DNA from: a virus
IMG/VR virus record: IMGVR_UViG_3300009496_000011
Span: 1-53,041 of that record
DNA: 53,041 nucleotides
Strand: one strand, 5' to 3'
Shown piece after piece: positions 1 through 53,041 of the stretch; within the stretch, counting starts at the first letter, position 1; each line of letters opens with the position of its first letter. The notes under the pieces were generated by a model, which was not told the DNA's origin, ran no database searches, and saw only the letters and a program-made list of their open reading frames with translations. Both the position numbers and the translations under genes were made by a program.

Positions 1-2
1 AG

Positions 3-122
3 ATTGATGCATATAAGAAATCAATCAAGTTTTGGGAGAAGATGGGCTATGAACTAGAGAAAGAGTTTCCAGTGATGTATGGACATAAACAAGATTACAA
101 AACTGGAATAAAAGAACTATGA
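3..122 (+). CDS. C-terminal end of a GNAT-like acetyltransferase (partial)
   Basis: An open frame enters from the left edge and ends at the TGA at 120-122, giving 39 residues. The piece SIKFWEKMGYE resembles the last strand-helix-strand of GNAT N-acetyltransferases, where 'A-x-x-F-Y-x-K-x-G-F' is typical. The stop overlaps the next start as ATGA (119-122), so the two genes are translationally coupled. Only the tail is visible, so the acceptor substrate cannot be guessed and the family call rests on one short motif. Confidence 0.5.
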   Translation: MDAYKKSIKFWEKMGYELEKEFPVMYGHKQDYKTGIKEL

Positions 123-658
123 AATTTATAAAGACATTTGAGGATTGGAATAATGTATCGCCAGAACTAAAGGCTCACATCGATGAGGACCTTGACTTAA
201 CCAATTCATTCTTTAGACTGGGCAGTGAGGCCTATGCTAAACTTTTTGAAGAGGTAAAAGAGTACTGGGATAAAGGCAACATCATTCTTAAAGGTCCAAG
301 CGGTTGGATGGCTAAAAACCTTGAAGTTGGTAAGCCAGCAGTCTATAAAGAACGTGGCGGTAAGGCCAAGAAGGTTAAACTGGATTCACCAGAACGTGGT
401 GGCAATAAGAAGTTTATTGTCTATCGTAACACTGGTCGAACTGATGAAGACGGTAATATTCTAGCTAAGAAGATTGAATGGGGAGACCCGAAACTTGCAG
501 TTAAGAATGATGACCCTGGGGCAGCGGCTTCATTCTGGGCAAGACATAAATGTGACACTAAAGCTAAACAAGATCCTAATAAAGCCGGCTTCTGGGCTTG
601 TTATGGGCCAACACTTTTTGGCAAACAACTAGGGCTTAAATCAGATCAACCATGGTAA
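119..658 (+). CDS. Leader-bearing phage protein with H-x-C/W-x-C motif
   Basis: A 179-residue protein of unknown role. Its first residues, MKFIKTFEDWNN, match the capsid-targeting-like leader seen on five other proteins here. The C-terminal half (about residues 118-165) has a pattern EWGDP, then DDPGAAASFWARHKC, then GFWACYGP. This resembles a small phage-associated domain of unknown function (DUF5872-like, from memory) in which a His-x-Cys and a Trp-x-Cys pair may bind metal. It overlaps the acetyltransferase end by 4 bp and the next gene by 7 bp. The coding call is secure; the packaged-protein role is inferred from the leader only. Confidence 0.75.
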   Translation: MKFIKTFEDWNNVSPELKAHIDEDLDLTNSFFRLGSEAYAKLFEEVKEYWDKGNIILKGPSGWMAKNLEVGKPAVYKERGGKAKKVKLDSPERGGNKKFIVYRNTGRTDEDGNILAKKIEWGDPKLAVKNDDPGAAASFWARHKCDTKAKQDPNKAGFWACYGPTLFGKQLGLKSDQPW

Positions 659-957
659 CGCACGAAGAAATGATAGAGATGATTGAAGACCAGCGTAAAC
701 CCTTTACTGAAGAGCGCTACGATGGTTATATCATGCGTCATTTTGATTCAAGCTACCCGGAACACTTATTCAAATGGCACTGGGATGAAGAGGACCGAAC
801 AATAGAGGTTCTTGAAGACAATGACTGGCGCTTTCAGTATGACAATGAAATGCCAATTCCAATGCTAACAGGTGTGGATATTAATATCCCAGCTGGAACT
901 ATCCACAGAGTAATCAAAGGCACAGCTGTGTTAAGCGTAAAAATATTATTTGATTAG
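652..957 (+). CDS. Small cupin-like protein
   Basis: A 101-residue protein that looks like a single cupin barrel. The segment around residues 38-52 (HLFKWHWDEEDRTIEVLED) and the later PAGTIHRV near residue 80 match the two His-containing cupin motifs, where 'P-x-G-x-x-H' is the second metal-binding signature. No partner domain is present. It overlaps the preceding gene by 7 bp, suggesting cotranscription. The fold is a moderate guess; the ligand or reaction is unknown. Confidence 0.6.
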   Translation: MVTHEEMIEMIEDQRKPFTEERYDGYIMRHFDSSYPEHLFKWHWDEEDRTIEVLEDNDWRFQYDNEMPIPMLTGVDINIPAGTIHRVIKGTAVLSVKILFD

Positions 958-960
958 CAA

Positions 961-971
961 GATATATAAAA
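961..971 (+). promoter_or_regulatory. Putative late promoter box GATATATAAAA
   Basis: Lies in the 42-bp gap upstream of the acidic core-type gene (start at 1000). It belongs to the GATATATA family that recurs at other real gene gaps in this window and resembles the T4 late promoter box TATAAATA. The gap is otherwise A-rich with no Shine-Dalgarno sequence. Confidence 0.5.
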
Positions 972-999
972 CCTAAGCACAAAAATAAAACTAAAGAAA

Positions 1000-1584
1000 A
1001 TGGCTAGAAAAATTTTATCATTTGAGGAGTACTCAAAGAAAGTAAACGCACCAGACGTTAGTGAAGAAGAAACTGACGAGGTGGCAACTGAAGACAGAGC
1101 TGAAGAGATCGAGGACGATGGCATAGAGACGGCTAACGAAGAAGATGAAGACGAGTCTGAAGAACTAGAAGGCGAAGAGTCTGATGAGGACGAGGATGAA
1201 GACGAGGATGAAGACGAGGATGAAGACGAGGATGAAGACGAGGATGAAGACGAAGACGAGGACTCTGAAGAGGAGTCTGAAGAAGTTAAGTTAGCATCTG
1301 AAATGTTAAAAGAAGTCTACGAATCAGCGTGTAACGAAGCTAAAGCATATGAAGGTGATGATTACCAAGAACATACCGTAGAATCTTACATGAAAGAGAT
1401 GGCAGCTCTTAATGCTGGCATGATGGCTGAAATATATGAGTCTGCGTGTGACGGTGTTAAAGAAGGTGAAATGACTGTTGAAATGTACGAAGCATCATGT
1501 AACGGGATGAAAGAAGCATATGCTAAAAAGATGGATGAGATGATGGAAGCGTGGTCGGCTGATGTACCTGCTGCTGAAGACTAA
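1000..1584 (+). CDS. Highly acidic leader-bearing protein, prohead-core-like
   Basis: A 194-residue, very acidic protein. It starts with MARKILSFEEYSKK, a T4-like capsid-targeting leader. Residues about 20-95 are almost entirely Asp/Glu, including a run of Glu-Asp pairs encoded by a 12-bp tandem repeat. The C-terminal third carries three related units: EVYESACNEAK, EIYESACDGVK and EMYEASCNGMK. T4 gp67, a prohead core protein, is also small and acidic and has a leader, so a scaffold/core or internal role is plausible. Sequence identity to gp67 cannot be claimed from composition alone. It could instead be a DNA-mimic protein. Confidence 0.8.
   Translation: MARKILSFEEYSKKVNAPDVSEEETDEVATEDRAEEIEDDGIETANEEDEDESEELEGEESDEDEDEDEDEDEDEDEDEDEDEDEDEDSEEESEEVKLASEMLKEVYESACNEAKAYEGDDYQEHTVESYMKEMAALNAGMMAEIYESACDGVKEGEMTVEMYEASCNGMKEAYAKKMDEMMEAWSADVPAAED
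1189..1248 (+). repeat. Five perfect 12-bp tandem repeats (gacgaggatgaa)
   Basis: Five head-to-tail copies of gacgaggatgaa encode Asp-Glu repeats in the acidic protein; a degenerate sixth unit follows at 1249-1260. The repeat length is a multiple of three, so slippage would change the length of the acidic run without breaking the frame. Confidence 0.95.
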
Positions 1585-1606
1585 AATAAATAAAAATAAA
1601 TTAAGA

Positions 1607-2365
1607 ATGGCTAAAATATTTTACGTAACAGAAAGAACGCCAGATTATGCTCAGGTGAATTTCTTTAAGACAGAAAAAGAGGCTTTGGAATATGGTATCT
1701 CTGAATTACCACAATTCGACATGTATGACGAACCAACGAACGATGAAGAGGCTGATGGTGAAGAATGGTACCAAGGAGACTCTCTAACATTTAAAAAAGG
1801 AATCTTATTTTCATTTGAAGGTGGCGAGGTCTACGTTCAAGCAATGGAAGAAGACGCAGCTAGAGAATATGTTGAAGAGCTTGGTGAAGAAGGTGGAGCT
1901 ATTTTCTTTGATGGCTTTAGCAGAGGAATGTATGGTTATCTAGGCACAGCAGCTGACGGTAAAGGTTTCAAATGGGACTGGGATGGCTACGATCTTAATG
2001 AGTCAAAAAATGAAATACATAAAATGAAATACACAAAAACATTTGAATCATTTGTAAATGGTTCTACAAAAGAGCTTAACGAAAAAGTAAACGCATCAGG
2101 TTACATTAAAGCTGGTAAATTAGGTTATAACGATCAATTCCTAGGAAGACAATCACTTTCTAAAACATTATCATTAGATTTAGGTTTTGATAAAAAGAAC
2201 GAATTTGGTGGTGGAGATTGGATTGGATTCGATCACGTATCAATGTACGCTTCTGGTAAAAAGGGTGGAACTATAATAGATGACGCACTAACCGGTAAAT
2301 ATACATATGATGAGTTAAAGGCAGCAGCTGCTAAACACTTTGGCATTAGCGAATCAGGTAGTTAA
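1607..2365 (+). CDS. Unknown acidic N-domain joined to a leader-type domain, C-terminus broken
   Basis: The start at ATG 1607 (MAKIFYV) is preferred over an upstream in-frame ATG at 1562 because 1562 lies inside the acidic gene and 1607 has the usual A-rich leader. The protein is 252 residues. Residues 1-135 form one unknown acidic domain. At residue 140 (ATG 2024) comes MKYTKTFESFVNGS, which looks like a fresh capsid-targeting leader preceded by A-rich sequence. This may therefore be two genes joined without a stop, or one protein with an internal start. The frame ends early at 2365, and the expected continuation is found in the +1 frame (see 2358-2459). Confidence 0.65.
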   Translation: MAKIFYVTERTPDYAQVNFFKTEKEALEYGISELPQFDMYDEPTNDEEADGEEWYQGDSLTFKKGILFSFEGGEVYVQAMEEDAAREYVEELGEEGGAIFFDGFSRGMYGYLGTAADGKGFKWDWDGYDLNESKNEIHKMKYTKTFESFVNGSTKELNEKVNASGYIKAGKLGYNDQFLGRQSLSKTLSLDLGFDKKNEFGGGDWIGFDHVSMYASGKKGGTIIDDALTGKYTYDELKAAAAKHFGISESGS

Positions 2366-2459
2366 CGAAGGTCTTACTAAAAAAGATCTTAAAGATGTTT
2401 AAAAGCGTGGATATGGCGCAACATTAGATGACGGTGTTATTGAAAAGCCTGAGTACTAA
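2358..2459 (+). pseudogene. Out-of-frame continuation of the preceding gene
   Basis: Shifting frame by one base at 2357-2358 turns the ending ESGS-stop into ES-V-V-N-E-G-L-T-K-K-D-L-K-D-V. After a single TAA (2400-2402) the same frame continues with KRGYGATLDDGVIEKPEY and then a stop at 2457-2459. The VNEG piece matches the ESVNEA motifs of the 48551 gene product. One base insertion plus one base change would explain the broken C-terminus. A sequencing or assembly error is the other possibility. Confidence 0.5.
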
Positions 2460-2483
2460 GAACTACATACTATAAACTTTATA

Positions 2484-2514
2484 AAGGTCATGCATATAAT
2501 GCATGACCTTTTTT
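2484..2514 (+). terminator. Strong intrinsic terminator
   Basis: A perfect 12-bp stem (2484-2495 aaggtcatgcat against 2499-2510) with a 3-nt loop is followed by a T run (2509-2514). It separates the leader-protein cluster from the dCMP deaminase gene at 2527. Confidence 0.9.
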
Positions 2515-2526
2515 ATTTAAAGAAAT

Positions 2527-3039
2527 ATGCCAAGAATCGCAATTGAAAAAATATACATGCAGACAGCATACCAGTTTGCAAAGCTAAGCTATGCTAAAAG
2601 ACGCAAGGTTGGCTGTGTAATTGTTAAGAACCAACAATTAATCTCATTTGGCTATAATGGTATGCCGTATGGTTTTGATAACCAATGCGAGGATGACCAT
2701 ACTTTATACTATGAGGATCCAGAAGGTACTTTAGATCTAATCGAAAAAGGATATGAATGTAGTGATGGCTGCTGTACTAAAGAAGATGCTGTAACCAAGC
2801 GTGAGGTTCTACACGCAGAATCAAATGCTATTATGAAGGTTGCTAAGTCAACTATGAATTGCGATGGTGCTGAACTTTATACTACAACTTGCCCGTGTTT
2901 TGATTGTGCAAAATTGATTATTCAAGCCGGTATCTCAAAAGTCTACTACTCAGAAGACTATCGTGATATGAGTGGTGTAGAACTACTAAAGAAAGCTAAT
3001 ATTAACGTTGAAGAAGTTATCTGTTGGAACGACCTATAA
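2527..3039 (+). CDS. cd: dCMP deaminase
   Basis: A 170-residue zinc deaminase that converts dCMP to dUMP to supply thymidylate synthesis, as T4 Cd does. Catalytic motifs are His96-Ala-Glu98 and Pro123-Cys124-x-x-Cys127, giving the His/Cys/Cys zinc site and the Glu proton shuttle. The N-terminal stretch with VGCVIV and GYNGMP is typical of the family. Extra cysteines at 54, 78, 82 and 83 could form a second, structural zinc site as in phage deaminases. It follows a terminator and overlaps the helicase gene by 16 bp. Confidence 0.92.
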   Translation: MPRIAIEKIYMQTAYQFAKLSYAKRRKVGCVIVKNQQLISFGYNGMPYGFDNQCEDDHTLYYEDPEGTLDLIEKGYECSDGCCTKEDAVTKREVLHAESNAIMKVAKSTMNCDGAELYTTTCPCFDCAKLIIQAGISKVYYSEDYRDMSGVELLKKANINVEEVICWNDL

Positions 3040-4754
3040 AAGACATAATAGACCATGCACTAGAAACTAAAGTTTTTGGTGAGGACTTCTCTTTCAGGAG
3101 AGGTCAGCGTGAAGTGATTGAGCAGATTGTGACTGCTTATCAAGAAGATCCAGAATCTACAGTGGTGATTGATGCGCCAACTGGAACTGGTAAGTCACTC
3201 ATTGCTATGTGGAGCTCATACATCCTAAAAGAGCTGGGCAAGCGTGGCTATCTAGTGACTTCAGATCTAGCACTACAAGACCAGTATGAGAAAGACTTTA
3301 AGCGCCTTAGCCTAAACTGGCCAAGTATTCGAGGTGTTGATAACTATGAGTGCTTTGTCAACAGCTTACCATTTAGCCTCGGTGACTGTAAGATGAAAGG
3401 CATGAGCTATGAACAAGCTGAACAACTCTCTTGTTATGGTCACTGTGGCTACCTACAGAACAGAAGGCGTGCGATTGAACAACCAGTTGCTCTCTTAAAC
3501 TACAGCTTCTGGCTAATCCAACGTAACTACGTTCAGGCTAGAATGGACGAACAAGAGCGTGAGGCTCCGTTCAAGAAGCGTGACTTTGTCTTCTTTGATG
3601 AGGCACATAAAGTAGATGAGATTGTACAGAACCATTTTAGCGCGCGTATTGACGAGTCTATTATTGACCGAGTGGTTTACCTTAACAGGTTTATTAGTCG
3701 CCATAATATACCAGCTGAAACACAAACCAAGAATAGATTACAGGCAGTTGTACATGATCTAATGACAACTAAAGGTCGCGAGCCGCTCTTTAAAGCTATT
3801 CAAGAATTTAGAGGTATTGCTATTACATACCGAGCTGCACAAGATATTGCTAAGAAGACTGCTAAAAAGCGCTTTGGTCAGAAAACTATACCAAGTGATT
3901 GGGCATCCGCATTTACCGCTTTCGACCGCCTAAAGGACATCTACTGTAAGTTTGATGACTATGCTGACTTAATCAAAGATGTTGGCTTAGAAGCCATGGT
4001 AATTGACCAGCGAGAAGATGAGGCTAGATTTACATGTGTTGAAGAGGCTAAGATGATTCAGAAGTATCTACACGAACAAGCTGGCTTTAAAGTTTTTATG
4101 TCAGCGACAATTGGTGACCCAAGAGCTTATGCTAGAATCATGGGCATTAAAGGCGCTCGCTTTATTCGTATGGACAATTCATTTAGCTTTGAAAAGTCAC
4201 CAATAATTTTTGTCAACCGACATAAGCTAACTTATAGAGAGCGTGAAGCTTCACTGCCAAAGGTGGTTAAGATCCTGGATCAGATTATAAAGAAACATAA
4301 AGGCCAGCGTGGTATTATTCACTCGGGCTCATATCAGTTTACAAACTATATCAAACAGCATTCAATGCATACCTTTAGGCTAATGGACTATGAAGGTTCA
4401 AAGGAGAAGGCTGAGATGCTTGAACTCTTTGAGCAGAAAGAAGACTCTATTATCATGGGCCCTTCATTACTAGAAGGTCTAGACTTAAAAGACGGTATGA
4501 GCAGATTCCAGATCTTCTTTAAAGTACCTTATCCAAGTTTAGCAGATCCGTTGATTAAAGCTAAGCTCAACATCTCAAACGATTGGTATAACTGGAAGAC
4601 TGGCGTTTCAATTCAACAGGGTGTTGGCCGAAGCGTAAGAAGCGTAGATGACTGGGCAATTACATACGTGATTGACGCTAGTTTTATGAGTCTGATAAAT
4701 AAACCAGACTTCTTCCCGCCTTCATTTAAAGAACGTATTAAGATAGTAAAATAA
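3024..4754 (+). CDS. DinG/XPD-family iron-sulphur DNA helicase
   Basis: A 576-residue superfamily 2 helicase. Walker A is APTGTGKS (51-58) and the DEAH box is FFDEAH (190-195). Four cysteines between them (110, 122, 137, 141) fit the Fe-S cluster domain of DinG/XPD helicases. Late motifs include GPSLLEGLDL and QGVGRSVRS. These enzymes unwind DNA 5'-3'; a role in phage replication or repair is inferred. No ATG occurs before residue 62, which lies after Walker A, so the TTG at 3024, overlapping the deaminase gene by 16 bp, is the only reasonable start. Confidence 0.88.
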   Translation: MERPIKDIIDHALETKVFGEDFSFRRGQREVIEQIVTAYQEDPESTVVIDAPTGTGKSLIAMWSSYILKELGKRGYLVTSDLALQDQYEKDFKRLSLNWPSIRGVDNYECFVNSLPFSLGDCKMKGMSYEQAEQLSCYGHCGYLQNRRRAIEQPVALLNYSFWLIQRNYVQARMDEQEREAPFKKRDFVFFDEAHKVDEIVQNHFSARIDESIIDRVVYLNRFISRHNIPAETQTKNRLQAVVHDLMTTKGREPLFKAIQEFRGIAITYRAAQDIAKKTAKKRFGQKTIPSDWASAFTAFDRLKDIYCKFDDYADLIKDVGLEAMVIDQREDEARFTCVEEAKMIQKYLHEQAGFKVFMSATIGDPRAYARIMGIKGARFIRMDNSFSFEKSPIIFVNRHKLTYREREASLPKVVKILDQIIKKHKGQRGIIHSGSYQFTNYIKQHSMHTFRLMDYEGSKEKAEMLELFEQKEDSIIMGPSLLEGLDLKDGMSRFQIFFKVPYPSLADPLIKAKLNISNDWYNWKTGVSIQQGVGRSVRSVDDWAITYVIDASFMSLINKPDFFPPSFKERIKIVK

Positions 4755-4761
4755 TATAATT

Positions 4762-4971
4762 ATGGGATTTAACAAATTATGGGTGCCGGCAATCGAGGAC
4801 CTAGAAGAGAGTAAGTGTAAGATGGGTGAACATGAGTTCGGTATGCATTGGCATAAGAGGCTGATGAAGACTGATGCAATCATTGGAGATAGCTCGTCTG
4901 TTGAGATGATTAAACAATTTGCAGAAAAGGCATATAATGTTCAGAAAGATAATCAAAAAGATAAAGAATAG
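4762..4971 (+). CDS. Small hypothetical protein
   Basis: A 69-residue protein with no recognised domain. It carries several His and acidic residues (GEHEFGMHWHKR, around residues 22-33) and a Lys/Asp-rich tail. It sits 7 bp after the helicase and 1 bp before the next start, so it is likely cotranscribed. Function unknown. Confidence 0.6.
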   Translation: MGFNKLWVPAIEDLEESKCKMGEHEFGMHWHKRLMKTDAIIGDSSSVEMIKQFAEKAYNVQKDNQKDKE

Positions 4972-4972
4972 T

Positions 4973-5599
4973 ATGTCTACACAAGTTAAAGACAAGCAAC
5001 AAGAAATCTGGTACGTTTGGGCTAAATCCGAACGTGTTGGTGATATTGTACAGCCTGCTGAAGTACAAGATGATGCTAAATGGCTTAAGTTTACAGATGG
5101 TACTCAGATCAACAAGAGTATCGTTAAAGAATTCTTAATGTCGGCTAAATCTGAGCAAGAGGCTAAGGTTTATTCACTAGACTTAAACCCAATTGGCTCG
5201 AGTGTTAATAGCGCTGCTAAACCTGTTGCGGTAAAACAAGAGGCACCAAAGCAAGAGCGTAGAATTACAGACGGTAAGTCAGCACCAACTCCAGAAGTTA
5301 ACGTAATGATGGAGATGTTGAAGAAGATCAGCAAGAAGAACAAGGCTGCAATGCTAGTTGAGGTTAATATCCCAGCAAAAGAGGTCTATGAAATGCTACA
5401 GGATCAAATGGACATGGAAGCAACAGAACTGAATGAACAGATAGGACTGCTTGTAGAAAGCCAGATAGATAACCTAAGAGAACAACTTAAAGAACAAATC
5501 GAAACTTTTATTTCTAATTATTATACAAATGAGTCAAGAAACAACAAACGAGCAAAATCAAACTCAAGCAACGCCACAGGCACAGATGCCTCTGAATAG
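4973..5599 (+). CDS. Hypothetical protein with coiled-coil C-terminus
   Basis: Starts at ATG 4973 (MSTQVKDKQQ), which avoids overlap with the preceding gene; an earlier in-frame ATG exists at 4919. The protein has 208 residues. The first 50 contain IWYVWAKSERVGDIV, suggestive of a small beta domain. A Lys/Pro/Ala linker follows, then a long helical, probably coiled-coil part (about 105-190). The end is Asn/Ser-rich. No family recognised. Confidence 0.65.
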   Translation: MSTQVKDKQQEIWYVWAKSERVGDIVQPAEVQDDAKWLKFTDGTQINKSIVKEFLMSAKSEQEAKVYSLDLNPIGSSVNSAAKPVAVKQEAPKQERRITDGKSAPTPEVNVMMEMLKKISKKNKAAMLVEVNIPAKEVYEMLQDQMDMEATELNEQIGLLVESQIDNLREQLKEQIETFISNYYTNESRNNKRAKSNSSNATGTDASE

Positions 5600-5960
5600 A
5601 CGTCAGAGAAGACTTATGATGAAGCAGAATGGAATGCTTAAGTATTTAAGCAAGCTAAGCTTTTTCCATCCAACCAAAGTTGCGATTAGACGGCAGAACA
5701 TGGAGAATGGCCGTAAGATACAGCAAGCCAGATTAGATGCTGCTGAAAAAGCTCAAGCTGAAAGACTTGAGGCTGTGTTAGAAAGAATGAAAGATACTTG
5801 GTCTAATATTGGTTACAATAAAGAAGAGATTGCAATGCTAGAAGAAGCATGGGCAATGACCATTATTAAAGACAAAGAAACTTACCGAGCTGACGTGAAA
5901 CAGTCTAGAAAATTGATGAAAGAGGCTGCAGCGTCATTAGCAGCTAGAAACAACAAGTAA
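5529..5960 (+). CDS. Hypothetical basic helical protein
   Basis: A 143-residue protein with a Gln/Thr-rich disordered start, a basic patch RRQRRLMMK near residue 25 and a long Ala/Glu/Lys helix. It overlaps the preceding gene by 71 bp. An alternative start at ATG 5586 (MPLNRRQRR) would shrink the overlap to 14 bp. Function unknown. Confidence 0.6.
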   Translation: MSQETTNEQNQTQATPQAQMPLNRRQRRLMMKQNGMLKYLSKLSFFHPTKVAIRRQNMENGRKIQQARLDAAEKAQAERLEAVLERMKDTWSNIGYNKEEIAMLEEAWAMTIIKDKETYRADVKQSRKLMKEAAASLAARNNK

Positions 5961-5963
5961 GAT

Positions 5964-6284
5964 ATGATTACGGTTAGTATTGAACCTGCTGATAACGGGG
6001 TCATCAAGTATGTAGTTGATGATAACGTAAATGGCGCCGGAGAAGAACATGTATCTCGTGTTGTCTATGATTTAGACAACGATGAAGAAAGAATAAATCT
6101 AGTCAACCTGGTCCAAGATATTATCTTGGACCTAGGGTTAGAAACTGGAACTGAAATTGACAAGCATATGTTCAGTGCTAAAACTGAATGGGGTGCTAAA
6201 TATAACCCGTCAATCAAAGAAACAAAAGAGAGAATCAAAAGGCTTGAGGCTGAAATTGAAAGTCTCTCGGCGCAACTAAAGTAA
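5964..6284 (+). CDS. Small hypothetical protein with coiled-coil tail
   Basis: A 106-residue protein with a beta-rich acidic N-terminal part and a C-terminal heptad helix (about 85-106). Its stop overlaps the next ATG as TAATG. A 23-bp near-perfect inverted repeat lies inside it at 6110-6132. Function unknown. Confidence 0.65.
   Translation: MITVSIEPADNGVIKYVVDDNVNGAGEEHVSRVVYDLDNDEERINLVNLVQDIILDLGLETGTEIDKHMFSAKTEWGAKYNPSIKETKERIKRLEAEIESLSAQLK
6110..6132. repeat. 11-bp perfect inverted repeat with 1-nt centre
   Basis: Arms ggtccaagata (6110-6120) and tatcttggacc (6122-6132) flank one T. The repeat lies within coding sequence and is not followed by a T run, so it is not a terminator. Confidence 0.85.
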
Positions 6285-6691
6285 TGAATTTTAGGATAGA
6301 ATGTGTTTGGTGTAAAACAAGAACTGAGTTCGATAAATTGTATAGGTCTAATGGTCATGACTTAGCAATATCTTATTCCGATATTTTTAATAGACTGATG
6401 AAGAGTGATCCGTATAACGAGGAGCCTTCTGATGTTATCATTACGCTTTATATCCGTAAAATGATTAAGAGAGCACTCAACTCTAAAATAGAGAGTGATT
6501 CTAATGAGTTTTCGATTGCTTATATGTTCAACAACTTAGACCAAGATTCAGTTGCTGGCGTGCATGATTTTATGACTGAACTATTTGATTCAGAGATCGA
6601 ACTTAACCTAACTGTAATTAATAGGTCGGATTATCCTAAACATGGAGTCTTAAGCAAATTCGACAATGTAAAATTCATTGACAATGATTAA
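6284..6691 (+). CDS. Hypothetical protein
   Basis: A 135-residue protein, mixed alpha/beta by eye, with an N-terminal pair of cysteines (FRIECVWCKT, residues 3-12). It is coupled upstream by TAATG and overlaps the next start as ATGATTAA. No family recognised. Confidence 0.65.
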   Translation: MNFRIECVWCKTRTEFDKLYRSNGHDLAISYSDIFNRLMKSDPYNEEPSDVIITLYIRKMIKRALNSKIESDSNEFSIAYMFNNLDQDSVAGVHDFMTELFDSEIELNLTVINRSDYPKHGVLSKFDNVKFIDND

Positions 6692-7283
6692 GCACAAACT
6701 TTTTGCAAAAGGTGAAAAGATACACGCGCTAATCTCAACTACACAAAAACCAAACGTACTTTTCCCAGTCAGAGCTATCATCTACGACGTTAAGTTCGAC
6801 GACATCAACCCACAGTATCAGATTAAAGTACTTAAGTTCTACGACCAGATCTACTTTTTAAAGCAGAATCTGTTTGGCGGCCGATTCATTAAAGACTTTG
6901 AAGGCCGAGATACGAAGATCAATCTAAAACGTGAAAACTATTCTAAAGTAAAGACCTTAGAAGACGAGGTCTTTAGTGGCCAGAACTGGCAAAAATACAT
7001 GATTGTTGTTGACTCTGTCTTTTGCACAAGGACTAGAGCAGAACAAGAAGAGCTCTTCAATAATATCCAATCCTTTCATATTGAGTTAAAACTGAAAGAA
7101 CTCTATGAACTAGTTAATCGTACGGTCTATTCTAAAGGCCCATACTATTTCCATACTCGAGGTGAATACATTAAAGCACTAGAGAAGTTTTTAGGAGATA
7201 GATACCCTAAGCAAAAAGACTGGGTAGACGAATTGCTTTACCGCCCAGATACATCTGAGATGGACAACTCTGAGTGGGTTTAA
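6684..7283 (+). CDS. Hypothetical protein
   Basis: The ATG at 6684 (MIKHKLFAKG) is chosen over an in-frame TTG at 6678. The product has 199 residues and is rich in Tyr, Phe and Lys, with no transmembrane segment. It is the last gene before a gap holding a probable late promoter, so it may be the end of the 2527-7283 transcription unit. No family recognised. Confidence 0.65.
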   Translation: MIKHKLFAKGEKIHALISTTQKPNVLFPVRAIIYDVKFDDINPQYQIKVLKFYDQIYFLKQNLFGGRFIKDFEGRDTKINLKRENYSKVKTLEDEVFSGQNWQKYMIVVDSVFCTRTRAEQEELFNNIQSFHIELKLKELYELVNRTVYSKGPYYFHTRGEYIKALEKFLGDRYPKQKDWVDELLYRPDTSEMDNSEWV

Positions 7284-7292
7284 GTAGAGCTG

Positions 7293-7303
7293 GATATATA
7301 TAA
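7293..7303 (+). promoter_or_regulatory. Putative late promoter box GATATATATAA
   Basis: Located 18 bp upstream of the first gene of the baseplate cluster (start 7321) in a 37-bp gap. It is a member of the recurring GATATATA family and marks the change from small unknown genes to structural genes. Confidence 0.55.
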
Positions 7304-7320
7304 AAAAGAATAGCAGCTTA

Positions 7321-9051
7321 ATGGCATTTAAACTACAATCAACAGTATCTACAGCGCCTCCTTCGTTCATCTACGTTGATGATGAAACCGGTGAAAAAAA
7401 GGTGACTAGGGCATTGCTTCCAGAAGAAGACGCTGGTAATCCTCCACAAGCACAAGAGGGCACTCAACAACATGGTAACACTACCTTCGTTGATGGTAAT
7501 AGCCAAAGAAGTCGTTACGGTAACACACAGGTTCAGAGTAGAATGTACGACGCTCCAGAAGGTGACTCTAGGGGTAAAGTAGCAGATGGCGGTGGAATCA
7601 ACAGTGGAACTGCTGTTAGATCTCTTTTTAATAAATGGGCACTTATGTCTTATAAGGGCATGCCAGGCCTGTCTGGAGAGTCTAAAGGTAACGATGTTTC
7701 AAGTCGTTATAACCGTGTTGTTAATCAGAATCCTGTTATTCTAGAGCCAACTGCAAGAAATATTGTAACTTATTCTAAAGAGCTTGAATCAATGGCCTTT
7801 AAGTACGACTTTTCTGATTTTATACAGGCTGAACACTATGGTCAAATTTCTAATAGCTATCTGATAACGCTAAGACGTTTTTCTTATCCTATTGCAGATG
7901 ATATTATCAATCCAAAGCAAGTTGGCCCAGACGGTTCGCTAGTTGATTCTAGTCAACCTGATCTAGCAAGAGCTGTTACATGGATGAGTCCGGCATTAGG
8001 TAATGACTTAAAAGAAATTTTAAAGTTTAGCACTAAGATTAACTGGCAAGAGATTGAATCTGAGATTCAGACAGTTCAGGGTAACGCTAAAAGTAGAGGT
8101 AAGCTTGGAGGTATGATTGACGGTAACCCTCTTTTTCAGGCTTTTGAGAATGGTGCTAATGGTTTCGGAGCAGATCAAACACAGCGTGCAAACGACAGAG
8201 GCGCCGGTTATGATCCGTTAAAAGAAACATATCCAAACACTGTCTTTGGTGCATATAACGTAATAAAAAAGGTTTTAGCTAGAGACAAGGGTATTGAATT
8301 TGCACAAGAGTTTAAATTGACATTCCACTATGACTTAAAAGGCTATCGAAATACTAGTCCTAAAGTTGCATTTATGGACACTATGTCTAATATCTTAGCC
8401 TTAACCTATAACAATGCTCCTTTCTGGGGTGGTGCCGTTAGGTATACCGGTAGTGGTTCATTAGGTAAACCATTTGGCGACTATAATAAACTAAAGAGCG
8501 GTGACTATGCTGGCTTTTTAAAGGGCGTTGGTAAACAGCTTAGTGATACACTTAGCAATGGATTCAACGATATTAAAGGCGCTTTGAAAAGTGGTAATTT
8601 AGGTGACTCTAAGGTTCTAGATAATATTATTGGTGGTGGTTTGATGAAATTAATGAATGGACCTCAAGGTGGTCAAGTTATTAACGCACTACTTACTGGA
8701 GATCCAACAGGACAGTGGCACCTAACAATCGGTAACCCGATGAATCCAATCATGATGATCGGTAACCTTGCATGTACTGACTCGGCTGTTTCATTCGAAG
8801 GCCCGTTAGGCTATGAAGATTTTCCTTCTAAAATGAAGGTAGAAATTACGCTTAAACCAGCAAGGCCAAGAGATAAAGGTGAGATTGAGAGTATGTTTAA
8901 CGCAGGTAGAGGCAGACTGTATCTGCAACCAGATGGTGGTAGAGGTTTAGACGATATTGTAGATGTATCTGCATATGGAAATAAAGATAGAAGGGCACAA
9001 GGCTATAATGAGGATTCATTTAGAAAAGTGTCTGATATGTCAGCTGGTTAA
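7321..9051 (+). CDS. Virion structural protein, possible tail-tube/baseplate junction
   Basis: A 576-residue protein. The C-terminal third contains WHLTIGNPMNPIMMIGNL, then FPSKMKVEITLKPARPRDKGEIESMF, a pattern resembling tail-tube initiator or baseplate-cap proteins of large myophages (T4 gp48/gp54 are the functional analogues). The N-terminal 100 residues are disordered and rich in Gly, Gln and Asn. Standing directly before the gp53-, gp27- and gp5-like genes supports a central baseplate role. The exact T4 equivalent is uncertain. Confidence 0.6.
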   Translation: MAFKLQSTVSTAPPSFIYVDDETGEKKVTRALLPEEDAGNPPQAQEGTQQHGNTTFVDGNSQRSRYGNTQVQSRMYDAPEGDSRGKVADGGGINSGTAVRSLFNKWALMSYKGMPGLSGESKGNDVSSRYNRVVNQNPVILEPTARNIVTYSKELESMAFKYDFSDFIQAEHYGQISNSYLITLRRFSYPIADDIINPKQVGPDGSLVDSSQPDLARAVTWMSPALGNDLKEILKFSTKINWQEIESEIQTVQGNAKSRGKLGGMIDGNPLFQAFENGANGFGADQTQRANDRGAGYDPLKETYPNTVFGAYNVIKKVLARDKGIEFAQEFKLTFHYDLKGYRNTSPKVAFMDTMSNILALTYNNAPFWGGAVRYTGSGSLGKPFGDYNKLKSGDYAGFLKGVGKQLSDTLSNGFNDIKGALKSGNLGDSKVLDNIIGGGLMKLMNGPQGGQVINALLTGDPTGQWHLTIGNPMNPIMMIGNLACTDSAVSFEGPLGYEDFPSKMKVEITLKPARPRDKGEIESMFNAGRGRLYLQPDGGRGLDDIVDVSAYGNKDRRAQGYNEDSFRKVSDMSAG

Positions 9052-9056
9052 TTATT

Positions 9057-10007
9057 ATGAATTTTAAGACGTTAATAAATAAAACTTCGGATCGTGTTAG
9101 ATTAATACTGACTCAGCCTACAATGATGTTTCGTGATAAGGAGACTATACTCTTACTAAACGAAGAACACGTGGTTGATGCAGATGAATCTGCTAGACCG
9201 GATCTAATAGCACTACAGTATTATGGCAATCAGTCAATGACTGATGTTATCCTGAAGTGGAATGGCATCTCTGATCCATTTGCACTAAACGAAGGTGATA
9301 TACTAGAGATCCCTGCTGCTAACGTACCTTTCTTTAAGCTAGATCGACCAAAGGAGTTTGAAGAAAACCCAGTCAAACAACAGTTTGTTGATGGTAAACG
9401 TTTAAGTAAAAAGGATCAGCGCAGACTTGATGCCTTGAAGAAGAAATACGGCAAAGAAAACCTTTTACCGCCTAATGTTATTCCAGTCGGTAAGAAGAAT
9501 TACGAATATGTTGGCACTAAAATTGTAATGGGTGCTCAAGTACAAACTGACCCAGTGGTTGATGCTATTAACAGAGATATAGATGAAGGAGACTTAGACA
9601 TTACCGACTTCGATACTGTTGCAATTACGATCGGTGGTGAGAACATTGGTGCCGAGTTTGAAAAGATACCGGGTGGTGCATGGACTTGGGCTAGTACGGT
9701 CTGGTTACCTGTTAACCCGGATGTTGCACAAGAAGTTGCAGGCTCACTCTACGGTGAATATGGAGATCCGAACGGTTCTATACAAGGTAGCTTTGAAAGT
9801 CAGCTCTATTTTGATAAATTAAGAAATGGTGGCGATGGAAATGGCACTGGTGATGGAAATGGCACTGGTGATGGAAATGGCACTAGCGGTACTTCAGCAG
9901 ACGAGACTGGAGATAACCAAAACGATGGCGGAAATCCAGCAGGTGGTAATAACTCGAATAATGGCACAAGTGGCACCAGTGGTAGTACAGGTCCATGTGG
10001 TCAATAA
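9057..10007 (+). CDS. 53: Baseplate wedge protein gp53-like (LysM-like)
   Basis: A 316-residue protein. The first 100 residues fit the gp53/LysM pattern: LIALQYYGNQSMTDVILKWNGISDP followed by LNEGDILEIP, meaning a 'YG-x-x-x-x-W-x-I-x-x-x-N-x-I-x-D-P' core and a typical LysM end. In T4, gp53 joins wedges around the hub. The C-terminal 60 residues are low-complexity Gly/Asn/Thr, partly from an 18-bp tandem repeat, and end in GSTGPCGQ. That extension is not expected in T4 gp53. Confidence 0.7.
   Translation: MNFKTLINKTSDRVRLILTQPTMMFRDKETILLLNEEHVVDADESARPDLIALQYYGNQSMTDVILKWNGISDPFALNEGDILEIPAANVPFFKLDRPKEFEENPVKQQFVDGKRLSKKDQRRLDALKKKYGKENLLPPNVIPVGKKNYEYVGTKIVMGAQVQTDPVVDAINRDIDEGDLDITDFDTVAITIGGENIGAEFEKIPGGAWTWASTVWLPVNPDVAQEVAGSLYGEYGDPNGSIQGSFESQLYFDKLRNGGDGNGTGDGNGTGDGNGTSGTSADETGDNQNDGGNPAGGNNSNNGTSGTSGSTGPCGQ
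9831..9884 (+). repeat. Three 18-bp tandem repeats encoding GDGNGT
   Basis: Units ggtgatggaaatggcact at 9831-9848 (one mismatch), 9849-9866 and 9867-9884. They form a flexible Gly/Asn linker in the gp53-like protein. Because each unit is six codons, copy number can change without a frameshift. Confidence 0.95.
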
Positions 10008-10013
10008 TAAATT

Positions 10014-11525
10014 ATGAATCTAGACAATAACATATTAGCAGTTGTTGAACCTGCGATTATGCCAACTCCGATCGAAGTTGAAGGTGTAGGTGAATCTGAA
10101 GGTGGTGATAGACAGACTAAGGCGATTGGTGTTGACGTGCCTCTGATAGTTTTAAATAACTATCAGTTTCAGCAAAAGGACATACAGAGTTTTTTCTTAG
10201 ACAATTCAGGTGTTTTACCTAGAGTAACTGTTAGAGTTGCTGATGCGAAGAACACGTTTAGCGTTGACTCGTTCCCAAGAGACGGTGACTGTTTAACTAT
10301 TTTAATGAACAGTAAAAACTCATCTACGTTTAAGAGTATTCACATGGACTTTGACATCGTTAACATTACAACAAAACAGGCAGTTGAAGGCGAGCTAAGT
10401 ACTATTACAGTAGATGGTGTTGCTAAAGTGCCTAGATTTTACAGCGAAGAGTGTAGAAGCTTTGATGCTGCTAGCTCACTAGACCACCTAGAAGGAGTTG
10501 CAAGAGATTTAGAACTTGGCCTGGCTACAAATATCGATGCTACCGATGATGTACAGATAAGACTACAGGCTTATACATCAACCCATGATTTTATTAAGGA
10601 TACGGTGGATACTTCTTATATCTCAGATGATTCCTTTCAAAGATTTTATATAGATCAATATTATTATCTGACTTATATTGACATTAACCGTGTTTTTAAT
10701 TCCCCTAATCCACCGTTAGAAGATTTACAGGCTTCATTAGCTTCACTAACAGGCTCTTTAGGGGAAGAGGGTGATTCGGAAGAAGGTGCAGATGATTATG
10801 AAGCACCGCTTATGTTAACTAACAAGAAGGAGACTAAGGGTTTTAACCAATTTATCCATAAGTATCAACTTCTTAATAACTCAAGTGAAATTAGCAATCT
10901 AAACGGCTATACAAGAGACGTCATGATCTACGATAATAATTCTGAAGCTGGTGATAGACTACAAGAGTTTACAATTGAGGCATTGACCTCAGAAGAGCTA
11001 CTAGACTATGAAGAACCTCTTAAGGGTCGTAGAAATGAAGATCGATATGATACTCATAAAAAGCACAAGTACATCGGTAGACAAGATGTTGGTGAGGGTG
11101 ACCTAGGTAACGTACACCCTAGTTCTAACTTTTCAAAACTACATCAAGTTCAAAATTTAGCAGAGATTGGAAAATTAAAACTAAAAATAACACTTGACTC
11201 TTTTAATCCTTCTATCTATAAATACCAGAAGATACCTGTACTTATATTTGAGTATAAGAAAGAGCGTGTTGAAGCTATTCTAAAACAGAATAAGTTTTTA
11301 GAAGAGCAGGGCTTCTCAGATAAAGTAATGGGGCTTGATGCTGCTAAACAGGATGAAGATAACCCAGATGCAAGACCCGACCAGGTTCTTAACAGGTTCT
11401 TAAGCGGCTTTTATGTGATTGAGAACATTGACTATAGGTTTAAAATGGCCGGTGGTAAATTAACACAAGAAGTTACCTTAATCAGAAGAGAATGGCCAGG
11501 TGGATTAACTAACTATCCTGATTAA
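10014..11525 (+). CDS. Probable baseplate hub protein, gp27/gpD-like
   Basis: A 503-residue protein. Early features such as FFLDNSGVLPRVTVRVAD, then FPRDGDCLTIL and later QRFYIDQYYYLTYIDINRVF, fit the beta-rich hub fold used by T4 gp27 and P2 gpD, which forms the trimeric ring under the tail tube and carries the spike. The region around residues 237-262 is acidic and probably a loop. It lies between the gp53-like gene and, two genes on, the gp5-like gene. The call is fold-level and rests partly on gene order. Confidence 0.55.
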   Translation: MNLDNNILAVVEPAIMPTPIEVEGVGESEGGDRQTKAIGVDVPLIVLNNYQFQQKDIQSFFLDNSGVLPRVTVRVADAKNTFSVDSFPRDGDCLTILMNSKNSSTFKSIHMDFDIVNITTKQAVEGELSTITVDGVAKVPRFYSEECRSFDAASSLDHLEGVARDLELGLATNIDATDDVQIRLQAYTSTHDFIKDTVDTSYISDDSFQRFYIDQYYYLTYIDINRVFNSPNPPLEDLQASLASLTGSLGEEGDSEEGADDYEAPLMLTNKKETKGFNQFIHKYQLLNNSSEISNLNGYTRDVMIYDNNSEAGDRLQEFTIEALTSEELLDYEEPLKGRRNEDRYDTHKKHKYIGRQDVGEGDLGNVHPSSNFSKLHQVQNLAEIGKLKLKITLDSFNPSIYKYQKIPVLIFEYKKERVEAILKQNKFLEEQGFSDKVMGLDAAKQDEDNPDARPDQVLNRFLSGFYVIENIDYRFKMAGGKLTQEVTLIRREWPGGLTNYPD

Positions 11526-11540
11526 TAAAATATATAGTAT

Positions 11541-12878
11541 ATGGCAGACTTTAAAACAATAAATGAATTTAGAAAGACTACTCAATTAAGGAAGATCAAT
11601 GAGGATCCTACTTACTTGAGCTTTTTCTTTTTGTTTAACGGTGGTGATAGACAGAATTCGCCTTTATTATCCGGTACTGCTGAAGACTATTTAAGAAATG
11701 TAGTAGGTGATAACGACCGTGCTGATAGATTAAAGAAGTTTATTGATCTACTAAGAAGGATAAACGCCGAACTACCTTGGTTCTGGCAGAGCGTCAGTGG
11801 TTTAGAAGCTACTAGACAGTATGGTAACCTTGAAGAACCTTTTTGGGGAGCTAATAAGCCAAAGATAGAGATTGAATGTTTAGAGAATATTGAACTTACA
11901 GGAGCTGCACTTATTGACTTATATAAAAGAGCAGCCTTTGATTTTAGTAGATGGATAGAAGTTATACCTGAGAATTTACGTCATTTTGAGATGATGGTGT
12001 TTGTGACTGAGGTTAGAACATTTCAACAGAAAAAATCTGATGCTGTAAAAGATTCTAAAGGTAATTATGGCCTCTACGGCGACTCAACCTTAAACGTGTC
12101 AGATACTGCAGTTAACACAGAGATGTCAGTTGACGCCAAACCTATTTTTGTAGTTAAGCTTGGACATTGTCAGTTTGACATTGATTCTACAAGTGATCTT
12201 TTTGCAGATCTCTCTAAAAATCCTGACATGGCAAAAACAAAAATAGGTATCTTTTGGAAAACTGTAGAACAAATGAACCAGGTTTACGGCTCTAATCTAA
12301 ATGCTAATCTTGACAACACGTTAGTTCTAGAAAAGACACCAAGCAACATAGAGCCTAACAATCCATTTAACCCAGACAGTGATGCAAGAAAGATTGGCGT
12401 AGATCTTGGAAACGATACTATTAACCCAATCGATAAAATTAAACAGAAAGCTAAGGATAAAGCTAGCGGTGCAGTTGAAAACGTGACTAACGTCTTTGAT
12501 GGTCTACCGGGTGGTGAAGGCAGTCTGGGCAATGCTCACGGAGCTTTCTTAACAGGTACTCTAGGCAATCTTGCTAATTCTGTTACAGAATCTTTATTAG
12601 CCAGACTCTTACTAGGTAACGTGCATGGCTTAAATGCAGCATCAACAATACAGGATGCTATTAATACAGCTAGCTTAAATGGTATTTTAAATGCAGCAGG
12701 TCAACTTTTCGGTCAACTCAACTTTAATAATACAGGTGCTGGTGGTAATATATCGCCTAAAAAGGTCTATCCAGAAAATGCGATAGATAGTTCACAAGGA
12801 CCAATTAACGAAAGAATACACGAGCCGGGAGTAGACAGTAGTCCAGATGGCAACTTAAACCAGAACGTACATGAATAA
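11541..12878 (+). CDS. Tail/baseplate structural protein
   Basis: A 445-residue protein. Residues 30-170 include LPWFWQSVSGLE and ENLRHFEMMVFVTEVRTF, patterns similar to tail-tube-type beta domains of baseplate cap proteins. The C-terminal 150 residues are Gly/Ala/Asn-rich with two related pieces, LGNAHGAFL and LGNVHGLNA. It overlaps the gp5-like gene by 8 bp. A role in the hub or tube base is inferred from position. Confidence 0.55.
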   Translation: MADFKTINEFRKTTQLRKINEDPTYLSFFFLFNGGDRQNSPLLSGTAEDYLRNVVGDNDRADRLKKFIDLLRRINAELPWFWQSVSGLEATRQYGNLEEPFWGANKPKIEIECLENIELTGAALIDLYKRAAFDFSRWIEVIPENLRHFEMMVFVTEVRTFQQKKSDAVKDSKGNYGLYGDSTLNVSDTAVNTEMSVDAKPIFVVKLGHCQFDIDSTSDLFADLSKNPDMAKTKIGIFWKTVEQMNQVYGSNLNANLDNTLVLEKTPSNIEPNNPFNPDSDARKIGVDLGNDTINPIDKIKQKAKDKASGAVENVTNVFDGLPGGEGSLGNAHGAFLTGTLGNLANSVTESLLARLLLGNVHGLNAASTIQDAINTASLNGILNAAGQLFGQLNFNNTGAGGNISPKKVYPENAIDSSQGPINERIHEPGVDSSPDGNLNQNVHE

Positions 12879-13587
12879 CAATGAACTTTATAGAGATAAT
12901 CTTAGAGATGCGCATTGGCTTGGTGAAGTTGTGGTTAATGAAGACCCACTTCTAAAAGGCAGATGTCGTGTCAAAGTCTTTGGTAAATTTGACCAGTTAA
13001 CAGACGATGCTATCCCATGGGCAACACCAATGAATAGAGACGCTGTGGGTTCACACCATGTACCTAGAGTTGGTGACATTGTAGCCGTGCGTTTTGACAA
13101 CGGCAACATCTATCACCCAGAATACTGGTTCCAAGTAGATCAGAATGATGATCTTAAGACTGACGTTCTTGAGGCCTCAGACGCACCACAGGACGTTATA
13201 AGTTTAGTCTATGATGCCGAAAGAAATTTAAGGATATATCACTCACCGGAAGATGGTCTTGTGATTACGCGTGGCTCTGGAGCCAAAGAGAGGCCGATGA
13301 TTCAGATCGACGAAGAGGGTTTTATTAAGATCTCAACTGATGCTAAGATGTTCTTAGACTGCGGTGACATTTTTATCTCAAATGAAGGTGAAGGTGGAGC
13401 AGATGAGACTGAACCTGCGGTACGTGGTCAATCCTTACAAGACTGGTTGCAAAAACTATTGGATGACTACAATACACACATCCACCCAACCGGAGTTGGT
13501 CCTAGCGGCCCACCAATGCCACCTACACCAGTTACAGTTGCAGATCTAACAGCTACTCATATTAACTATCAACAAAAGAATAAGTAA
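12871..13587 (+). CDS. 5: Baseplate spike protein gp5/gpV-like, without lysozyme domain
   Basis: A 238-residue spike protein. Residues about 15-110 form the OB fold (WLGEVVVNEDPLLKGRCRVKVFG, then PRVGDIVAVRF and PEYWFQV). The rest is beta-rich and ends with RGQSLQDWLQKLLDDYNTHIHPTG and a Pro-rich tail, as in gpV/gp5 C-termini. The His-x-His may coordinate metal at the tip, as known for P2-type spikes. T4 gp5 has a lysozyme domain between OB fold and helix; there is none here. Coupled by TAATG to the next gene. Confidence 0.85.
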   Translation: MNNNELYRDNLRDAHWLGEVVVNEDPLLKGRCRVKVFGKFDQLTDDAIPWATPMNRDAVGSHHVPRVGDIVAVRFDNGNIYHPEYWFQVDQNDDLKTDVLEASDAPQDVISLVYDAERNLRIYHSPEDGLVITRGSGAKERPMIQIDEEGFIKISTDAKMFLDCGDIFISNEGEGGADETEPAVRGQSLQDWLQKLLDDYNTHIHPTGVGPSGPPMPPTPVTVADLTATHINYQQKNK

Positions 13588-15413
13588 TGCCAGCACTATG
13601 GCCTAAATTCATAACAGACGTTAGTAGTTACATTGCGAACGGCGATGCAAATCCTGGTGGACCAGGAGTTCTAAAGGGTCAAGATCGACCAGGCGCTGAG
13701 ATTAACGCTAACTTTAACGTTAAAACATATGTACCACTTGTAACACCAAGTGGCCGCAGGAATTTTGGTGAAGCCTTAGCTGGCTTCTATTTAGATGCAC
13801 TTAAGACTGCACAAACTCCATTTGGTGCAACACACACTCAATCACCAGCAGCACAAATCTTTATTAAAGCCTACGGTGAAATCTTTGAGCAGATCTTTAG
13901 AAATGGTGAACCTTATTTAGTAGATCAGAAAGACGCAGACGGCAATGTTACAGAACAGGGCAAAGAATCTCTTGAGCCTTATGATGAAATGTCAACTGAG
14001 ATTCCAGACCCACCGACTGAAGAAGAACTAGAAGCCGAACGCGAGAAGAAGTTCTGTCAGTTCTTAGAAGAAGAAGGGTCAAGGCTCTACACTTTCTCTT
14101 ATTTCGAGTTTCACTATATTGAGCCCAGCGACACACGGGCTCAGATTGAAGATATGTTTGCGAACAGGCTCTTACAACAGTTTGAGAAAATAAGCAGTCC
14201 AAACGAACGCTGGAGTTTCTTTGAATGGGTTTCATCTTTAGGTAAAAGAGAATACCTAGGCTATAACTTTAGCGGGGTTAATTTAGGCAGTGGCTTTAGT
14301 GCACCGTATATTAACGTACATAACAATGTTAAAACAGGAATTGCAGCTGCTGGTTATAACTGGCAAACGTTGATTGATAACGTTTCAAACAAAGTAAGAA
14401 ATGCTATTATGGCGGCACATCCTGTTGATATTTCTAGCTGGTATAGTGCTTTTGCTAATGTTGTAAATATCGATACTATCGACTCTGCAATTAAAAGACC
14501 TGCTGTTAATCCAATTCAAAAACCATGGCCCTTTGGAAATGATAGGCCAGAAAAGGAATTGAACCCAAAACGTATCCAAGTTTCTTATAATAGAGAATCT
14601 CCTAGTGAAAGGCCTAAAATATTGACAGATGCTGTTGTTGCCTTCTTTTCATGGAGACCAGATGTAAGAGTTTACTTACCATCTACCTTTACAGCTGGTA
14701 GTATTGATGCTTCTTCATTTACAGAGACATTAGCCGATGGTACACAAAGAATCCTAAGTAGATGGCAGAAAACACCGCTACATGTAGTATCAACATATGT
14801 GGTTACTGAATATAAAAATAACTGGGTTAGAACACCAGATCCACAGTTAAGGGCTTTTAACTCAAGTAGCACATTTGCAGACTTTAAAGCTCTTAGCGGT
14901 GGTACTCTATTTGAGTTTGTTAAATGGCAAGGTGAACAGGCTGAAAATAATGCTGCTGCTTGTGAAGAAGCGCCTGTAGATCTACCGTTTGACTACCGTT
15001 GCTATTCAGGTCTATCTATGGACAACGGTCTATTTAATACCGAGGATGGTACAGATCCATGGAAGCAACTTGCTTTAGCTACAATTGCTTATTGGTATAG
15101 TACATTAGTACAGCCTTTTAAGGTTTCGCCATCCGCTCTACCAGCTCTTATTCCAGCTCCACTTGGTGGTCTATACATTCCAATTTATTATGGTAGTGTA
15201 GATCGACTGGCAAATAACTTGAGAAGAGCTATGCACATGGGGCAGACTTTTTCACAAATACCGGCAACGCAGCCGCCGGCCATAGCTGTCGCTTCTGCAC
15301 TTGCAGCTACATATGCTCTACATTTATTAGAGTTTAAATTACTCTACCTTGGTGGTATACCAACACCAATTGGTCCAGTGCCAATGCCAGGTTTTGTGCC
15401 CGTGGTTTTTTAA
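13587..15413 (+). CDS. Structural protein of the hub cluster
   Basis: A 608-residue protein with no recognised enzymatic motif. The N-terminus (MPALWPKFITDVSSYIANG) and the Ala/Pro/Gly-rich hydrophobic C-terminus (residues about 510-608) suggest an assembly protein with a buried tail. Residues 130-160 are acidic. Its start overlaps the gp5-like stop, and it is the last gene before a promoter-like box, so it should be expressed with the spike. Confidence 0.55.
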   Translation: MPALWPKFITDVSSYIANGDANPGGPGVLKGQDRPGAEINANFNVKTYVPLVTPSGRRNFGEALAGFYLDALKTAQTPFGATHTQSPAAQIFIKAYGEIFEQIFRNGEPYLVDQKDADGNVTEQGKESLEPYDEMSTEIPDPPTEEELEAEREKKFCQFLEEEGSRLYTFSYFEFHYIEPSDTRAQIEDMFANRLLQQFEKISSPNERWSFFEWVSSLGKREYLGYNFSGVNLGSGFSAPYINVHNNVKTGIAAAGYNWQTLIDNVSNKVRNAIMAAHPVDISSWYSAFANVVNIDTIDSAIKRPAVNPIQKPWPFGNDRPEKELNPKRIQVSYNRESPSERPKILTDAVVAFFSWRPDVRVYLPSTFTAGSIDASSFTETLADGTQRILSRWQKTPLHVVSTYVVTEYKNNWVRTPDPQLRAFNSSSTFADFKALSGGTLFEFVKWQGEQAENNAAACEEAPVDLPFDYRCYSGLSMDNGLFNTEDGTDPWKQLALATIAYWYSTLVQPFKVSPSALPALIPAPLGGLYIPIYYGSVDRLANNLRRAMHMGQTFSQIPATQPPAIAVASALAATYALHLLEFKLLYLGGIPTPIGPVPMPGFVPVVF

Positions 15414-15425
15414 GAAAATTAAACG

Positions 15426-15436
15426 GATATATAATA
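15426..15436 (+). promoter_or_regulatory. Putative late promoter box GATATATAATA
   Basis: Sits 25 bp upstream of the S1-like gene in the 48-bp gap after the hub cluster. The same 11-mer occurs at 44083 and 48505, in each case just before a new gene group. Confidence 0.6.
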
Positions 15437-15461
15437 TGTTACACCTTTAATATAAAAATAA

Positions 15462-16745
15462 ATGTCAAAAGAAAACAAAAGGACTAGAATCGGATCGGCA
15501 ACCGATAGTCAAAAATTAGGTCAAACACCTGAACAAAACGTCGAATCAAACAACATTTCAGAGGAGCCAAAAAATGAGCATAGTGAATTCTATGATTCAG
15601 ATGGTAATTTTATATGGGAAGCATATGAAGCTACTTGTGTTTCACACACAAGAAAACCTAACCCTCACATTAAAACACAAAAAGGTGACAAAGTTTACTC
15701 TCGAGAAGATTATGCTCAAGAGATGTACGACATGTTACAGAACTCTGAAATCAACAGATCGATTAAATCTAGTGTTAAAATAGGTGAAATCCACGAGGGT
15801 ATTGTTTATGCAGTAACCCAAGATACAATTACAGTTGACATTGGTTACAGAGAATTAATCTATGTGAAAGCCGATAAAGAACCACAGAGTGTCAAAGAAC
15901 TTACACCAGGTGAAGAAACTGCAGTTTTAATTACTAACACTGATAATGCCTTTATCTCAGGTTCTGTTTCAGGCGGTATTAAACAGAAAGTCTTTATGGA
16001 TCTTAGAGACGGTGTTGAATCAGGCAATACTGCTTGGGTAGGTCTTGTTAAGAACATGATTGAAAACGGTGGTTACATTGTTGAAGTACAAGGTATTGAA
16101 TGTTTCATGCCAGGTTCACTTGCGGGTATCAACAAGCTTGCAGACTTTGAGTCTATTGTTGGTGAAGAACTCTATGTGGTACCAGTATCTTTCTCTGCGA
16201 CTAGAGGCACAATAGTTGTTTCACACAGAAAATACTTACAGGCATTAATCCCACAGGAGATTGAGAATATTAAAGAGAATGCCGGTGAAGAAATCACAGG
16301 TAACGTAACAGGAACTGCTAAATACGGAGTCTTCGTTGAATTTAACAGATGTTTGACAGGTATGATTCACAAGAATGATCTAGACCCAGAAACATTCGAG
16401 AAGTTTAAGAAGCGTGAAATTATGCCGGCGGATGAAGTTACCTTTAAAGTAAAGGATGTTATCTCGAACACTAAGATTACTCTAACACAGATCGATAATG
16501 TACAAACTAGCCCATGGGATGATATTACTACAAGGTATAAAATTCCAGCTGTTGTTAAGGCTCAAGTAAAAGCCAAGAAAGACTATGGCCTTTTTGTTAC
16601 AATCGAGGATGGTGTTACTGGACTGCTACACGTCAGTGAACTAGGCGAAGATATAATGAAAGTCTTTAACCCAGGTGATGACATTACAGTCAAGATTACT
16701 CGAATTGAAGAGGAGACCCAGAAGGTCTTTCTTAAATTACCATAA
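15462..16745 (+). CDS. Ribosomal-protein-S1-like RNA-binding protein, four S1 repeats
   Basis: A 427-residue protein with a hydrophilic N-terminus (1-100) and four S1 OB-fold repeats at about 106-170, 188-256, 275-343 and 360-427. The last two are clearest: GNVTGTAKYGVFVEF...GMIHKNDL and AQVKAKKDYGLFVTIEDGVTGLLHVSEL. Bacterial S1 helps mRNA bind the 30S subunit; a phage version could favour phage mRNA lacking Shine-Dalgarno sequences, which is the usual case in this genome. That role is inference. It has its own promoter-like box and sits between structural genes. Confidence 0.88.
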   Translation: MSKENKRTRIGSATDSQKLGQTPEQNVESNNISEEPKNEHSEFYDSDGNFIWEAYEATCVSHTRKPNPHIKTQKGDKVYSREDYAQEMYDMLQNSEINRSIKSSVKIGEIHEGIVYAVTQDTITVDIGYRELIYVKADKEPQSVKELTPGEETAVLITNTDNAFISGSVSGGIKQKVFMDLRDGVESGNTAWVGLVKNMIENGGYIVEVQGIECFMPGSLAGINKLADFESIVGEELYVVPVSFSATRGTIVVSHRKYLQALIPQEIENIKENAGEEITGNVTGTAKYGVFVEFNRCLTGMIHKNDLDPETFEKFKKREIMPADEVTFKVKDVISNTKITLTQIDNVQTSPWDDITTRYKIPAVVKAQVKAKKDYGLFVTIEDGVTGLLHVSELGEDIMKVFNPGDDITVKITRIEEETQKVFLKLP

Positions 16746-16761
16746 GCTACATATTTGAGCC

Positions 16762-16773
16762 GGATATATATCC
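16762..16773 (+). promoter_or_regulatory. Putative late promoter box within a perfect palindrome (GGATATATATCC)
   Basis: A GATATATAT box in the 50-bp gap before the amidoligase-like gene. It forms a perfect 12-bp palindrome. A second perfect 12-bp palindrome, ATCGAGCTCGAT, lies at 16786-16797 and overlaps the ATG. Together they could form a promoter with operator. Confidence 0.5.
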
Positions 16774-16785
16774 AAACAAGAATAT

Positions 16786-16797
16786 ATCGAGCTCGAT
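16786..16797. repeat. Perfect 12-bp palindrome overlapping a start codon
   Basis: ATCGAGCTCGAT, with the start ATG of the next gene at 16796-16798. Perfect two-fold symmetry without a loop favours a protein-binding site over an RNA hairpin. Confidence 0.8.
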
Positions 16798-18106
16798 GAA
16801 TAAACTAAGTAGACAGTCTACAAGAGAGTCAATACTCAATGCCGCCTTAATGGGCATTGAATTTGAATTCTATTCAAAAAAGAACCTAGAAGAAACTCAA
16901 AAAATGCTTGAGGATCTTCTAGGTTTACCTATTAGTCTAGAAGAAAAGGCACACTCTGACTTTCAACCAACAGACAAACACTTTAAGATGGAGCCTGATA
17001 TGTCAGGTGGTTCAGGCTTAATTGAGCTTGTGACTGGTGCGATGCCTTACCGTAATGCTAGAATTGTTATCATTAAGATGTTGGGTTGGATTAGAGAGCA
17101 TGGTTATACAACAGATAGAGCTTCAATCCACTTAAACATGTCATTTGACAAGAAGTATCTTGAAGATCCGATGATGGTATCAAAGATGAACACTCTTAAG
17201 TTTATCTTGGCCTTTAATGAAAAGCAGGTCTATAAATTCTTTCCAAATAGAGAGAACTCGGTTTACGCAAAGTCGATTAAGTTTGTGATGCCAAAGCATG
17301 AAGCGGCACACTTTACCGCCGAGCACGTTAATCCAATGAACTTTGTATTTCCGGACACTAAATACTATGGCGTTAACTTCTTAAAGAAAGAGAAGAACTA
17401 CCTAGAGTTTAGGTATATTGGTGGTAAAGATTATGAAGAGAGACAAGACGATATTCTTTACATGGCTGATAGATTTATTCTACAGCTCTTTAAGGCATGT
17501 TCTCAGACTGAATTTACAGCTGAAGATAAAATTGAGCTTAAGTATATCTTGAATAAGAACTTGCCAATTCTTGAGGCTTTAAAAGACCACAGGAACTTAA
17601 ATAAGCACTGGCCCAAGATTAACCTCTTAGTCGATCTGCAAGATGACTACCAGATTATTAAAGTACATTGGGATAGAATTAAGAGAAGAGTATTGGACTT
17701 AATTATCCATGGCTCTTTAGAAGAAGGTACTATCAACTACGACTCTGACTTTTCTTCAATTCAAGTTAAAGACGGTAAGATGTCGACTTGTTTCTTGGCT
17801 GAAAATTACGAGTTTATCACATCTGAAATTAGAGGTAATCTAATTAACTGTAATTTTTATGCGTGTAAGATAGAGGGTTCAGATCTACAGTACTGTAATT
17901 TTTATCAGTCAACTGAGGTTAAAGAGTCTAAAATACAGTCTTCATATGTACACGGAAGCTGTAGTGCTGTTAACTGTTACGTTTTCGGTAGGGATGGTAT
18001 CTTTAAAGGCAGGATGGTCGGTGGTATATTTAGAGAGGGTAACGTTGGCCCGTATGCTAGATTTGACGACACTGAAGTTGTAGTAAGTAAAAAAATAAAT
18101 TCATAA
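16796..18106 (+). CDS. Amidoligase-like enzyme with pentapeptide-like C-terminus
   Basis: A 436-residue protein. The N-terminal 240 residues carry the pattern of the glutamine-synthetase-like amidoligases: GIEFEFY (Glu22, Glu24), D-x-S-x-x-S-G-x-I-E-L-V-T (68-80), IHLNMSF (His112) and YLEFRYIGG (Glu204, Arg206). Such enzymes form amide bonds on peptides or proteins. Residues about 333-400 hold short repeats such as NCNFYACKIEGSDLQYCNFY, resembling a pentapeptide-repeat helix. The substrate is unknown; protein or cell-wall modification is a guess. It sits between the S1-like gene and wedge genes. Confidence 0.6.
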   Translation: MNKLSRQSTRESILNAALMGIEFEFYSKKNLEETQKMLEDLLGLPISLEEKAHSDFQPTDKHFKMEPDMSGGSGLIELVTGAMPYRNARIVIIKMLGWIREHGYTTDRASIHLNMSFDKKYLEDPMMVSKMNTLKFILAFNEKQVYKFFPNRENSVYAKSIKFVMPKHEAAHFTAEHVNPMNFVFPDTKYYGVNFLKKEKNYLEFRYIGGKDYEERQDDILYMADRFILQLFKACSQTEFTAEDKIELKYILNKNLPILEALKDHRNLNKHWPKINLLVDLQDDYQIIKVHWDRIKRRVLDLIIHGSLEEGTINYDSDFSSIQVKDGKMSTCFLAENYEFITSEIRGNLINCNFYACKIEGSDLQYCNFYQSTEVKESKIQSSYVHGSCSAVNCYVFGRDGIFKGRMVGGIFREGNVGPYARFDDTEVVVSKKINS

Positions 18107-18107
18107 A

Positions 18108-18947
18108 ATGAGTGAAATTAGAAGTGGTAATGAAAGTGGTTTAACAAATCCTAGGGATTTTAGCGATGATTGTTTAAACGAGTTTCTAGATGAGATTGGT
18201 GATGAGATTACTGGTGCTTGTATGGTACCAGTTAATCTTCCTAAAAAGGAGATCATCAACATTATCAAGAGAGCTAAGAAATGGTTCTACAAGAAATATG
18301 AGGACTCTGTAAAGGAGAACTATTATCATATCCCGAAAGAGATTTTTGAGACTGAATATTTTAAGAAGCACAGATGTTTGACTCTGCCAGATGCTGCGGC
18401 TGACGGTGCGGGTAAAGTTTATGCTGTTTACGGTGTATATGATCTTGCAAGTGGTTGGAATAACATGGGCGGATCTGATTTAAGATTCCAGTCTGGTGCT
18501 GACTTCTCAATCGATAAGATGTTATTTAGAAGAATGTATGATGGTTCAGGACCTGCACAAGCAGCTGAAGAGTTACAATACTATGTACTTAATGCTTCAC
18601 TTGCCGATCTGTCAAGGCAGATTCTTGAGAATCCGATCTCTTTCCAGTACTCAAGATTAACTGGTGATTTAAAGTTCATGGGTGATACACCAAAAGGTGA
18701 TATTATTCTAGAGGTTTATGAGACAATTCCAGACTGCGCTCTGTATGATGATGAGATCTTCTTTAGATATATTAGCGCAAAGATCAAACAATCACTTGGT
18801 GCCAAATTGGGTATCTTCAAATTTGCTTTACCTGGTAATGTAGACTTTGATTATGATGCAATTAAATCAATGGGCGACGAGGAGCTTGAGAAGATTGAAG
18901 AAGAAATCAAGGGCGATGAAGGCGTGGACTGGATGTTCCATAGCTAA
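18108..18947 (+). CDS. Virion structural protein near the wedge genes
   Basis: A 279-residue protein. The N-terminal half is helical (KKEIINIIKRAKKWFYKKYED), the centre is Gly/Ala-rich and the C-terminal third ends in an acidic helix and DEGVDWMFHS. The layout resembles neck or tail-terminator proteins of large myophages, but no T4 counterpart is certain. It starts 1 bp after the amidoligase stop and lies 17 bp before the gp25-like gene. Confidence 0.5.
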   Translation: MSEIRSGNESGLTNPRDFSDDCLNEFLDEIGDEITGACMVPVNLPKKEIINIIKRAKKWFYKKYEDSVKENYYHIPKEIFETEYFKKHRCLTLPDAAADGAGKVYAVYGVYDLASGWNNMGGSDLRFQSGADFSIDKMLFRRMYDGSGPAQAAEELQYYVLNASLADLSRQILENPISFQYSRLTGDLKFMGDTPKGDIILEVYETIPDCALYDDEIFFRYISAKIKQSLGAKLGIFKFALPGNVDFDYDAIKSMGDEELEKIEEEIKGDEGVDWMFHS

Positions 18948-18964
18948 AAGAGATACATATAAAT

Positions 18965-19321
18965 ATGGAATTGTACGTTAAATATGTTGGAGACCCTAAT
19001 TATGACCCGAATCAGGTGCATAATGAGAATGAGATTCAACAGCTGATTACTCAGATTGAAACCACGCTCTTTACAAATAGGGCTGAGGTCTTAGGTAGCC
19101 CAGATTTTGGCTGCAACTTAGAGGATATGATCTATTCGCTAGGTTTAAACGAGCAACAGATTAAGACTACAATTGAAAGTCAGATAAGGTCATATTGCCC
19201 GCTGGCTGCAAAATATAATGTAGAGACTAAAATTAGCTTTTTAAGAGGTAATGTTAGAGATATTGCATACGTTGACATTACGATTGATAGTAAGTATCTA
19301 GTACAGGTCTACGTAAATTAA
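18965..19321 (+). CDS. 25: Baseplate wedge protein gp25-like
   Basis: A 118-residue protein, close to T4 gp25 (132). The motif LFTNRAEVLGSPDFGCNLEDMIYSLG matches the gp25/gpW signature 'F-x-T-x-x-G-E-x-x-x-x-P-x-F-G-x-x-L', and the end is a beta strand pair. In T4, gp25 helps nucleate sheath assembly together with gp6 and gp53. It lies 13 bp before the gp6-like gene, the expected neighbour. Confidence 0.85.
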   Translation: MELYVKYVGDPNYDPNQVHNENEIQQLITQIETTLFTNRAEVLGSPDFGCNLEDMIYSLGLNEQQIKTTIESQIRSYCPLAAKYNVETKISFLRGNVRDIAYVDITIDSKYLVQVYVN

Positions 19322-19334
19322 ATAAACACAAAGG

Positions 19335-21164
19335 ATGGCAGATCTTAAATTTTTAAATAAACTTAGAGTAACAGGCACTCAGATTAAACAGGATGCTAGA
19401 ACTTATGTTTCTAGGATATACAATCGTGCTGGCACGTTGTTTACTGAGGCTTCACCTTTTGCGCAGATTTTAGGTGTGATGTCTGAAATGAGTGAACTTA
19501 TTATGTTCTATCTAGAAGACTCTCTAGTAGAACAGAACATCTATACGGCGCAACAGGCCGAGTCTATTTATGGTATGTCAAGACTTACGGGCCATGATGC
19601 AACTAGAGGCTTTGCTGCTTTTGGTGAAGTTAGCTTTAGATGGAAGCCGGGTGCGGACTTCTCTAAGATAGCAGGTACTGGTCTGACTTTTGATGGCAGA
19701 GCCGTACTTAAGTTTGACTCTAACGGTTTAAAATATACGGTACAAACTTCACGAGATGCTTTTAGAGTAGAGAAGAGTAATAAGAATCCTTTTACATGTG
19801 AAATTATACAAGGTGAGTACGAGATTCAGACTCTAACCGGAACTGGTGAAAACCTACAGTCATTTAACGTTAGTGTAAGGGGCTTAACAGATCATAATAA
19901 AGTTACCGTCTATGTAAATGGCGAAGTATGGACCAAACATAATTCACTCTACGATATGAATGCAAACGAAAAGGCATTCTTAGTTAAAACAGGGATCGGC
20001 GGAGGCCTGGACATCTACTTTGGTAACGGCTCTTTCGGTATGCCACCTGCAAACGGTGCTACAATTGAAGTTGAATACATTAAACATGGTGGTGAGAAGG
20101 GTAATTTAAGAGACGGTTCAGACTTAACTGTGAAATGGGAAACTGAGGGTGAAGATTCAGTTGGTGAGCTACATGATCTAAATGAGTTCTTTGATGTAAC
20201 GGTAACTTCTGCTCCAAAGATGGGAGCTAACCGTGAGTCTACTGAATTTACAAAGATCTTAACGCCACTTGCTAGCAAGTCATATGTGCTGGCCACTCCA
20301 GACAACTATGAGTACTTTCTTTCTAAGTACAATCAATATTCATATATTGATGCTTATAACCGCACAGAAGATCAGTATTTAGATGATGACAACGTTGTTT
20401 ACATCTTTGCGATGCCGGACTTTAAGCGCAAAGTTACATCAGACCAAGATTATTTCTCTCTACCCGAACAAGAGATGTTCTTTACACAGAGCGAATATGA
20501 CGCTATGTATCAGGTCTTACAAAACTCCGGCCAGATGATGATGGCAAGCGAGGTTAAGTTTGTAGAACCTCAAGTTAAAAAGTACAGCATGGATGTTTCG
20601 ATCAGGTATTTCGAGGGCTTCTCTAAACATGAAATCATGAATGACATAAGAGCAGCAATTTCTAACTATATGATGAACATCACAAGAAGAGATAAGCTAC
20701 CTAAATCGGACATCGTCTATATCCTTGAAGAGATTGAGGGTATTGATTCAGTTAACGTAAGGTTCATTAGCCAGAAAGAAGAAGATGCACTTAGATTGGG
20801 TTACTACGAGTCGGTGATAACAACTATCCAACCACAAGAGCCAGTTACTCTTGAGGACATTGGTAACGGCAAACAAAAATATGTTTTCTTCCAGAAAATA
20901 GAAGAGTCTACACTGGTTAATATTACTGCTGGAGATCCTATACCTGATAACATCAGAGGCTTAGACCAATGGGGTGATATTATCATTGGCCAAGATGAAG
21001 TTGCAGTATTCAGAGGAGGTTGGTTAGACCGAGATGGTGACACTGTGGCTGATGACGTAAGAATGAACGAGGAGGCTGCATTAAGTATTAATTTTGATAG
21101 TAAACCAGTACCTAGAACTATTTACACTAGACTACAGGCAGGAAATAGAAGAGCATTGAAATGA
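19335..21164 (+). CDS. 6: Baseplate wedge protein gp6-like (baseplate J family)
   Basis: A 609-residue protein, near T4 gp6 (660). The N-terminus has the helical piece then SEMSELIMFYLEDSLVEQ and AESIYGMSRLTGHDATRGFAA, typical of gp6/gpJ where early residues cross the trunk of the wedge. Residues 400-500 contain the conserved VEPQVKKYSMDVSIRYFEGF region. It follows gp25 and precedes a gp7-like gene, as in the wedge module of T4. Overlaps the next start by 4 bp (ATGA). Confidence 0.82.
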   Translation: MADLKFLNKLRVTGTQIKQDARTYVSRIYNRAGTLFTEASPFAQILGVMSEMSELIMFYLEDSLVEQNIYTAQQAESIYGMSRLTGHDATRGFAAFGEVSFRWKPGADFSKIAGTGLTFDGRAVLKFDSNGLKYTVQTSRDAFRVEKSNKNPFTCEIIQGEYEIQTLTGTGENLQSFNVSVRGLTDHNKVTVYVNGEVWTKHNSLYDMNANEKAFLVKTGIGGGLDIYFGNGSFGMPPANGATIEVEYIKHGGEKGNLRDGSDLTVKWETEGEDSVGELHDLNEFFDVTVTSAPKMGANRESTEFTKILTPLASKSYVLATPDNYEYFLSKYNQYSYIDAYNRTEDQYLDDDNVVYIFAMPDFKRKVTSDQDYFSLPEQEMFFTQSEYDAMYQVLQNSGQMMMASEVKFVEPQVKKYSMDVSIRYFEGFSKHEIMNDIRAAISNYMMNITRRDKLPKSDIVYILEEIEGIDSVNVRFISQKEEDALRLGYYESVITTIQPQEPVTLEDIGNGKQKYVFFQKIEESTLVNITAGDPIPDNIRGLDQWGDIIIGQDEVAVFRGGWLDRDGDTVADDVRMNEEAALSINFDSKPVPRTIYTRLQAGNRRALK

Positions 21165-21433
21165 TAGCACCATTTAAAGACTTATTAGTATATAGACGTA
21201 AAAAGATCTATGATATTGCAAAACACCGCAAGGATGATAGATTAAATACTGGCTATGATTATAAAGATAAGCTATTTAATTTAATGGTATCTAAACATAT
21301 TCTAAGAAATCAGAACATGCGTGAGTTTATGTTGTTTCTCAATGATTATTTTTACAATATTATTAAAGGTGTAAAATATTTAAAGGTGTTTAAAAATTAC
21401 ACTATAGAAAAAGACGATACAAATGTACGATAA
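21161..21433 (+). CDS. Small wedge-cluster protein
   Basis: A 90-residue, basic, Tyr/Asn/Phe-rich protein without recognised motif. It overlaps the gp6-like gene by 4 bp and the gp7-like gene by 11 bp, so it is translated with both. Possible wedge accessory factor; role unknown. Confidence 0.6.
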   Translation: MIAPFKDLLVYRRKKIYDIAKHRKDDRLNTGYDYKDKLFNLMVSKHILRNQNMREFMLFLNDYFYNIIKGVKYLKVFKNYTIEKDDTNVR

Positions 21434-24200
21434 GCTTAGATTTTTTAAGGGTTTTGACTATGACATGAACATGGTCAAAAACGCTAGCGGCGTTTGGGAA
21501 GGCAGTGTTTATTTAGACGAAGTGTCTACAGGCTTATACGAGACTGTAAACATATTTTTACTAGAGACTGTTGAATACTACTATAGCGGACAGACTACAT
21601 CTGCGTCTCAAACTGCACTTGTAAAACCCGTTGAGAATTCAGTCGGGTCTAAACTCTTATGTAGATGGATTGACGGTAACGACTCATCTAAGCATATTGT
21701 AATGTATAGTGCTGAGATGAAGAACAACCAACCTGTTGTAAAGCACTACAAAGAAATTACACTAGAGCCAGAGCTACAGGCAACAGCACCATATACAACT
21801 GCAAATAGCACTAGGTACTATGAGAAGCTTGATTTTAAGAATCTAAGTAAGGAGGCGCTGCAGCTTAATATAACATTAAAGTCGGACCGAGAGGGACCAC
21901 ACAGGCGCGTCCTGGGTATTTATGATGTAGTTAATGGTATTGAGACTCAAGTTGCTGAGATTGTATTCTATGGCGAAGTGGTAGCCGAAGACGAAAGACT
22001 TAGAACCCTACTACAAAACTTTGGTGCTACTCTAGATGAGGGAGACTTCCTACTCTTTAAAGAGCACGACATCTCGGAACAAAGCCCAGACTATAAACTC
22101 TTAAACAGAAAACGTAAAGAGCTCTTGTTAGAGCTACATAATATCAAACCGTTCGTCGGTACTTACAAAGCGATCTTAAATGCGATTGACTTCTTTGGTT
22201 ATAACAATATTACATTAAAAGAGTATTGGATGAATGTTGATAAGAGCAAGCCTTCTTTTGGTAAGCTCTTTGCAATTCCAGTACCTAACTCTTCAGTGCG
22301 TGGTGAGATGCTGCGTAAGAAGTTGACGGTACAGATCCCTTCAAGTACAATGAAGAAGACTAGTCGTTTTAGCCTAGTCTACAGATTAAACGAGCCGAAC
22401 GGCGGTGTTGACCAATGGGATATTCCAACTGTAGACGAAGTCTTTGAATATACACCTGATGAAATCTTAATTAAGCTCTATGGTTTAAAGCAGAAATTAC
22501 AGCGTGAATACTTACCTCTCACCTCTAAGATTGTAGATATTACAGCAGAGGGTGACTACTTTACCCAGAGAAACTTAAATGTATGGAACGTTCAGAATGA
22601 GATTGGTTTTGTAAGTGAAGGTCATGATATTAAATTTAAAGTCGCGCCGGAAGGCAGAACACTCTTTATTGAGGATTTGGGTCTAGTGTTAGAGACAACT
22701 TTAGATAAGAATAGTGCTGACTATCAAACATACTTAGGTTTTACACCAGCTGATTTTGCAATAGCAACTACATCTCAACTACAAGAGCTTGAAGATATTT
22801 ACAATGAGTTCTACGAGTACTACATTGAAAGAGACTTGAGAACTTTTAACCAGGATATTCCGGTTGGCTGTCCAGTTATCTTAGACGGTAGTGAAACTTT
22901 TAGAGACACTTGGTTCGACGGTGATTTTACATGGGACGATGCTATTGACCCGAACTCACAGCTCTTAGTAACTTGGGATAACTGGTGGAAACGCTGGGTT
23001 TATGAAGTTGAATGGCTTGTAACTGGACCTAATGGTTTTAGCTTTGAAGTTCGCGGTGATATTGACAACTATCTAACAATGCCAATTATAGTACCTTACG
23101 AAGGCAGCTATACAGTTGAGATGAGAGTTTATGATCTTTTTGGCCATCGATCACACTATAGAGAAAGAGATCTTTTTCAAGTTGAACTAAAAGACGTTGA
23201 ACTCTATGGAGTCTATAAGTGGTTAGACCCAGCAAGATGGAACGATAAAGGCTTAACTTGGAATAAGTCAGGTGGCTATTGGGATAACGCTCAAGACAGT
23301 AGTGTAACTGTAGATCAGGCAATCGCAAGTCTATATTATACTTTAGATAGGTCTAATTATTTACATGATGAAAGCCAAGGTATTAGGTTTTCAATGGTAA
23401 GAAGGTATAATGACACGTTAACTGAAACTGGTTTTTCAGAGACTACTGGGCCGTACCAATTTAATGAATCTAGGTTTAGATGGAGAGACTCTGAACATCT
23501 TTCTTGGAATGCAACTAGGGTTGGTAGTGATTTGTCTGCATCTTTTAAAGTTTACGATATAGAGAATGGCGATGAAATTGCGATTGACTTTAAAGATCCA
23601 AATACTGAAGTTATTACAACAGGTTCACATGTGATTACAAGCAATACGCAAAGCTCGCCGGTTAACACAGCTCAATATGAAGCTGAATGGGAAGCAATTA
23701 GAGATGAATTAAATAACTCAACCGATCCGATCATTCAGAAGTTTAACTGGAACGCAGTTTTTCACGATACTAATGGTGACGGCTATGCTGATACATTTTT
23801 GTATATGCTGGCTGTAGGTAAAGAGTACTCTAAGAATTATGACTTTGAGAGTGTTACCGTAACGCCAAATGGCGCAAGTGCTATTTTAGCCGATGGAGAA
23901 TTACACGTGGTTCACTATAATCCAGGTTTTGATGATACTAAGATTTTTAGAGAATATACTGAGGTTGAAAGATCAACTCACGTTACAATTGCAGCTGATG
24001 CTACTAACATGCCCGGTATTAAAAACCCAAAGTGGGGCATTGTAAACAGAAGCAACCCTGAAATAAATGATATATACTATGATAGTATGTGGTTAACCTA
24101 CATATTCCAAGACCCAGGTACTTATGAGATTACACTTGAGGTTGAAGATACCAATGGTAACCACAACGTCGTCAAACGTAATATGATAAATGTAAAATAA
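21423..24200 (+). CDS. Probable baseplate wedge gp7-like protein with PKD-like domains
   Basis: A 925-residue protein, similar in length and position to T4 gp7 (1032). Residues 225-270 (KELLLELHNIKPFVGTYK, then AILNAIDFFGY) look like the wedge trunk/tail-protein-I type core. Residues about 520-595 (YEVEWLVTGPNGFSF, then SYTVEMRVYDLFGH) and the last 75 (YIFQDPGTYEITLEVEDTNG) are PKD/Ig-like beta sandwiches. Such domains are common in phage surface proteins and may touch carbohydrates. The gp7 assignment depends mainly on gene order. Confidence 0.6.
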   Translation: MYDKLRFFKGFDYDMNMVKNASGVWEGSVYLDEVSTGLYETVNIFLLETVEYYYSGQTTSASQTALVKPVENSVGSKLLCRWIDGNDSSKHIVMYSAEMKNNQPVVKHYKEITLEPELQATAPYTTANSTRYYEKLDFKNLSKEALQLNITLKSDREGPHRRVLGIYDVVNGIETQVAEIVFYGEVVAEDERLRTLLQNFGATLDEGDFLLFKEHDISEQSPDYKLLNRKRKELLLELHNIKPFVGTYKAILNAIDFFGYNNITLKEYWMNVDKSKPSFGKLFAIPVPNSSVRGEMLRKKLTVQIPSSTMKKTSRFSLVYRLNEPNGGVDQWDIPTVDEVFEYTPDEILIKLYGLKQKLQREYLPLTSKIVDITAEGDYFTQRNLNVWNVQNEIGFVSEGHDIKFKVAPEGRTLFIEDLGLVLETTLDKNSADYQTYLGFTPADFAIATTSQLQELEDIYNEFYEYYIERDLRTFNQDIPVGCPVILDGSETFRDTWFDGDFTWDDAIDPNSQLLVTWDNWWKRWVYEVEWLVTGPNGFSFEVRGDIDNYLTMPIIVPYEGSYTVEMRVYDLFGHRSHYRERDLFQVELKDVELYGVYKWLDPARWNDKGLTWNKSGGYWDNAQDSSVTVDQAIASLYYTLDRSNYLHDESQGIRFSMVRRYNDTLTETGFSETTGPYQFNESRFRWRDSEHLSWNATRVGSDLSASFKVYDIENGDEIAIDFKDPNTEVITTGSHVITSNTQSSPVNTAQYEAEWEAIRDELNNSTDPIIQKFNWNAVFHDTNGDGYADTFLYMLAVGKEYSKNYDFESVTVTPNGASAILADGELHVVHYNPGFDDTKIFREYTEVERSTHVTIAADATNMPGIKNPKWGIVNRSNPEINDIYYDSMWLTYIFQDPGTYEITLEVEDTNGNHNVVKRNMINVK

Positions 24201-24213
24201 TAAACAAACAAAA

Positions 24214-24780
24214 ATGGCAAACATTACACAAATCTTAGGAACAGATTCTATCTCATCTTCTAGGCCAGTTATTAATAGTAACTTCCAGCTGGTGAATGAT
24301 GATATTGCTGATCTACAGGCACTTCTAGATCCTACAAATGCTACTATTCAGAATATTTCATCTGCAACAGTAGCTGCTTTAACAGTACTTAACGGTACAA
24401 CAAACATTGCTACATTTACAACATCCGGTATTGATTTAGACGTTGATGTTGAATTTGCTGCAAGAACTACGATGGCCGGTGAAATTGTAAAGTCTGGTGT
24501 TGAAGGTAGCGCTGTAGTTCCAACTACAACAACGTCTCCAGGTTCTTTAGCCGAGTCAGCTTATTTTGTAAATACGGCATTCTTGTTACCGGCAGGTATC
24601 GAGGGTCAAGAAGTAACCATTATCAACGTTAATACTAGTGCTGTTACAGTTGGTGTTCAAGCAGGATCAACTTTAGGAGCAACTTCTATTAGCTTAGATG
24701 GACAGAACTCAACAGTAACATTAAGATACATCGGTACAGTTTGGTATGTGATCTCATCACACGCTGCAACTATATCGTAA
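24214..24780 (+). CDS. Small virion surface protein
   Basis: A 188-residue protein. The start, TQILGTDSISSSRPVINSNF, is a pattern common at the N-terminus of short structural proteins of marine phages; the remainder is Thr/Val/Ser-rich beta sequence ending in VWYVISSHAATIS. Probably a fibre or head/tail decoration component between baseplate genes. No enzyme motif. Confidence 0.6.
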   Translation: MANITQILGTDSISSSRPVINSNFQLVNDDIADLQALLDPTNATIQNISSATVAALTVLNGTTNIATFTTSGIDLDVDVEFAARTTMAGEIVKSGVEGSAVVPTTTTSPGSLAESAYFVNTAFLLPAGIEGQEVTIINVNTSAVTVGVQAGSTLGATSISLDGQNSTVTLRYIGTVWYVISSHAATIS

Positions 24781-24802
24781 GCAATAAATTAAAAGAATAT
24801 AA

Positions 24803-26737
24803 ATGGCAACTCCGTTAGTTAGAATACCTCAACCAAGAGGCGGCACGATGTACGCTTTTGCGTCTTCTGCTAGAGATATGACTAGGGCGTTCAATAACCC
24901 TGACCTGAACTTTGAGTTCAGCCGTTATGCGTTATTGGATTTACCTGACTTTACACAATCCACAAATGGTGCAAATACAATTGACTTTAGTTTAAACCTG
25001 GTTAATGCATCTGGAAGTGCTTATTCTGCCGGCGCGCCAAACATTGATTTTGCACAGACTTTTCAGAATTATACATTAAATGCTGAAGAGCTCTTATTAC
25101 AAGATGACGATTACGATCCAATAATTCTACAGTCAGATGCTGAAAAATTATTCTTTAAATGGTTAAGCAATCTAGGTGCGATTAGATTTAGAACTGCTGA
25201 TTCAAACGAGGCTACAATCGGCGCTCTAACCGAAGAGAACAATTCAATTCAGACTGGTGCTGTTTATGATCGAGTAGTTAAGTACATTGGTACAATTGAC
25301 GCTGAGAACGATATTGCCTATAAAGGTAATGCATATCATGAAGTTTACATTAACGTGCCAACTTCAGTAGGTTCAACGCCAACTGTTCTTTTCCAGCCTA
25401 GACAATATAACACAACAGCAACCAAACTATATGCTGATAATGTAATTGAAGGCAGATCGGGTCAAAACCACCCAGATCCAAACATCAACTTATTATCAGT
25501 TGTAGATACTTACGACGTAGGCACAGGTGAGGCCTATTACAATATTAATCCAAATGCAACCGATAGCGTACAAATTGTTTTTAACGATACCTCATATGCT
25601 CAGATTACAAATGTATCTGATGTTGAGAATTTATTAGACTTTGCTAAAACAGGTCAGCAGTTTACTTTCAATGCCATTTTGGTTTACTATGACTTATATA
25701 GCGCTTCTAATCCTTCACAAAGGGCGACTAACTTATATGGTATTCTAATCTTAGATGAAATTCAGTCCACTGGCGGAACTGGTTCTAAGATTCACGAGCA
25801 GATTAAATTTAAACCGAATGAAGTAACAGGACTTAACGGTAATGCCTTCTCTTTGAAGCTTAACCTTAAGTTTAACTCTTCTCTAGATAACGTTGGTGTT
25901 GAGACTTCAGTAAATGACTTTACTACATTCTCAATGGATCTGTTTATGGATACGACGACTGCTCTTGAGAATGCAACTGAGTTATTAATTGAAGCTAACA
26001 GAAGATATGGTTATCTAGCAGAGAGGCTGGATAGCGTAGAGAATCTAGTAGTTGGTAGTCAAGAGAATGATGAACTAGTTGCTAGAATAGCTGAGGTTGA
26101 AGAGCAGATGCAGAATGCATCTCTACAGCTACAAGACTCAGATTCTCTGTTACAACTTATTACTAAAGCACACGACCGTATCAATTCAATGATTGACGGT
26201 ACTATCCCAACTGAGATCCAATATAATACTGACGTAATCTTTGCTGGTGCAGGTACAAGAATTGATAAGTCTAATCCTGAAAAGATTAAGATTATAAATG
26301 ATGTAAACGGCTACTCTATCACACCTGCATTTACATGGGATCAAGTTGGTACTCCGACCTTGATTACTGCTAGCAGTCCGTTTGACGTTGGTGCATCAGG
26401 CCAAGGCGCTCAAGCTTTTGGTATTTATGCTAAATTAGCAAACTATACAAATAGGCTAAGTTTACAGAACTTATTAACCAATGACCCTAATGATGATCTA
26501 GATATATACATTGACGATGGTTCATTTGCATGGAAAGCTGGTCAATTATTTAAGATCTCTTTCGATACAATAAACATGGGTGGTAACTCAATTAACATAT
26601 ATACGGGCCGCGCTACTGGGTACGATAAGACAATTGCAACTCTACAGCCGGTACAGCTTATTAGTGATAAGCCATATATTGAGGTTGTGTGTATCGACCC
26701 TATAAACTACATTTTTGAAGTGGATATATTAAGATAA
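24803..26737 (+). CDS. Baseplate/fibre-attachment structural protein
   Basis: A 644-residue protein. The N-terminal 400 residues are beta-rich (for example QFTFNAILVYYDLYS and NLYGILILDEIQS). A heptad helix at about 395-470 (LLIEANRRYGYLAERLDSVENLV) implies trimerisation, and a further beta domain ends the protein. Length and place after the gp7-like gene suggest a gp8- or gp10-type role, but no direct match is recognised. Confidence 0.55.
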   Translation: MATPLVRIPQPRGGTMYAFASSARDMTRAFNNPDLNFEFSRYALLDLPDFTQSTNGANTIDFSLNLVNASGSAYSAGAPNIDFAQTFQNYTLNAEELLLQDDDYDPIILQSDAEKLFFKWLSNLGAIRFRTADSNEATIGALTEENNSIQTGAVYDRVVKYIGTIDAENDIAYKGNAYHEVYINVPTSVGSTPTVLFQPRQYNTTATKLYADNVIEGRSGQNHPDPNINLLSVVDTYDVGTGEAYYNINPNATDSVQIVFNDTSYAQITNVSDVENLLDFAKTGQQFTFNAILVYYDLYSASNPSQRATNLYGILILDEIQSTGGTGSKIHEQIKFKPNEVTGLNGNAFSLKLNLKFNSSLDNVGVETSVNDFTTFSMDLFMDTTTALENATELLIEANRRYGYLAERLDSVENLVVGSQENDELVARIAEVEEQMQNASLQLQDSDSLLQLITKAHDRINSMIDGTIPTEIQYNTDVIFAGAGTRIDKSNPEKIKIINDVNGYSITPAFTWDQVGTPTLITASSPFDVGASGQGAQAFGIYAKLANYTNRLSLQNLLTNDPNDDLDIYIDDGSFAWKAGQLFKISFDTINMGGNSINIYTGRATGYDKTIATLQPVQLISDKPYIEVVCIDPINYIFEVDILR

Positions 26738-26738
26738 G

Positions 26739-29700
26739 ATGAATACAAATAACTCAATTTCTAGCACGGTTAAGAAACTTCTCGAGATCAATACTAACTC
26801 GTTGAAGACCTTCGAACGTATAAACGAAGCGATTACAACACAAGAGAAGAACGTGCCACTTGAAATCTTAAACGGTGAAGGTGGGACAACAACTGTTTAT
26901 GTGCCTTCTTTTGGCTACATGAAACGTGAACTTGAGCGTTTAGATACTAATCTTAAAGCCCTAAGCGGTCTTGGTAAAGGCAATACTAAAGTAAGGCTTT
27001 CAGACGGTACTTACCAAAATGTAATTACATCTAGACTTAAGAGCCCTGCAAACGATATTAGAACTTTTACAAAGCCGGATCAATTTAAGGTAAAGTCCAA
27101 CTACTTTTTTGAAGACTTTTTGAACCCGCTTTTATCAGTTTCATTTAATGTTACAAATCAAATTCCAAGCGATACTGAGCGAGTTCTTGTAAAAAGAATT
27201 CTTTTTGACAATACTAGCCAGGCTGCTGTTGACTTCTTTAACGAGAACTTCTTAAACCAAGAAGAAATTGACCATGCACAGGCAATTAGAGATATTGCTA
27301 ACAATAACATTTCATATCAATTTGACGAAGAATTAAGAGACATGCCTTATCAGAGTGTTCTCTACTTTGGTTCTTTCGACGTTTTAGCAATAAATGACTC
27401 TAAGAGAACAGTAACTATTGACGGTCAGACTAAAAGAAAGGCAGTTAAAAGATACCGCCTAGACAAGCTAACATATACAGATTCTAACAAAGACGTTAAA
27501 GATACCGAGGTCTTAAAAGAAGGTGATGAACTTATCGTTAATACTGGTAAGATGACCACTAAATATAAGGCTACTAGAGTAGACAGTTCGACAAGAGAGG
27601 TTGAACTAGAGCTTGTAGAAGGCTTTGAGGCTATTAGGATTGGCGCTAACGCACTTAAAATTTATAAGAATACAAACATTCAGCTGAATGTAGAAATCAA
27701 CGTAGGGTTCAACGAACGCGTCCTAGTGTTTGTTAAAGCAATTGACCCGGATTCTAAAATTCTAGCTGAGAACTGGTCACCTGGTGTTGGCTTTTATACT
27801 AATGACCTGAGTAGAGTTGATGAGGACGGAAACGTTATAACTCTTGCAAATTATTACAAAGAAGAAGTTGCTGACTTTGGTCAATTTATCAGAGCACTAA
27901 AAGAGGACTCAATACCACCTTCAACTGAGGGTATTACGCCAGATGCTCCAACAATTGACGCTGCAAACTTTAGTGTTGTACAAATTAACAGACACTTAAC
28001 TGATAATGATGCTGCTAACAAGATTAAGCAGTTGTCAAGAGATAAAGTTGCAGTAGAGGAGGCAATCAAGAAATTAGACGATACAATCGTTAAGAAGAGA
28101 TCTGATATCGCGACTAAAAAATACACGTCGCAGATTGAGTCTGATAAAGACAGAAACCAGTTAGCGAGCTTAGTTGAGCAGCGAACTTCTGAAACTAGAC
28201 TCTACGGTTCTATTGTAAACCAGATTCAAAGCCTTTCTTCAGATACTAATGCTACTAACGTAACTCCTAAATTTAGAATTAGAGGTTTCTGGTCTATTCC
28301 AGCCGATAAAAAGGTTGCTTCAACCACAGATCAAAGAGTTGTACAATTTGTTATTCAGTACAGATACCTTTCAACTAGCGGTAAAGCACCTGAAGTTTCT
28401 CAGTTGACCTTTACCGAAGATGCTAGAGAGAAAACAGCAGTCTTCTCAAACTGGAATGAAGTTAAAACACCAGTTAGAGACAGAGCTAAAGATCCAGTAA
28501 GTGGAAAGTTTGTATGGCAAGACTCTTTAATAGAGGACGGTCAGAAAGTTAACTTTAACCAGCTTGACATTCCTATTCAACAAGGTGAAATCGTTGAGTT
28601 TAGAATCAAGTCTGTTTCTGAAGCTGGCTTCCCAGCTAATCCAATCATGTCAGACTGGTCAGCTCCGATTACAATTGCATTCCCAGATGCTGAGTTAGAC
28701 ACGACTGATCTACAAGATATTGTTGATCTAAACAAAACAGAGTTAACAAGTGTCAGACTAGCAGAAGAGCTAGACTCTAAAGGAGTTTACACACACGTTG
28801 GCGACTCATTTACTGCTAACGAGAGCTACTATGCGCACGTTGCAACTAATCTGGCTTCGGGCTTTTTATCACCTGAACAAAAGCCAATTTCAGTTTACGA
28901 TAAACTGGCTGAACTACAGCAGAAAATTGAAGCGCTACAACAACAAATTGAAAATGCCAAAGGTGAACTTCTAGTTAAACTTATTGCTGAAGACGGTACA
29001 GTAACTATTATTAACAAGAATACTAATAATAAGATCTTTGCTGGCTATTACGTAGATGAGGTTGCTGAAATTTCAATTAAGAAAGGCCACATTGTAACTA
29101 AGACATTTAAACTCCTACTTGAGAATACTAAAGCAACTCAACTTGAATTAATTTCGAGAATTGCCGGTGAAAGAACAAAACCAGCTTACAGATCTTCTGC
29201 AAGTGGTTCTGTTGCAGGTATACATAGCTTTGGTAACGTAAGTAACGACCAGGGTACTAATGATGTTGATGATAAGATAGTATCAGACGTTTATTACACA
29301 AGCAACGGTAAATATGATCTTGCGCCTATTCTTTACCAAAACTTAACAGGTACCGAATTAACAAGCTATGATCTATTACAACCAGCGCCATATCAGTCTG
29401 CTCAGAGAAGAGGTCAATTCATTTACTCAAGGTATATGGATATTGCTAACGTTGAGCCTCTGTATGCAGTGAATGCGGTGACAAACCAGCAAATTTCAAG
29501 CACTAACTTTAGATACTATGAACATACGTTAAGTTACGGTACGTTTGAGGGTAGTGATGCTAACTTCTTAACGCCTGATGGCGATGCTGATTCAACTAAT
29601 TATATTTGGGCAGGTTCTTTCGGTAGATACTGGTCTTCAACTCAACAGAATAGCCCAGCACCGATTCAATTCCAAGAATGGGGTGGTTATGACCCGGAAG

Positions 29701-30497
29701 CAGTTGACTGTACTGCAATTACAAGTATTAATACCTCTACGTACAACAATGGTATCTTTATGCATAAGGACCATCCAGATATTGAAACTTTCTTTGGGTC
29801 AACATATCCACAGGCCAATTCAAATCCAACAAATTTACAGGATAGCGAACAGGTGCAAGCGCTACAAGCTATTGTAGACAGTGGTATCTACACAATGCCA
29901 ATTACAGCTAATATACCGAATGGCGCTCTAACCAGTACGCATTTAGGTTTAACAGGTTATGCTCTAAAACAATTAGGCTTTAGAGATACTAACAACATGA
30001 TTACGGCTGACAGAAGAACGTTTAAAATGTCTTTCGATGCCAATGATCAGTATCTACTAGGAGGTCGCTCTTGTGGTGCTTTCTTATACATGTCGCCAAT
30101 TAACTTATTCTCACTTTCAATTGATGGTGATAATAATCTTTCTAGAAAACGCTTAAATCAGGGTGATGCTAATGCTATTGCAGTTGATATTGTATTCCAG
30201 TACAGAATGACTGATTACGCCGGTAACGATACTACGACCGATATTGGTAACATTGCAGGTTTAAGAGGTTCTAGTGTTTCTAACGTTACGTATTCTAAGA
30301 AAATTGGATTAGATATATTCGACGAAGGTGGCGACCAATTCTCATTTGACTTAGAAGTATTTGCTAAATACTCAGCAAAAGGTAGCAATATTAACTCGAT
30401 TAAGGCTGCTCAGCTAGTTGCAAATACGGCTGTTGGTAATGGTGTTTCGGCTGCATCTCCAATCTCACCTCTAGGCTTTACTCTTTATTCTAGTTAA
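26739..30497 (+). CDS. Large baseplate/fibre protein with coiled coil and FN3-like domain
   Basis: A 1252-residue protein. After a 400-residue beta-rich region come a coiled coil at about 420-500 (Lys/Asp/Glu heptads), a fibronectin-III-like part at about 510-650 (FRIRGFWSIPAD, then VVQFVIQYRYLS and EIVEFRIKSVSEAGFP), a short second coiled coil at about 712-745 (KLAELQQKIEALQQQIENAK) and a large C-terminal beta region. The arrangement fits an intermediate fibre linking baseplate and receptor-binding parts. Starts 1 bp after the previous stop. Confidence 0.6.
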   Translation: MNTNNSISSTVKKLLEINTNSLKTFERINEAITTQEKNVPLEILNGEGGTTTVYVPSFGYMKRELERLDTNLKALSGLGKGNTKVRLSDGTYQNVITSRLKSPANDIRTFTKPDQFKVKSNYFFEDFLNPLLSVSFNVTNQIPSDTERVLVKRILFDNTSQAAVDFFNENFLNQEEIDHAQAIRDIANNNISYQFDEELRDMPYQSVLYFGSFDVLAINDSKRTVTIDGQTKRKAVKRYRLDKLTYTDSNKDVKDTEVLKEGDELIVNTGKMTTKYKATRVDSSTREVELELVEGFEAIRIGANALKIYKNTNIQLNVEINVGFNERVLVFVKAIDPDSKILAENWSPGVGFYTNDLSRVDEDGNVITLANYYKEEVADFGQFIRALKEDSIPPSTEGITPDAPTIDAANFSVVQINRHLTDNDAANKIKQLSRDKVAVEEAIKKLDDTIVKKRSDIATKKYTSQIESDKDRNQLASLVEQRTSETRLYGSIVNQIQSLSSDTNATNVTPKFRIRGFWSIPADKKVASTTDQRVVQFVIQYRYLSTSGKAPEVSQLTFTEDAREKTAVFSNWNEVKTPVRDRAKDPVSGKFVWQDSLIEDGQKVNFNQLDIPIQQGEIVEFRIKSVSEAGFPANPIMSDWSAPITIAFPDAELDTTDLQDIVDLNKTELTSVRLAEELDSKGVYTHVGDSFTANESYYAHVATNLASGFLSPEQKPISVYDKLAELQQKIEALQQQIENAKGELLVKLIAEDGTVTIINKNTNNKIFAGYYVDEVAEISIKKGHIVTKTFKLLLENTKATQLELISRIAGERTKPAYRSSASGSVAGIHSFGNVSNDQGTNDVDDKIVSDVYYTSNGKYDLAPILYQNLTGTELTSYDLLQPAPYQSAQRRGQFIYSRYMDIANVEPLYAVNAVTNQQISSTNFRYYEHTLSYGTFEGSDANFLTPDGDADSTNYIWAGSFGRYWSSTQQNSPAPIQFQEWGGYDPEAVDCTAITSINTSTYNNGIFMHKDHPDIETFFGSTYPQANSNPTNLQDSEQVQALQAIVDSGIYTMPITANIPNGALTSTHLGLTGYALKQLGFRDTNNMITADRRTFKMSFDANDQYLLGGRSCGAFLYMSPINLFSLSIDGDNNLSRKRLNQGDANAIAVDIVFQYRMTDYAGNDTTTDIGNIAGLRGSSVSNVTYSKKIGLDIFDEGGDQFSFDLEVFAKYSAKGSNINSIKAAQLVANTAVGNGVSAASPISPLGFTLYSS

Positions 30498-30524
30498 ACT
30501 TGTTTATCTCAAGTTTCAGTCTAT

Positions 30525-30533
30525 GATATATAG
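30525..30533 (+). promoter_or_regulatory. Putative late promoter box GATATATAG
   Basis: In the 69-bp gap before the 2313-residue gene. A second AT box, CTATATAAAAAAG, follows at 30544. The gap contains no gene and no terminator hairpin that I can see. Confidence 0.4.
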
Positions 30534-30566
30534 ATTGCAGAAGCTATATAAAAAAGAAGGCAATAG

Positions 30567-33500
30567 ATGGCACAATCAATTAACTTATATTCTAAAACTG
30601 GAATAACTAATCCATGTACTGGTGGTGGTCAGGGTACATTAGGCGTTTTCTATTGGGATGACGATGATGGTTCTGGCGGTAATTTAACACCAAACTCTTT
30701 AGACACTATTGTAAGTAATAGTAAGGAGATCTATAATGATAGCTTATTTCAAAGTTTAGCACAAGATGGTTGGTATGCTGAGTCTCTCTTTCCTGGTCAA
30801 AATCAAGTTGATGTGTATCAGTTTCAGAGTGGTAGCTGGGGGAGTTATACGCAATGTCAACCTTCTGCTACAGCTTCAATTACAGTTTATTATAAAGACC
30901 CCAATCAATTAGACCCTGGTGCAGCCCCTGATGACACTAATCCTTGTGACCCTAATGTCAGCGCATCCCAGGAAACAATCTACTATGACTCTACTGCCCA
31001 AGGTGGAGTAGGCTTTGGTTTAACTCTGGCACAGGTTATACAGTACAACGTAGGCGTTTTTTCTGATTTTGCACTGGTTCAACCACTAGATGACGGTTGG
31101 TACGCTGACGATGATTTTCCAGATTCTGTAAATGATGTAAACGTTTATCTTTTTGTAGGAGGCGCTCATTATTCAAATCTAAATACTAGCGGTTATATTA
31201 TATGCCAAGCAACGGGAGGGACCTCTACAACTAGTGGAAGTTCTGGGACTAGTGGAAGTTCTGGGACTAGTGGAAGTTCTGGGACTGCAGGTGCTTTTTC
31301 ATTAAAAGTAACCGTAGCGGCAGATGCGCCTTTTTTATGCCAAGATGTCACAGATGATGATCCCGATTCAACAATTCCTTTCTATACTATATACTATTGG
31401 ACATCTAGTGGTCCTTTAACACTAGCTCAAGTATCCTTATTAAATATACCTATTTTCCCAGATGAGAATGATGCTGTTAACTACGGCCTTCAGGTTCAGA
31501 TTGGAGTTACACCAACTTACCAAGGTATTGTTAGTTTTAGTGGTTACTTTAGAGAATTTAATCAGAGAGGTATATTCTATTGGAATTATAATAACTCTAG
31601 TGCGCCGAATTCTAAGTGGATTCCCGAGTTACAAGATGAGTGTCCGCCTATTCCAGAACCACAAGCATGGCCTATAACACTTTACCGTGATAACACTTTG
31701 TCTGATTCAGATAGTATTCCAGAATACTGCTGTAGCAATAATTCAACTTCAGCAGTGTGGTATTACTGGAGTGTACATCCTTATCCAAATCTATTAGCTT
31801 TAGCTAATGCTGGTATTTTACTCTACAATACTGCAACTGCAGCTGAACATGCATTTTGGCCTGAACTTATCCCATTTGGTATATGGGGAGATGCAACTGG
31901 CCTTGGCACTGATAAACTGCTTAAATTTAGATTTAATAATGATGGTCAACTCGCATGGTTCGGTCTAGACGATAGTGATACGGAGACAGAGAGCCCTAAC
32001 ATCACACAATATTTTAACTGCGCTGATTTTACTCAGCCTGCTGGTAGCCCGAATACCAACATACAAAGTACAAGTCCTTTTGCGAACAAAGTATTTTATG
32101 CTTTTCATTCATGTGATCCAACAGCGGGCGAACATATTTTACATGTAGTCGACGGGCAGCATTTTGCTAACGTTGACAACTTTATGAGTGACTTTATAGA
32201 AACTCTAGTAAGAACTAACCCTAAGTTGACAACTATTGAAACTGGCGTTATTGGCTGTCAAACTTACATGCATACAGTTATTGCAGAGAGCATCGAAGAA
32301 GCAGTGCAGCTTTTAAAAGCGGAAGAATCTGCCGGTGTCAAATATTATGATGCTGTACAAGAGTCTGAGTTAAGTGATTTAGGTATTGGTGACTTTGTAA
32401 CTCTTAGTATTTACGCAGACTGCTGTGATTGTATACAAAGATTAAACGATAGTAGGTATCAGTTTGGTGAAACTGGTGTTGTTCAACCAGCTGGCCTAGG
32501 GCCTAACTTTGCAGTAGAGAGAAATGCAAAGCTGGATAACGTTGCTAAACCTCTTTTAAGAACTAACCCTAAGTTGACAACCAACGTTAAACTTGTTGTT
32601 AACTCAAGAGATGAACTATATCTTGATTCGATCAGTGCAACTGATGATTTAGCATCAGCTAACTACAAGAAGTTCCCAGTTAACTCAAGAGGATCTTACG
32701 CATATGATCTAACTAGATTCTACACTAAGAATAAAACACCACTTGAGATAGTTTACACAACCAAGAGGAGAGATTCTGACTTCTCTGTTTTCTCTGAGTA
32801 TGAAAAGCAGATTGAAGAGGATTACCACTACGGTACGACAATGAACTATTCTAAACTATATGATGAAGAGTTTAGAATGTTTGCTCCGATCTATGTTGAT
32901 TTAAACATGCCTAAGAAGTTTGTAATATACAGGATAAACGATCCAAAGGATAGCACTTCTTTTACGGACAGCGCGCTGGGCAATGAGGCTAGAATTAAAA
33001 AATTAATTGAGAAGTCTGAGATTGTTAAGGTTTTTGATCTGACTAAGAAGAGTAATATTGGTAAGTATTTAAGAAACTACGTGCAAGATCAAGCCTTTCC
33101 AAAGGCTCCTATTACATTCTCGTTCGAAGAGAATGAAAAGACTACATATAACGGTATCGATCTTGTTAAAGGTGGTTTTACTAAGAAAGCCGAGTACATG
33201 TACAATGATTTTGTGCTTAAAGATAAACCAATGGTATCTGCTAATGATTTTATTACTGATGGTTTTAGAAGAAACTTTATTGCGGCTGCAAACATCATCA
33301 ACATGGAATTCTTGTTTGATGACCCACATGCAAGCACATATTCAGTTAACCGATATATTGGTCTTTACGTAGATGACATTGAGACTGGTTCTGGTCGAGT
33401 TTCTTCGATCAGCAATGGTGATATTATCTTTAAGTCTGTGAACTCTAACATGAGCTCTACGTTTGACTATGCGGCAATACCTTCTTATAAGATGTTAACT

Positions 33501-36500
33501 GAAATGCCAATTTTAGCATATGCTAGAACTGGCGAAAATTACTATAAGCTAGATAATACAAAGAGCTATGACCATAGTAGACTGGAGCTTAGAGTTCAGG
33601 ACTCTAGAAATGAGATCCCAACACAGCTGGGTATACAGTACAAAGGTCAAACAATTGACATAAAGGCTAATCCTAACAGGGGGTTTGACTTTATCAAAGT
33701 TAAAGTTGTCGATATTCCAAACCACAACGATAAAATTGCACTGGCTACAGTAAAGAATGAGTCTTATAGATTTACTTTTGTTAAATTTGTAGCTAATGTT
33801 AACGTTCAGATTGATGATTCAGTTGGTAATACAATAACTTTTAACACTGGTGCTGATATTACTACAGCTCTTTCTAACATACAAACCGCATATACAGCTC
33901 CATTTGCTGATGTTTACAACCTTGAAATTTTAGACAATGGCTTTATCTTAACCGAGAAGTTAGCCAATCTACTTAATCTAGCACCAGAAGTTACCACATC
34001 GAATGGTAACGTCTTTAATAGAAAGGAGATCTATACAAACGTTGAGATACCAAACAGATCTTATTATGCCGCAGATCCAAATACTGCAAGCCCGAATTAC
34101 TTAACCAAAGGAACTTTCAGCGGACAATACTTTTCTGCTGCTGGTAATACTAGAGATGTTGCTATTGCTTTAACTAAGTTAATTAGAGAAAGAGGAGACT
34201 TTGATGCATTTAACATTGGTGATGAGATTTATGTAAGTGTTAAGATACCGGGTTATAAAATTATGCAGCAAGCATTCTTAGTTAACAGGAATAATACACT
34301 ACCGTTCTTGGAGTTTGATGCTATTAACGTAGACTCTGATAACGAATTAGAGCTAGGAGATTTAGCTATCGGTACTTCTGGCAACTGGGATGCGTATTTC
34401 TTTAAAGGTGGTAATTTAGAGAATAAGAGTATTTTAGTGACTAAAGAAACTGCTCCAATTATAAGTGTAGGTGAGTATTTACCAACTGCATATAAGGGGC
34501 GTTATAATAGAGTCGTAGATATTGTTCAAGATATTACAGACCCTGCCGGTGATTACTTAAAGGTTATATTATCTTTGGAGAACTCAGTTAAGGATGGTGA
34601 GGTTAGAGTTTTTGTAGATAGAGACTTAACGATGGGTCTATTCTCAGCATACTCAATTTACGATATGGACTTTGACTTCCACGATACAGCTAATTCTAAT
34701 CTTAAAGAATTGAATTACGAGACAACAGACCAGATAGTTTATGAACCTTATAGTGGGGTTAGTCAAAATACTAGTCCAGGAGCAGGTGACCTAATAAAAA
34801 CCGATGTTCTAGATGCAGCTTACGAAATTTCACCAGATTTATATTTTGCTAATCTACAGCCTATTCTTGGCAACGAAGATATTGATGATGTTGACTTAGA
34901 ATCAATCGGAAGTGAGTACGATAGGCTTTCTGAAAATGAAATCAAAGAGTTTGCAATAGGGTCAAGAGTTGTGCCTAATATTAACAAGTGGGTTCTAAGA
35001 AATGGAAATACTGTAAGAGAAGAGCCTTATCACTTAAACGCTAATAGTGCTTTTGGTAGAACAAACTTTGCACCGGACCTTGAAGTTACAGAACGTGATA
35101 TAAAAGCATTTACTCATGAATGGTTCTATATTGAAAACTTACCAGATTATTTAAGGTTCTGGCAGATTAACAATACTTTTAGTTACATTAACTTTATTAA
35201 AGGGTTTGATCTAACTAAAGACCTATTTAAGAGAGTTGACTACGACTACTTCGATATGTTCATGGTCGGCGAAGGTCACGAAATTGATCTTTATAATGAA
35301 GATCCACTTGAAAGAGATTCAAGTCTTTTCAATATTAACAGTTATGTAAAATCTAATCTACATAAGAAATACACTATCATTGACAATGGTTCTTCTGAAA
35401 CTTTTGCAAATACTATATTTAAGGGCTTAAATGTGACTCTTAAATCTAGAAAAGAGTTTGTTAATAGCGTAGCTTCAGAATTTGTAAAGAATACCGAGTT
35501 CAACGGTTATAAGTTTAGTATAATGGTTAAGGTTAACAATCAAGCTTCTAACAATTCAATTGATTTTGAGGTTATTCAGAATAAGAAGTTTAAATTTGTA
35601 ATCTTCTATATTACGTTGAATACGGGTGATGTTTGGGCATCAGATCTAAACAGAAAGCTATTCTATGAACTTAAACACCAACTTAACTATAACACAGTTA
35701 CTAATAAATACGTTTATGCTGATATAAACATTTCCGGCGCATTAGACTTAAAGGCTATTAATTTTAACGGTTTAAGTCCTTATCGAGTTTATGGTATTGA
35801 CCATGCGGATGGATCAGTTTCTAATTTTGATTCTCAACTATCTAAGAATACTTCAGGTACTTATAATAATATTGTAATTGACTTAGGTGCTATTGGTGAA
35901 TATCAAGTACAAGTCTTCTCAGTAGAATCTGACGGTGAACTTTTCATACAGGGTAGACCAACTAAAGTTGAAGGATCTGTTAGCGACCTGGACTATTATT
36001 TAGATACGGTTGCATTAAATATTGCTGATCTTAAAAACGCAACATATACTTACATCGGTGGTGGTTTTAACGCACAGCAATTGATACTTAATGAATTAAC
36101 TGCCGGTAATGTCTCTAAAGTACTTAACAACAACGATGACAGAGTTACTTATACAACTATCGAGAGTGATGGAACTGTAAATAATAATAGGTTTACTATT
36201 AACTTTAATGATGGTAAAGAGGTTGTTAAGAAGGTAGATCTAACCACAGTTGAAGACGTTGATAAACCGAAGAGCTATAAATTATTAAGCACTGATGTTA
36301 CAGCAAAGTTGACTATAAGCGATCCGGTCGCTGCTAAAGAGAAGTATTATGATGATTATAATAAGTCTAAGAAAACAATAGGCTATAACATCGTAGCTAC
36401 TAATCCATACTATGCATTCATGGTAAGACACTCAGGTGATTATACTATAGATCTAGAACCTGTAGTTACCTTTACGGACATTTATACACACTTTAAAACA

Positions 36501-37508
36501 AATAGAAAGCACTCTACTCTAGATTTACGTGAACAACTATTTGAGACGCCTCTATATAAACACAGTCTGACTAGTTCAGCTGAGATTAACGTTGCTAGAT
36601 CTTACTATAATAAATTCAATAGATGTGGTGTTGCTTTTAACGTTGGTTTTATTAAAGACTCAAACGTGATGAAGGTGGTTCAAGGTGAAGCTATTGTGCC
36701 TCAGGCGTCAACACATGATTTAGGTTGGGGTAAAATTAAGAACCATTACTATCATAAGGTTAATGAGATTAATCCGAACGGTGTGTTGAAACTGACTAAA
36801 GGTGGAGACTTTTTACCTGTTTACCCGGTGATTGATGAGATAGCAATTGACTACAAAGATGTTAATGTCTTTAAGTCTTCTTGGGAAGATGGATATTACA
36901 CAAGGTCTCTGGCAGGTGGTAATAAGGTTAACGTTGCGGGTACTTTTGATACTGCAGAAGAAAGATCTTATCTGGGTTCTACGGTCATGAAACTACAAGA
37001 TGCTTATTTCTTAACAGAGTTTACAGTTCAGTTTGCAGGCTCGGAAGAAGAGCTAGACGATATTTTAAGAACTAATAATAATGAGAATGATGTTGTAATC
37101 TACGAAGACGATCAGACACTAATTGCTGACTTCTACATGAATGACGTGGTCTATCAAAAATTAAGTGATCTCGGTGCTTTAAATACGCTTTCTCAGTTTA
37201 TTGACCCGGTAAAGTCAATTGGTGATAAGACTACGCTGAGTGATGATATGCAGGACTACGTAAACAAGAACTTGATTCAAGCGTTTACAATTGACCAGAT
37301 TGACCTTTGGGTAAGTAGATTTAAAGGCGCTCAGTCTAATATATTAAGCACTTCAAGTCTTGAGGGTCTAGATGACGGCGGCTTTACTAGAGATCAGAGC
37401 TTTACTTATAGCTTACATGGTGATACACCGCTAAACTTCAGGTTGATATATAACAAAAGACTAGGCTATTCTTACAATATTAGACCTATGATAAAAATAC
37501 AGTCCTAA
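30567..37508 (+). CDS. Giant adhesin-like tail/fibre protein (2313 residues)
   Basis: The longest gene here. Residues 1-545 contain four or five copies of a loose ~90-residue module with a Tyr-Tyr strand, an LA-x-x...G helix and DGWYA-x-x-x-FP (clear twice, near residues 70 and 175), ended by Cys. Three copies of an SGSSGT-type linker sit near 222-240. Then a 116-residue Cys-rich segment is bounded by a 25-bp direct repeat encoding RTNPKLTT. The remaining 1600 residues are a beta-rich structural body (for example VDLNMPKKFVIYRINDPKDS). It probably forms a long surface structure and could bind receptors. It has its own promoter-like box. Confidence 0.65.
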   Translation: MAQSINLYSKTGITNPCTGGGQGTLGVFYWDDDDGSGGNLTPNSLDTIVSNSKEIYNDSLFQSLAQDGWYAESLFPGQNQVDVYQFQSGSWGSYTQCQPSATASITVYYKDPNQLDPGAAPDDTNPCDPNVSASQETIYYDSTAQGGVGFGLTLAQVIQYNVGVFSDFALVQPLDDGWYADDDFPDSVNDVNVYLFVGGAHYSNLNTSGYIICQATGGTSTTSGSSGTSGSSGTSGSSGTAGAFSLKVTVAADAPFLCQDVTDDDPDSTIPFYTIYYWTSSGPLTLAQVSLLNIPIFPDENDAVNYGLQVQIGVTPTYQGIVSFSGYFREFNQRGIFYWNYNNSSAPNSKWIPELQDECPPIPEPQAWPITLYRDNTLSDSDSIPEYCCSNNSTSAVWYYWSVHPYPNLLALANAGILLYNTATAAEHAFWPELIPFGIWGDATGLGTDKLLKFRFNNDGQLAWFGLDDSDTETESPNITQYFNCADFTQPAGSPNTNIQSTSPFANKVFYAFHSCDPTAGEHILHVVDGQHFANVDNFMSDFIETLVRTNPKLTTIETGVIGCQTYMHTVIAESIEEAVQLLKAEESAGVKYYDAVQESELSDLGIGDFVTLSIYADCCDCIQRLNDSRYQFGETGVVQPAGLGPNFAVERNAKLDNVAKPLLRTNPKLTTNVKLVVNSRDELYLDSISATDDLASANYKKFPVNSRGSYAYDLTRFYTKNKTPLEIVYTTKRRDSDFSVFSEYEKQIEEDYHYGTTMNYSKLYDEEFRMFAPIYVDLNMPKKFVIYRINDPKDSTSFTDSALGNEARIKKLIEKSEIVKVFDLTKKSNIGKYLRNYVQDQAFPKAPITFSFEENEKTTYNGIDLVKGGFTKKAEYMYNDFVLKDKPMVSANDFITDGFRRNFIAAANIINMEFLFDDPHASTYSVNRYIGLYVDDIETGSGRVSSISNGDIIFKSVNSNMSSTFDYAAIPSYKMLTEMPILAYARTGENYYKLDNTKSYDHSRLELRVQDSRNEIPTQLGIQYKGQTIDIKANPNRGFDFIKVKVVDIPNHNDKIALATVKNESYRFTFVKFVANVNVQIDDSVGNTITFNTGADITTALSNIQTAYTAPFADVYNLEILDNGFILTEKLANLLNLAPEVTTSNGNVFNRKEIYTNVEIPNRSYYAADPNTASPNYLTKGTFSGQYFSAAGNTRDVAIALTKLIRERGDFDAFNIGDEIYVSVKIPGYKIMQQAFLVNRNNTLPFLEFDAINVDSDNELELGDLAIGTSGNWDAYFFKGGNLENKSILVTKETAPIISVGEYLPTAYKGRYNRVVDIVQDITDPAGDYLKVILSLENSVKDGEVRVFVDRDLTMGLFSAYSIYDMDFDFHDTANSNLKELNYETTDQIVYEPYSGVSQNTSPGAGDLIKTDVLDAAYEISPDLYFANLQPILGNEDIDDVDLESIGSEYDRLSENEIKEFAIGSRVVPNINKWVLRNGNTVREEPYHLNANSAFGRTNFAPDLEVTERDIKAFTHEWFYIENLPDYLRFWQINNTFSYINFIKGFDLTKDLFKRVDYDYFDMFMVGEGHEIDLYNEDPLERDSSLFNINSYVKSNLHKKYTIIDNGSSETFANTIFKGLNVTLKSRKEFVNSVASEFVKNTEFNGYKFSIMVKVNNQASNNSIDFEVIQNKKFKFVIFYITLNTGDVWASDLNRKLFYELKHQLNYNTVTNKYVYADINISGALDLKAINFNGLSPYRVYGIDHADGSVSNFDSQLSKNTSGTYNNIVIDLGAIGEYQVQVFSVESDGELFIQGRPTKVEGSVSDLDYYLDTVALNIADLKNATYTYIGGGFNAQQLILNELTAGNVSKVLNNNDDRVTYTTIESDGTVNNNRFTINFNDGKEVVKKVDLTTVEDVDKPKSYKLLSTDVTAKLTISDPVAAKEKYYDDYNKSKKTIGYNIVATNPYYAFMVRHSGDYTIDLEPVVTFTDIYTHFKTNRKHSTLDLREQLFETPLYKHSLTSSAEINVARSYYNKFNRCGVAFNVGFIKDSNVMKVVQGEAIVPQASTHDLGWGKIKNHYYHKVNEINPNGVLKLTKGGDFLPVYPVIDEIAIDYKDVNVFKSSWEDGYYTRSLAGGNKVNVAGTFDTAEERSYLGSTVMKLQDAYFLTEFTVQFAGSEEELDDILRTNNNENDVVIYEDDQTLIADFYMNDVVYQKLSDLGALNTLSQFIDPVKSIGDKTTLSDDMQDYVNKNLIQAFTIDQIDLWVSRFKGAQSNILSTSSLEGLDDGGFTRDQSFTYSLHGDTPLNFRLIYNKRLGYSYNIRPMIKIQS
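31230..31283 (+). repeat. Three perfect 18-bp tandem repeats (actagtggaagttctggg)
   Basis: Units at 31230-31247, 31248-31265 and 31266-31283 encode TSGSSG linkers in the giant protein. Perfect identity points to recent duplication or slippage; unit length preserves the frame. Confidence 0.95.
32209..32233 (+). repeat. 25-bp direct repeat, copy 1
   Basis: Sequence beginning taagaactaaccctaagttg, identical to the copy at 32557-32581, 348 bp (116 codons) downstream in the same frame. Encodes RTNPKLTT. Flanks a Cys-rich segment that looks inserted. Confidence 0.95.
32557..32581 (+). repeat. 25-bp direct repeat, copy 2
   Basis: Perfect partner of the repeat at 32209-32233. Bases just outside the 25 bp differ, so the identity is sharply bounded. 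Confidence 0.95.
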
Positions 37509-37509
37509 A

Positions 37510-39198
37510 ATGGCAATCAACATAAAAGAAATATTAACTAATGATAGCGATGTAATTAAAGTTGACAAGACTAATTACAACTTTGATCAGCTTGTTGCTA
37601 ACGGCGGTGGACCGATCGGGATCAAGGGCCAGAAAGGCGAACTTGGAGGTGTCGGTACAACAGGAGCAAAGGGTGAAAAGGGTGATGAAGGAGTAAAAGG
37701 AGATACTGGAGCAACTGGCGCTGATGTTAACAACTGGGGTAGAATAAGCTACGACAGCGTTACAGACGCTGATATATTAAAACCGAAGAGAGATGATAAT
37801 ACTGATGAGCCTGTTTCTATTATTCTAGGTGATGAAGGATATGAAGATGGTGTAACAGATGGTATTGACAATCCAACTGCGTGGTTAAATATAGTTTTAC
37901 CTGATAGTCCAAAATATAGTAATTATGCTAGTTTTTTAAACAGCACTTCTTCTGTTTTAAATCTTACAAGTTCAACTCAGTCAAGCGTTGATACTTACCA
38001 GATTAGCCATGGAACTTCTACAAATAGTGTAGACTTTAAGATAGACATTAAGAATAGTTTATACTTAAATGCACCTGATTTAGTGCAGATTACATCTAAT
38101 ACTGCGATTAAGCTTAATGCTTCTAACAACAATATTATATTAGGGCCAGATACTGGTACTTCTTCAGGTCTAATTGACTTAAGAGCAGATAGTGTTATTG
38201 CTAGAGGTAATTTGACTGTTGAAGGTACTACTACTGGTTATATTAAAGTGCCAAATGGTGCTACGGCTAATAGACCAACCGGTGCTTATGGTATGATCCG
38301 CTACAATACTAATTTAGATGTTGGGCATAGCAGTAATAAAGGTAGTTTAGAGACTTTTGTTCAGCACCCAGACGGAGATTACTGGAAGCCTTTGGGTAAT
38401 ATGGTAGACGCAGACGGCGATACTTTTATTACAGTAGACTATGACAATAATGATGGAACTGATAATGTGATTAGACTTAATGTTGGTTATCTTAGCGGTA
38501 GTTCTTACTTAACAGAAGTTGTCGGTACTTTTGGTGAAACTGTAGCTGACGGAGCAACAGATATTGATAGAGTATTTAAGTATAACAACGTTATTTATGC
38601 AGCTGATGATATTTTAGTGGCAAATGATTCTGGTTTAAGGATTAAGGAAAATGGAGCAACACCGGGCGGTAGTCAAGTTGCCGCACAGAATAACGGAGCT
38701 GCAGCTGCCAATAGAACTTTAGCAGATTACTTTTATAGAGAAAGTGCATTACAATATGACGTTGATGCATTTACTGACAGTACTCCATTTACTAATACGG
38801 TCACTGCTTCAACAACTAGCCACAGATATACAAATCAGGTTATAAAGGCTCTTGGTTGGGATCCACAGGTTGGAAGTACTCTATCAAGCGCAAACGTAGC
38901 TATTATCATTGACTACAATAAAACAAAAATGTCTTATGTTAAAGTTGGGCATATGGTAACGGTTTGGGGAAGAATCGATTATTTCCCTTATTCAATAGCC
39001 AGTACTAACTTAAGTACAGAAACACCAGATATTAATTTTGATGGCACAAGCGGATCATCTGGTATTTCTACACCTTCTAGAAGAGCTGCATTTGCAATAG
39101 GTAAACCAGCTACTTTCCCATATACTTCTGGTCTTACAGATACTAGAGTTGTATTCCCAATATCTGTTAGTTTCAGCACAAGACGGTACTACATCTGA
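37510..39198 (+). CDS. Collagen-like tail fibre, upstream frame
   Basis: A 562-residue fibre. Residues 34-70 are collagen-like Gly-x-Y triplets (GIKGQKGELGG, GAKGEKGDEG), a trimerisation stalk. A beta-rich body follows with SVDTYQISHGTS and a typical phage fibre tip region. It ends with PISVSF then an unrelated-looking STRRYYI and a stop, while the expected fibre C-terminus continues in the +1 frame from T 39171-39173 (see 39149-39499). It begins 1 bp after the giant gene. Confidence 0.75.
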   Translation: MAINIKEILTNDSDVIKVDKTNYNFDQLVANGGGPIGIKGQKGELGGVGTTGAKGEKGDEGVKGDTGATGADVNNWGRISYDSVTDADILKPKRDDNTDEPVSIILGDEGYEDGVTDGIDNPTAWLNIVLPDSPKYSNYASFLNSTSSVLNLTSSTQSSVDTYQISHGTSTNSVDFKIDIKNSLYLNAPDLVQITSNTAIKLNASNNNIILGPDTGTSSGLIDLRADSVIARGNLTVEGTTTGYIKVPNGATANRPTGAYGMIRYNTNLDVGHSSNKGSLETFVQHPDGDYWKPLGNMVDADGDTFITVDYDNNDGTDNVIRLNVGYLSGSSYLTEVVGTFGETVADGATDIDRVFKYNNVIYAADDILVANDSGLRIKENGATPGGSQVAAQNNGAAAANRTLADYFYRESALQYDVDAFTDSTPFTNTVTASTTSHRYTNQVIKALGWDPQVGSTLSSANVAIIIDYNKTKMSYVKVGHMVTVWGRIDYFPYSIASTNLSTETPDINFDGTSGSSGISTPSRRAAFAIGKPATFPYTSGLTDTRVVFPISVSFSTRRYYI

Positions 39199-39499
39199 AG
39201 TTAATGTTAGATATTTTGGAGTTATTGAACCAGGTATGAATGTGTTTACAATTATACAAGTAGATGATAGTACTGGTTTTATACCTAACGAAGCGTCAGA
39301 ATCAGCCGATTCACACCACGCTAAGCATTTAGATATTGATGATTTAAAAGTAACATCAACTACACCAGGTGAAGTTATTACATTAGAGTATAACTTTAGC
39401 ATGCCTACTGATATAAACTCATATGATCTTGGTTCTAATTCTCTTGCTATTTACACTGAAGCTGAACTTACACAAAACCAAAACCAAAACCAGACATGA
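39149..39499 (+). pseudogene. C-terminal part of the collagen-like fibre in the +1 frame
   Basis: This frame contains SAQDGTTSEVNVRYFG and then a smooth beta-rich ending, ...IYTEAELTQNQNQNQT, that completes the upstream fibre if one T of the TTT at 39171-39173 is skipped. The only ATG (39149) lies within the upstream gene and has no leader, so independent translation is unlikely. Full joined length would be about 662 residues. Either a programmed +1 frameshift, a slippage switch or a mutation. Confidence 0.55.
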
Positions 39500-40326
39500 T
39501 AACATTAACGTACGTGTTAGATAAATTAAAAGCTATTTGGCAAAATAAGCAACTCAGGAACTTCTTGATAATTGTTCTTGTTGCTCTATTATTCTTAAAA
39601 CAATGTAATCAAATCTCTAATCTAAAAAGAGAAGTCGATCAAGTTGAAGAAACTGCAGATAGAAACTTTAATAATTACAAGGCAGCTCAAGATACAGTTA
39701 GACTTTTAGAACTTAAAAATGGTAAGCAAGCTGCTACGATTAAGAGTTATGAGTTTGATATTGCTAACCTAGAAGAAGAACAACATGGTTTAATAGCTAA
39801 GTACCGGGGTGTTTTAGATATTAATAAGGACTTGAACAAGGTTAACACTCTTCTTTCGGCAGATATTAAGATTAAAGATAGTTTGCTAGCTGCTATTTCT
39901 GTAGAAAGAATAGACTCAATTACTGATAAAGTAACGTTTGATAGATTTGATGACTTTGGTCATGGCAATACTAGGAATTTAGCCGGTAGTATGTTTGTTT
40001 ATAGGGATGGAGATAATCTACTGTACAGGGACGCTATCTTTTCAATTCAACAGGAAATGAGCCTTTATGCTGCGATTGAAGATGCTGATGGAGATAGCCA
40101 AGATGAGATTAAGATTACAACGGACTATCCTGGCCTTATAATAACTGACATTGAAAATATAAACCTGATAAATAGTAAGTTGAACCAGAAGTATGAGAAG
40201 AAATCTGGCTGGTCTATAGGCTTAGGCGTTGGGTATGGAGTAAATTTAAACAATAACCAAGTAATTAGCTATGGCCCTAGTCTAGGCATAGGTCTTTTCT
40301 GGTCACCTAAATGGTTAAGATTTTAA
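39496..40326 (+). CDS. Membrane-anchored coiled-coil protein, spanin-like candidate
   Basis: A 276-residue protein. A transmembrane helix (NFLIIVLVALLFLKQ, residues 22-36) is followed by a long coiled coil (about 40-135) and an acidic middle. The last 40 residues alternate Gly and hydrophobics (GWSIGLGVGYG, then YGPSLGIGLFW) and end in Phe, like outer-membrane beta strands. Proteins of this build occur in phages of Bacteroidota. An inner-to-outer membrane lysis (spanin) role is plausible but unproven. No lysozyme or holin lies next to it. Overlaps the preceding frame by 4 bp. Confidence 0.6.
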   Translation: MITLTYVLDKLKAIWQNKQLRNFLIIVLVALLFLKQCNQISNLKREVDQVEETADRNFNNYKAAQDTVRLLELKNGKQAATIKSYEFDIANLEEEQHGLIAKYRGVLDINKDLNKVNTLLSADIKIKDSLLAAISVERIDSITDKVTFDRFDDFGHGNTRNLAGSMFVYRDGDNLLYRDAIFSIQQEMSLYAAIEDADGDSQDEIKITTDYPGLIITDIENINLINSKLNQKYEKKSGWSIGLGVGYGVNLNNNQVISYGPSLGIGLFWSPKWLRF

Positions 40327-40327
40327 T

Positions 40328-42394
40328 ATGGCACAATCATCAAGATATTTTAGAATAGACGACGACGTACTTTTAGAGTTCATCTATCACGATCAATCTA
40401 ACCCAAACGCGTATGAGATTGACGTAGACGATAATGGCTCTGAGGTTATGTTCTTGGACACGGACCAAGGCAATCCATTTGCTCAAAGACACCTGATCTC
40501 TGAATTAGGTGGCGACGTTGTCAACTTCGATGTAACTGATGATGGAGCCTACATTGCAGTTGAAGGATTTGCCGCTAGAACTCTACTATTACAGAACGGT
40601 AAGACTTATAAATTTAACGTAAGCGCTCTTGCAGTACCTACAGACTTTGATATTGAAGGTACATTAGGTATAAAAAGTTACGATGCAGTAGCTGAAGTTT
40701 TAACTTTTGCACCAAACACAGACGGTCAAACTACTTATACTTATCCAAACAGAGTTGGTGGTAAAATTACAGTTGACCGTAGAGCTAATCCACTCTTCTC
40801 AAACCCAGATGAAGATACTGGCAATGACATTAATCAGACTTTAGGTCGCTTTCATGCCGTCCAACATGAAGACGATAAAACAAAGTATGCTCTGATTGGT
40901 TATGACTCAACTGGAGTCTACGATAAGTACAATTACATAAACAACTCAACAGTTTGGCAAGGATCAAACTCAGGCGAGCTGGTGACCAACCAGGCGGCGA
41001 ATACTCTTGCTATCAATTATATCAAGTACGATACAATTAGACTACATTTAAGAAGTGGCTATTCTTTCGCTGCCCGAGGCTATGTGGGTTTCTTGTTTGA
41101 AGTAACTGCCGATAGAACTTCTGGCGTGAAGAACTATCTAACACAGTTAGTCTACTTGAATCAGAGTAACTACGAGTACGCTAATCCAAAGCCTTTTATT
41201 CTAGGTGAGACTCTCTACTCTAAGTTTATTGAAGTAAAGGTACCAACTCTAGTACAGCAGAATCAAGAGTTCTTAGATAGATTCTACGGTGACGGTACTC
41301 AATTCTCATCTGACGTTTCACAGACCTCTAACTATGGTATTAATTTTAAACTGATCGATACGCTTTCAGCTGAAGCTGGTTTTGATTATATTTATACTGG
41401 CGAAGAGAATAAGTTTACAATCTCAAGAGAGGATGAATTCCAAGACTTTACAGTTGTTGTTGAAGATGCTCTTGATGGAGACTACTTTAAGATCTATGGA
41501 GAGAAAGACAATTCTGCTTCTAACTTTGAGGGCTATATCCTGAATAGAATTCAGACTAGCCAAGATGATATTACAGTCTTCTTTGACATTGAAGTTTTTG
41601 AGCAAGTTGGTGTTTCTAATATTAAGACAGCAACTGCCGGTTTTATGCAATATGAAGATTTTGATACTCCAGTTGTATATCGACCAGTTATTCAAAATGC
41701 AAATACAGCGGTTAATTTCTCAATCGACGTAACGATGAGAATTTACAACACAACGGATAATACTCAAATCGTAAAGAGAGCGAGTTTAACAGTACCACAG
41801 GCTGCTAAATACGGTAAGACTCTACAGAAGTTAACTATTAGCTCTGCAAACAAGCTAACTGAGATCTACAACATTCTGCCGAATACAACACCAAATAGGA
41901 TTATTCAGGATATTCTGACTAATGCTCTACCTAGAAGTACAAAACAGGTTATTGCTCTGGTTGAAAGACATAACGTTGTAACTTCAACAGCTCCGGTTCA
42001 AGCAGTACCGAGCTTATCAGATCCAAATACGTTTGAGATTGAAGATGTCGAGGCAGTTGACTACGTGAATAACGGCCAGTCTGTTATAACTATCCCGCCT
42101 TTTACAACTTATGTTAAGTTTAAATTTGCTAAGAAGAAAGGCGATGATCTGGAATATATCTCACTAAATAATATTGAAAACGTTGTCCTAACTGTTGGTA
42201 GAGGTGAAAAGGCTCTTAAGTTTAACCACTATCCACATAAAGACATTGAGATGATCGACGGTGAAGTTCTATTTAAGATTGATGAAGGAAATGCTAAGAT
42301 CATTAATGGCCGTAACAGAGGTAGATTCTACATATCTCTGGATAACGGTAACGAAGAAACTATGTTAACAACAGGAAGATATAGAGCAGGCTAA
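40328..42394 (+). CDS. Tail/baseplate structural protein
   Basis: A 688-residue beta-rich protein. N-terminal features (SSRYFRIDDDVLLEFIYHDQ) and later IRLHLRSGYSFAARGYVGFLFE are of the kind found in large phage virion proteins. No catalytic motif or coiled coil stands out. It is coupled by TAATG to the tail-tube-like gene, so a tail-body or sheath-associated role is likely. Confidence 0.5.
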   Translation: MAQSSRYFRIDDDVLLEFIYHDQSNPNAYEIDVDDNGSEVMFLDTDQGNPFAQRHLISELGGDVVNFDVTDDGAYIAVEGFAARTLLLQNGKTYKFNVSALAVPTDFDIEGTLGIKSYDAVAEVLTFAPNTDGQTTYTYPNRVGGKITVDRRANPLFSNPDEDTGNDINQTLGRFHAVQHEDDKTKYALIGYDSTGVYDKYNYINNSTVWQGSNSGELVTNQAANTLAINYIKYDTIRLHLRSGYSFAARGYVGFLFEVTADRTSGVKNYLTQLVYLNQSNYEYANPKPFILGETLYSKFIEVKVPTLVQQNQEFLDRFYGDGTQFSSDVSQTSNYGINFKLIDTLSAEAGFDYIYTGEENKFTISREDEFQDFTVVVEDALDGDYFKIYGEKDNSASNFEGYILNRIQTSQDDITVFFDIEVFEQVGVSNIKTATAGFMQYEDFDTPVVYRPVIQNANTAVNFSIDVTMRIYNTTDNTQIVKRASLTVPQAAKYGKTLQKLTISSANKLTEIYNILPNTTPNRIIQDILTNALPRSTKQVIALVERHNVVTSTAPVQAVPSLSDPNTFEIEDVEAVDYVNNGQSVITIPPFTTYVKFKFAKKKGDDLEYISLNNIENVVLTVGRGEKALKFNHYPHKDIEMIDGEVLFKIDEGNAKIINGRNRGRFYISLDNGNEETMLTTGRYRAG

Positions 42395-42945
42395 TGATAT
42401 TAAACAGTAGAAATAACTTATTTGACTTTCGTTTTCCAAGAAAGTTTGTTCCAGAAGAAGTTGCTGAAAAGTATAAGCCTTATCTGAATAAAATTCCAGG
42501 TGGTCTTTTGGCAGAGCCAGTAGACTTTGTGAACTATTCAATTCAAGGTTTAAACATACCTGGTGTAAGTTTTGATCCAACAACACAGGCTGATAACGAC
42601 GGTACAACACGCTATCACAGAGGTGCAATACCAATACAGAATACGGTTAATAGGCAGTTTACAGTGACCTTTCAACTGTTGGATGGATATATAAACTACT
42701 GGATTATGATGGACACCTTGCTTTATTATTATGCAAGGACGACATCAGAACCATATATAGATCCGATGACCTTAAGGATATTGGACTCGGAAGGAAGCAG
42801 TGTGGCTTATATGCAATTTGAGCATGTGATTATGAATTCAATTAATGACCTAAGCTTAAGCATGGCGGATAACGTTGCTGAATTCAGCACATTTGAAGTA
42901 ACATTTTACTACAATAAATTAAACCTAAGACTAGAAATAGACTAA
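42394..42945 (+). CDS. Tail-tube-like structural protein (gp19-type fold)
   Basis: A 183-residue protein, the size of T4 gp19 (163). It contains FVNYSIQGLNIPGVSF, RQFTVTFQLLDGYINYWIMM and a final strand pair EFSTFEVTFYYNKL, matching the order of strands and the 'I-x-x-x-x-x-P-G-V' loop of tube proteins. It could be the tube itself or a tube-cap protein such as gp54. Sits at the end of the fibre/structural run. Confidence 0.5.
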   Translation: MILNSRNNLFDFRFPRKFVPEEVAEKYKPYLNKIPGGLLAEPVDFVNYSIQGLNIPGVSFDPTTQADNDGTTRYHRGAIPIQNTVNRQFTVTFQLLDGYINYWIMMDTLLYYYARTTSEPYIDPMTLRILDSEGSSVAYMQFEHVIMNSINDLSLSMADNVAEFSTFEVTFYYNKLNLRLEID

Positions 42946-42951
42946 CATAAA

Positions 42952-43320
42952 ATGAAGACATTTGACAAATACTTAGTTGAAGAACATGTAACAGAAACTG
43001 ACATGGCACTAATTAAAGAGGGCCTACAAGAAGAATGGACACCAGAACTAGAGGCCCAAGTAGATGCCGCTATTGATGAATTCATGAAAAAATATTCAGA
43101 TGCTGAAGGTAATTTGAGTATTGAAGCCCTTAACGAGGAGATTACAAACGAGGGTTTATTAGGCTCTATTATCGGTGGTTTAACTGGATTTGCATTAGGT
43201 AAGTCAGTTGGTAAGATGCTTGCCAAAGTACTTGGTGTTCAGAAGGGTGTATTATATGATCTATTAACTTCAAGACTAGTAGGTGCTGCTTTAGGCGCTA
43301 GTCTTGGTAAAAGATTCTAA
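42952..43320 (+). CDS. Leader-bearing glycine-zipper protein
   Basis: A 122-residue protein. It starts with MKTFDKYLVEEH, close to the T4 internal-protein leader MKTYQEFIAEA. Two x-x-E|G sites follow: LIKE23|G24 and ITNE67|G68. After the second comes a hydrophobic, Gly-rich region (GSIIGGLTGFALGKSVGKML) with GxxxG spacing to the end, as in membrane-inserting glycine zippers. Cleavage at 67 would release a 55-residue membrane-active peptide. Packaging and cleavage are inferred. Precedes the RuvC-like gene with no gap. Confidence 0.7.
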   Translation: MKTFDKYLVEEHVTETDMALIKEGLQEEWTPELEAQVDAAIDEFMKKYSDAEGNLSIEALNEEITNEGLLGSIIGGLTGFALGKSVGKMLAKVLGVQKGVLYDLLTSRLVGAALGASLGKRF

Positions 43321-43974
43321 ATGAACTATATCGCAGTTGACTTCTCCTTAAACTCTCCGGGTATTTGCTTATATAACGATAAGAGTAAGAAGTATAAATT
43401 TATTGGTTACATTAAGCCGAAGACAGGCACAAAGAAAGAACAAGCCTTACAAGAAGAATTAGGCATGTTGCAAGATGTAACGATGGTGACTCAGCCAGAT
43501 TTTACAAATGATGAAAACTATTCGGGCTCTGAACTTGCAAAAGTAAAGCGCTACGATCGAATGGCTGATGAAATAATTAATCTCATTCTACAAGAGTCCT
43601 TTCCAGGCGACTCATTTACTATTGCATTCGAAGGAACTTCATACGGCTCAAAGATGGGCACTAACAATATGATCGATATGGCAGCCGGCGCAGCAATCTT
43701 AAAACTAAAGATGTTGAAAGTTCTACAGCCGGAAGATTTGCTAACGGTCGCTCCGACGACAATTAAGAAATTCGCTGGTAAAGGTAATATGAATAAGTCT
43801 CAAGTGTTCGAGGCTTTCGTTGCTAATTCAATAGATGACAAGTCTCTGCTTAAGAGTCCATTCTACGCTCGGATTAAAGAGCTAGACTGTGGGAAAAAGG
43901 TGCCTAAACCTGTTGATGACCTCGTCGACGCTTTCTTTCTTGCAGCCATGATCTCTGCTCCAACTCTAACCTAA
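43321..43974 (+). CDS. RuvC-like Holliday junction nuclease
   Basis: A 217-residue RNase-H-fold protein. Acidic catalytic candidates are Asp7 (IAVDFSLNSPG), Glu104 (IAFEGTSYGSK), and Asp199, Asp200 and Asp203 (PVDDLVDAFFLA). GKGNMNKSQ (about 153-161) matches the K-x-x-x-G-x-G-x-x-K segment of RuvC. Expected to resolve branched phage DNA before packaging, replacing the role of T4 endonuclease VII. Starts directly after the glycine-zipper gene and is followed by a gene-free control region. Confidence 0.78.
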   Translation: MNYIAVDFSLNSPGICLYNDKSKKYKFIGYIKPKTGTKKEQALQEELGMLQDVTMVTQPDFTNDENYSGSELAKVKRYDRMADEIINLILQESFPGDSFTIAFEGTSYGSKMGTNNMIDMAAGAAILKLKMLKVLQPEDLLTVAPTTIKKFAGKGNMNKSQVFEAFVANSIDDKSLLKSPFYARIKELDCGKKVPKPVDDLVDAFFLAAMISAPTLT

Positions 43975-44082
43975 CCTTATCTCTCCCCGAAAAGACATTT
44001 ATTATATGCAAGCCCTGGGGATTTGTTCCAAAAAGGTTCAAAAAAACTTCAACTTTTTTCAGTTGAAACAATCTGTTAGCTA
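43975..44082 (+). other. Gene-free control region
   Basis: AT-rich stretch between the RuvC-like gene and the replication block. It includes a C/T-rich start (ctctcccc), a 6-bp hairpin (TTCAAC 44048-44053 with GTTGAA 44062-44067) and TTGAAA at 44063-44068, which is 18 bp before TATAAT (44087-44092) and could serve as a -35/-10 pair. No T run follows the hairpin, so it is not a clear terminator. Confidence 0.5.
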
Positions 44083-44093
44083 GATATATAATA
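44083..44093 (+). promoter_or_regulatory. Promoter box GATATATAATA before the replication block
   Basis: Identical 11-mer to 15426 and 48505. It also contains TATAAT at 44087-44092 with TTGAAA 18 bp upstream, so it could be read by a sigma70-type holoenzyme as well. It ends 1 bp before the ATG at 44095, so the transcript would start inside that reading frame and the ATG at 44113 becomes the more likely start. Confidence 0.6.
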
Positions 44094-44112
44094 CATGCAA
44101 GCAGATTATACT

Positions 44113-44313
44113 ATGACGAGTAGATGTTTATGCACGGCAGAATATTTCCAGCTTAATAGCATTCTAACAAATATGGTGTTACACGGTTCGATCTCAAACG
44201 ATGATCGCGAAGAACTACTACACAAAGCGAAGTTGCTAAAGACTGAGGATGGTAAGTGGAAAGATTCAAACGGAGACATATTAACTCTCAACTCGACTGA
44301 AACAATAGTCTAA
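44113..44313 (+). CDS. Small hypothetical protein upstream of the SSB gene
   Basis: 66 residues if translation starts at ATG 44113 (MTSRCLCTAEYF); 72 from 44095, but 44095 touches the promoter box. Contains two close cysteines (CLC) and a short charged helix (DDREELLHKAK). First gene of the replication block. Function unknown. Confidence 0.55.
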   Translation: MTSRCLCTAEYFQLNSILTNMVLHGSISNDDREELLHKAKLLKTEDGKWKDSNGDILTLNSTETIV

Positions 44314-44328
44314 TTGCAACTATAAGGT

Positions 44329-44344
44329 TTGAAAGTAATTTCAA
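44329..44344 (+). promoter_or_regulatory. Hairpin in the leader of the gp32-like gene
   Basis: TTGAAA-gtaa-TTTCAA, a 6-bp stem with 4-nt loop, followed by about 34 nt of unstructured A/T-rich RNA up to the ATG at 44379. GTTT (44327-44330) and AAAC (44351-44354) could give an alternative pairing. The layout recalls the T4 gene 32 autoregulatory leader (pseudoknot then unstructured A/U region). Confidence 0.4.
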
Positions 44345-44378
44345 GGAATTAAACATTTAAAAAGTAAATTAAAGTAAA

Positions 44379-45302
44379 ATGAGCGACAATTTTGACATTT
44401 TCAATTTGGGCGTAGAAGACGTAGAAACGCATCAGCCCGCAGCAAACACTTCAGCAAATGAAGTCTACAAACCATCAGCCGACGATGGCAAAGATGGAAC
44501 TTACAAAGCACTAATCCGCTTTGTTCCTAACCCAGAGAATCCACGCAACTCTCTTATTCAAAAGTACGTACACTGGTTGACTAATTCATCTGGTGAAGGT
44601 AAACTGGTAGACTCTCCAAGTTCAATTGGTGAGAAATGCCCGATTGCAGACGTATTCTGGAAATTGCGTAAAAGTGATTCTGCAGTTGATCGTAAAGCTT
44701 CAGAAAAATTGAAGCGTCGTCAACAGTACTACGCGTTGATTAAGATCATTAAAGATCCACAAAACCCAGACTTAGACGGTACTTACAAAGTCTTTAAGTT
44801 CGGTTACAAAATCAAAGAGAAGATTGACGCTGAGTTGAAGCCAGACTTCGGTGAGCCAACACAAGTATTTGACCTATTTGAAGGTAAGAACTTTGAGTTG
44901 ATTATCACTCGTCAAGGTGAATACAACAACTACGACAAATCTAAATTCTCTTCAAGTCAGTCAGCTATTATCTTAGGCGATGCTCCGGCAGAACGTAACA
45001 AAGAGAACATGGCTACTATTAAAGAAGAGCTAGAAGACGCACCTTCGCTTGCTACGTATGACTATCAAGCGTGGGACGAAACAACTCGTGCTTTCGTAAA
45101 CGACGTCCTTAGAATGTATCTAAATCCAGGTGATTCTATCTCTGAAATCTCTAGCCCAGCACCAAAGAAAAGTGCAGCTAAGGCAGAGCCTAAGAAAGAA
45201 GAACCAGTAGCAGTTGAAGCAGAAGCAGCTAGCGCAAGCAGCTCTTCTAGCGTGAACGCAGATGATGATTTAGATTCTTTCTTGAATGACCTCGACATCT
45301 AA
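44379..45302 (+). CDS. 32: Single-stranded DNA-binding protein gp32-like
   Basis: A 307-residue protein, as T4 gp32 (301). The core has CPIADVFWKLRKS (87-99), then QYYALIKIIKDPQNP, GTYKVFKFGYKIKEKI and NYDKSKFSSSQSAI, in the same order as in gp32. The C-terminus is Lys/Ala/Ser-rich with a final acidic tail, DDDLDSFLNDLDI, used in gp32 to contact replication partners. Only one Cys (87) is present, so the T4 His-Cys3 zinc site is absent. Overlaps the primase gene by 17 bp. Confidence 0.88.
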   Translation: MSDNFDIFNLGVEDVETHQPAANTSANEVYKPSADDGKDGTYKALIRFVPNPENPRNSLIQKYVHWLTNSSGEGKLVDSPSSIGEKCPIADVFWKLRKSDSAVDRKASEKLKRRQQYYALIKIIKDPQNPDLDGTYKVFKFGYKIKEKIDAELKPDFGEPTQVFDLFEGKNFELIITRQGEYNNYDKSKFSSSQSAIILGDAPAERNKENMATIKEELEDAPSLATYDYQAWDETTRAFVNDVLRMYLNPGDSISEISSPAPKKSAAKAEPKKEEPVAVEAEAASASSSSSVNADDDLDSFLNDLDI

Positions 45303-46356
45303 ACTTACTGATGACTTAAAGGACAGAATAAAAAGTACTCTTAAAGAAATAGCAGTACAAGAACATTCTGCACCTAATAAGCAAATGCTAAAAGACATGC
45401 CAGGACGAATAGTCTTGGCATGTCCTTATTGTGGTGACTCGCATACTGATGACACAAAGAAACGTGGCAACTTATATTGGGACACTTTACAGTATCACTG
45501 TTATAACTGTGGACATCATACGAATATCCACACAATGGCCAAGGACTTTCAGGTTCGGATGGGCCAGAGCCAAGACACATTTAACGTTATTGACTATATT
45601 CAGAGCAATAAGATGAAGGTGAAGCAGTCAGATGCTTTGCAACACAACATCTTAAAGAAGCTAAACGATATTGCAATTACAGTTGATGAGTTTAAGAAAT
45701 TTGCACATGCGGAAGAGGTTCAACCTGGCGACTGGATCTGGTTTAAACTAAAAGAAAGACTCTTACATAATAGAGCCGAAGAGTTTCTCTACTCACCTAA
45801 GACCTATAAGCTCTGGATCCTAAACTTTGGCGCTAACGGTAATATCATTGGCGTACAGAGTAGAAGAATGAAAGGCTACGGTCAACGTTATTTGACCTAC
45901 GATATTGGTAAGCTCTATGAAGAGATGAAGAAAGAGCATGGTCTGACTGAAGATGAACTGGCTCGAGTTAACAAGGCATCTACACTTTTCGGTATAATGC
46001 AACTTAATTTCCAAAGAGACGTTACAATGTTTGAAGGTCCTCTTGACGCCAAGTTCATGAGCAACTCACTTGCACTTGCAACTGCTGGTAGATCGACAGA
46101 AGAGTTTGATGAAATGGCAACTGTCAGATATATGTTTGACAACGATAAAACAGGTAAGAAGAAGATGATTGAGAAGCTTAAGAAGGGCAGACCAGTCTTT
46201 ATGTGGCAGAAATTCTTACAAGATTTTAAGCTAGATAAATATGATATAAAGGATCTAAATGATCTGATGTTGAAATGTTACGAGCTTAAAAACGACGCAC
46301 ATAAGAAGATTAACGATTATTTCACATCAAGTCAATTAGACCTATGGTACATATAG
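45286..46356 (+). CDS. 61: DNA primase gp61-like (zinc finger plus Toprim)
   Basis: A 356-residue primase. The N-terminal zinc ribbon is CPYCGDSH...HCYNC (Cys46, 49, 72, 75). The Toprim core has FEGPLDAKFM (Glu250) and YMFDNDKTGKK (Asp285, Asp287), the metal-binding residues. It would make RNA primers for lagging-strand synthesis with a gp41-type helicase, which is not in this window. Lies directly after the SSB gene, overlapping it by 17 bp, and overlaps the next gene by 13 bp. Confidence 0.88.
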   Translation: MTSTSKLTDDLKDRIKSTLKEIAVQEHSAPNKQMLKDMPGRIVLACPYCGDSHTDDTKKRGNLYWDTLQYHCYNCGHHTNIHTMAKDFQVRMGQSQDTFNVIDYIQSNKMKVKQSDALQHNILKKLNDIAITVDEFKKFAHAEEVQPGDWIWFKLKERLLHNRAEEFLYSPKTYKLWILNFGANGNIIGVQSRRMKGYGQRYLTYDIGKLYEEMKKEHGLTEDELARVNKASTLFGIMQLNFQRDVTMFEGPLDAKFMSNSLALATAGRSTEEFDEMATVRYMFDNDKTGKKKMIEKLKKGRPVFMWQKFLQDFKLDKYDIKDLNDLMLKCYELKNDAHKKINDYFTSSQLDLWYI

Positions 46357-46559
46357 ATGAATTAATGATTGACAACGAATTAGACGATTTTTATAGAGAC
46401 CGCGACCGATTCAAAGGTCATAAGCTCTTAATTGACTTTGAGCAAATTGAGCTTAAGTTTACACCAAAGGATTTTAGTGCCGGCAAGCCAAAGATGAAGA
46501 AGAAACAGACGGCTGCCAAGTACATAAAACCTAGTAGAGACAAAGGTTCTCTATTTTAA
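46344..46559 (+). CDS. Small hypothetical protein
   Basis: 71 residues: an acidic first half (DELMIDNELDDFYRDRD) and a Lys-rich second half (KPKMKKKQTAAKYIKPS). It overlaps the primase end by 13 bp and lies 11 bp before the UvsY-like gene. It could be a replication or recombination accessory; nothing recognised. Confidence 0.6.
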   Translation: MVHIDELMIDNELDDFYRDRDRFKGHKLLIDFEQIELKFTPKDFSAGKPKMKKKQTAAKYIKPSRDKGSLF

Positions 46560-46570
46560 AGATATATTGA

Positions 46571-46993
46571 ATGAGCAAAGAAAAGATACTAGAGCTTGAC
46601 AAAAAATTAAGCACCCAACGCACCAACTGGTCTAATAAGATTAAAGAACTTGCCAAAGGCCTAAAGAACATTAATCAACTAGAAGATGTAATATCGGAAG
46701 TGTTATCTACAAGACAGATCTTGATAGACAACATGGCCTATATCAACATGAAGGTAAAAGAGCAGAAAGCCACAATTGGCTCTAGATACAGAGAGGCATA
46801 TATAAGATACTACGAATACGACTATAAACTAGGCGAGAAGCAGAAAGAACGCTTTATTGAGACTGATCTCAGAGATGAGAACATGATTCTTTCACACCTA
46901 GAAAATCAACTTGAATTTTTGAAAGAGTCGGTTAAGACTCTAGATAATATGGGCTTTGCTATTAGAAATAGGCTAGCTCTAAAAGATCTATAA
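46571..46993 (+). CDS. uvsY: Probable recombination mediator UvsY-like
   Basis: A 140-residue helical protein, equal in size to T4 UvsY (137). It has a coiled N-terminal part, a YYEYDYKLGEKQ stretch, then LENQLEFLKESVKTLDNMGFAIRNRLALKD, similar to the UvsY end where a 'GFAIKH' motif occurs. In T4, UvsY loads UvsX on gp32-coated DNA. Position directly before the UvsW gene supports the call, since uvsW and uvsY are neighbours in T4. No UvsX is in this window. Confidence 0.65.
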   Translation: MSKEKILELDKKLSTQRTNWSNKIKELAKGLKNINQLEDVISEVLSTRQILIDNMAYINMKVKEQKATIGSRYREAYIRYYEYDYKLGEKQKERFIETDLRDENMILSHLENQLEFLKESVKTLDNMGFAIRNRLALKDL

Positions 46994-46998
46994 TAAGA

Positions 46999-48513
46999 GT
47001 GGAACTTACACTAACGGAAAATAAACAGCTATTACGAATTGACTCGGCTACAGACATGGAGCTCGAGCAACTCAACATATCCTTAAATAAGAGGATTGAA
47101 TCATGGCGTTTTAACCCGTTGGTAAAGAAAGGTCTTTGGGATGGCTACATCTCATATATTAAAGACGATACGTGGATCCCGTCAGGCCTATGGCGTGAAG
47201 TTATGTTGATTGCTAAAGATTATAACTATGATCTAAAACTGAACGGCATCACTGAACTATTTGACCGCAACATTCAACAAGAGGCTTTTGAAGAATGGGC
47301 GTTAGACTTTTTTGATGGTCACCCAGACGGTATCTCACCTAGAGACTATCAGATGGACGCAGCTTTTAACATCCTAAAATTTAGGCGCTGTTTAGCAGAG
47401 CTGGCTACATCAGCCGGTAAGACCTTAATCTCATTCTTGACTGTGGCTTATACGTTAGAGAAGCAGAAGGCCGAGAAGATACTCTTTATTGTACCTAACG
47501 TTTCGCTTGTAGTTCAAGCATCTGAAGACTTCTTAGATTATAACTGGCAAAACAGAGTTAGTATTAAAGTACAGCAGATCTACAGTGGCCAGAAGATTAG
47601 AGCTGGGCGTAATGTTGTGATCGGCACATACCAGTCGCTTGTTAAGAAGAAGGCTGAGTACTTCGATCAGTTTGATGCAGTTATCATTGACGAGACACAT
47701 AAAGCTAAGTCACAGTCCATTAAAACCATTCTATCTAAGTGTAAGAATGCAGACTATAGATTCGGACTATCAGGTACGATCCCTAAACCAGGTTCATTGG
47801 ACCGATTAACCTTAATGTCACATACAGGCCCTGTAATTACAGAGGTGACTGCCAATTACCTACAGAATGAAGGTCACATTGCTAAATGTAATGTAAAGGT
47901 AATTAAGATGGACTATGCTACTGAGTCTACAAAAGAGGCTTTTAGAGAGATGGCATTCAATAAATATGAAAGCAAAGATGTCTTTAAATTTGAACAAAAT
48001 TACGTTATCAATTCGCCAGGTAGGCTCAACTTTATTTGTAACGTTATTTCCAGAATACCACGCAATTCCCTTGTACTTTTCCACCGCATTGAACATGGTC
48101 AGCGTATTTATGAGAAATTGCGCCAAGAGAGTGACAAACGGGTCTACTATGTCGACGGCGGTACCGATAAAGATATTCGCGAAGAATACAAGAAGAAGAT
48201 GGAGGCGGGTGAAGAAGTGGTGATTGTAGCCTCTTATGGTACATTTTCGACCGGTATTTCAATTAAAAAGATCCATAACATATTCTTTACAGAGTCGTTT
48301 AAGTCTGAAGTTATCATTCGCCAGTCGATTGGTCGAGGGCTTAGACAACACTCTTCAAAAGACTCAGTTAACATTATAGATTTTGTAGATGATATTAGTC
48401 TGCCGGACTGGGATAACTACCTGATTCGACATGCTAAAGCTAGACAGAAAATCTACAAGGAACAGAAGTTCAAGTACGATATTAAAAACGTCACTTTTGA
48501 AGGTGATATATAA
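46999..48513 (+). CDS. uvsW: UvsW-type recombination helicase
   Basis: A 504-residue SF2 helicase, the length of T4 UvsW (503). Motifs: Walker A ATSAGKT (136-142), IIDETHKAKS (DETH 231-234), SGTIPKP, and the late motif SEVIIRQSIGRGLRQHSSK. UvsW unwinds and branch-migrates recombination intermediates and R-loops. The start is the GTG at 46999, 5 bp after the UvsY-like stop; no suitable ATG lies nearby. The gene ends with a GATATATAATA box overlapping its last codons. Confidence 0.9.
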   Translation: MELTLTENKQLLRIDSATDMELEQLNISLNKRIESWRFNPLVKKGLWDGYISYIKDDTWIPSGLWREVMLIAKDYNYDLKLNGITELFDRNIQQEAFEEWALDFFDGHPDGISPRDYQMDAAFNILKFRRCLAELATSAGKTLISFLTVAYTLEKQKAEKILFIVPNVSLVVQASEDFLDYNWQNRVSIKVQQIYSGQKIRAGRNVVIGTYQSLVKKKAEYFDQFDAVIIDETHKAKSQSIKTILSKCKNADYRFGLSGTIPKPGSLDRLTLMSHTGPVITEVTANYLQNEGHIAKCNVKVIKMDYATESTKEAFREMAFNKYESKDVFKFEQNYVINSPGRLNFICNVISRIPRNSLVLFHRIEHGQRIYEKLRQESDKRVYYVDGGTDKDIREEYKKKMEAGEEVVIVASYGTFSTGISIKKIHNIFFTESFKSEVIIRQSIGRGLRQHSSKDSVNIIDFVDDISLPDWDNYLIRHAKARQKIYKEQKFKYDIKNVTFEGDI

Positions 48514-48515
48514 TA
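48505..48515 (+). promoter_or_regulatory. Putative late promoter box GATATATAATA
   Basis: Overlaps the end of the UvsW gene and lies 35 bp before the ATG at 48551. Third copy of the identical 11-mer. It would drive the leader-protein group downstream separately from the replication block. Confidence 0.6.
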
Positions 48516-48550
48516 CTGTAATAACAAATTTAAAAACAAAGAAACATATA

Positions 48551-50116
48551 ATGGAACGATTAGTAACATTTGAACAATTTGCTGAGCAAAAGGCAAAAAA
48601 AGATCAGGTTCAACTTGAGGAAGAGTTGAATGCAAAAAGGGAAGCTTCAGCAAATAGCTTTAAGGACTTATTATCTGAATTCGGTGTAACTTCAATGAGT
48701 GAATTATCTGAAGAAGATAAGCCTAAATTTAACGAGAGATTAGGTACTTTAACAGAATCTGCACTATTGCTAGAAGGCACAAGATCTCAAGTAGGGAAGA
48801 TCGATAAGAAAGGTAGGATTACATCGGTCTATGTACACTATGATGGTTATCCAGACCACATGGTACCAATGATTAAGAACTACGACAAGAAAGGTGTTGA
48901 CCAACTAGTTAAACTAGGTAAGTCTGGTATCTCATATTTAGACAAGAATATCGGTAAAAAGCAAGACTTTAATAGTCCAGTAAGGGGAACCACTCTATTC
49001 TACGGTAGAGATCGCGGAGAGAACAAAGATATGACTACTACATGGACCAACGCAGCTGACATTAAAGGTTACTTTAAAGAAGTTGCTAACGACGGTGGAG
49101 CTGAATACGTTTATCTATATGATGAACGAGATGGAAAGTGGTACATGGGAGATACTTATGGTAGCCCTGTATTACAAGTAGTTGAATCAGTAAACGAGGC
49201 TGTTATTGCAATCAGTGGTAAGAGAACAGCCAAGAAAGTAGCTTTAAGACTAACCAGATTATTTGATACCAAGTTAACAGCTCTTGCTGCGGATAAAGTA
49301 ACAATGCTAGGCTTCTTGAAAGAGTTATATTTCTATGCAATGGAAGACGCTAACTTTTCACGCGAGGCCAATGTGACAATGAACATGATTAAGGGTAAGA
49401 TTAGCCCGCTAGAAGTTAAAGTAGAAGGCTTGGATGGTGAAGTTATTAGAATTTCAGCTAAGACGATAAAAACTATAGCAGACAAATACTACTCAGATCT
49501 TGCAAATGCAGGTGATTGGTCAGGTATTGGTATTACTGAAGGTTTTGCAATGTACTTAGATCAAATCGGAGAGTCTAACATGGCACAAGCACTTCTTGAC
49601 TCTTTTAATGCACAGTTTGAAGGTGAAGAGAAAAGAGTTTCTAGAACTGAAAAGCTTTATGAATTATCACAGAGATTAGAATCTACCAATGAGGCTAAAG
49701 AATCAGTAAACGAAGCTAAATACGATAAGAAGAAGCTTTTAAAGTTAATCAAGAATCATGATGATGCTGAAATCCTAGTTAATGGAAAATGGTACATCAT
49801 CTATAATCCAGATAACGGTAATGACGAAAACACAGATATGTGGAATGACGATTCAGTATTTGCATTAGATCAAGATGGTGAAGAGTTTGAAATCAATTAC
49901 AAAGATATTGAGCATTTTAAAGAGTCTGTTGAAGTAAACGAGACTGAAATTAAATCTGATGATGAATTCAAAGAATATGCATTCACAATACTTCAAAAAG
50001 CATTCGGAGCAGACTTTGATGAAGCAAAAGCGCAAGAAGTTGTTGATGGTATCTTAGGTAAAGTTGATGGCGATTATGGTAAGGCTGCAGGTATTTTGCA
50101 AAGCTCACTTGGCTAA
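48551..50116 (+). CDS. Multi-domain leader-bearing protein, probable capsid-internal polyprotein
   Basis: Start at ATG 48551 (MERLVTFEQFAEQK); an in-frame ATG at 48431 lies inside the UvsW gene and lacks the leader pattern. 521 residues. The leader (1-14) is followed by helical sequence to LLLE75|G76. Module 76-216 includes SVYVHYDGYPDHMVPMIKNY, a small phage domain of unknown function. Module 217-381, a helical/beta unit, is followed by TNE381|A and VNE388|A. Module 389-462 is an unknown beta unit (AEILVNGKWYIIYNP). The last, 465-521, is helical, ending LGKVDGDYGKAAGILQSSLG. Boundaries repeat an ESVNEA-type motif that fits a prohead protease site. Function unknown. Confidence 0.7.
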   Translation: MERLVTFEQFAEQKAKKDQVQLEEELNAKREASANSFKDLLSEFGVTSMSELSEEDKPKFNERLGTLTESALLLEGTRSQVGKIDKKGRITSVYVHYDGYPDHMVPMIKNYDKKGVDQLVKLGKSGISYLDKNIGKKQDFNSPVRGTTLFYGRDRGENKDMTTTWTNAADIKGYFKEVANDGGAEYVYLYDERDGKWYMGDTYGSPVLQVVESVNEAVIAISGKRTAKKVALRLTRLFDTKLTALAADKVTMLGFLKELYFYAMEDANFSREANVTMNMIKGKISPLEVKVEGLDGEVIRISAKTIKTIADKYYSDLANAGDWSGIGITEGFAMYLDQIGESNMAQALLDSFNAQFEGEEKRVSRTEKLYELSQRLESTNEAKESVNEAKYDKKKLLKLIKNHDDAEILVNGKWYIIYNPDNGNDENTDMWNDDSVFALDQDGEEFEINYKDIEHFKESVEVNETEIKSDDEFKEYAFTILQKAFGADFDEAKAQEVVDGILGKVDGDYGKAAGILQSSLG

Positions 50117-50137
50117 TCAATAAAAAGAACTACAACA

Positions 50138-51421
50138 ATGAGAAAATTACTTTCATATCAAGAATTTTTAGTTGAGAAAGCATCTGCTCCGGTAGATGCA
50201 AATCTCATTCTAGAGGGCGGTGCAGCTGGTCATATGTCGCATCCGTTCGACGAAAAAGAATTGACATTTGGTGACTTTAAAAAGATCGTTGAGTTTGGCT
50301 TAAGAGGCGAACTTAACTTTGAAGAAGAAGTTACCGAAAAGACCGACGGACAAAACTTATTTGCAACTGTAATGGATGGTGAGGTTAAATTTGCCAGAGG
50401 TATTAATGATATGAGGAATCCAATGGATCTAAAAACTTTTAAACAAAAGTTTGAAGCACATAAAAGTCCACTAGTAAGAGATACTTTTCAATTCGCAGCA
50501 GAAGATTTAGCAAATTCATTAAATAAGCTACCAGCAAAAGACTTAGAGGTTTTTAATAATGGTAAGAGTTTTATGAATATGGAGCTAATCTACTCGAAGA
50601 ACCCAAATGTAATTTATTACGACAGGGATGTTATTCAATTCCATGGTATTAAACATACTGATGGTGATGGTAATGAAATAGGAGATGAAACAAAATACGC
50701 AGCATCAATTGCAAAGGTTCTTAAAGACCTTAAACTTGATATGGGTAAAACATTTTCAATTATCCCACCACAAATCATTAAAATGGGTAAGGATATTGAC
50801 TTCGATGCAAACAAAGCTAAATTCCTTAAACAAATTGAAGATCTACGTAAACAGTACAACTTAACAGATGCTGATGAAGTTTCTATGTATCATGAAATGT
50901 GGTGGAGAGAAACTATCGATAAGAACTTTCCGGATCTAACACAAGATCACAAAGAAGGACTTTTATTAAGATGGGCGTATGATGATAAGAAGACTCTTAA
51001 TATAAGAAGTCTTGATAAAGAGTTAGGTAAAGATAAAGCTGCTCTAATTAAAAAGTTTGACAAAGAAGATGTAAAGAAAAAACAAAAAGAGAACATGAGA
51101 CCTTTTGAAGATTTATTTCTTGAACTAGGTAGTGTTATCTTAAAGAACGCATCTAACTTTGTGGCTGCTAATCCAGCTGCAGAAATGCAGAGACTACAAA
51201 AGCAATTAAAAGATGAAGCGGAAGCAGTTAGAAAAAGCGGTGATGTTTCGGACATTGAAAAAGTTGCTAAAGAACTTGAAAGACTTGAAAGAATCGGAGG
51301 TATCGAATCAATTATACCAACAGAGGGTATTGTCTTTAGATACAAAGGCAAGACTATGAAGCTAACAGGAACATTCGCTGCAGTTAACCAGCTTATGGGT
51401 TTTATAAAATACGGTAGATAA
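50138..51421 (+). CDS. Leader-bearing nucleotidyltransferase of the ligase/capping fold
   Basis: A 427-residue protein starting MRKLLSYQEFLVEKA, very close to the T4 internal-protein leader (MKTYQEFIAEA). LILE26|G27 is a possible cleavage site. After AGHMSHPFD come the covalent nucleotidyltransferase motifs: motif I EKTDG (Lys68), NMELIY (Glu149, motif III), EGIVF (396-400, motif IV) and MKLTG (Lys408, motif V). Such enzymes form a lysine-AMP or -GMP intermediate, as in RNA and DNA ligases. A long helical insert separates motifs III and IV. Substrate unknown: RNA, DNA or protein. Followed closely by a second ligase-like gene. Confidence 0.75.
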   Translation: MRKLLSYQEFLVEKASAPVDANLILEGGAAGHMSHPFDEKELTFGDFKKIVEFGLRGELNFEEEVTEKTDGQNLFATVMDGEVKFARGINDMRNPMDLKTFKQKFEAHKSPLVRDTFQFAAEDLANSLNKLPAKDLEVFNNGKSFMNMELIYSKNPNVIYYDRDVIQFHGIKHTDGDGNEIGDETKYAASIAKVLKDLKLDMGKTFSIIPPQIIKMGKDIDFDANKAKFLKQIEDLRKQYNLTDADEVSMYHEMWWRETIDKNFPDLTQDHKEGLLLRWAYDDKKTLNIRSLDKELGKDKAALIKKFDKEDVKKKQKENMRPFEDLFLELGSVILKNASNFVAANPAAEMQRLQKQLKDEAEAVRKSGDVSDIEKVAKELERLERIGGIESIIPTEGIVFRYKGKTMKLTGTFAAVNQLMGFIKYGR

Positions 51422-51431
51422 AACATAACAC

Positions 51432-53041
51432 ATGGCATTACAAAACCTTAAGACATATTTTGCGTCGACTAACAGAAACGACTTCATGCAACTTCTAGAA
51501 AACACATGCGTTGTTTCTGAGAAGATTCAAGCATCCTCATTCCACGTTAGAAAAACTAACAGCGGTTTTGAGTATTATAAGAGCGGTTCTAAGGACGCAA
51601 TGAACAAAGTTGATAGAACTATTGTAAAGTACTATGAAAATGCCATCAAGTACTTTAAATCAATTTCTGGTGACATTGCTGAACAGATGCCAACTGACTG
51701 GAAGTTTGGCTTTGATTATATGGTTGATAAGAAGACTGTAGACATTGAATACGACAAGCTACCAAAGAACCACCTGATCTTAACACATATTCAGGTGATG
51801 AGTCCTAGCAATCCTACTGAAATCAAGAAGGTGATTAGAGACCCAAACATTCTTTACAAGTGGGCAGACATTTTAAACGTACAGAGACCGCAGGTTATTT
51901 TCCAAGGTAAATTGTCAGACTACCAGAAAGAAGAGTTGGTTAAACTTTTAGAAATGAGCGAAACTCAATTCAAGAAAGAGTTTACAGACGCTTCTTTTAC
52001 TAGAAAGATCTATAATATCTTTAATAAAGGCTTGAACTCAACAGGTCTTAATCTAGATTTAGAAAAAGACATTGACTCTTTAATCTTAAACTTCTTTGAC
52101 GGTAAGTCAGTTAAGAACTTTAAGCTTGAGAGATTTGACAAGGCTGAAAGAGAAAGCCGCAATCCATCTGACATGTATCAGATCTCAATCTTAGATCTAG
52201 TAGAATACATCTCACAATACGATATTCCTAGCATTGAACTTAAAGAAGATGATACCGACATAAGGTACATCGAACTTATTTCAATCCTATTTAACTCATA
52301 TGTAGAAAAGCACGCAACAAAATATATTGGTGCTAGCTTTGACTCAGCAGACTTTGCACAAGGCGAAGAGTTTGCACTCAATACTACATTTATTAAAAAC
52401 GAAAAGACACTATCACTGGTTCAGAAAGATGTTCTAGCAGAGCTTTACAAGATTGCGCTGGGTTCATTTAGAAAGAAGAGAACTAAAGAGACTGATATTA
52501 TCAACGCTGCTTTAATGGAGCAGATCAACGAGATCGTTGCTAAGATTGAAGCTCTAGTGATGGGCGAAACAAACGAAGGCGACGTTATGAACTTCAACAC
52601 CTATCTAAAGACACAGAATTTACAAACACAAGTAAGCCCAATTACTGAAGCATTAACTGTTAAATATGCTGAACAAGGCAAGAAGCCTGTTAACATGTTC
52701 GTGGGTAGATTTCAACCATTTACGCTTGGACATGCTAAAGTGATTGAGACGATTAGTAAGCAGAATGGATTCCCAGTAGTTATTTTTCTAGTAAAGGCAA
52801 AAGCTAAAAAGAAAGAAGATGCTTTTAAGAGACCTTATGATGAAGATCTACAGATTGAGATGCTAAACAAATTAAAGTCAAAGTACCCAATTAAGGATGT
52901 ATATGTAATTGAAGGTTCTGCTGGAATTGATAAAATGTTTAACGCAATGAGAGGAGATGGATATGAACCAGTCCTTTGGGGAACAGGAACCGACAGGATG
53001 AAAAACTATGGATTTCAAGTAAACAATCAACAATACAGAGA
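51432..53041 (+). CDS. Ligase-like domain fused to NMN-adenylyltransferase-like domain (partial)
   Basis: Starts at ATG 51432 (MALQNLKTYF), 10 bp after the previous stop, and runs off the right edge after 536 codons. Residues 28-45 (VVSEKIQASSFHVRKTNSG) resemble ligase motif I, 'EK-x-D-G-x-x-F', but with Gln-Ala in place of Asp-Gly; Lys31 would be the nucleophile. A central helical part follows. From about residue 420, NMFVGRFQPFTLGHAKVIE is the nucleotide-binding motif of cytidylyltransferase/NMN-adenylyltransferases. An ITE|A site sits between the two parts. Possibly NAD or nucleotide-linked end processing; speculative. Confidence 0.75.
   Translation, partial: MALQNLKTYFASTNRNDFMQLLENTCVVSEKIQASSFHVRKTNSGFEYYKSGSKDAMNKVDRTIVKYYENAIKYFKSISGDIAEQMPTDWKFGFDYMVDKKTVDIEYDKLPKNHLILTHIQVMSPSNPTEIKKVIRDPNILYKWADILNVQRPQVIFQGKLSDYQKEELVKLLEMSETQFKKEFTDASFTRKIYNIFNKGLNSTGLNLDLEKDIDSLILNFFDGKSVKNFKLERFDKAERESRNPSDMYQISILDLVEYISQYDIPSIELKEDDTDIRYIELISILFNSYVEKHATKYIGASFDSADFAQGEEFALNTTFIKNEKTLSLVQKDVLAELYKIALGSFRKKRTKETDIINAALMEQINEIVAKIEALVMGETNEGDVMNFNTYLKTQNLQTQVSPITEALTVKYAEQGKKPVNMFVGRFQPFTLGHAKVIETISKQNGFPVVIFLVKAKAKKKEDAFKRPYDEDLQIEMLNKLKSKYPIKDVYVIEGSAGIDKMFNAMRGDGYEPVLWGTGTDRMKNYGFQVNNQQYR

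Follow-up and report, generated by a model that had tools for sequence, protein, structure and literature searches.

Leader-tagged genes of the window

The window, by which we mean the whole stretch of 53,041 nucleotides analyzed here, is a fragment of the genome of a marine T4-superfamily phage, and a 176-kb relative, G001, is 96 to 97% identical to it over most of the window's length. A sequence-only reading of the window had named six proteins or protein parts with related N-terminal leaders, and all six leader strings are present at the positions it gave, namely, 119, 1000, 2024, 42952, 48551, and 50138. All the window features described here lie on the plus strand. The window opens with the C-terminal end of a gene truncated by its edge (1 to 122), and the translation of 3 to 122 is identical to the C terminus of a G001 protein. 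The full-length version in G001 (19947 to 20867, 306 amino acids) has two leaders, MKINTTYNDFLNEKK at its N terminus and MKFVKLFEEFVTEKK internally; its C-terminal part looks GNAT-like by eye only. The gene at 119 to 658 encodes a leader protein of 179 amino acids, MKFIKTFEDWNN, in which the aromatic pair is kept and the usual cut position lacks Glu, and FENWEN / FEDWNE is retained in its homologues in G005 (20201) and G009 (42928).

A highly acidic protein of 194 amino acids, MARKILSFEEYSKK, is encoded at 1000 to 1584 and is deemed, by inference from sequence alone, a candidate prohead-core protein. Its orthologues, identified by BLAST and gene order, read FEEYVREA in G005, FEQFLSEM in G009, FEEFVSEM in G006, and FEEYAANKK in G003, so that a canonical leader is found in three of the four further orthologues examined. 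Asp and Glu make up 43% of the G001 orthologue, which ranks second in its genome for density of gp21-type sites among proteins of at least 150 amino acids, the corresponding ranks being first in G005, second in G009, and third in G003. In the open reading frame (ORF) at 1607 to 2365, an upstream domain (1607 to 2023) is joined in frame to a leader gene (2024 to 2365), whose start is an in-frame Met within the ORF 1562 to 2365. A near-identical 14-bp tandem repeat, ATGAAATACATAAA / ATGAAATACACAAA, lies at the fusion point (2010 to 2037), is also found in G001, and may have taken away an overlapping stop. The internal leader, MKYTKTFESFVN, has Gly where the cut-site Glu would be, and the body that follows occurs as a short stand-alone leader ORF in G005 (73416), L045, and L048 and as part of longer ORFs in some other records.

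Toward the other end, a leader protein of 122 amino acids, MKTFDKYLVEEH, with a Gly-zipper-like C terminus is encoded next to a tail-tube gene (42952 to 43320); it matches Gly-zipper_Omp at 6.8e-4, under the curated cut-off, and each of the five phages surveyed has a homologue with a leader score of at least 5. The gene at 48551 to 50116 encodes 521 amino acids, MERLVTFEQFAEQK, of which residues 76 to 202 match phrog_1987, of unknown function. Its start is an ATG within a longer ORF (48431 to 50116) and lies downstream of the helicase ORF, which ends at 48513; relatives align starting at this Met.

The last of the six, at 50138 to 51421, encodes 427 amino acids, MRKLLSYQEFLVEK, with the strict T4-type core and an RNA-ligase-like predicted fold. 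The protein has no match in Pfam or PHROGs. According to VIA-align, its predicted structure (low confidence for residues 1 to 31) is best matched by the Naegleria gruberi RNA ligase (Z 10.4, 189 residues, rmsd 4.2), and the first 40 rows are all ligases; Foldseek alone gave a borderline result (best E 1.0e-3, TM about 0.2). The residues E67-K68-T69-D70-G71 (EKTDG) are invariant across 39 sequences of the family. With both a Lys-x-Asp-Gly motif and a ligase-like predicted fold, the protein fits the covalent nucleotidyltransferase / RNA ligase fold, its activity being inferred. A second cut site, LILE/GGAAGHM, is predicted following residue 26, and in the family [LIVM]xE immediately precedes GGAAGHM in 44 of 44 distinct N termini, as a second gp21-type site.

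The window was scored with a profile derived from 29 leaders found in other phages; homologues of window and G001 genes were kept out of it. The top four of 90 candidate starts are exactly 42952 (score 7.2; 0.0016 of shuffled N termini score as high), 119 (6.7; 0.003), 48551 (4.6; 0.020), and 50138 (3.0; 0.008). The leader at 2024, scored separately, is the best of the window (17.9; none of 20,000 shuffles as high), and the leader at 1000 is by itself at chance level (-3.1; 0.11). Such a comparison with shuffled N termini had been proposed in the sequence-only reading. The strict core [FY]xxF[ILV]xE is found in one of the six (50138), a looser T4-type core in two (50138 and 42952), and four (119, 1000, 2024, and 48551) have no Glu at the cut position. 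We consider the window's own leaders a weak sample of the family.

The leader family in related phages

The leader survey covered five related phages, with G001, G003, G005, G006, and G009 among those compared. A family of leader-tagged proteins is shown to exist and is larger than first noted, its consensus being M-K-H-[IV]-K-L-F-E-x-F-[ILV]-N-E-[ASGK] or a variant. Each genome holds 13 to 32 leader genes at a lenient threshold and 11 to 31 at a stricter one; at a score of 4 or more, the five genomes have 19, 17, 13, 18, and 32 leader proteins in 19, 17, 13, 17, and 32 body clusters. The strict core occurs at the first start codon of 12 of 218 G001 genes versus 3 of 1,031 internal Met residues (0.10 expected after shuffling) and of 19 of 297 G006 genes versus 0 of 987 (0.16 expected). 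Enrichment at gene starts far above both controls was seen in all five phages. Some of the low-scoring genes listed are plainly false matches.

In each of the five genomes, leader genes adjoin one another more often than shuffling predicts (p at most 0.026), and the location "at both ends" that had been ascribed to the family merely reflects where the window edges cut into such clusters. Internal leaders occur but are few, with 10 matches in the five genomes; reversed proteins gave 1 match and shuffled proteins 2. In viral contigs the leader DNA pattern was matched at least 120 times; the prokaryote genome collection yielded 2 matches, one on a short contig whose genes look, by eye, like those of a G001-like phage.

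Recent copying of the leader as a cassette was considered and finds little support outside G003, with same-residue codon agreement among the leaders of one genome slightly above expectation (0.59 versus 0.56 expected in G006, 0.53 versus 0.49 in G001, 0.59 versus 0.52 in G005, and 0.69 versus 0.58 in G003). Since the agreement is only slightly above what codon usage predicts, more clearly so in G003 alone, support for the proposed spread of the leader is confined to the protein level.

Proteins behind the leader

In the loci examined we found 157 body clusters. Representatives of 147 of them (10 were left out, 3 of these starting at a locus edge) share little beyond MKHIKLFExFxNE, and the claim that the tagged proteins are otherwise unrelated is upheld. 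With the 147 bodies as queries, Pfam returned 35 families at E values of 0.001 or lower, and 24 of the 25 families inspected were each found on one member. The matches being few and mostly limited to single members, most bodies remain unmatched and most cargo functions unknown. The bodies have a median length of 137 amino acids and a median charge of -0.013 per residue, with 17 of 157 basic and 53 acidic, and no difference in charge from other genes was detected across the 157.

Among the body types are the anti-Thoeris protein Tad3, an Acb1-like 2H enzyme (anti-CBASS), a lysozyme, a CCA-adding-type enzyme, the RNA-ligase-like enzyme, and a kinase-like protein. Tad3 (PF25185) is matched at L274:2861-3610 with 78.4 bits versus a curated cut-off of 27, and the four records with Tad3 found among 46 all have it with a leader. 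G003 encodes an untagged Tad3, which shows one domain to occur both with and without the leader. Acb1 (PF23474) is matched in 16 of 49 records, 9 of them above the cut-off by narrow margins (27.5 to 31.5 bits versus 27), and 12 of the 16 have a leader scoring 10 or more. The records searched for these two families were mostly chosen for holding leaders. The gene at L249:1590 is only apparently untagged, as a stop codon lies within its leader.

Likeness to T4 leaders and the head protease

The sequence-only reading had compared the leaders with those of T4 internal proteins and suggested a profile search. When the independently built 29-leader profile was applied to 581 T4 start sites, IPIII ranked first, IPII third, the scaffold protein gp22 fifth, and IPI sixth; among the T4 starts scored, gp67 (-15.5), gp68 (-9.3), gp21, gp23, gp24, and Alt (-7.1) did not match. 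In IPIII, residues 4 and 7 serve targeting and residues 8 and 10 serve processing (PMC9026906), and the conserved core [FY]xxF[ILV]xE spans these same four residues. A capsid-targeting signal of the T4 type would be expected to have its aromatic pair and its [IL]xE where T4 genetics has placed them, to occur on unrelated proteins, and to coexist with a gp21-family protease in the same genome. The leader family meets all three, the last in a region that the window excludes.

Other phages gave few or no leaders in the stretches inspected (PTm1, Lak-A1, LR756500, and Mel-JY01). Judged by capsid protein, the nearest annotated isolate is Tenacibaculum phage PTm1, which has no strong leader in two stretches covering about 100 of its 225 kb (best 5.1); none was found in 30 kb of Mel-JY01 (best 5.4). 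Single profile matches were observed in Lak-A1 (16.9) and LR756500 (9.5). A typed 30-residue double leader searched against 50,697 phage records, an insensitive test, found one weak place, in LR756500 (E=5).

Genes of the gp21 protease family (PF03420) were identified in 14 of 16 related records, which are possibly fragments, G001 among them, and gp23 (PF07068) in 11 of 16. In G001, the gp21-type protease is joined to a scaffold-like tail in a single protein, and a gp23 capsid protein is also encoded; the gene order is portal, acidic leader gene, protease-scaffold fusion, major capsid protein, leader gene. This arrangement resembles T4 20-67-68-21-22-23, with a leader gene in the gp67/gp68 position.

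Most leaders of the family end in a gp21-type site. The residue after the leader Glu is A, G, S, or K in 214 of 300 leaders. The corresponding counts are 62 of 122 for the [LIVM]xE sites of four scaffold tails and 1,171 of 4,254 for background sites. The profile by which the 300 leaders were gathered includes the post-Glu position; by manual count, A, G, or S follows in 21 of the 29 seed leaders, which were picked without that position. For the gp21 cleavage implied in the sequence-only reading, the protease gene and the site signature count in favor; cleavage itself is inferred. The idea that long leader proteins with NEA linkers are polyproteins cut at many places was rejected, since internal cut-like sites are no commoner in leader proteins overall than in other genes (p=0.73). 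In G001 and G005, such sites are conspicuous in the acidic protein, in the scaffold tail, and in a few other genes.

A putative preloaded protein set

We think it likely, at a probability of about 0.75, that the leader is a T4-type capsid-targeting signal, greatly expanded in this marine lineage, which preloads an interchangeable set of proteins into the head. The prohead core would read the leader during head assembly and draw the tagged protein inside, where the gp21-family protease would cut after the leader-final Glu ([ILV]-N-E before A, S, G, or K); the freed protein would remain in the head and go into the cell with the DNA. The marine lineage would have gained and retained the tag on a large, changeable, and mostly unrelated protein set. 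A few tagged proteins are probably parts of the head core, such as the acidic one encoded at 1000 and, in G001, the product of the acidic leader gene that lies between the portal and protease genes. Others (Tad3, Acb1-like, CCA-adding-type, RNA-ligase-like, lysozyme, and kinase-like) look like ready-made effectors. Head entry, cleavage, ejection, and function in the host are all inferred, without virion proteomics, and this applies equally to the delivery into the host that had been proposed; the overall interpretation given earlier is supported by most of what the sequence can test.

The main competing explanation holds that the tagged proteins are mainly core or scaffold parts, which are drawn in, cleaved to pieces, and gone by the time the DNA is packaged, leaving nothing to deliver. 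The two G001 leader genes adjoining the protease and capsid genes, the many gp21-type sites in orthologues of the acidic protein, and the high profile score of T4 gp22 itself speak for it. We consider it unlikely, however, because the 157 body clusters are too numerous and variable for assembly parts, cut-like sites are not enriched in the leader proteins taken together, and several bodies are enzymes or immune inhibitors.

Still less probable is that the leader is a general amphipathic N-terminal helix serving membrane or tail association, turnover, or translation start. The consensus is amphipathic by eye, identity in the 25 bases upstream is slightly higher for leader genes (0.37 to 0.42 versus 0.34 to 0.37), and four of the window's six leaders have no cut-site Glu. 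Against this, the profile places the scaffold and internal proteins of T4 among its best matches genome-wide, most family leaders end in the gp21 specificity, and the DNA pattern is nearly absent from the prokaryote genome collection. Chance or composition, that is, short Lys/Phe/Glu-rich starts in an AT-rich genome, could account for the leader at 1000 and the false low-scoring matches, but for the family as a whole is virtually ruled out by the internal-Met and shuffled controls in five genomes.

The preloading reading has precedents. T4 IPI, IPII, and IPIII, each of which blocks a type IV restriction enzyme (PMC12373910), have a short leader (MKTYQEFIAE/A in IPIII) with the same aromatic pair and Ile/Leu-x-Glu end, unrelated bodies, and a gp21 protease. 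There are three such proteins in T4 and at least ten reported for related phages (PMC12373910), whereas the marine phages have 13 to 32 per genome with a longer MKHIKL head. T4 internal proteins are basic, whereas the marine bodies are not and include enzymes and inhibitors of other immune systems; since they are not small basic proteins, we did not file them as IPI-III homologues. T4 gp67, gp68, gp22, and Alt, the last a packaged enzyme with cut ends (PMC9026906), resemble the putative core proteins in adjoining portal, protease, and capsid genes, in acidity, and in several cut-like sites; the T4 core differs in that the marine scaffold is fused to the protease, as is also annotated in PTm1. 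Ejection proteins of the giant phages phiKZ and SPN3US and the Dar proteins of P1 are likewise packaged in the head, some being cut by a gp21-like protease (PMC9026906). Tad3 and Acb1 are matched over or near their family cut-offs and are here mostly found behind the leader. In the open-licence PMC literature searched, we recognized no paper reporting such a leader expansion.

A bolder version, for and against which we see comparable grounds, is that the head in this uncultured marine lineage carries a modular preloaded arsenal, in which gaining a 13-residue leader would suffice for a protein to become protease-freed cargo. Such an arsenal would simultaneously counter several immune systems before phage genes are expressed (acting on cyclic-nucleotide signaling by way of Tad3 and the Acb1-like enzymes) and repair RNA (the ligase-like and CCA-adding-type enzymes), and the same inhibitor could be preloaded or newly made.

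If the preloading reading is true, a 13-residue motif would reveal from sequence alone which proteins a phage brings into the cell, and more than 100 unknown marine phage protein families would become ranked candidates for first-minute takeover and anti-defense functions. The leaders would also offer a means of directing proteins of choice into phage heads, and the size and changeability of the injected proteome of T4-like phages, a long-standing question, would become testable.

Relatedness of the leaders and controls

The sequence-only reading had proposed that six related leaders in the window (119, 1000, 2024, 42952, 48551 and 50138) mark a candidate packaged set, by likeness to the leader of T4 IPIII, which gp21 cuts during head maturation. 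All six N-terminal strings were found at their positions. To avoid circularity, we scored them with a 13-column profile of 29 leaders from four other phages, none of them on a gene homologous to one in the window or in the related record G001. The top 4 of 90 candidate window starts were four of the six, and the internal leader at 2024, scored separately, was the highest of all. Leader 1000 fails the profile by itself, though 3 of 4 further orthologues of that gene carry a canonical leader. The strict T4-type core is found in 50138 alone, and a looser core adds only 42952.

In five related phage records, the strict core [FY]xxF[ILV]xE was compared at first start codons and at internal methionines: 12/218 genes against 3/1031 in G001, 7/156 against 2/779 in G005, 5/220 against 2/1012 in G009, 5/184 against 0/849 in G003, and 19/297 against 0/987 in G006. 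The profile detected, in the same order, 19, 17, 13, 18 and 32 leader proteins at threshold 4, and 13, 11, 13, 13 and 31 at threshold 8. Some low-scoring calls near threshold 4 are certainly false. Gene starts came from a simple longest-ORF caller, with in-frame ATGs within 45 residues also allowed; the records may be fragments, and the five phages are not a random sample: they were picked for their length from the records with a relative of the ligase gene.

Relatives, head genes and the core candidate

The 53-kb window belongs to a T4-superfamily phage and carries genes for baseplate, tail-tube, UvsW-type helicase and gp32-type single-strand binding proteins. G001 (IMG/VR, 176,489 bp) is 96-97% identical to it across 1-7313 and 12745-53041, the similarity being interrupted by a diverged segment between 7313 and 12745. 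Unlike the window, G001 encodes a portal (phrog_213), a major capsid protein (phrog_138, PF07068) and a gp21-family protease (phrog_207, PF03420) in a single ORF with a long tail. This 734-aa prohead protease with scaffold-like tail (L118:4769-6973, corresponding to G001 104769-106973) has spaced VAEK/LAEK cut-like sites, with 27 gp21-type sites in the tail versus a shuffle mean of 7.5; a similar fusion is annotated in Tenacibaculum phage PTm1, the nearest annotated isolate by capsid protein. By the same protein, the closest relatives are uncultured LR756500 (51%) and then Prevotella Lak phages (~33%). The right-end gene of G009 (L137:18460-18737, corresponding to G009 178460-178737) starts like L289:4090-4692, which is found next to a leader gene on a short contig of a Flavobacteriales MAG; this likeness hints, weakly, at a possible Flavobacteriales host.

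Leader genes are clustered along the genomes, with thirteen within 2861-10817 of locus L274. In G001, one (108732) follows the capsid gene, and an acidic one (104357) sits between portal and protease, the place occupied by gp67/gp68 in T4. Among G001 proteins of >=150 aa, gp21-type sites are densest in the protease-scaffold ORF and second densest in the orthologue of acidic gene 1000, other orthologues of which rank first (G005), second (G009) and third (G003). Judging from its sequence, the gene 1000 product could be a core protein broken down by cleavage at many sites. The gene contains a long Asp-Glu repeat (window 1180-1300), slightly different in G001. Where two genes are fused, at window 2010-2037, there is a near-identical 14-bp tandem repeat, also present in G001; were the repeat single, translation in the upstream frame would end at a stop within leader gene 2024.

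Match to the T4 targeting and cleavage signal

Across the whole T4 genome (581 candidate starts), the leader profile ranked IPIII first (16.1), gene 61.1 second (13.7), IPII third (12.9), gp22 fifth (7.2) and IPI sixth (7.1). T4 gp61.1 (L276:18966-19130, 54 aa) starts with MKTFKEFIKED and thus outscores IPII and IPI; its gene adjoins 61.2 in a region termed a possible anti-TA island (PMC9391042). Possibly gp61.1 is packaged by T4 and has escaped recognition as such.

In T4 genetics, targeting by the IPIII leader depends mainly on residues 4 and 7 and processing on 8 and 10, with gp21 cleaving after L/I-x-E (PMC9026906). The residues conserved in the marine leaders (F/Y, F, I/L/V and E) are at these targeting and processing positions. 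Of 300 distinct leaders, 214 have A, G, S or K right after the Glu, compared with 1171/4254 background [LIVM]xE sites; the scaffold tails of four phages share the preference (62/122 sites). Since the profile that gathered the 300 includes the post-Glu position, the fair figure is that of the 29 seed leaders, selected without it: A, G or S comes next in 21.

Variety of the proposed cargo

The survey of tagged proteins covered 274 loci (3.59 Mb), partly overlapping and many retrieved for holding a leader. A leader score >=12 was reached by 567 of 4285 called genes, reduced to 335 once bodies were merged at 90% identity; these fall into 157 body clusters. Aligned, 147 representatives give the consensus MKHIKLFExFxNE, followed by hardly any majority residue. 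Single tagged members matched Pfam Tad3, DNA ligase, RimK-type ATP-grasp, lysozyme, zeta/AAA_33, GNAT, 2H and cytidylyltransferase domains; at L213:5418-6242, the leader precedes a phage lysozyme domain. Because the description of T4 internal proteins as a "small basic protein" does not fit the marine tagged proteins, we do not class these as IPI-III homologues.

Tad3 was found in 4 of 46 records, with a leader on all 4 copies; an untagged homologue (75 bits) lies in the same phage group (L144:19203-19799, corresponding to G003 139203-139799), G003 not being among the 46 records. Of 49 records, 16 have an Acb1-like protein (9 above cut-off): 12 of these proteins have leader scores >=10, including three that do not differ in the 45 residues compared, while the remaining 4 have merely a weak F-x-x-F-like start. 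The CCA-adding-type enzyme of G001 (PolyA_pol 3.9e-34) has a weaker leader, MQLKTFTEFQMVNEA (score 4.9). Among distinct homologues of tagged bodies with a comparable N-terminus, 339/434 score >=8; below that are, among others, weak forms of the leader, which many ligase-family members have, and homologues that truly lack a tag.

A search of viral contigs placed relatives of the 50138 protein at 241 sites, the best 80 of which gave 44 distinct N-termini. A loose aromatic-pair pattern is present in 43 of the 44, and in all 44 [LIVM]xE immediately precedes GGAAGHM, where strict conservation starts; the linker is of variable length, and EKTDG is invariant. Cleavage at this second site is predicted to give a mature Gly-Gly N-terminus. 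The AlphaFold2 model (39 sequences) has a mean pLDDT of 83, with low confidence at residues 1-6 and 8-31. VIA-align returned nothing but ligases in its top 40 rows (best Z 10.4, 189 residues), though Foldseek by itself gave only a borderline match (E 1.0e-3, TM about 0.2). According to the model, the folded part resembles RNA ligases, so that the leader would precede an enzyme-like domain. The following gene (window 51432-53039) has a cytidylyltransferase-like domain, and in Microcystis phage Mel-JY01 the ligase homologue lies inside a single ORF annotated as cytidylyltransferase-like (L284:11243-13162); from this adjacency and single ORF we infer that the two activities possibly work together.

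Proposed mechanism

In our proposal, the prohead core would recognise the leader, the tagged protein would enter the head during assembly, a gp21-type protease would cut the leader off, and the cargo would be kept in the head and ejected along with the DNA. The first steps rest on the precedent of T4 and on the residues held in common with it. For ejection and host targets, the inference draws on the internal proteins of T4, known to disable GmrSD enzymes (PMC12373910), and on the kinds of domain detected behind the leader. The mechanism stands on sequence evidence, without expression or virion data. The cut-site Glu is absent from 4 of the 6 window leaders; such proteins may be packed and then cut elsewhere or left uncut. 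An IPIII leader with Asp at position 10 still allows targeting while processing is blocked (PMC9026906).

The packing tag itself is a known kind of thing. Novelty is deemed to lie in its scale, its cargo variety and the immune-signalling inhibitors behind it, since we found no description of these in the literature searched. The occurrence of one domain with and without the tag raises the possibility of a choice between preloading a protein and synthesizing it after infection.
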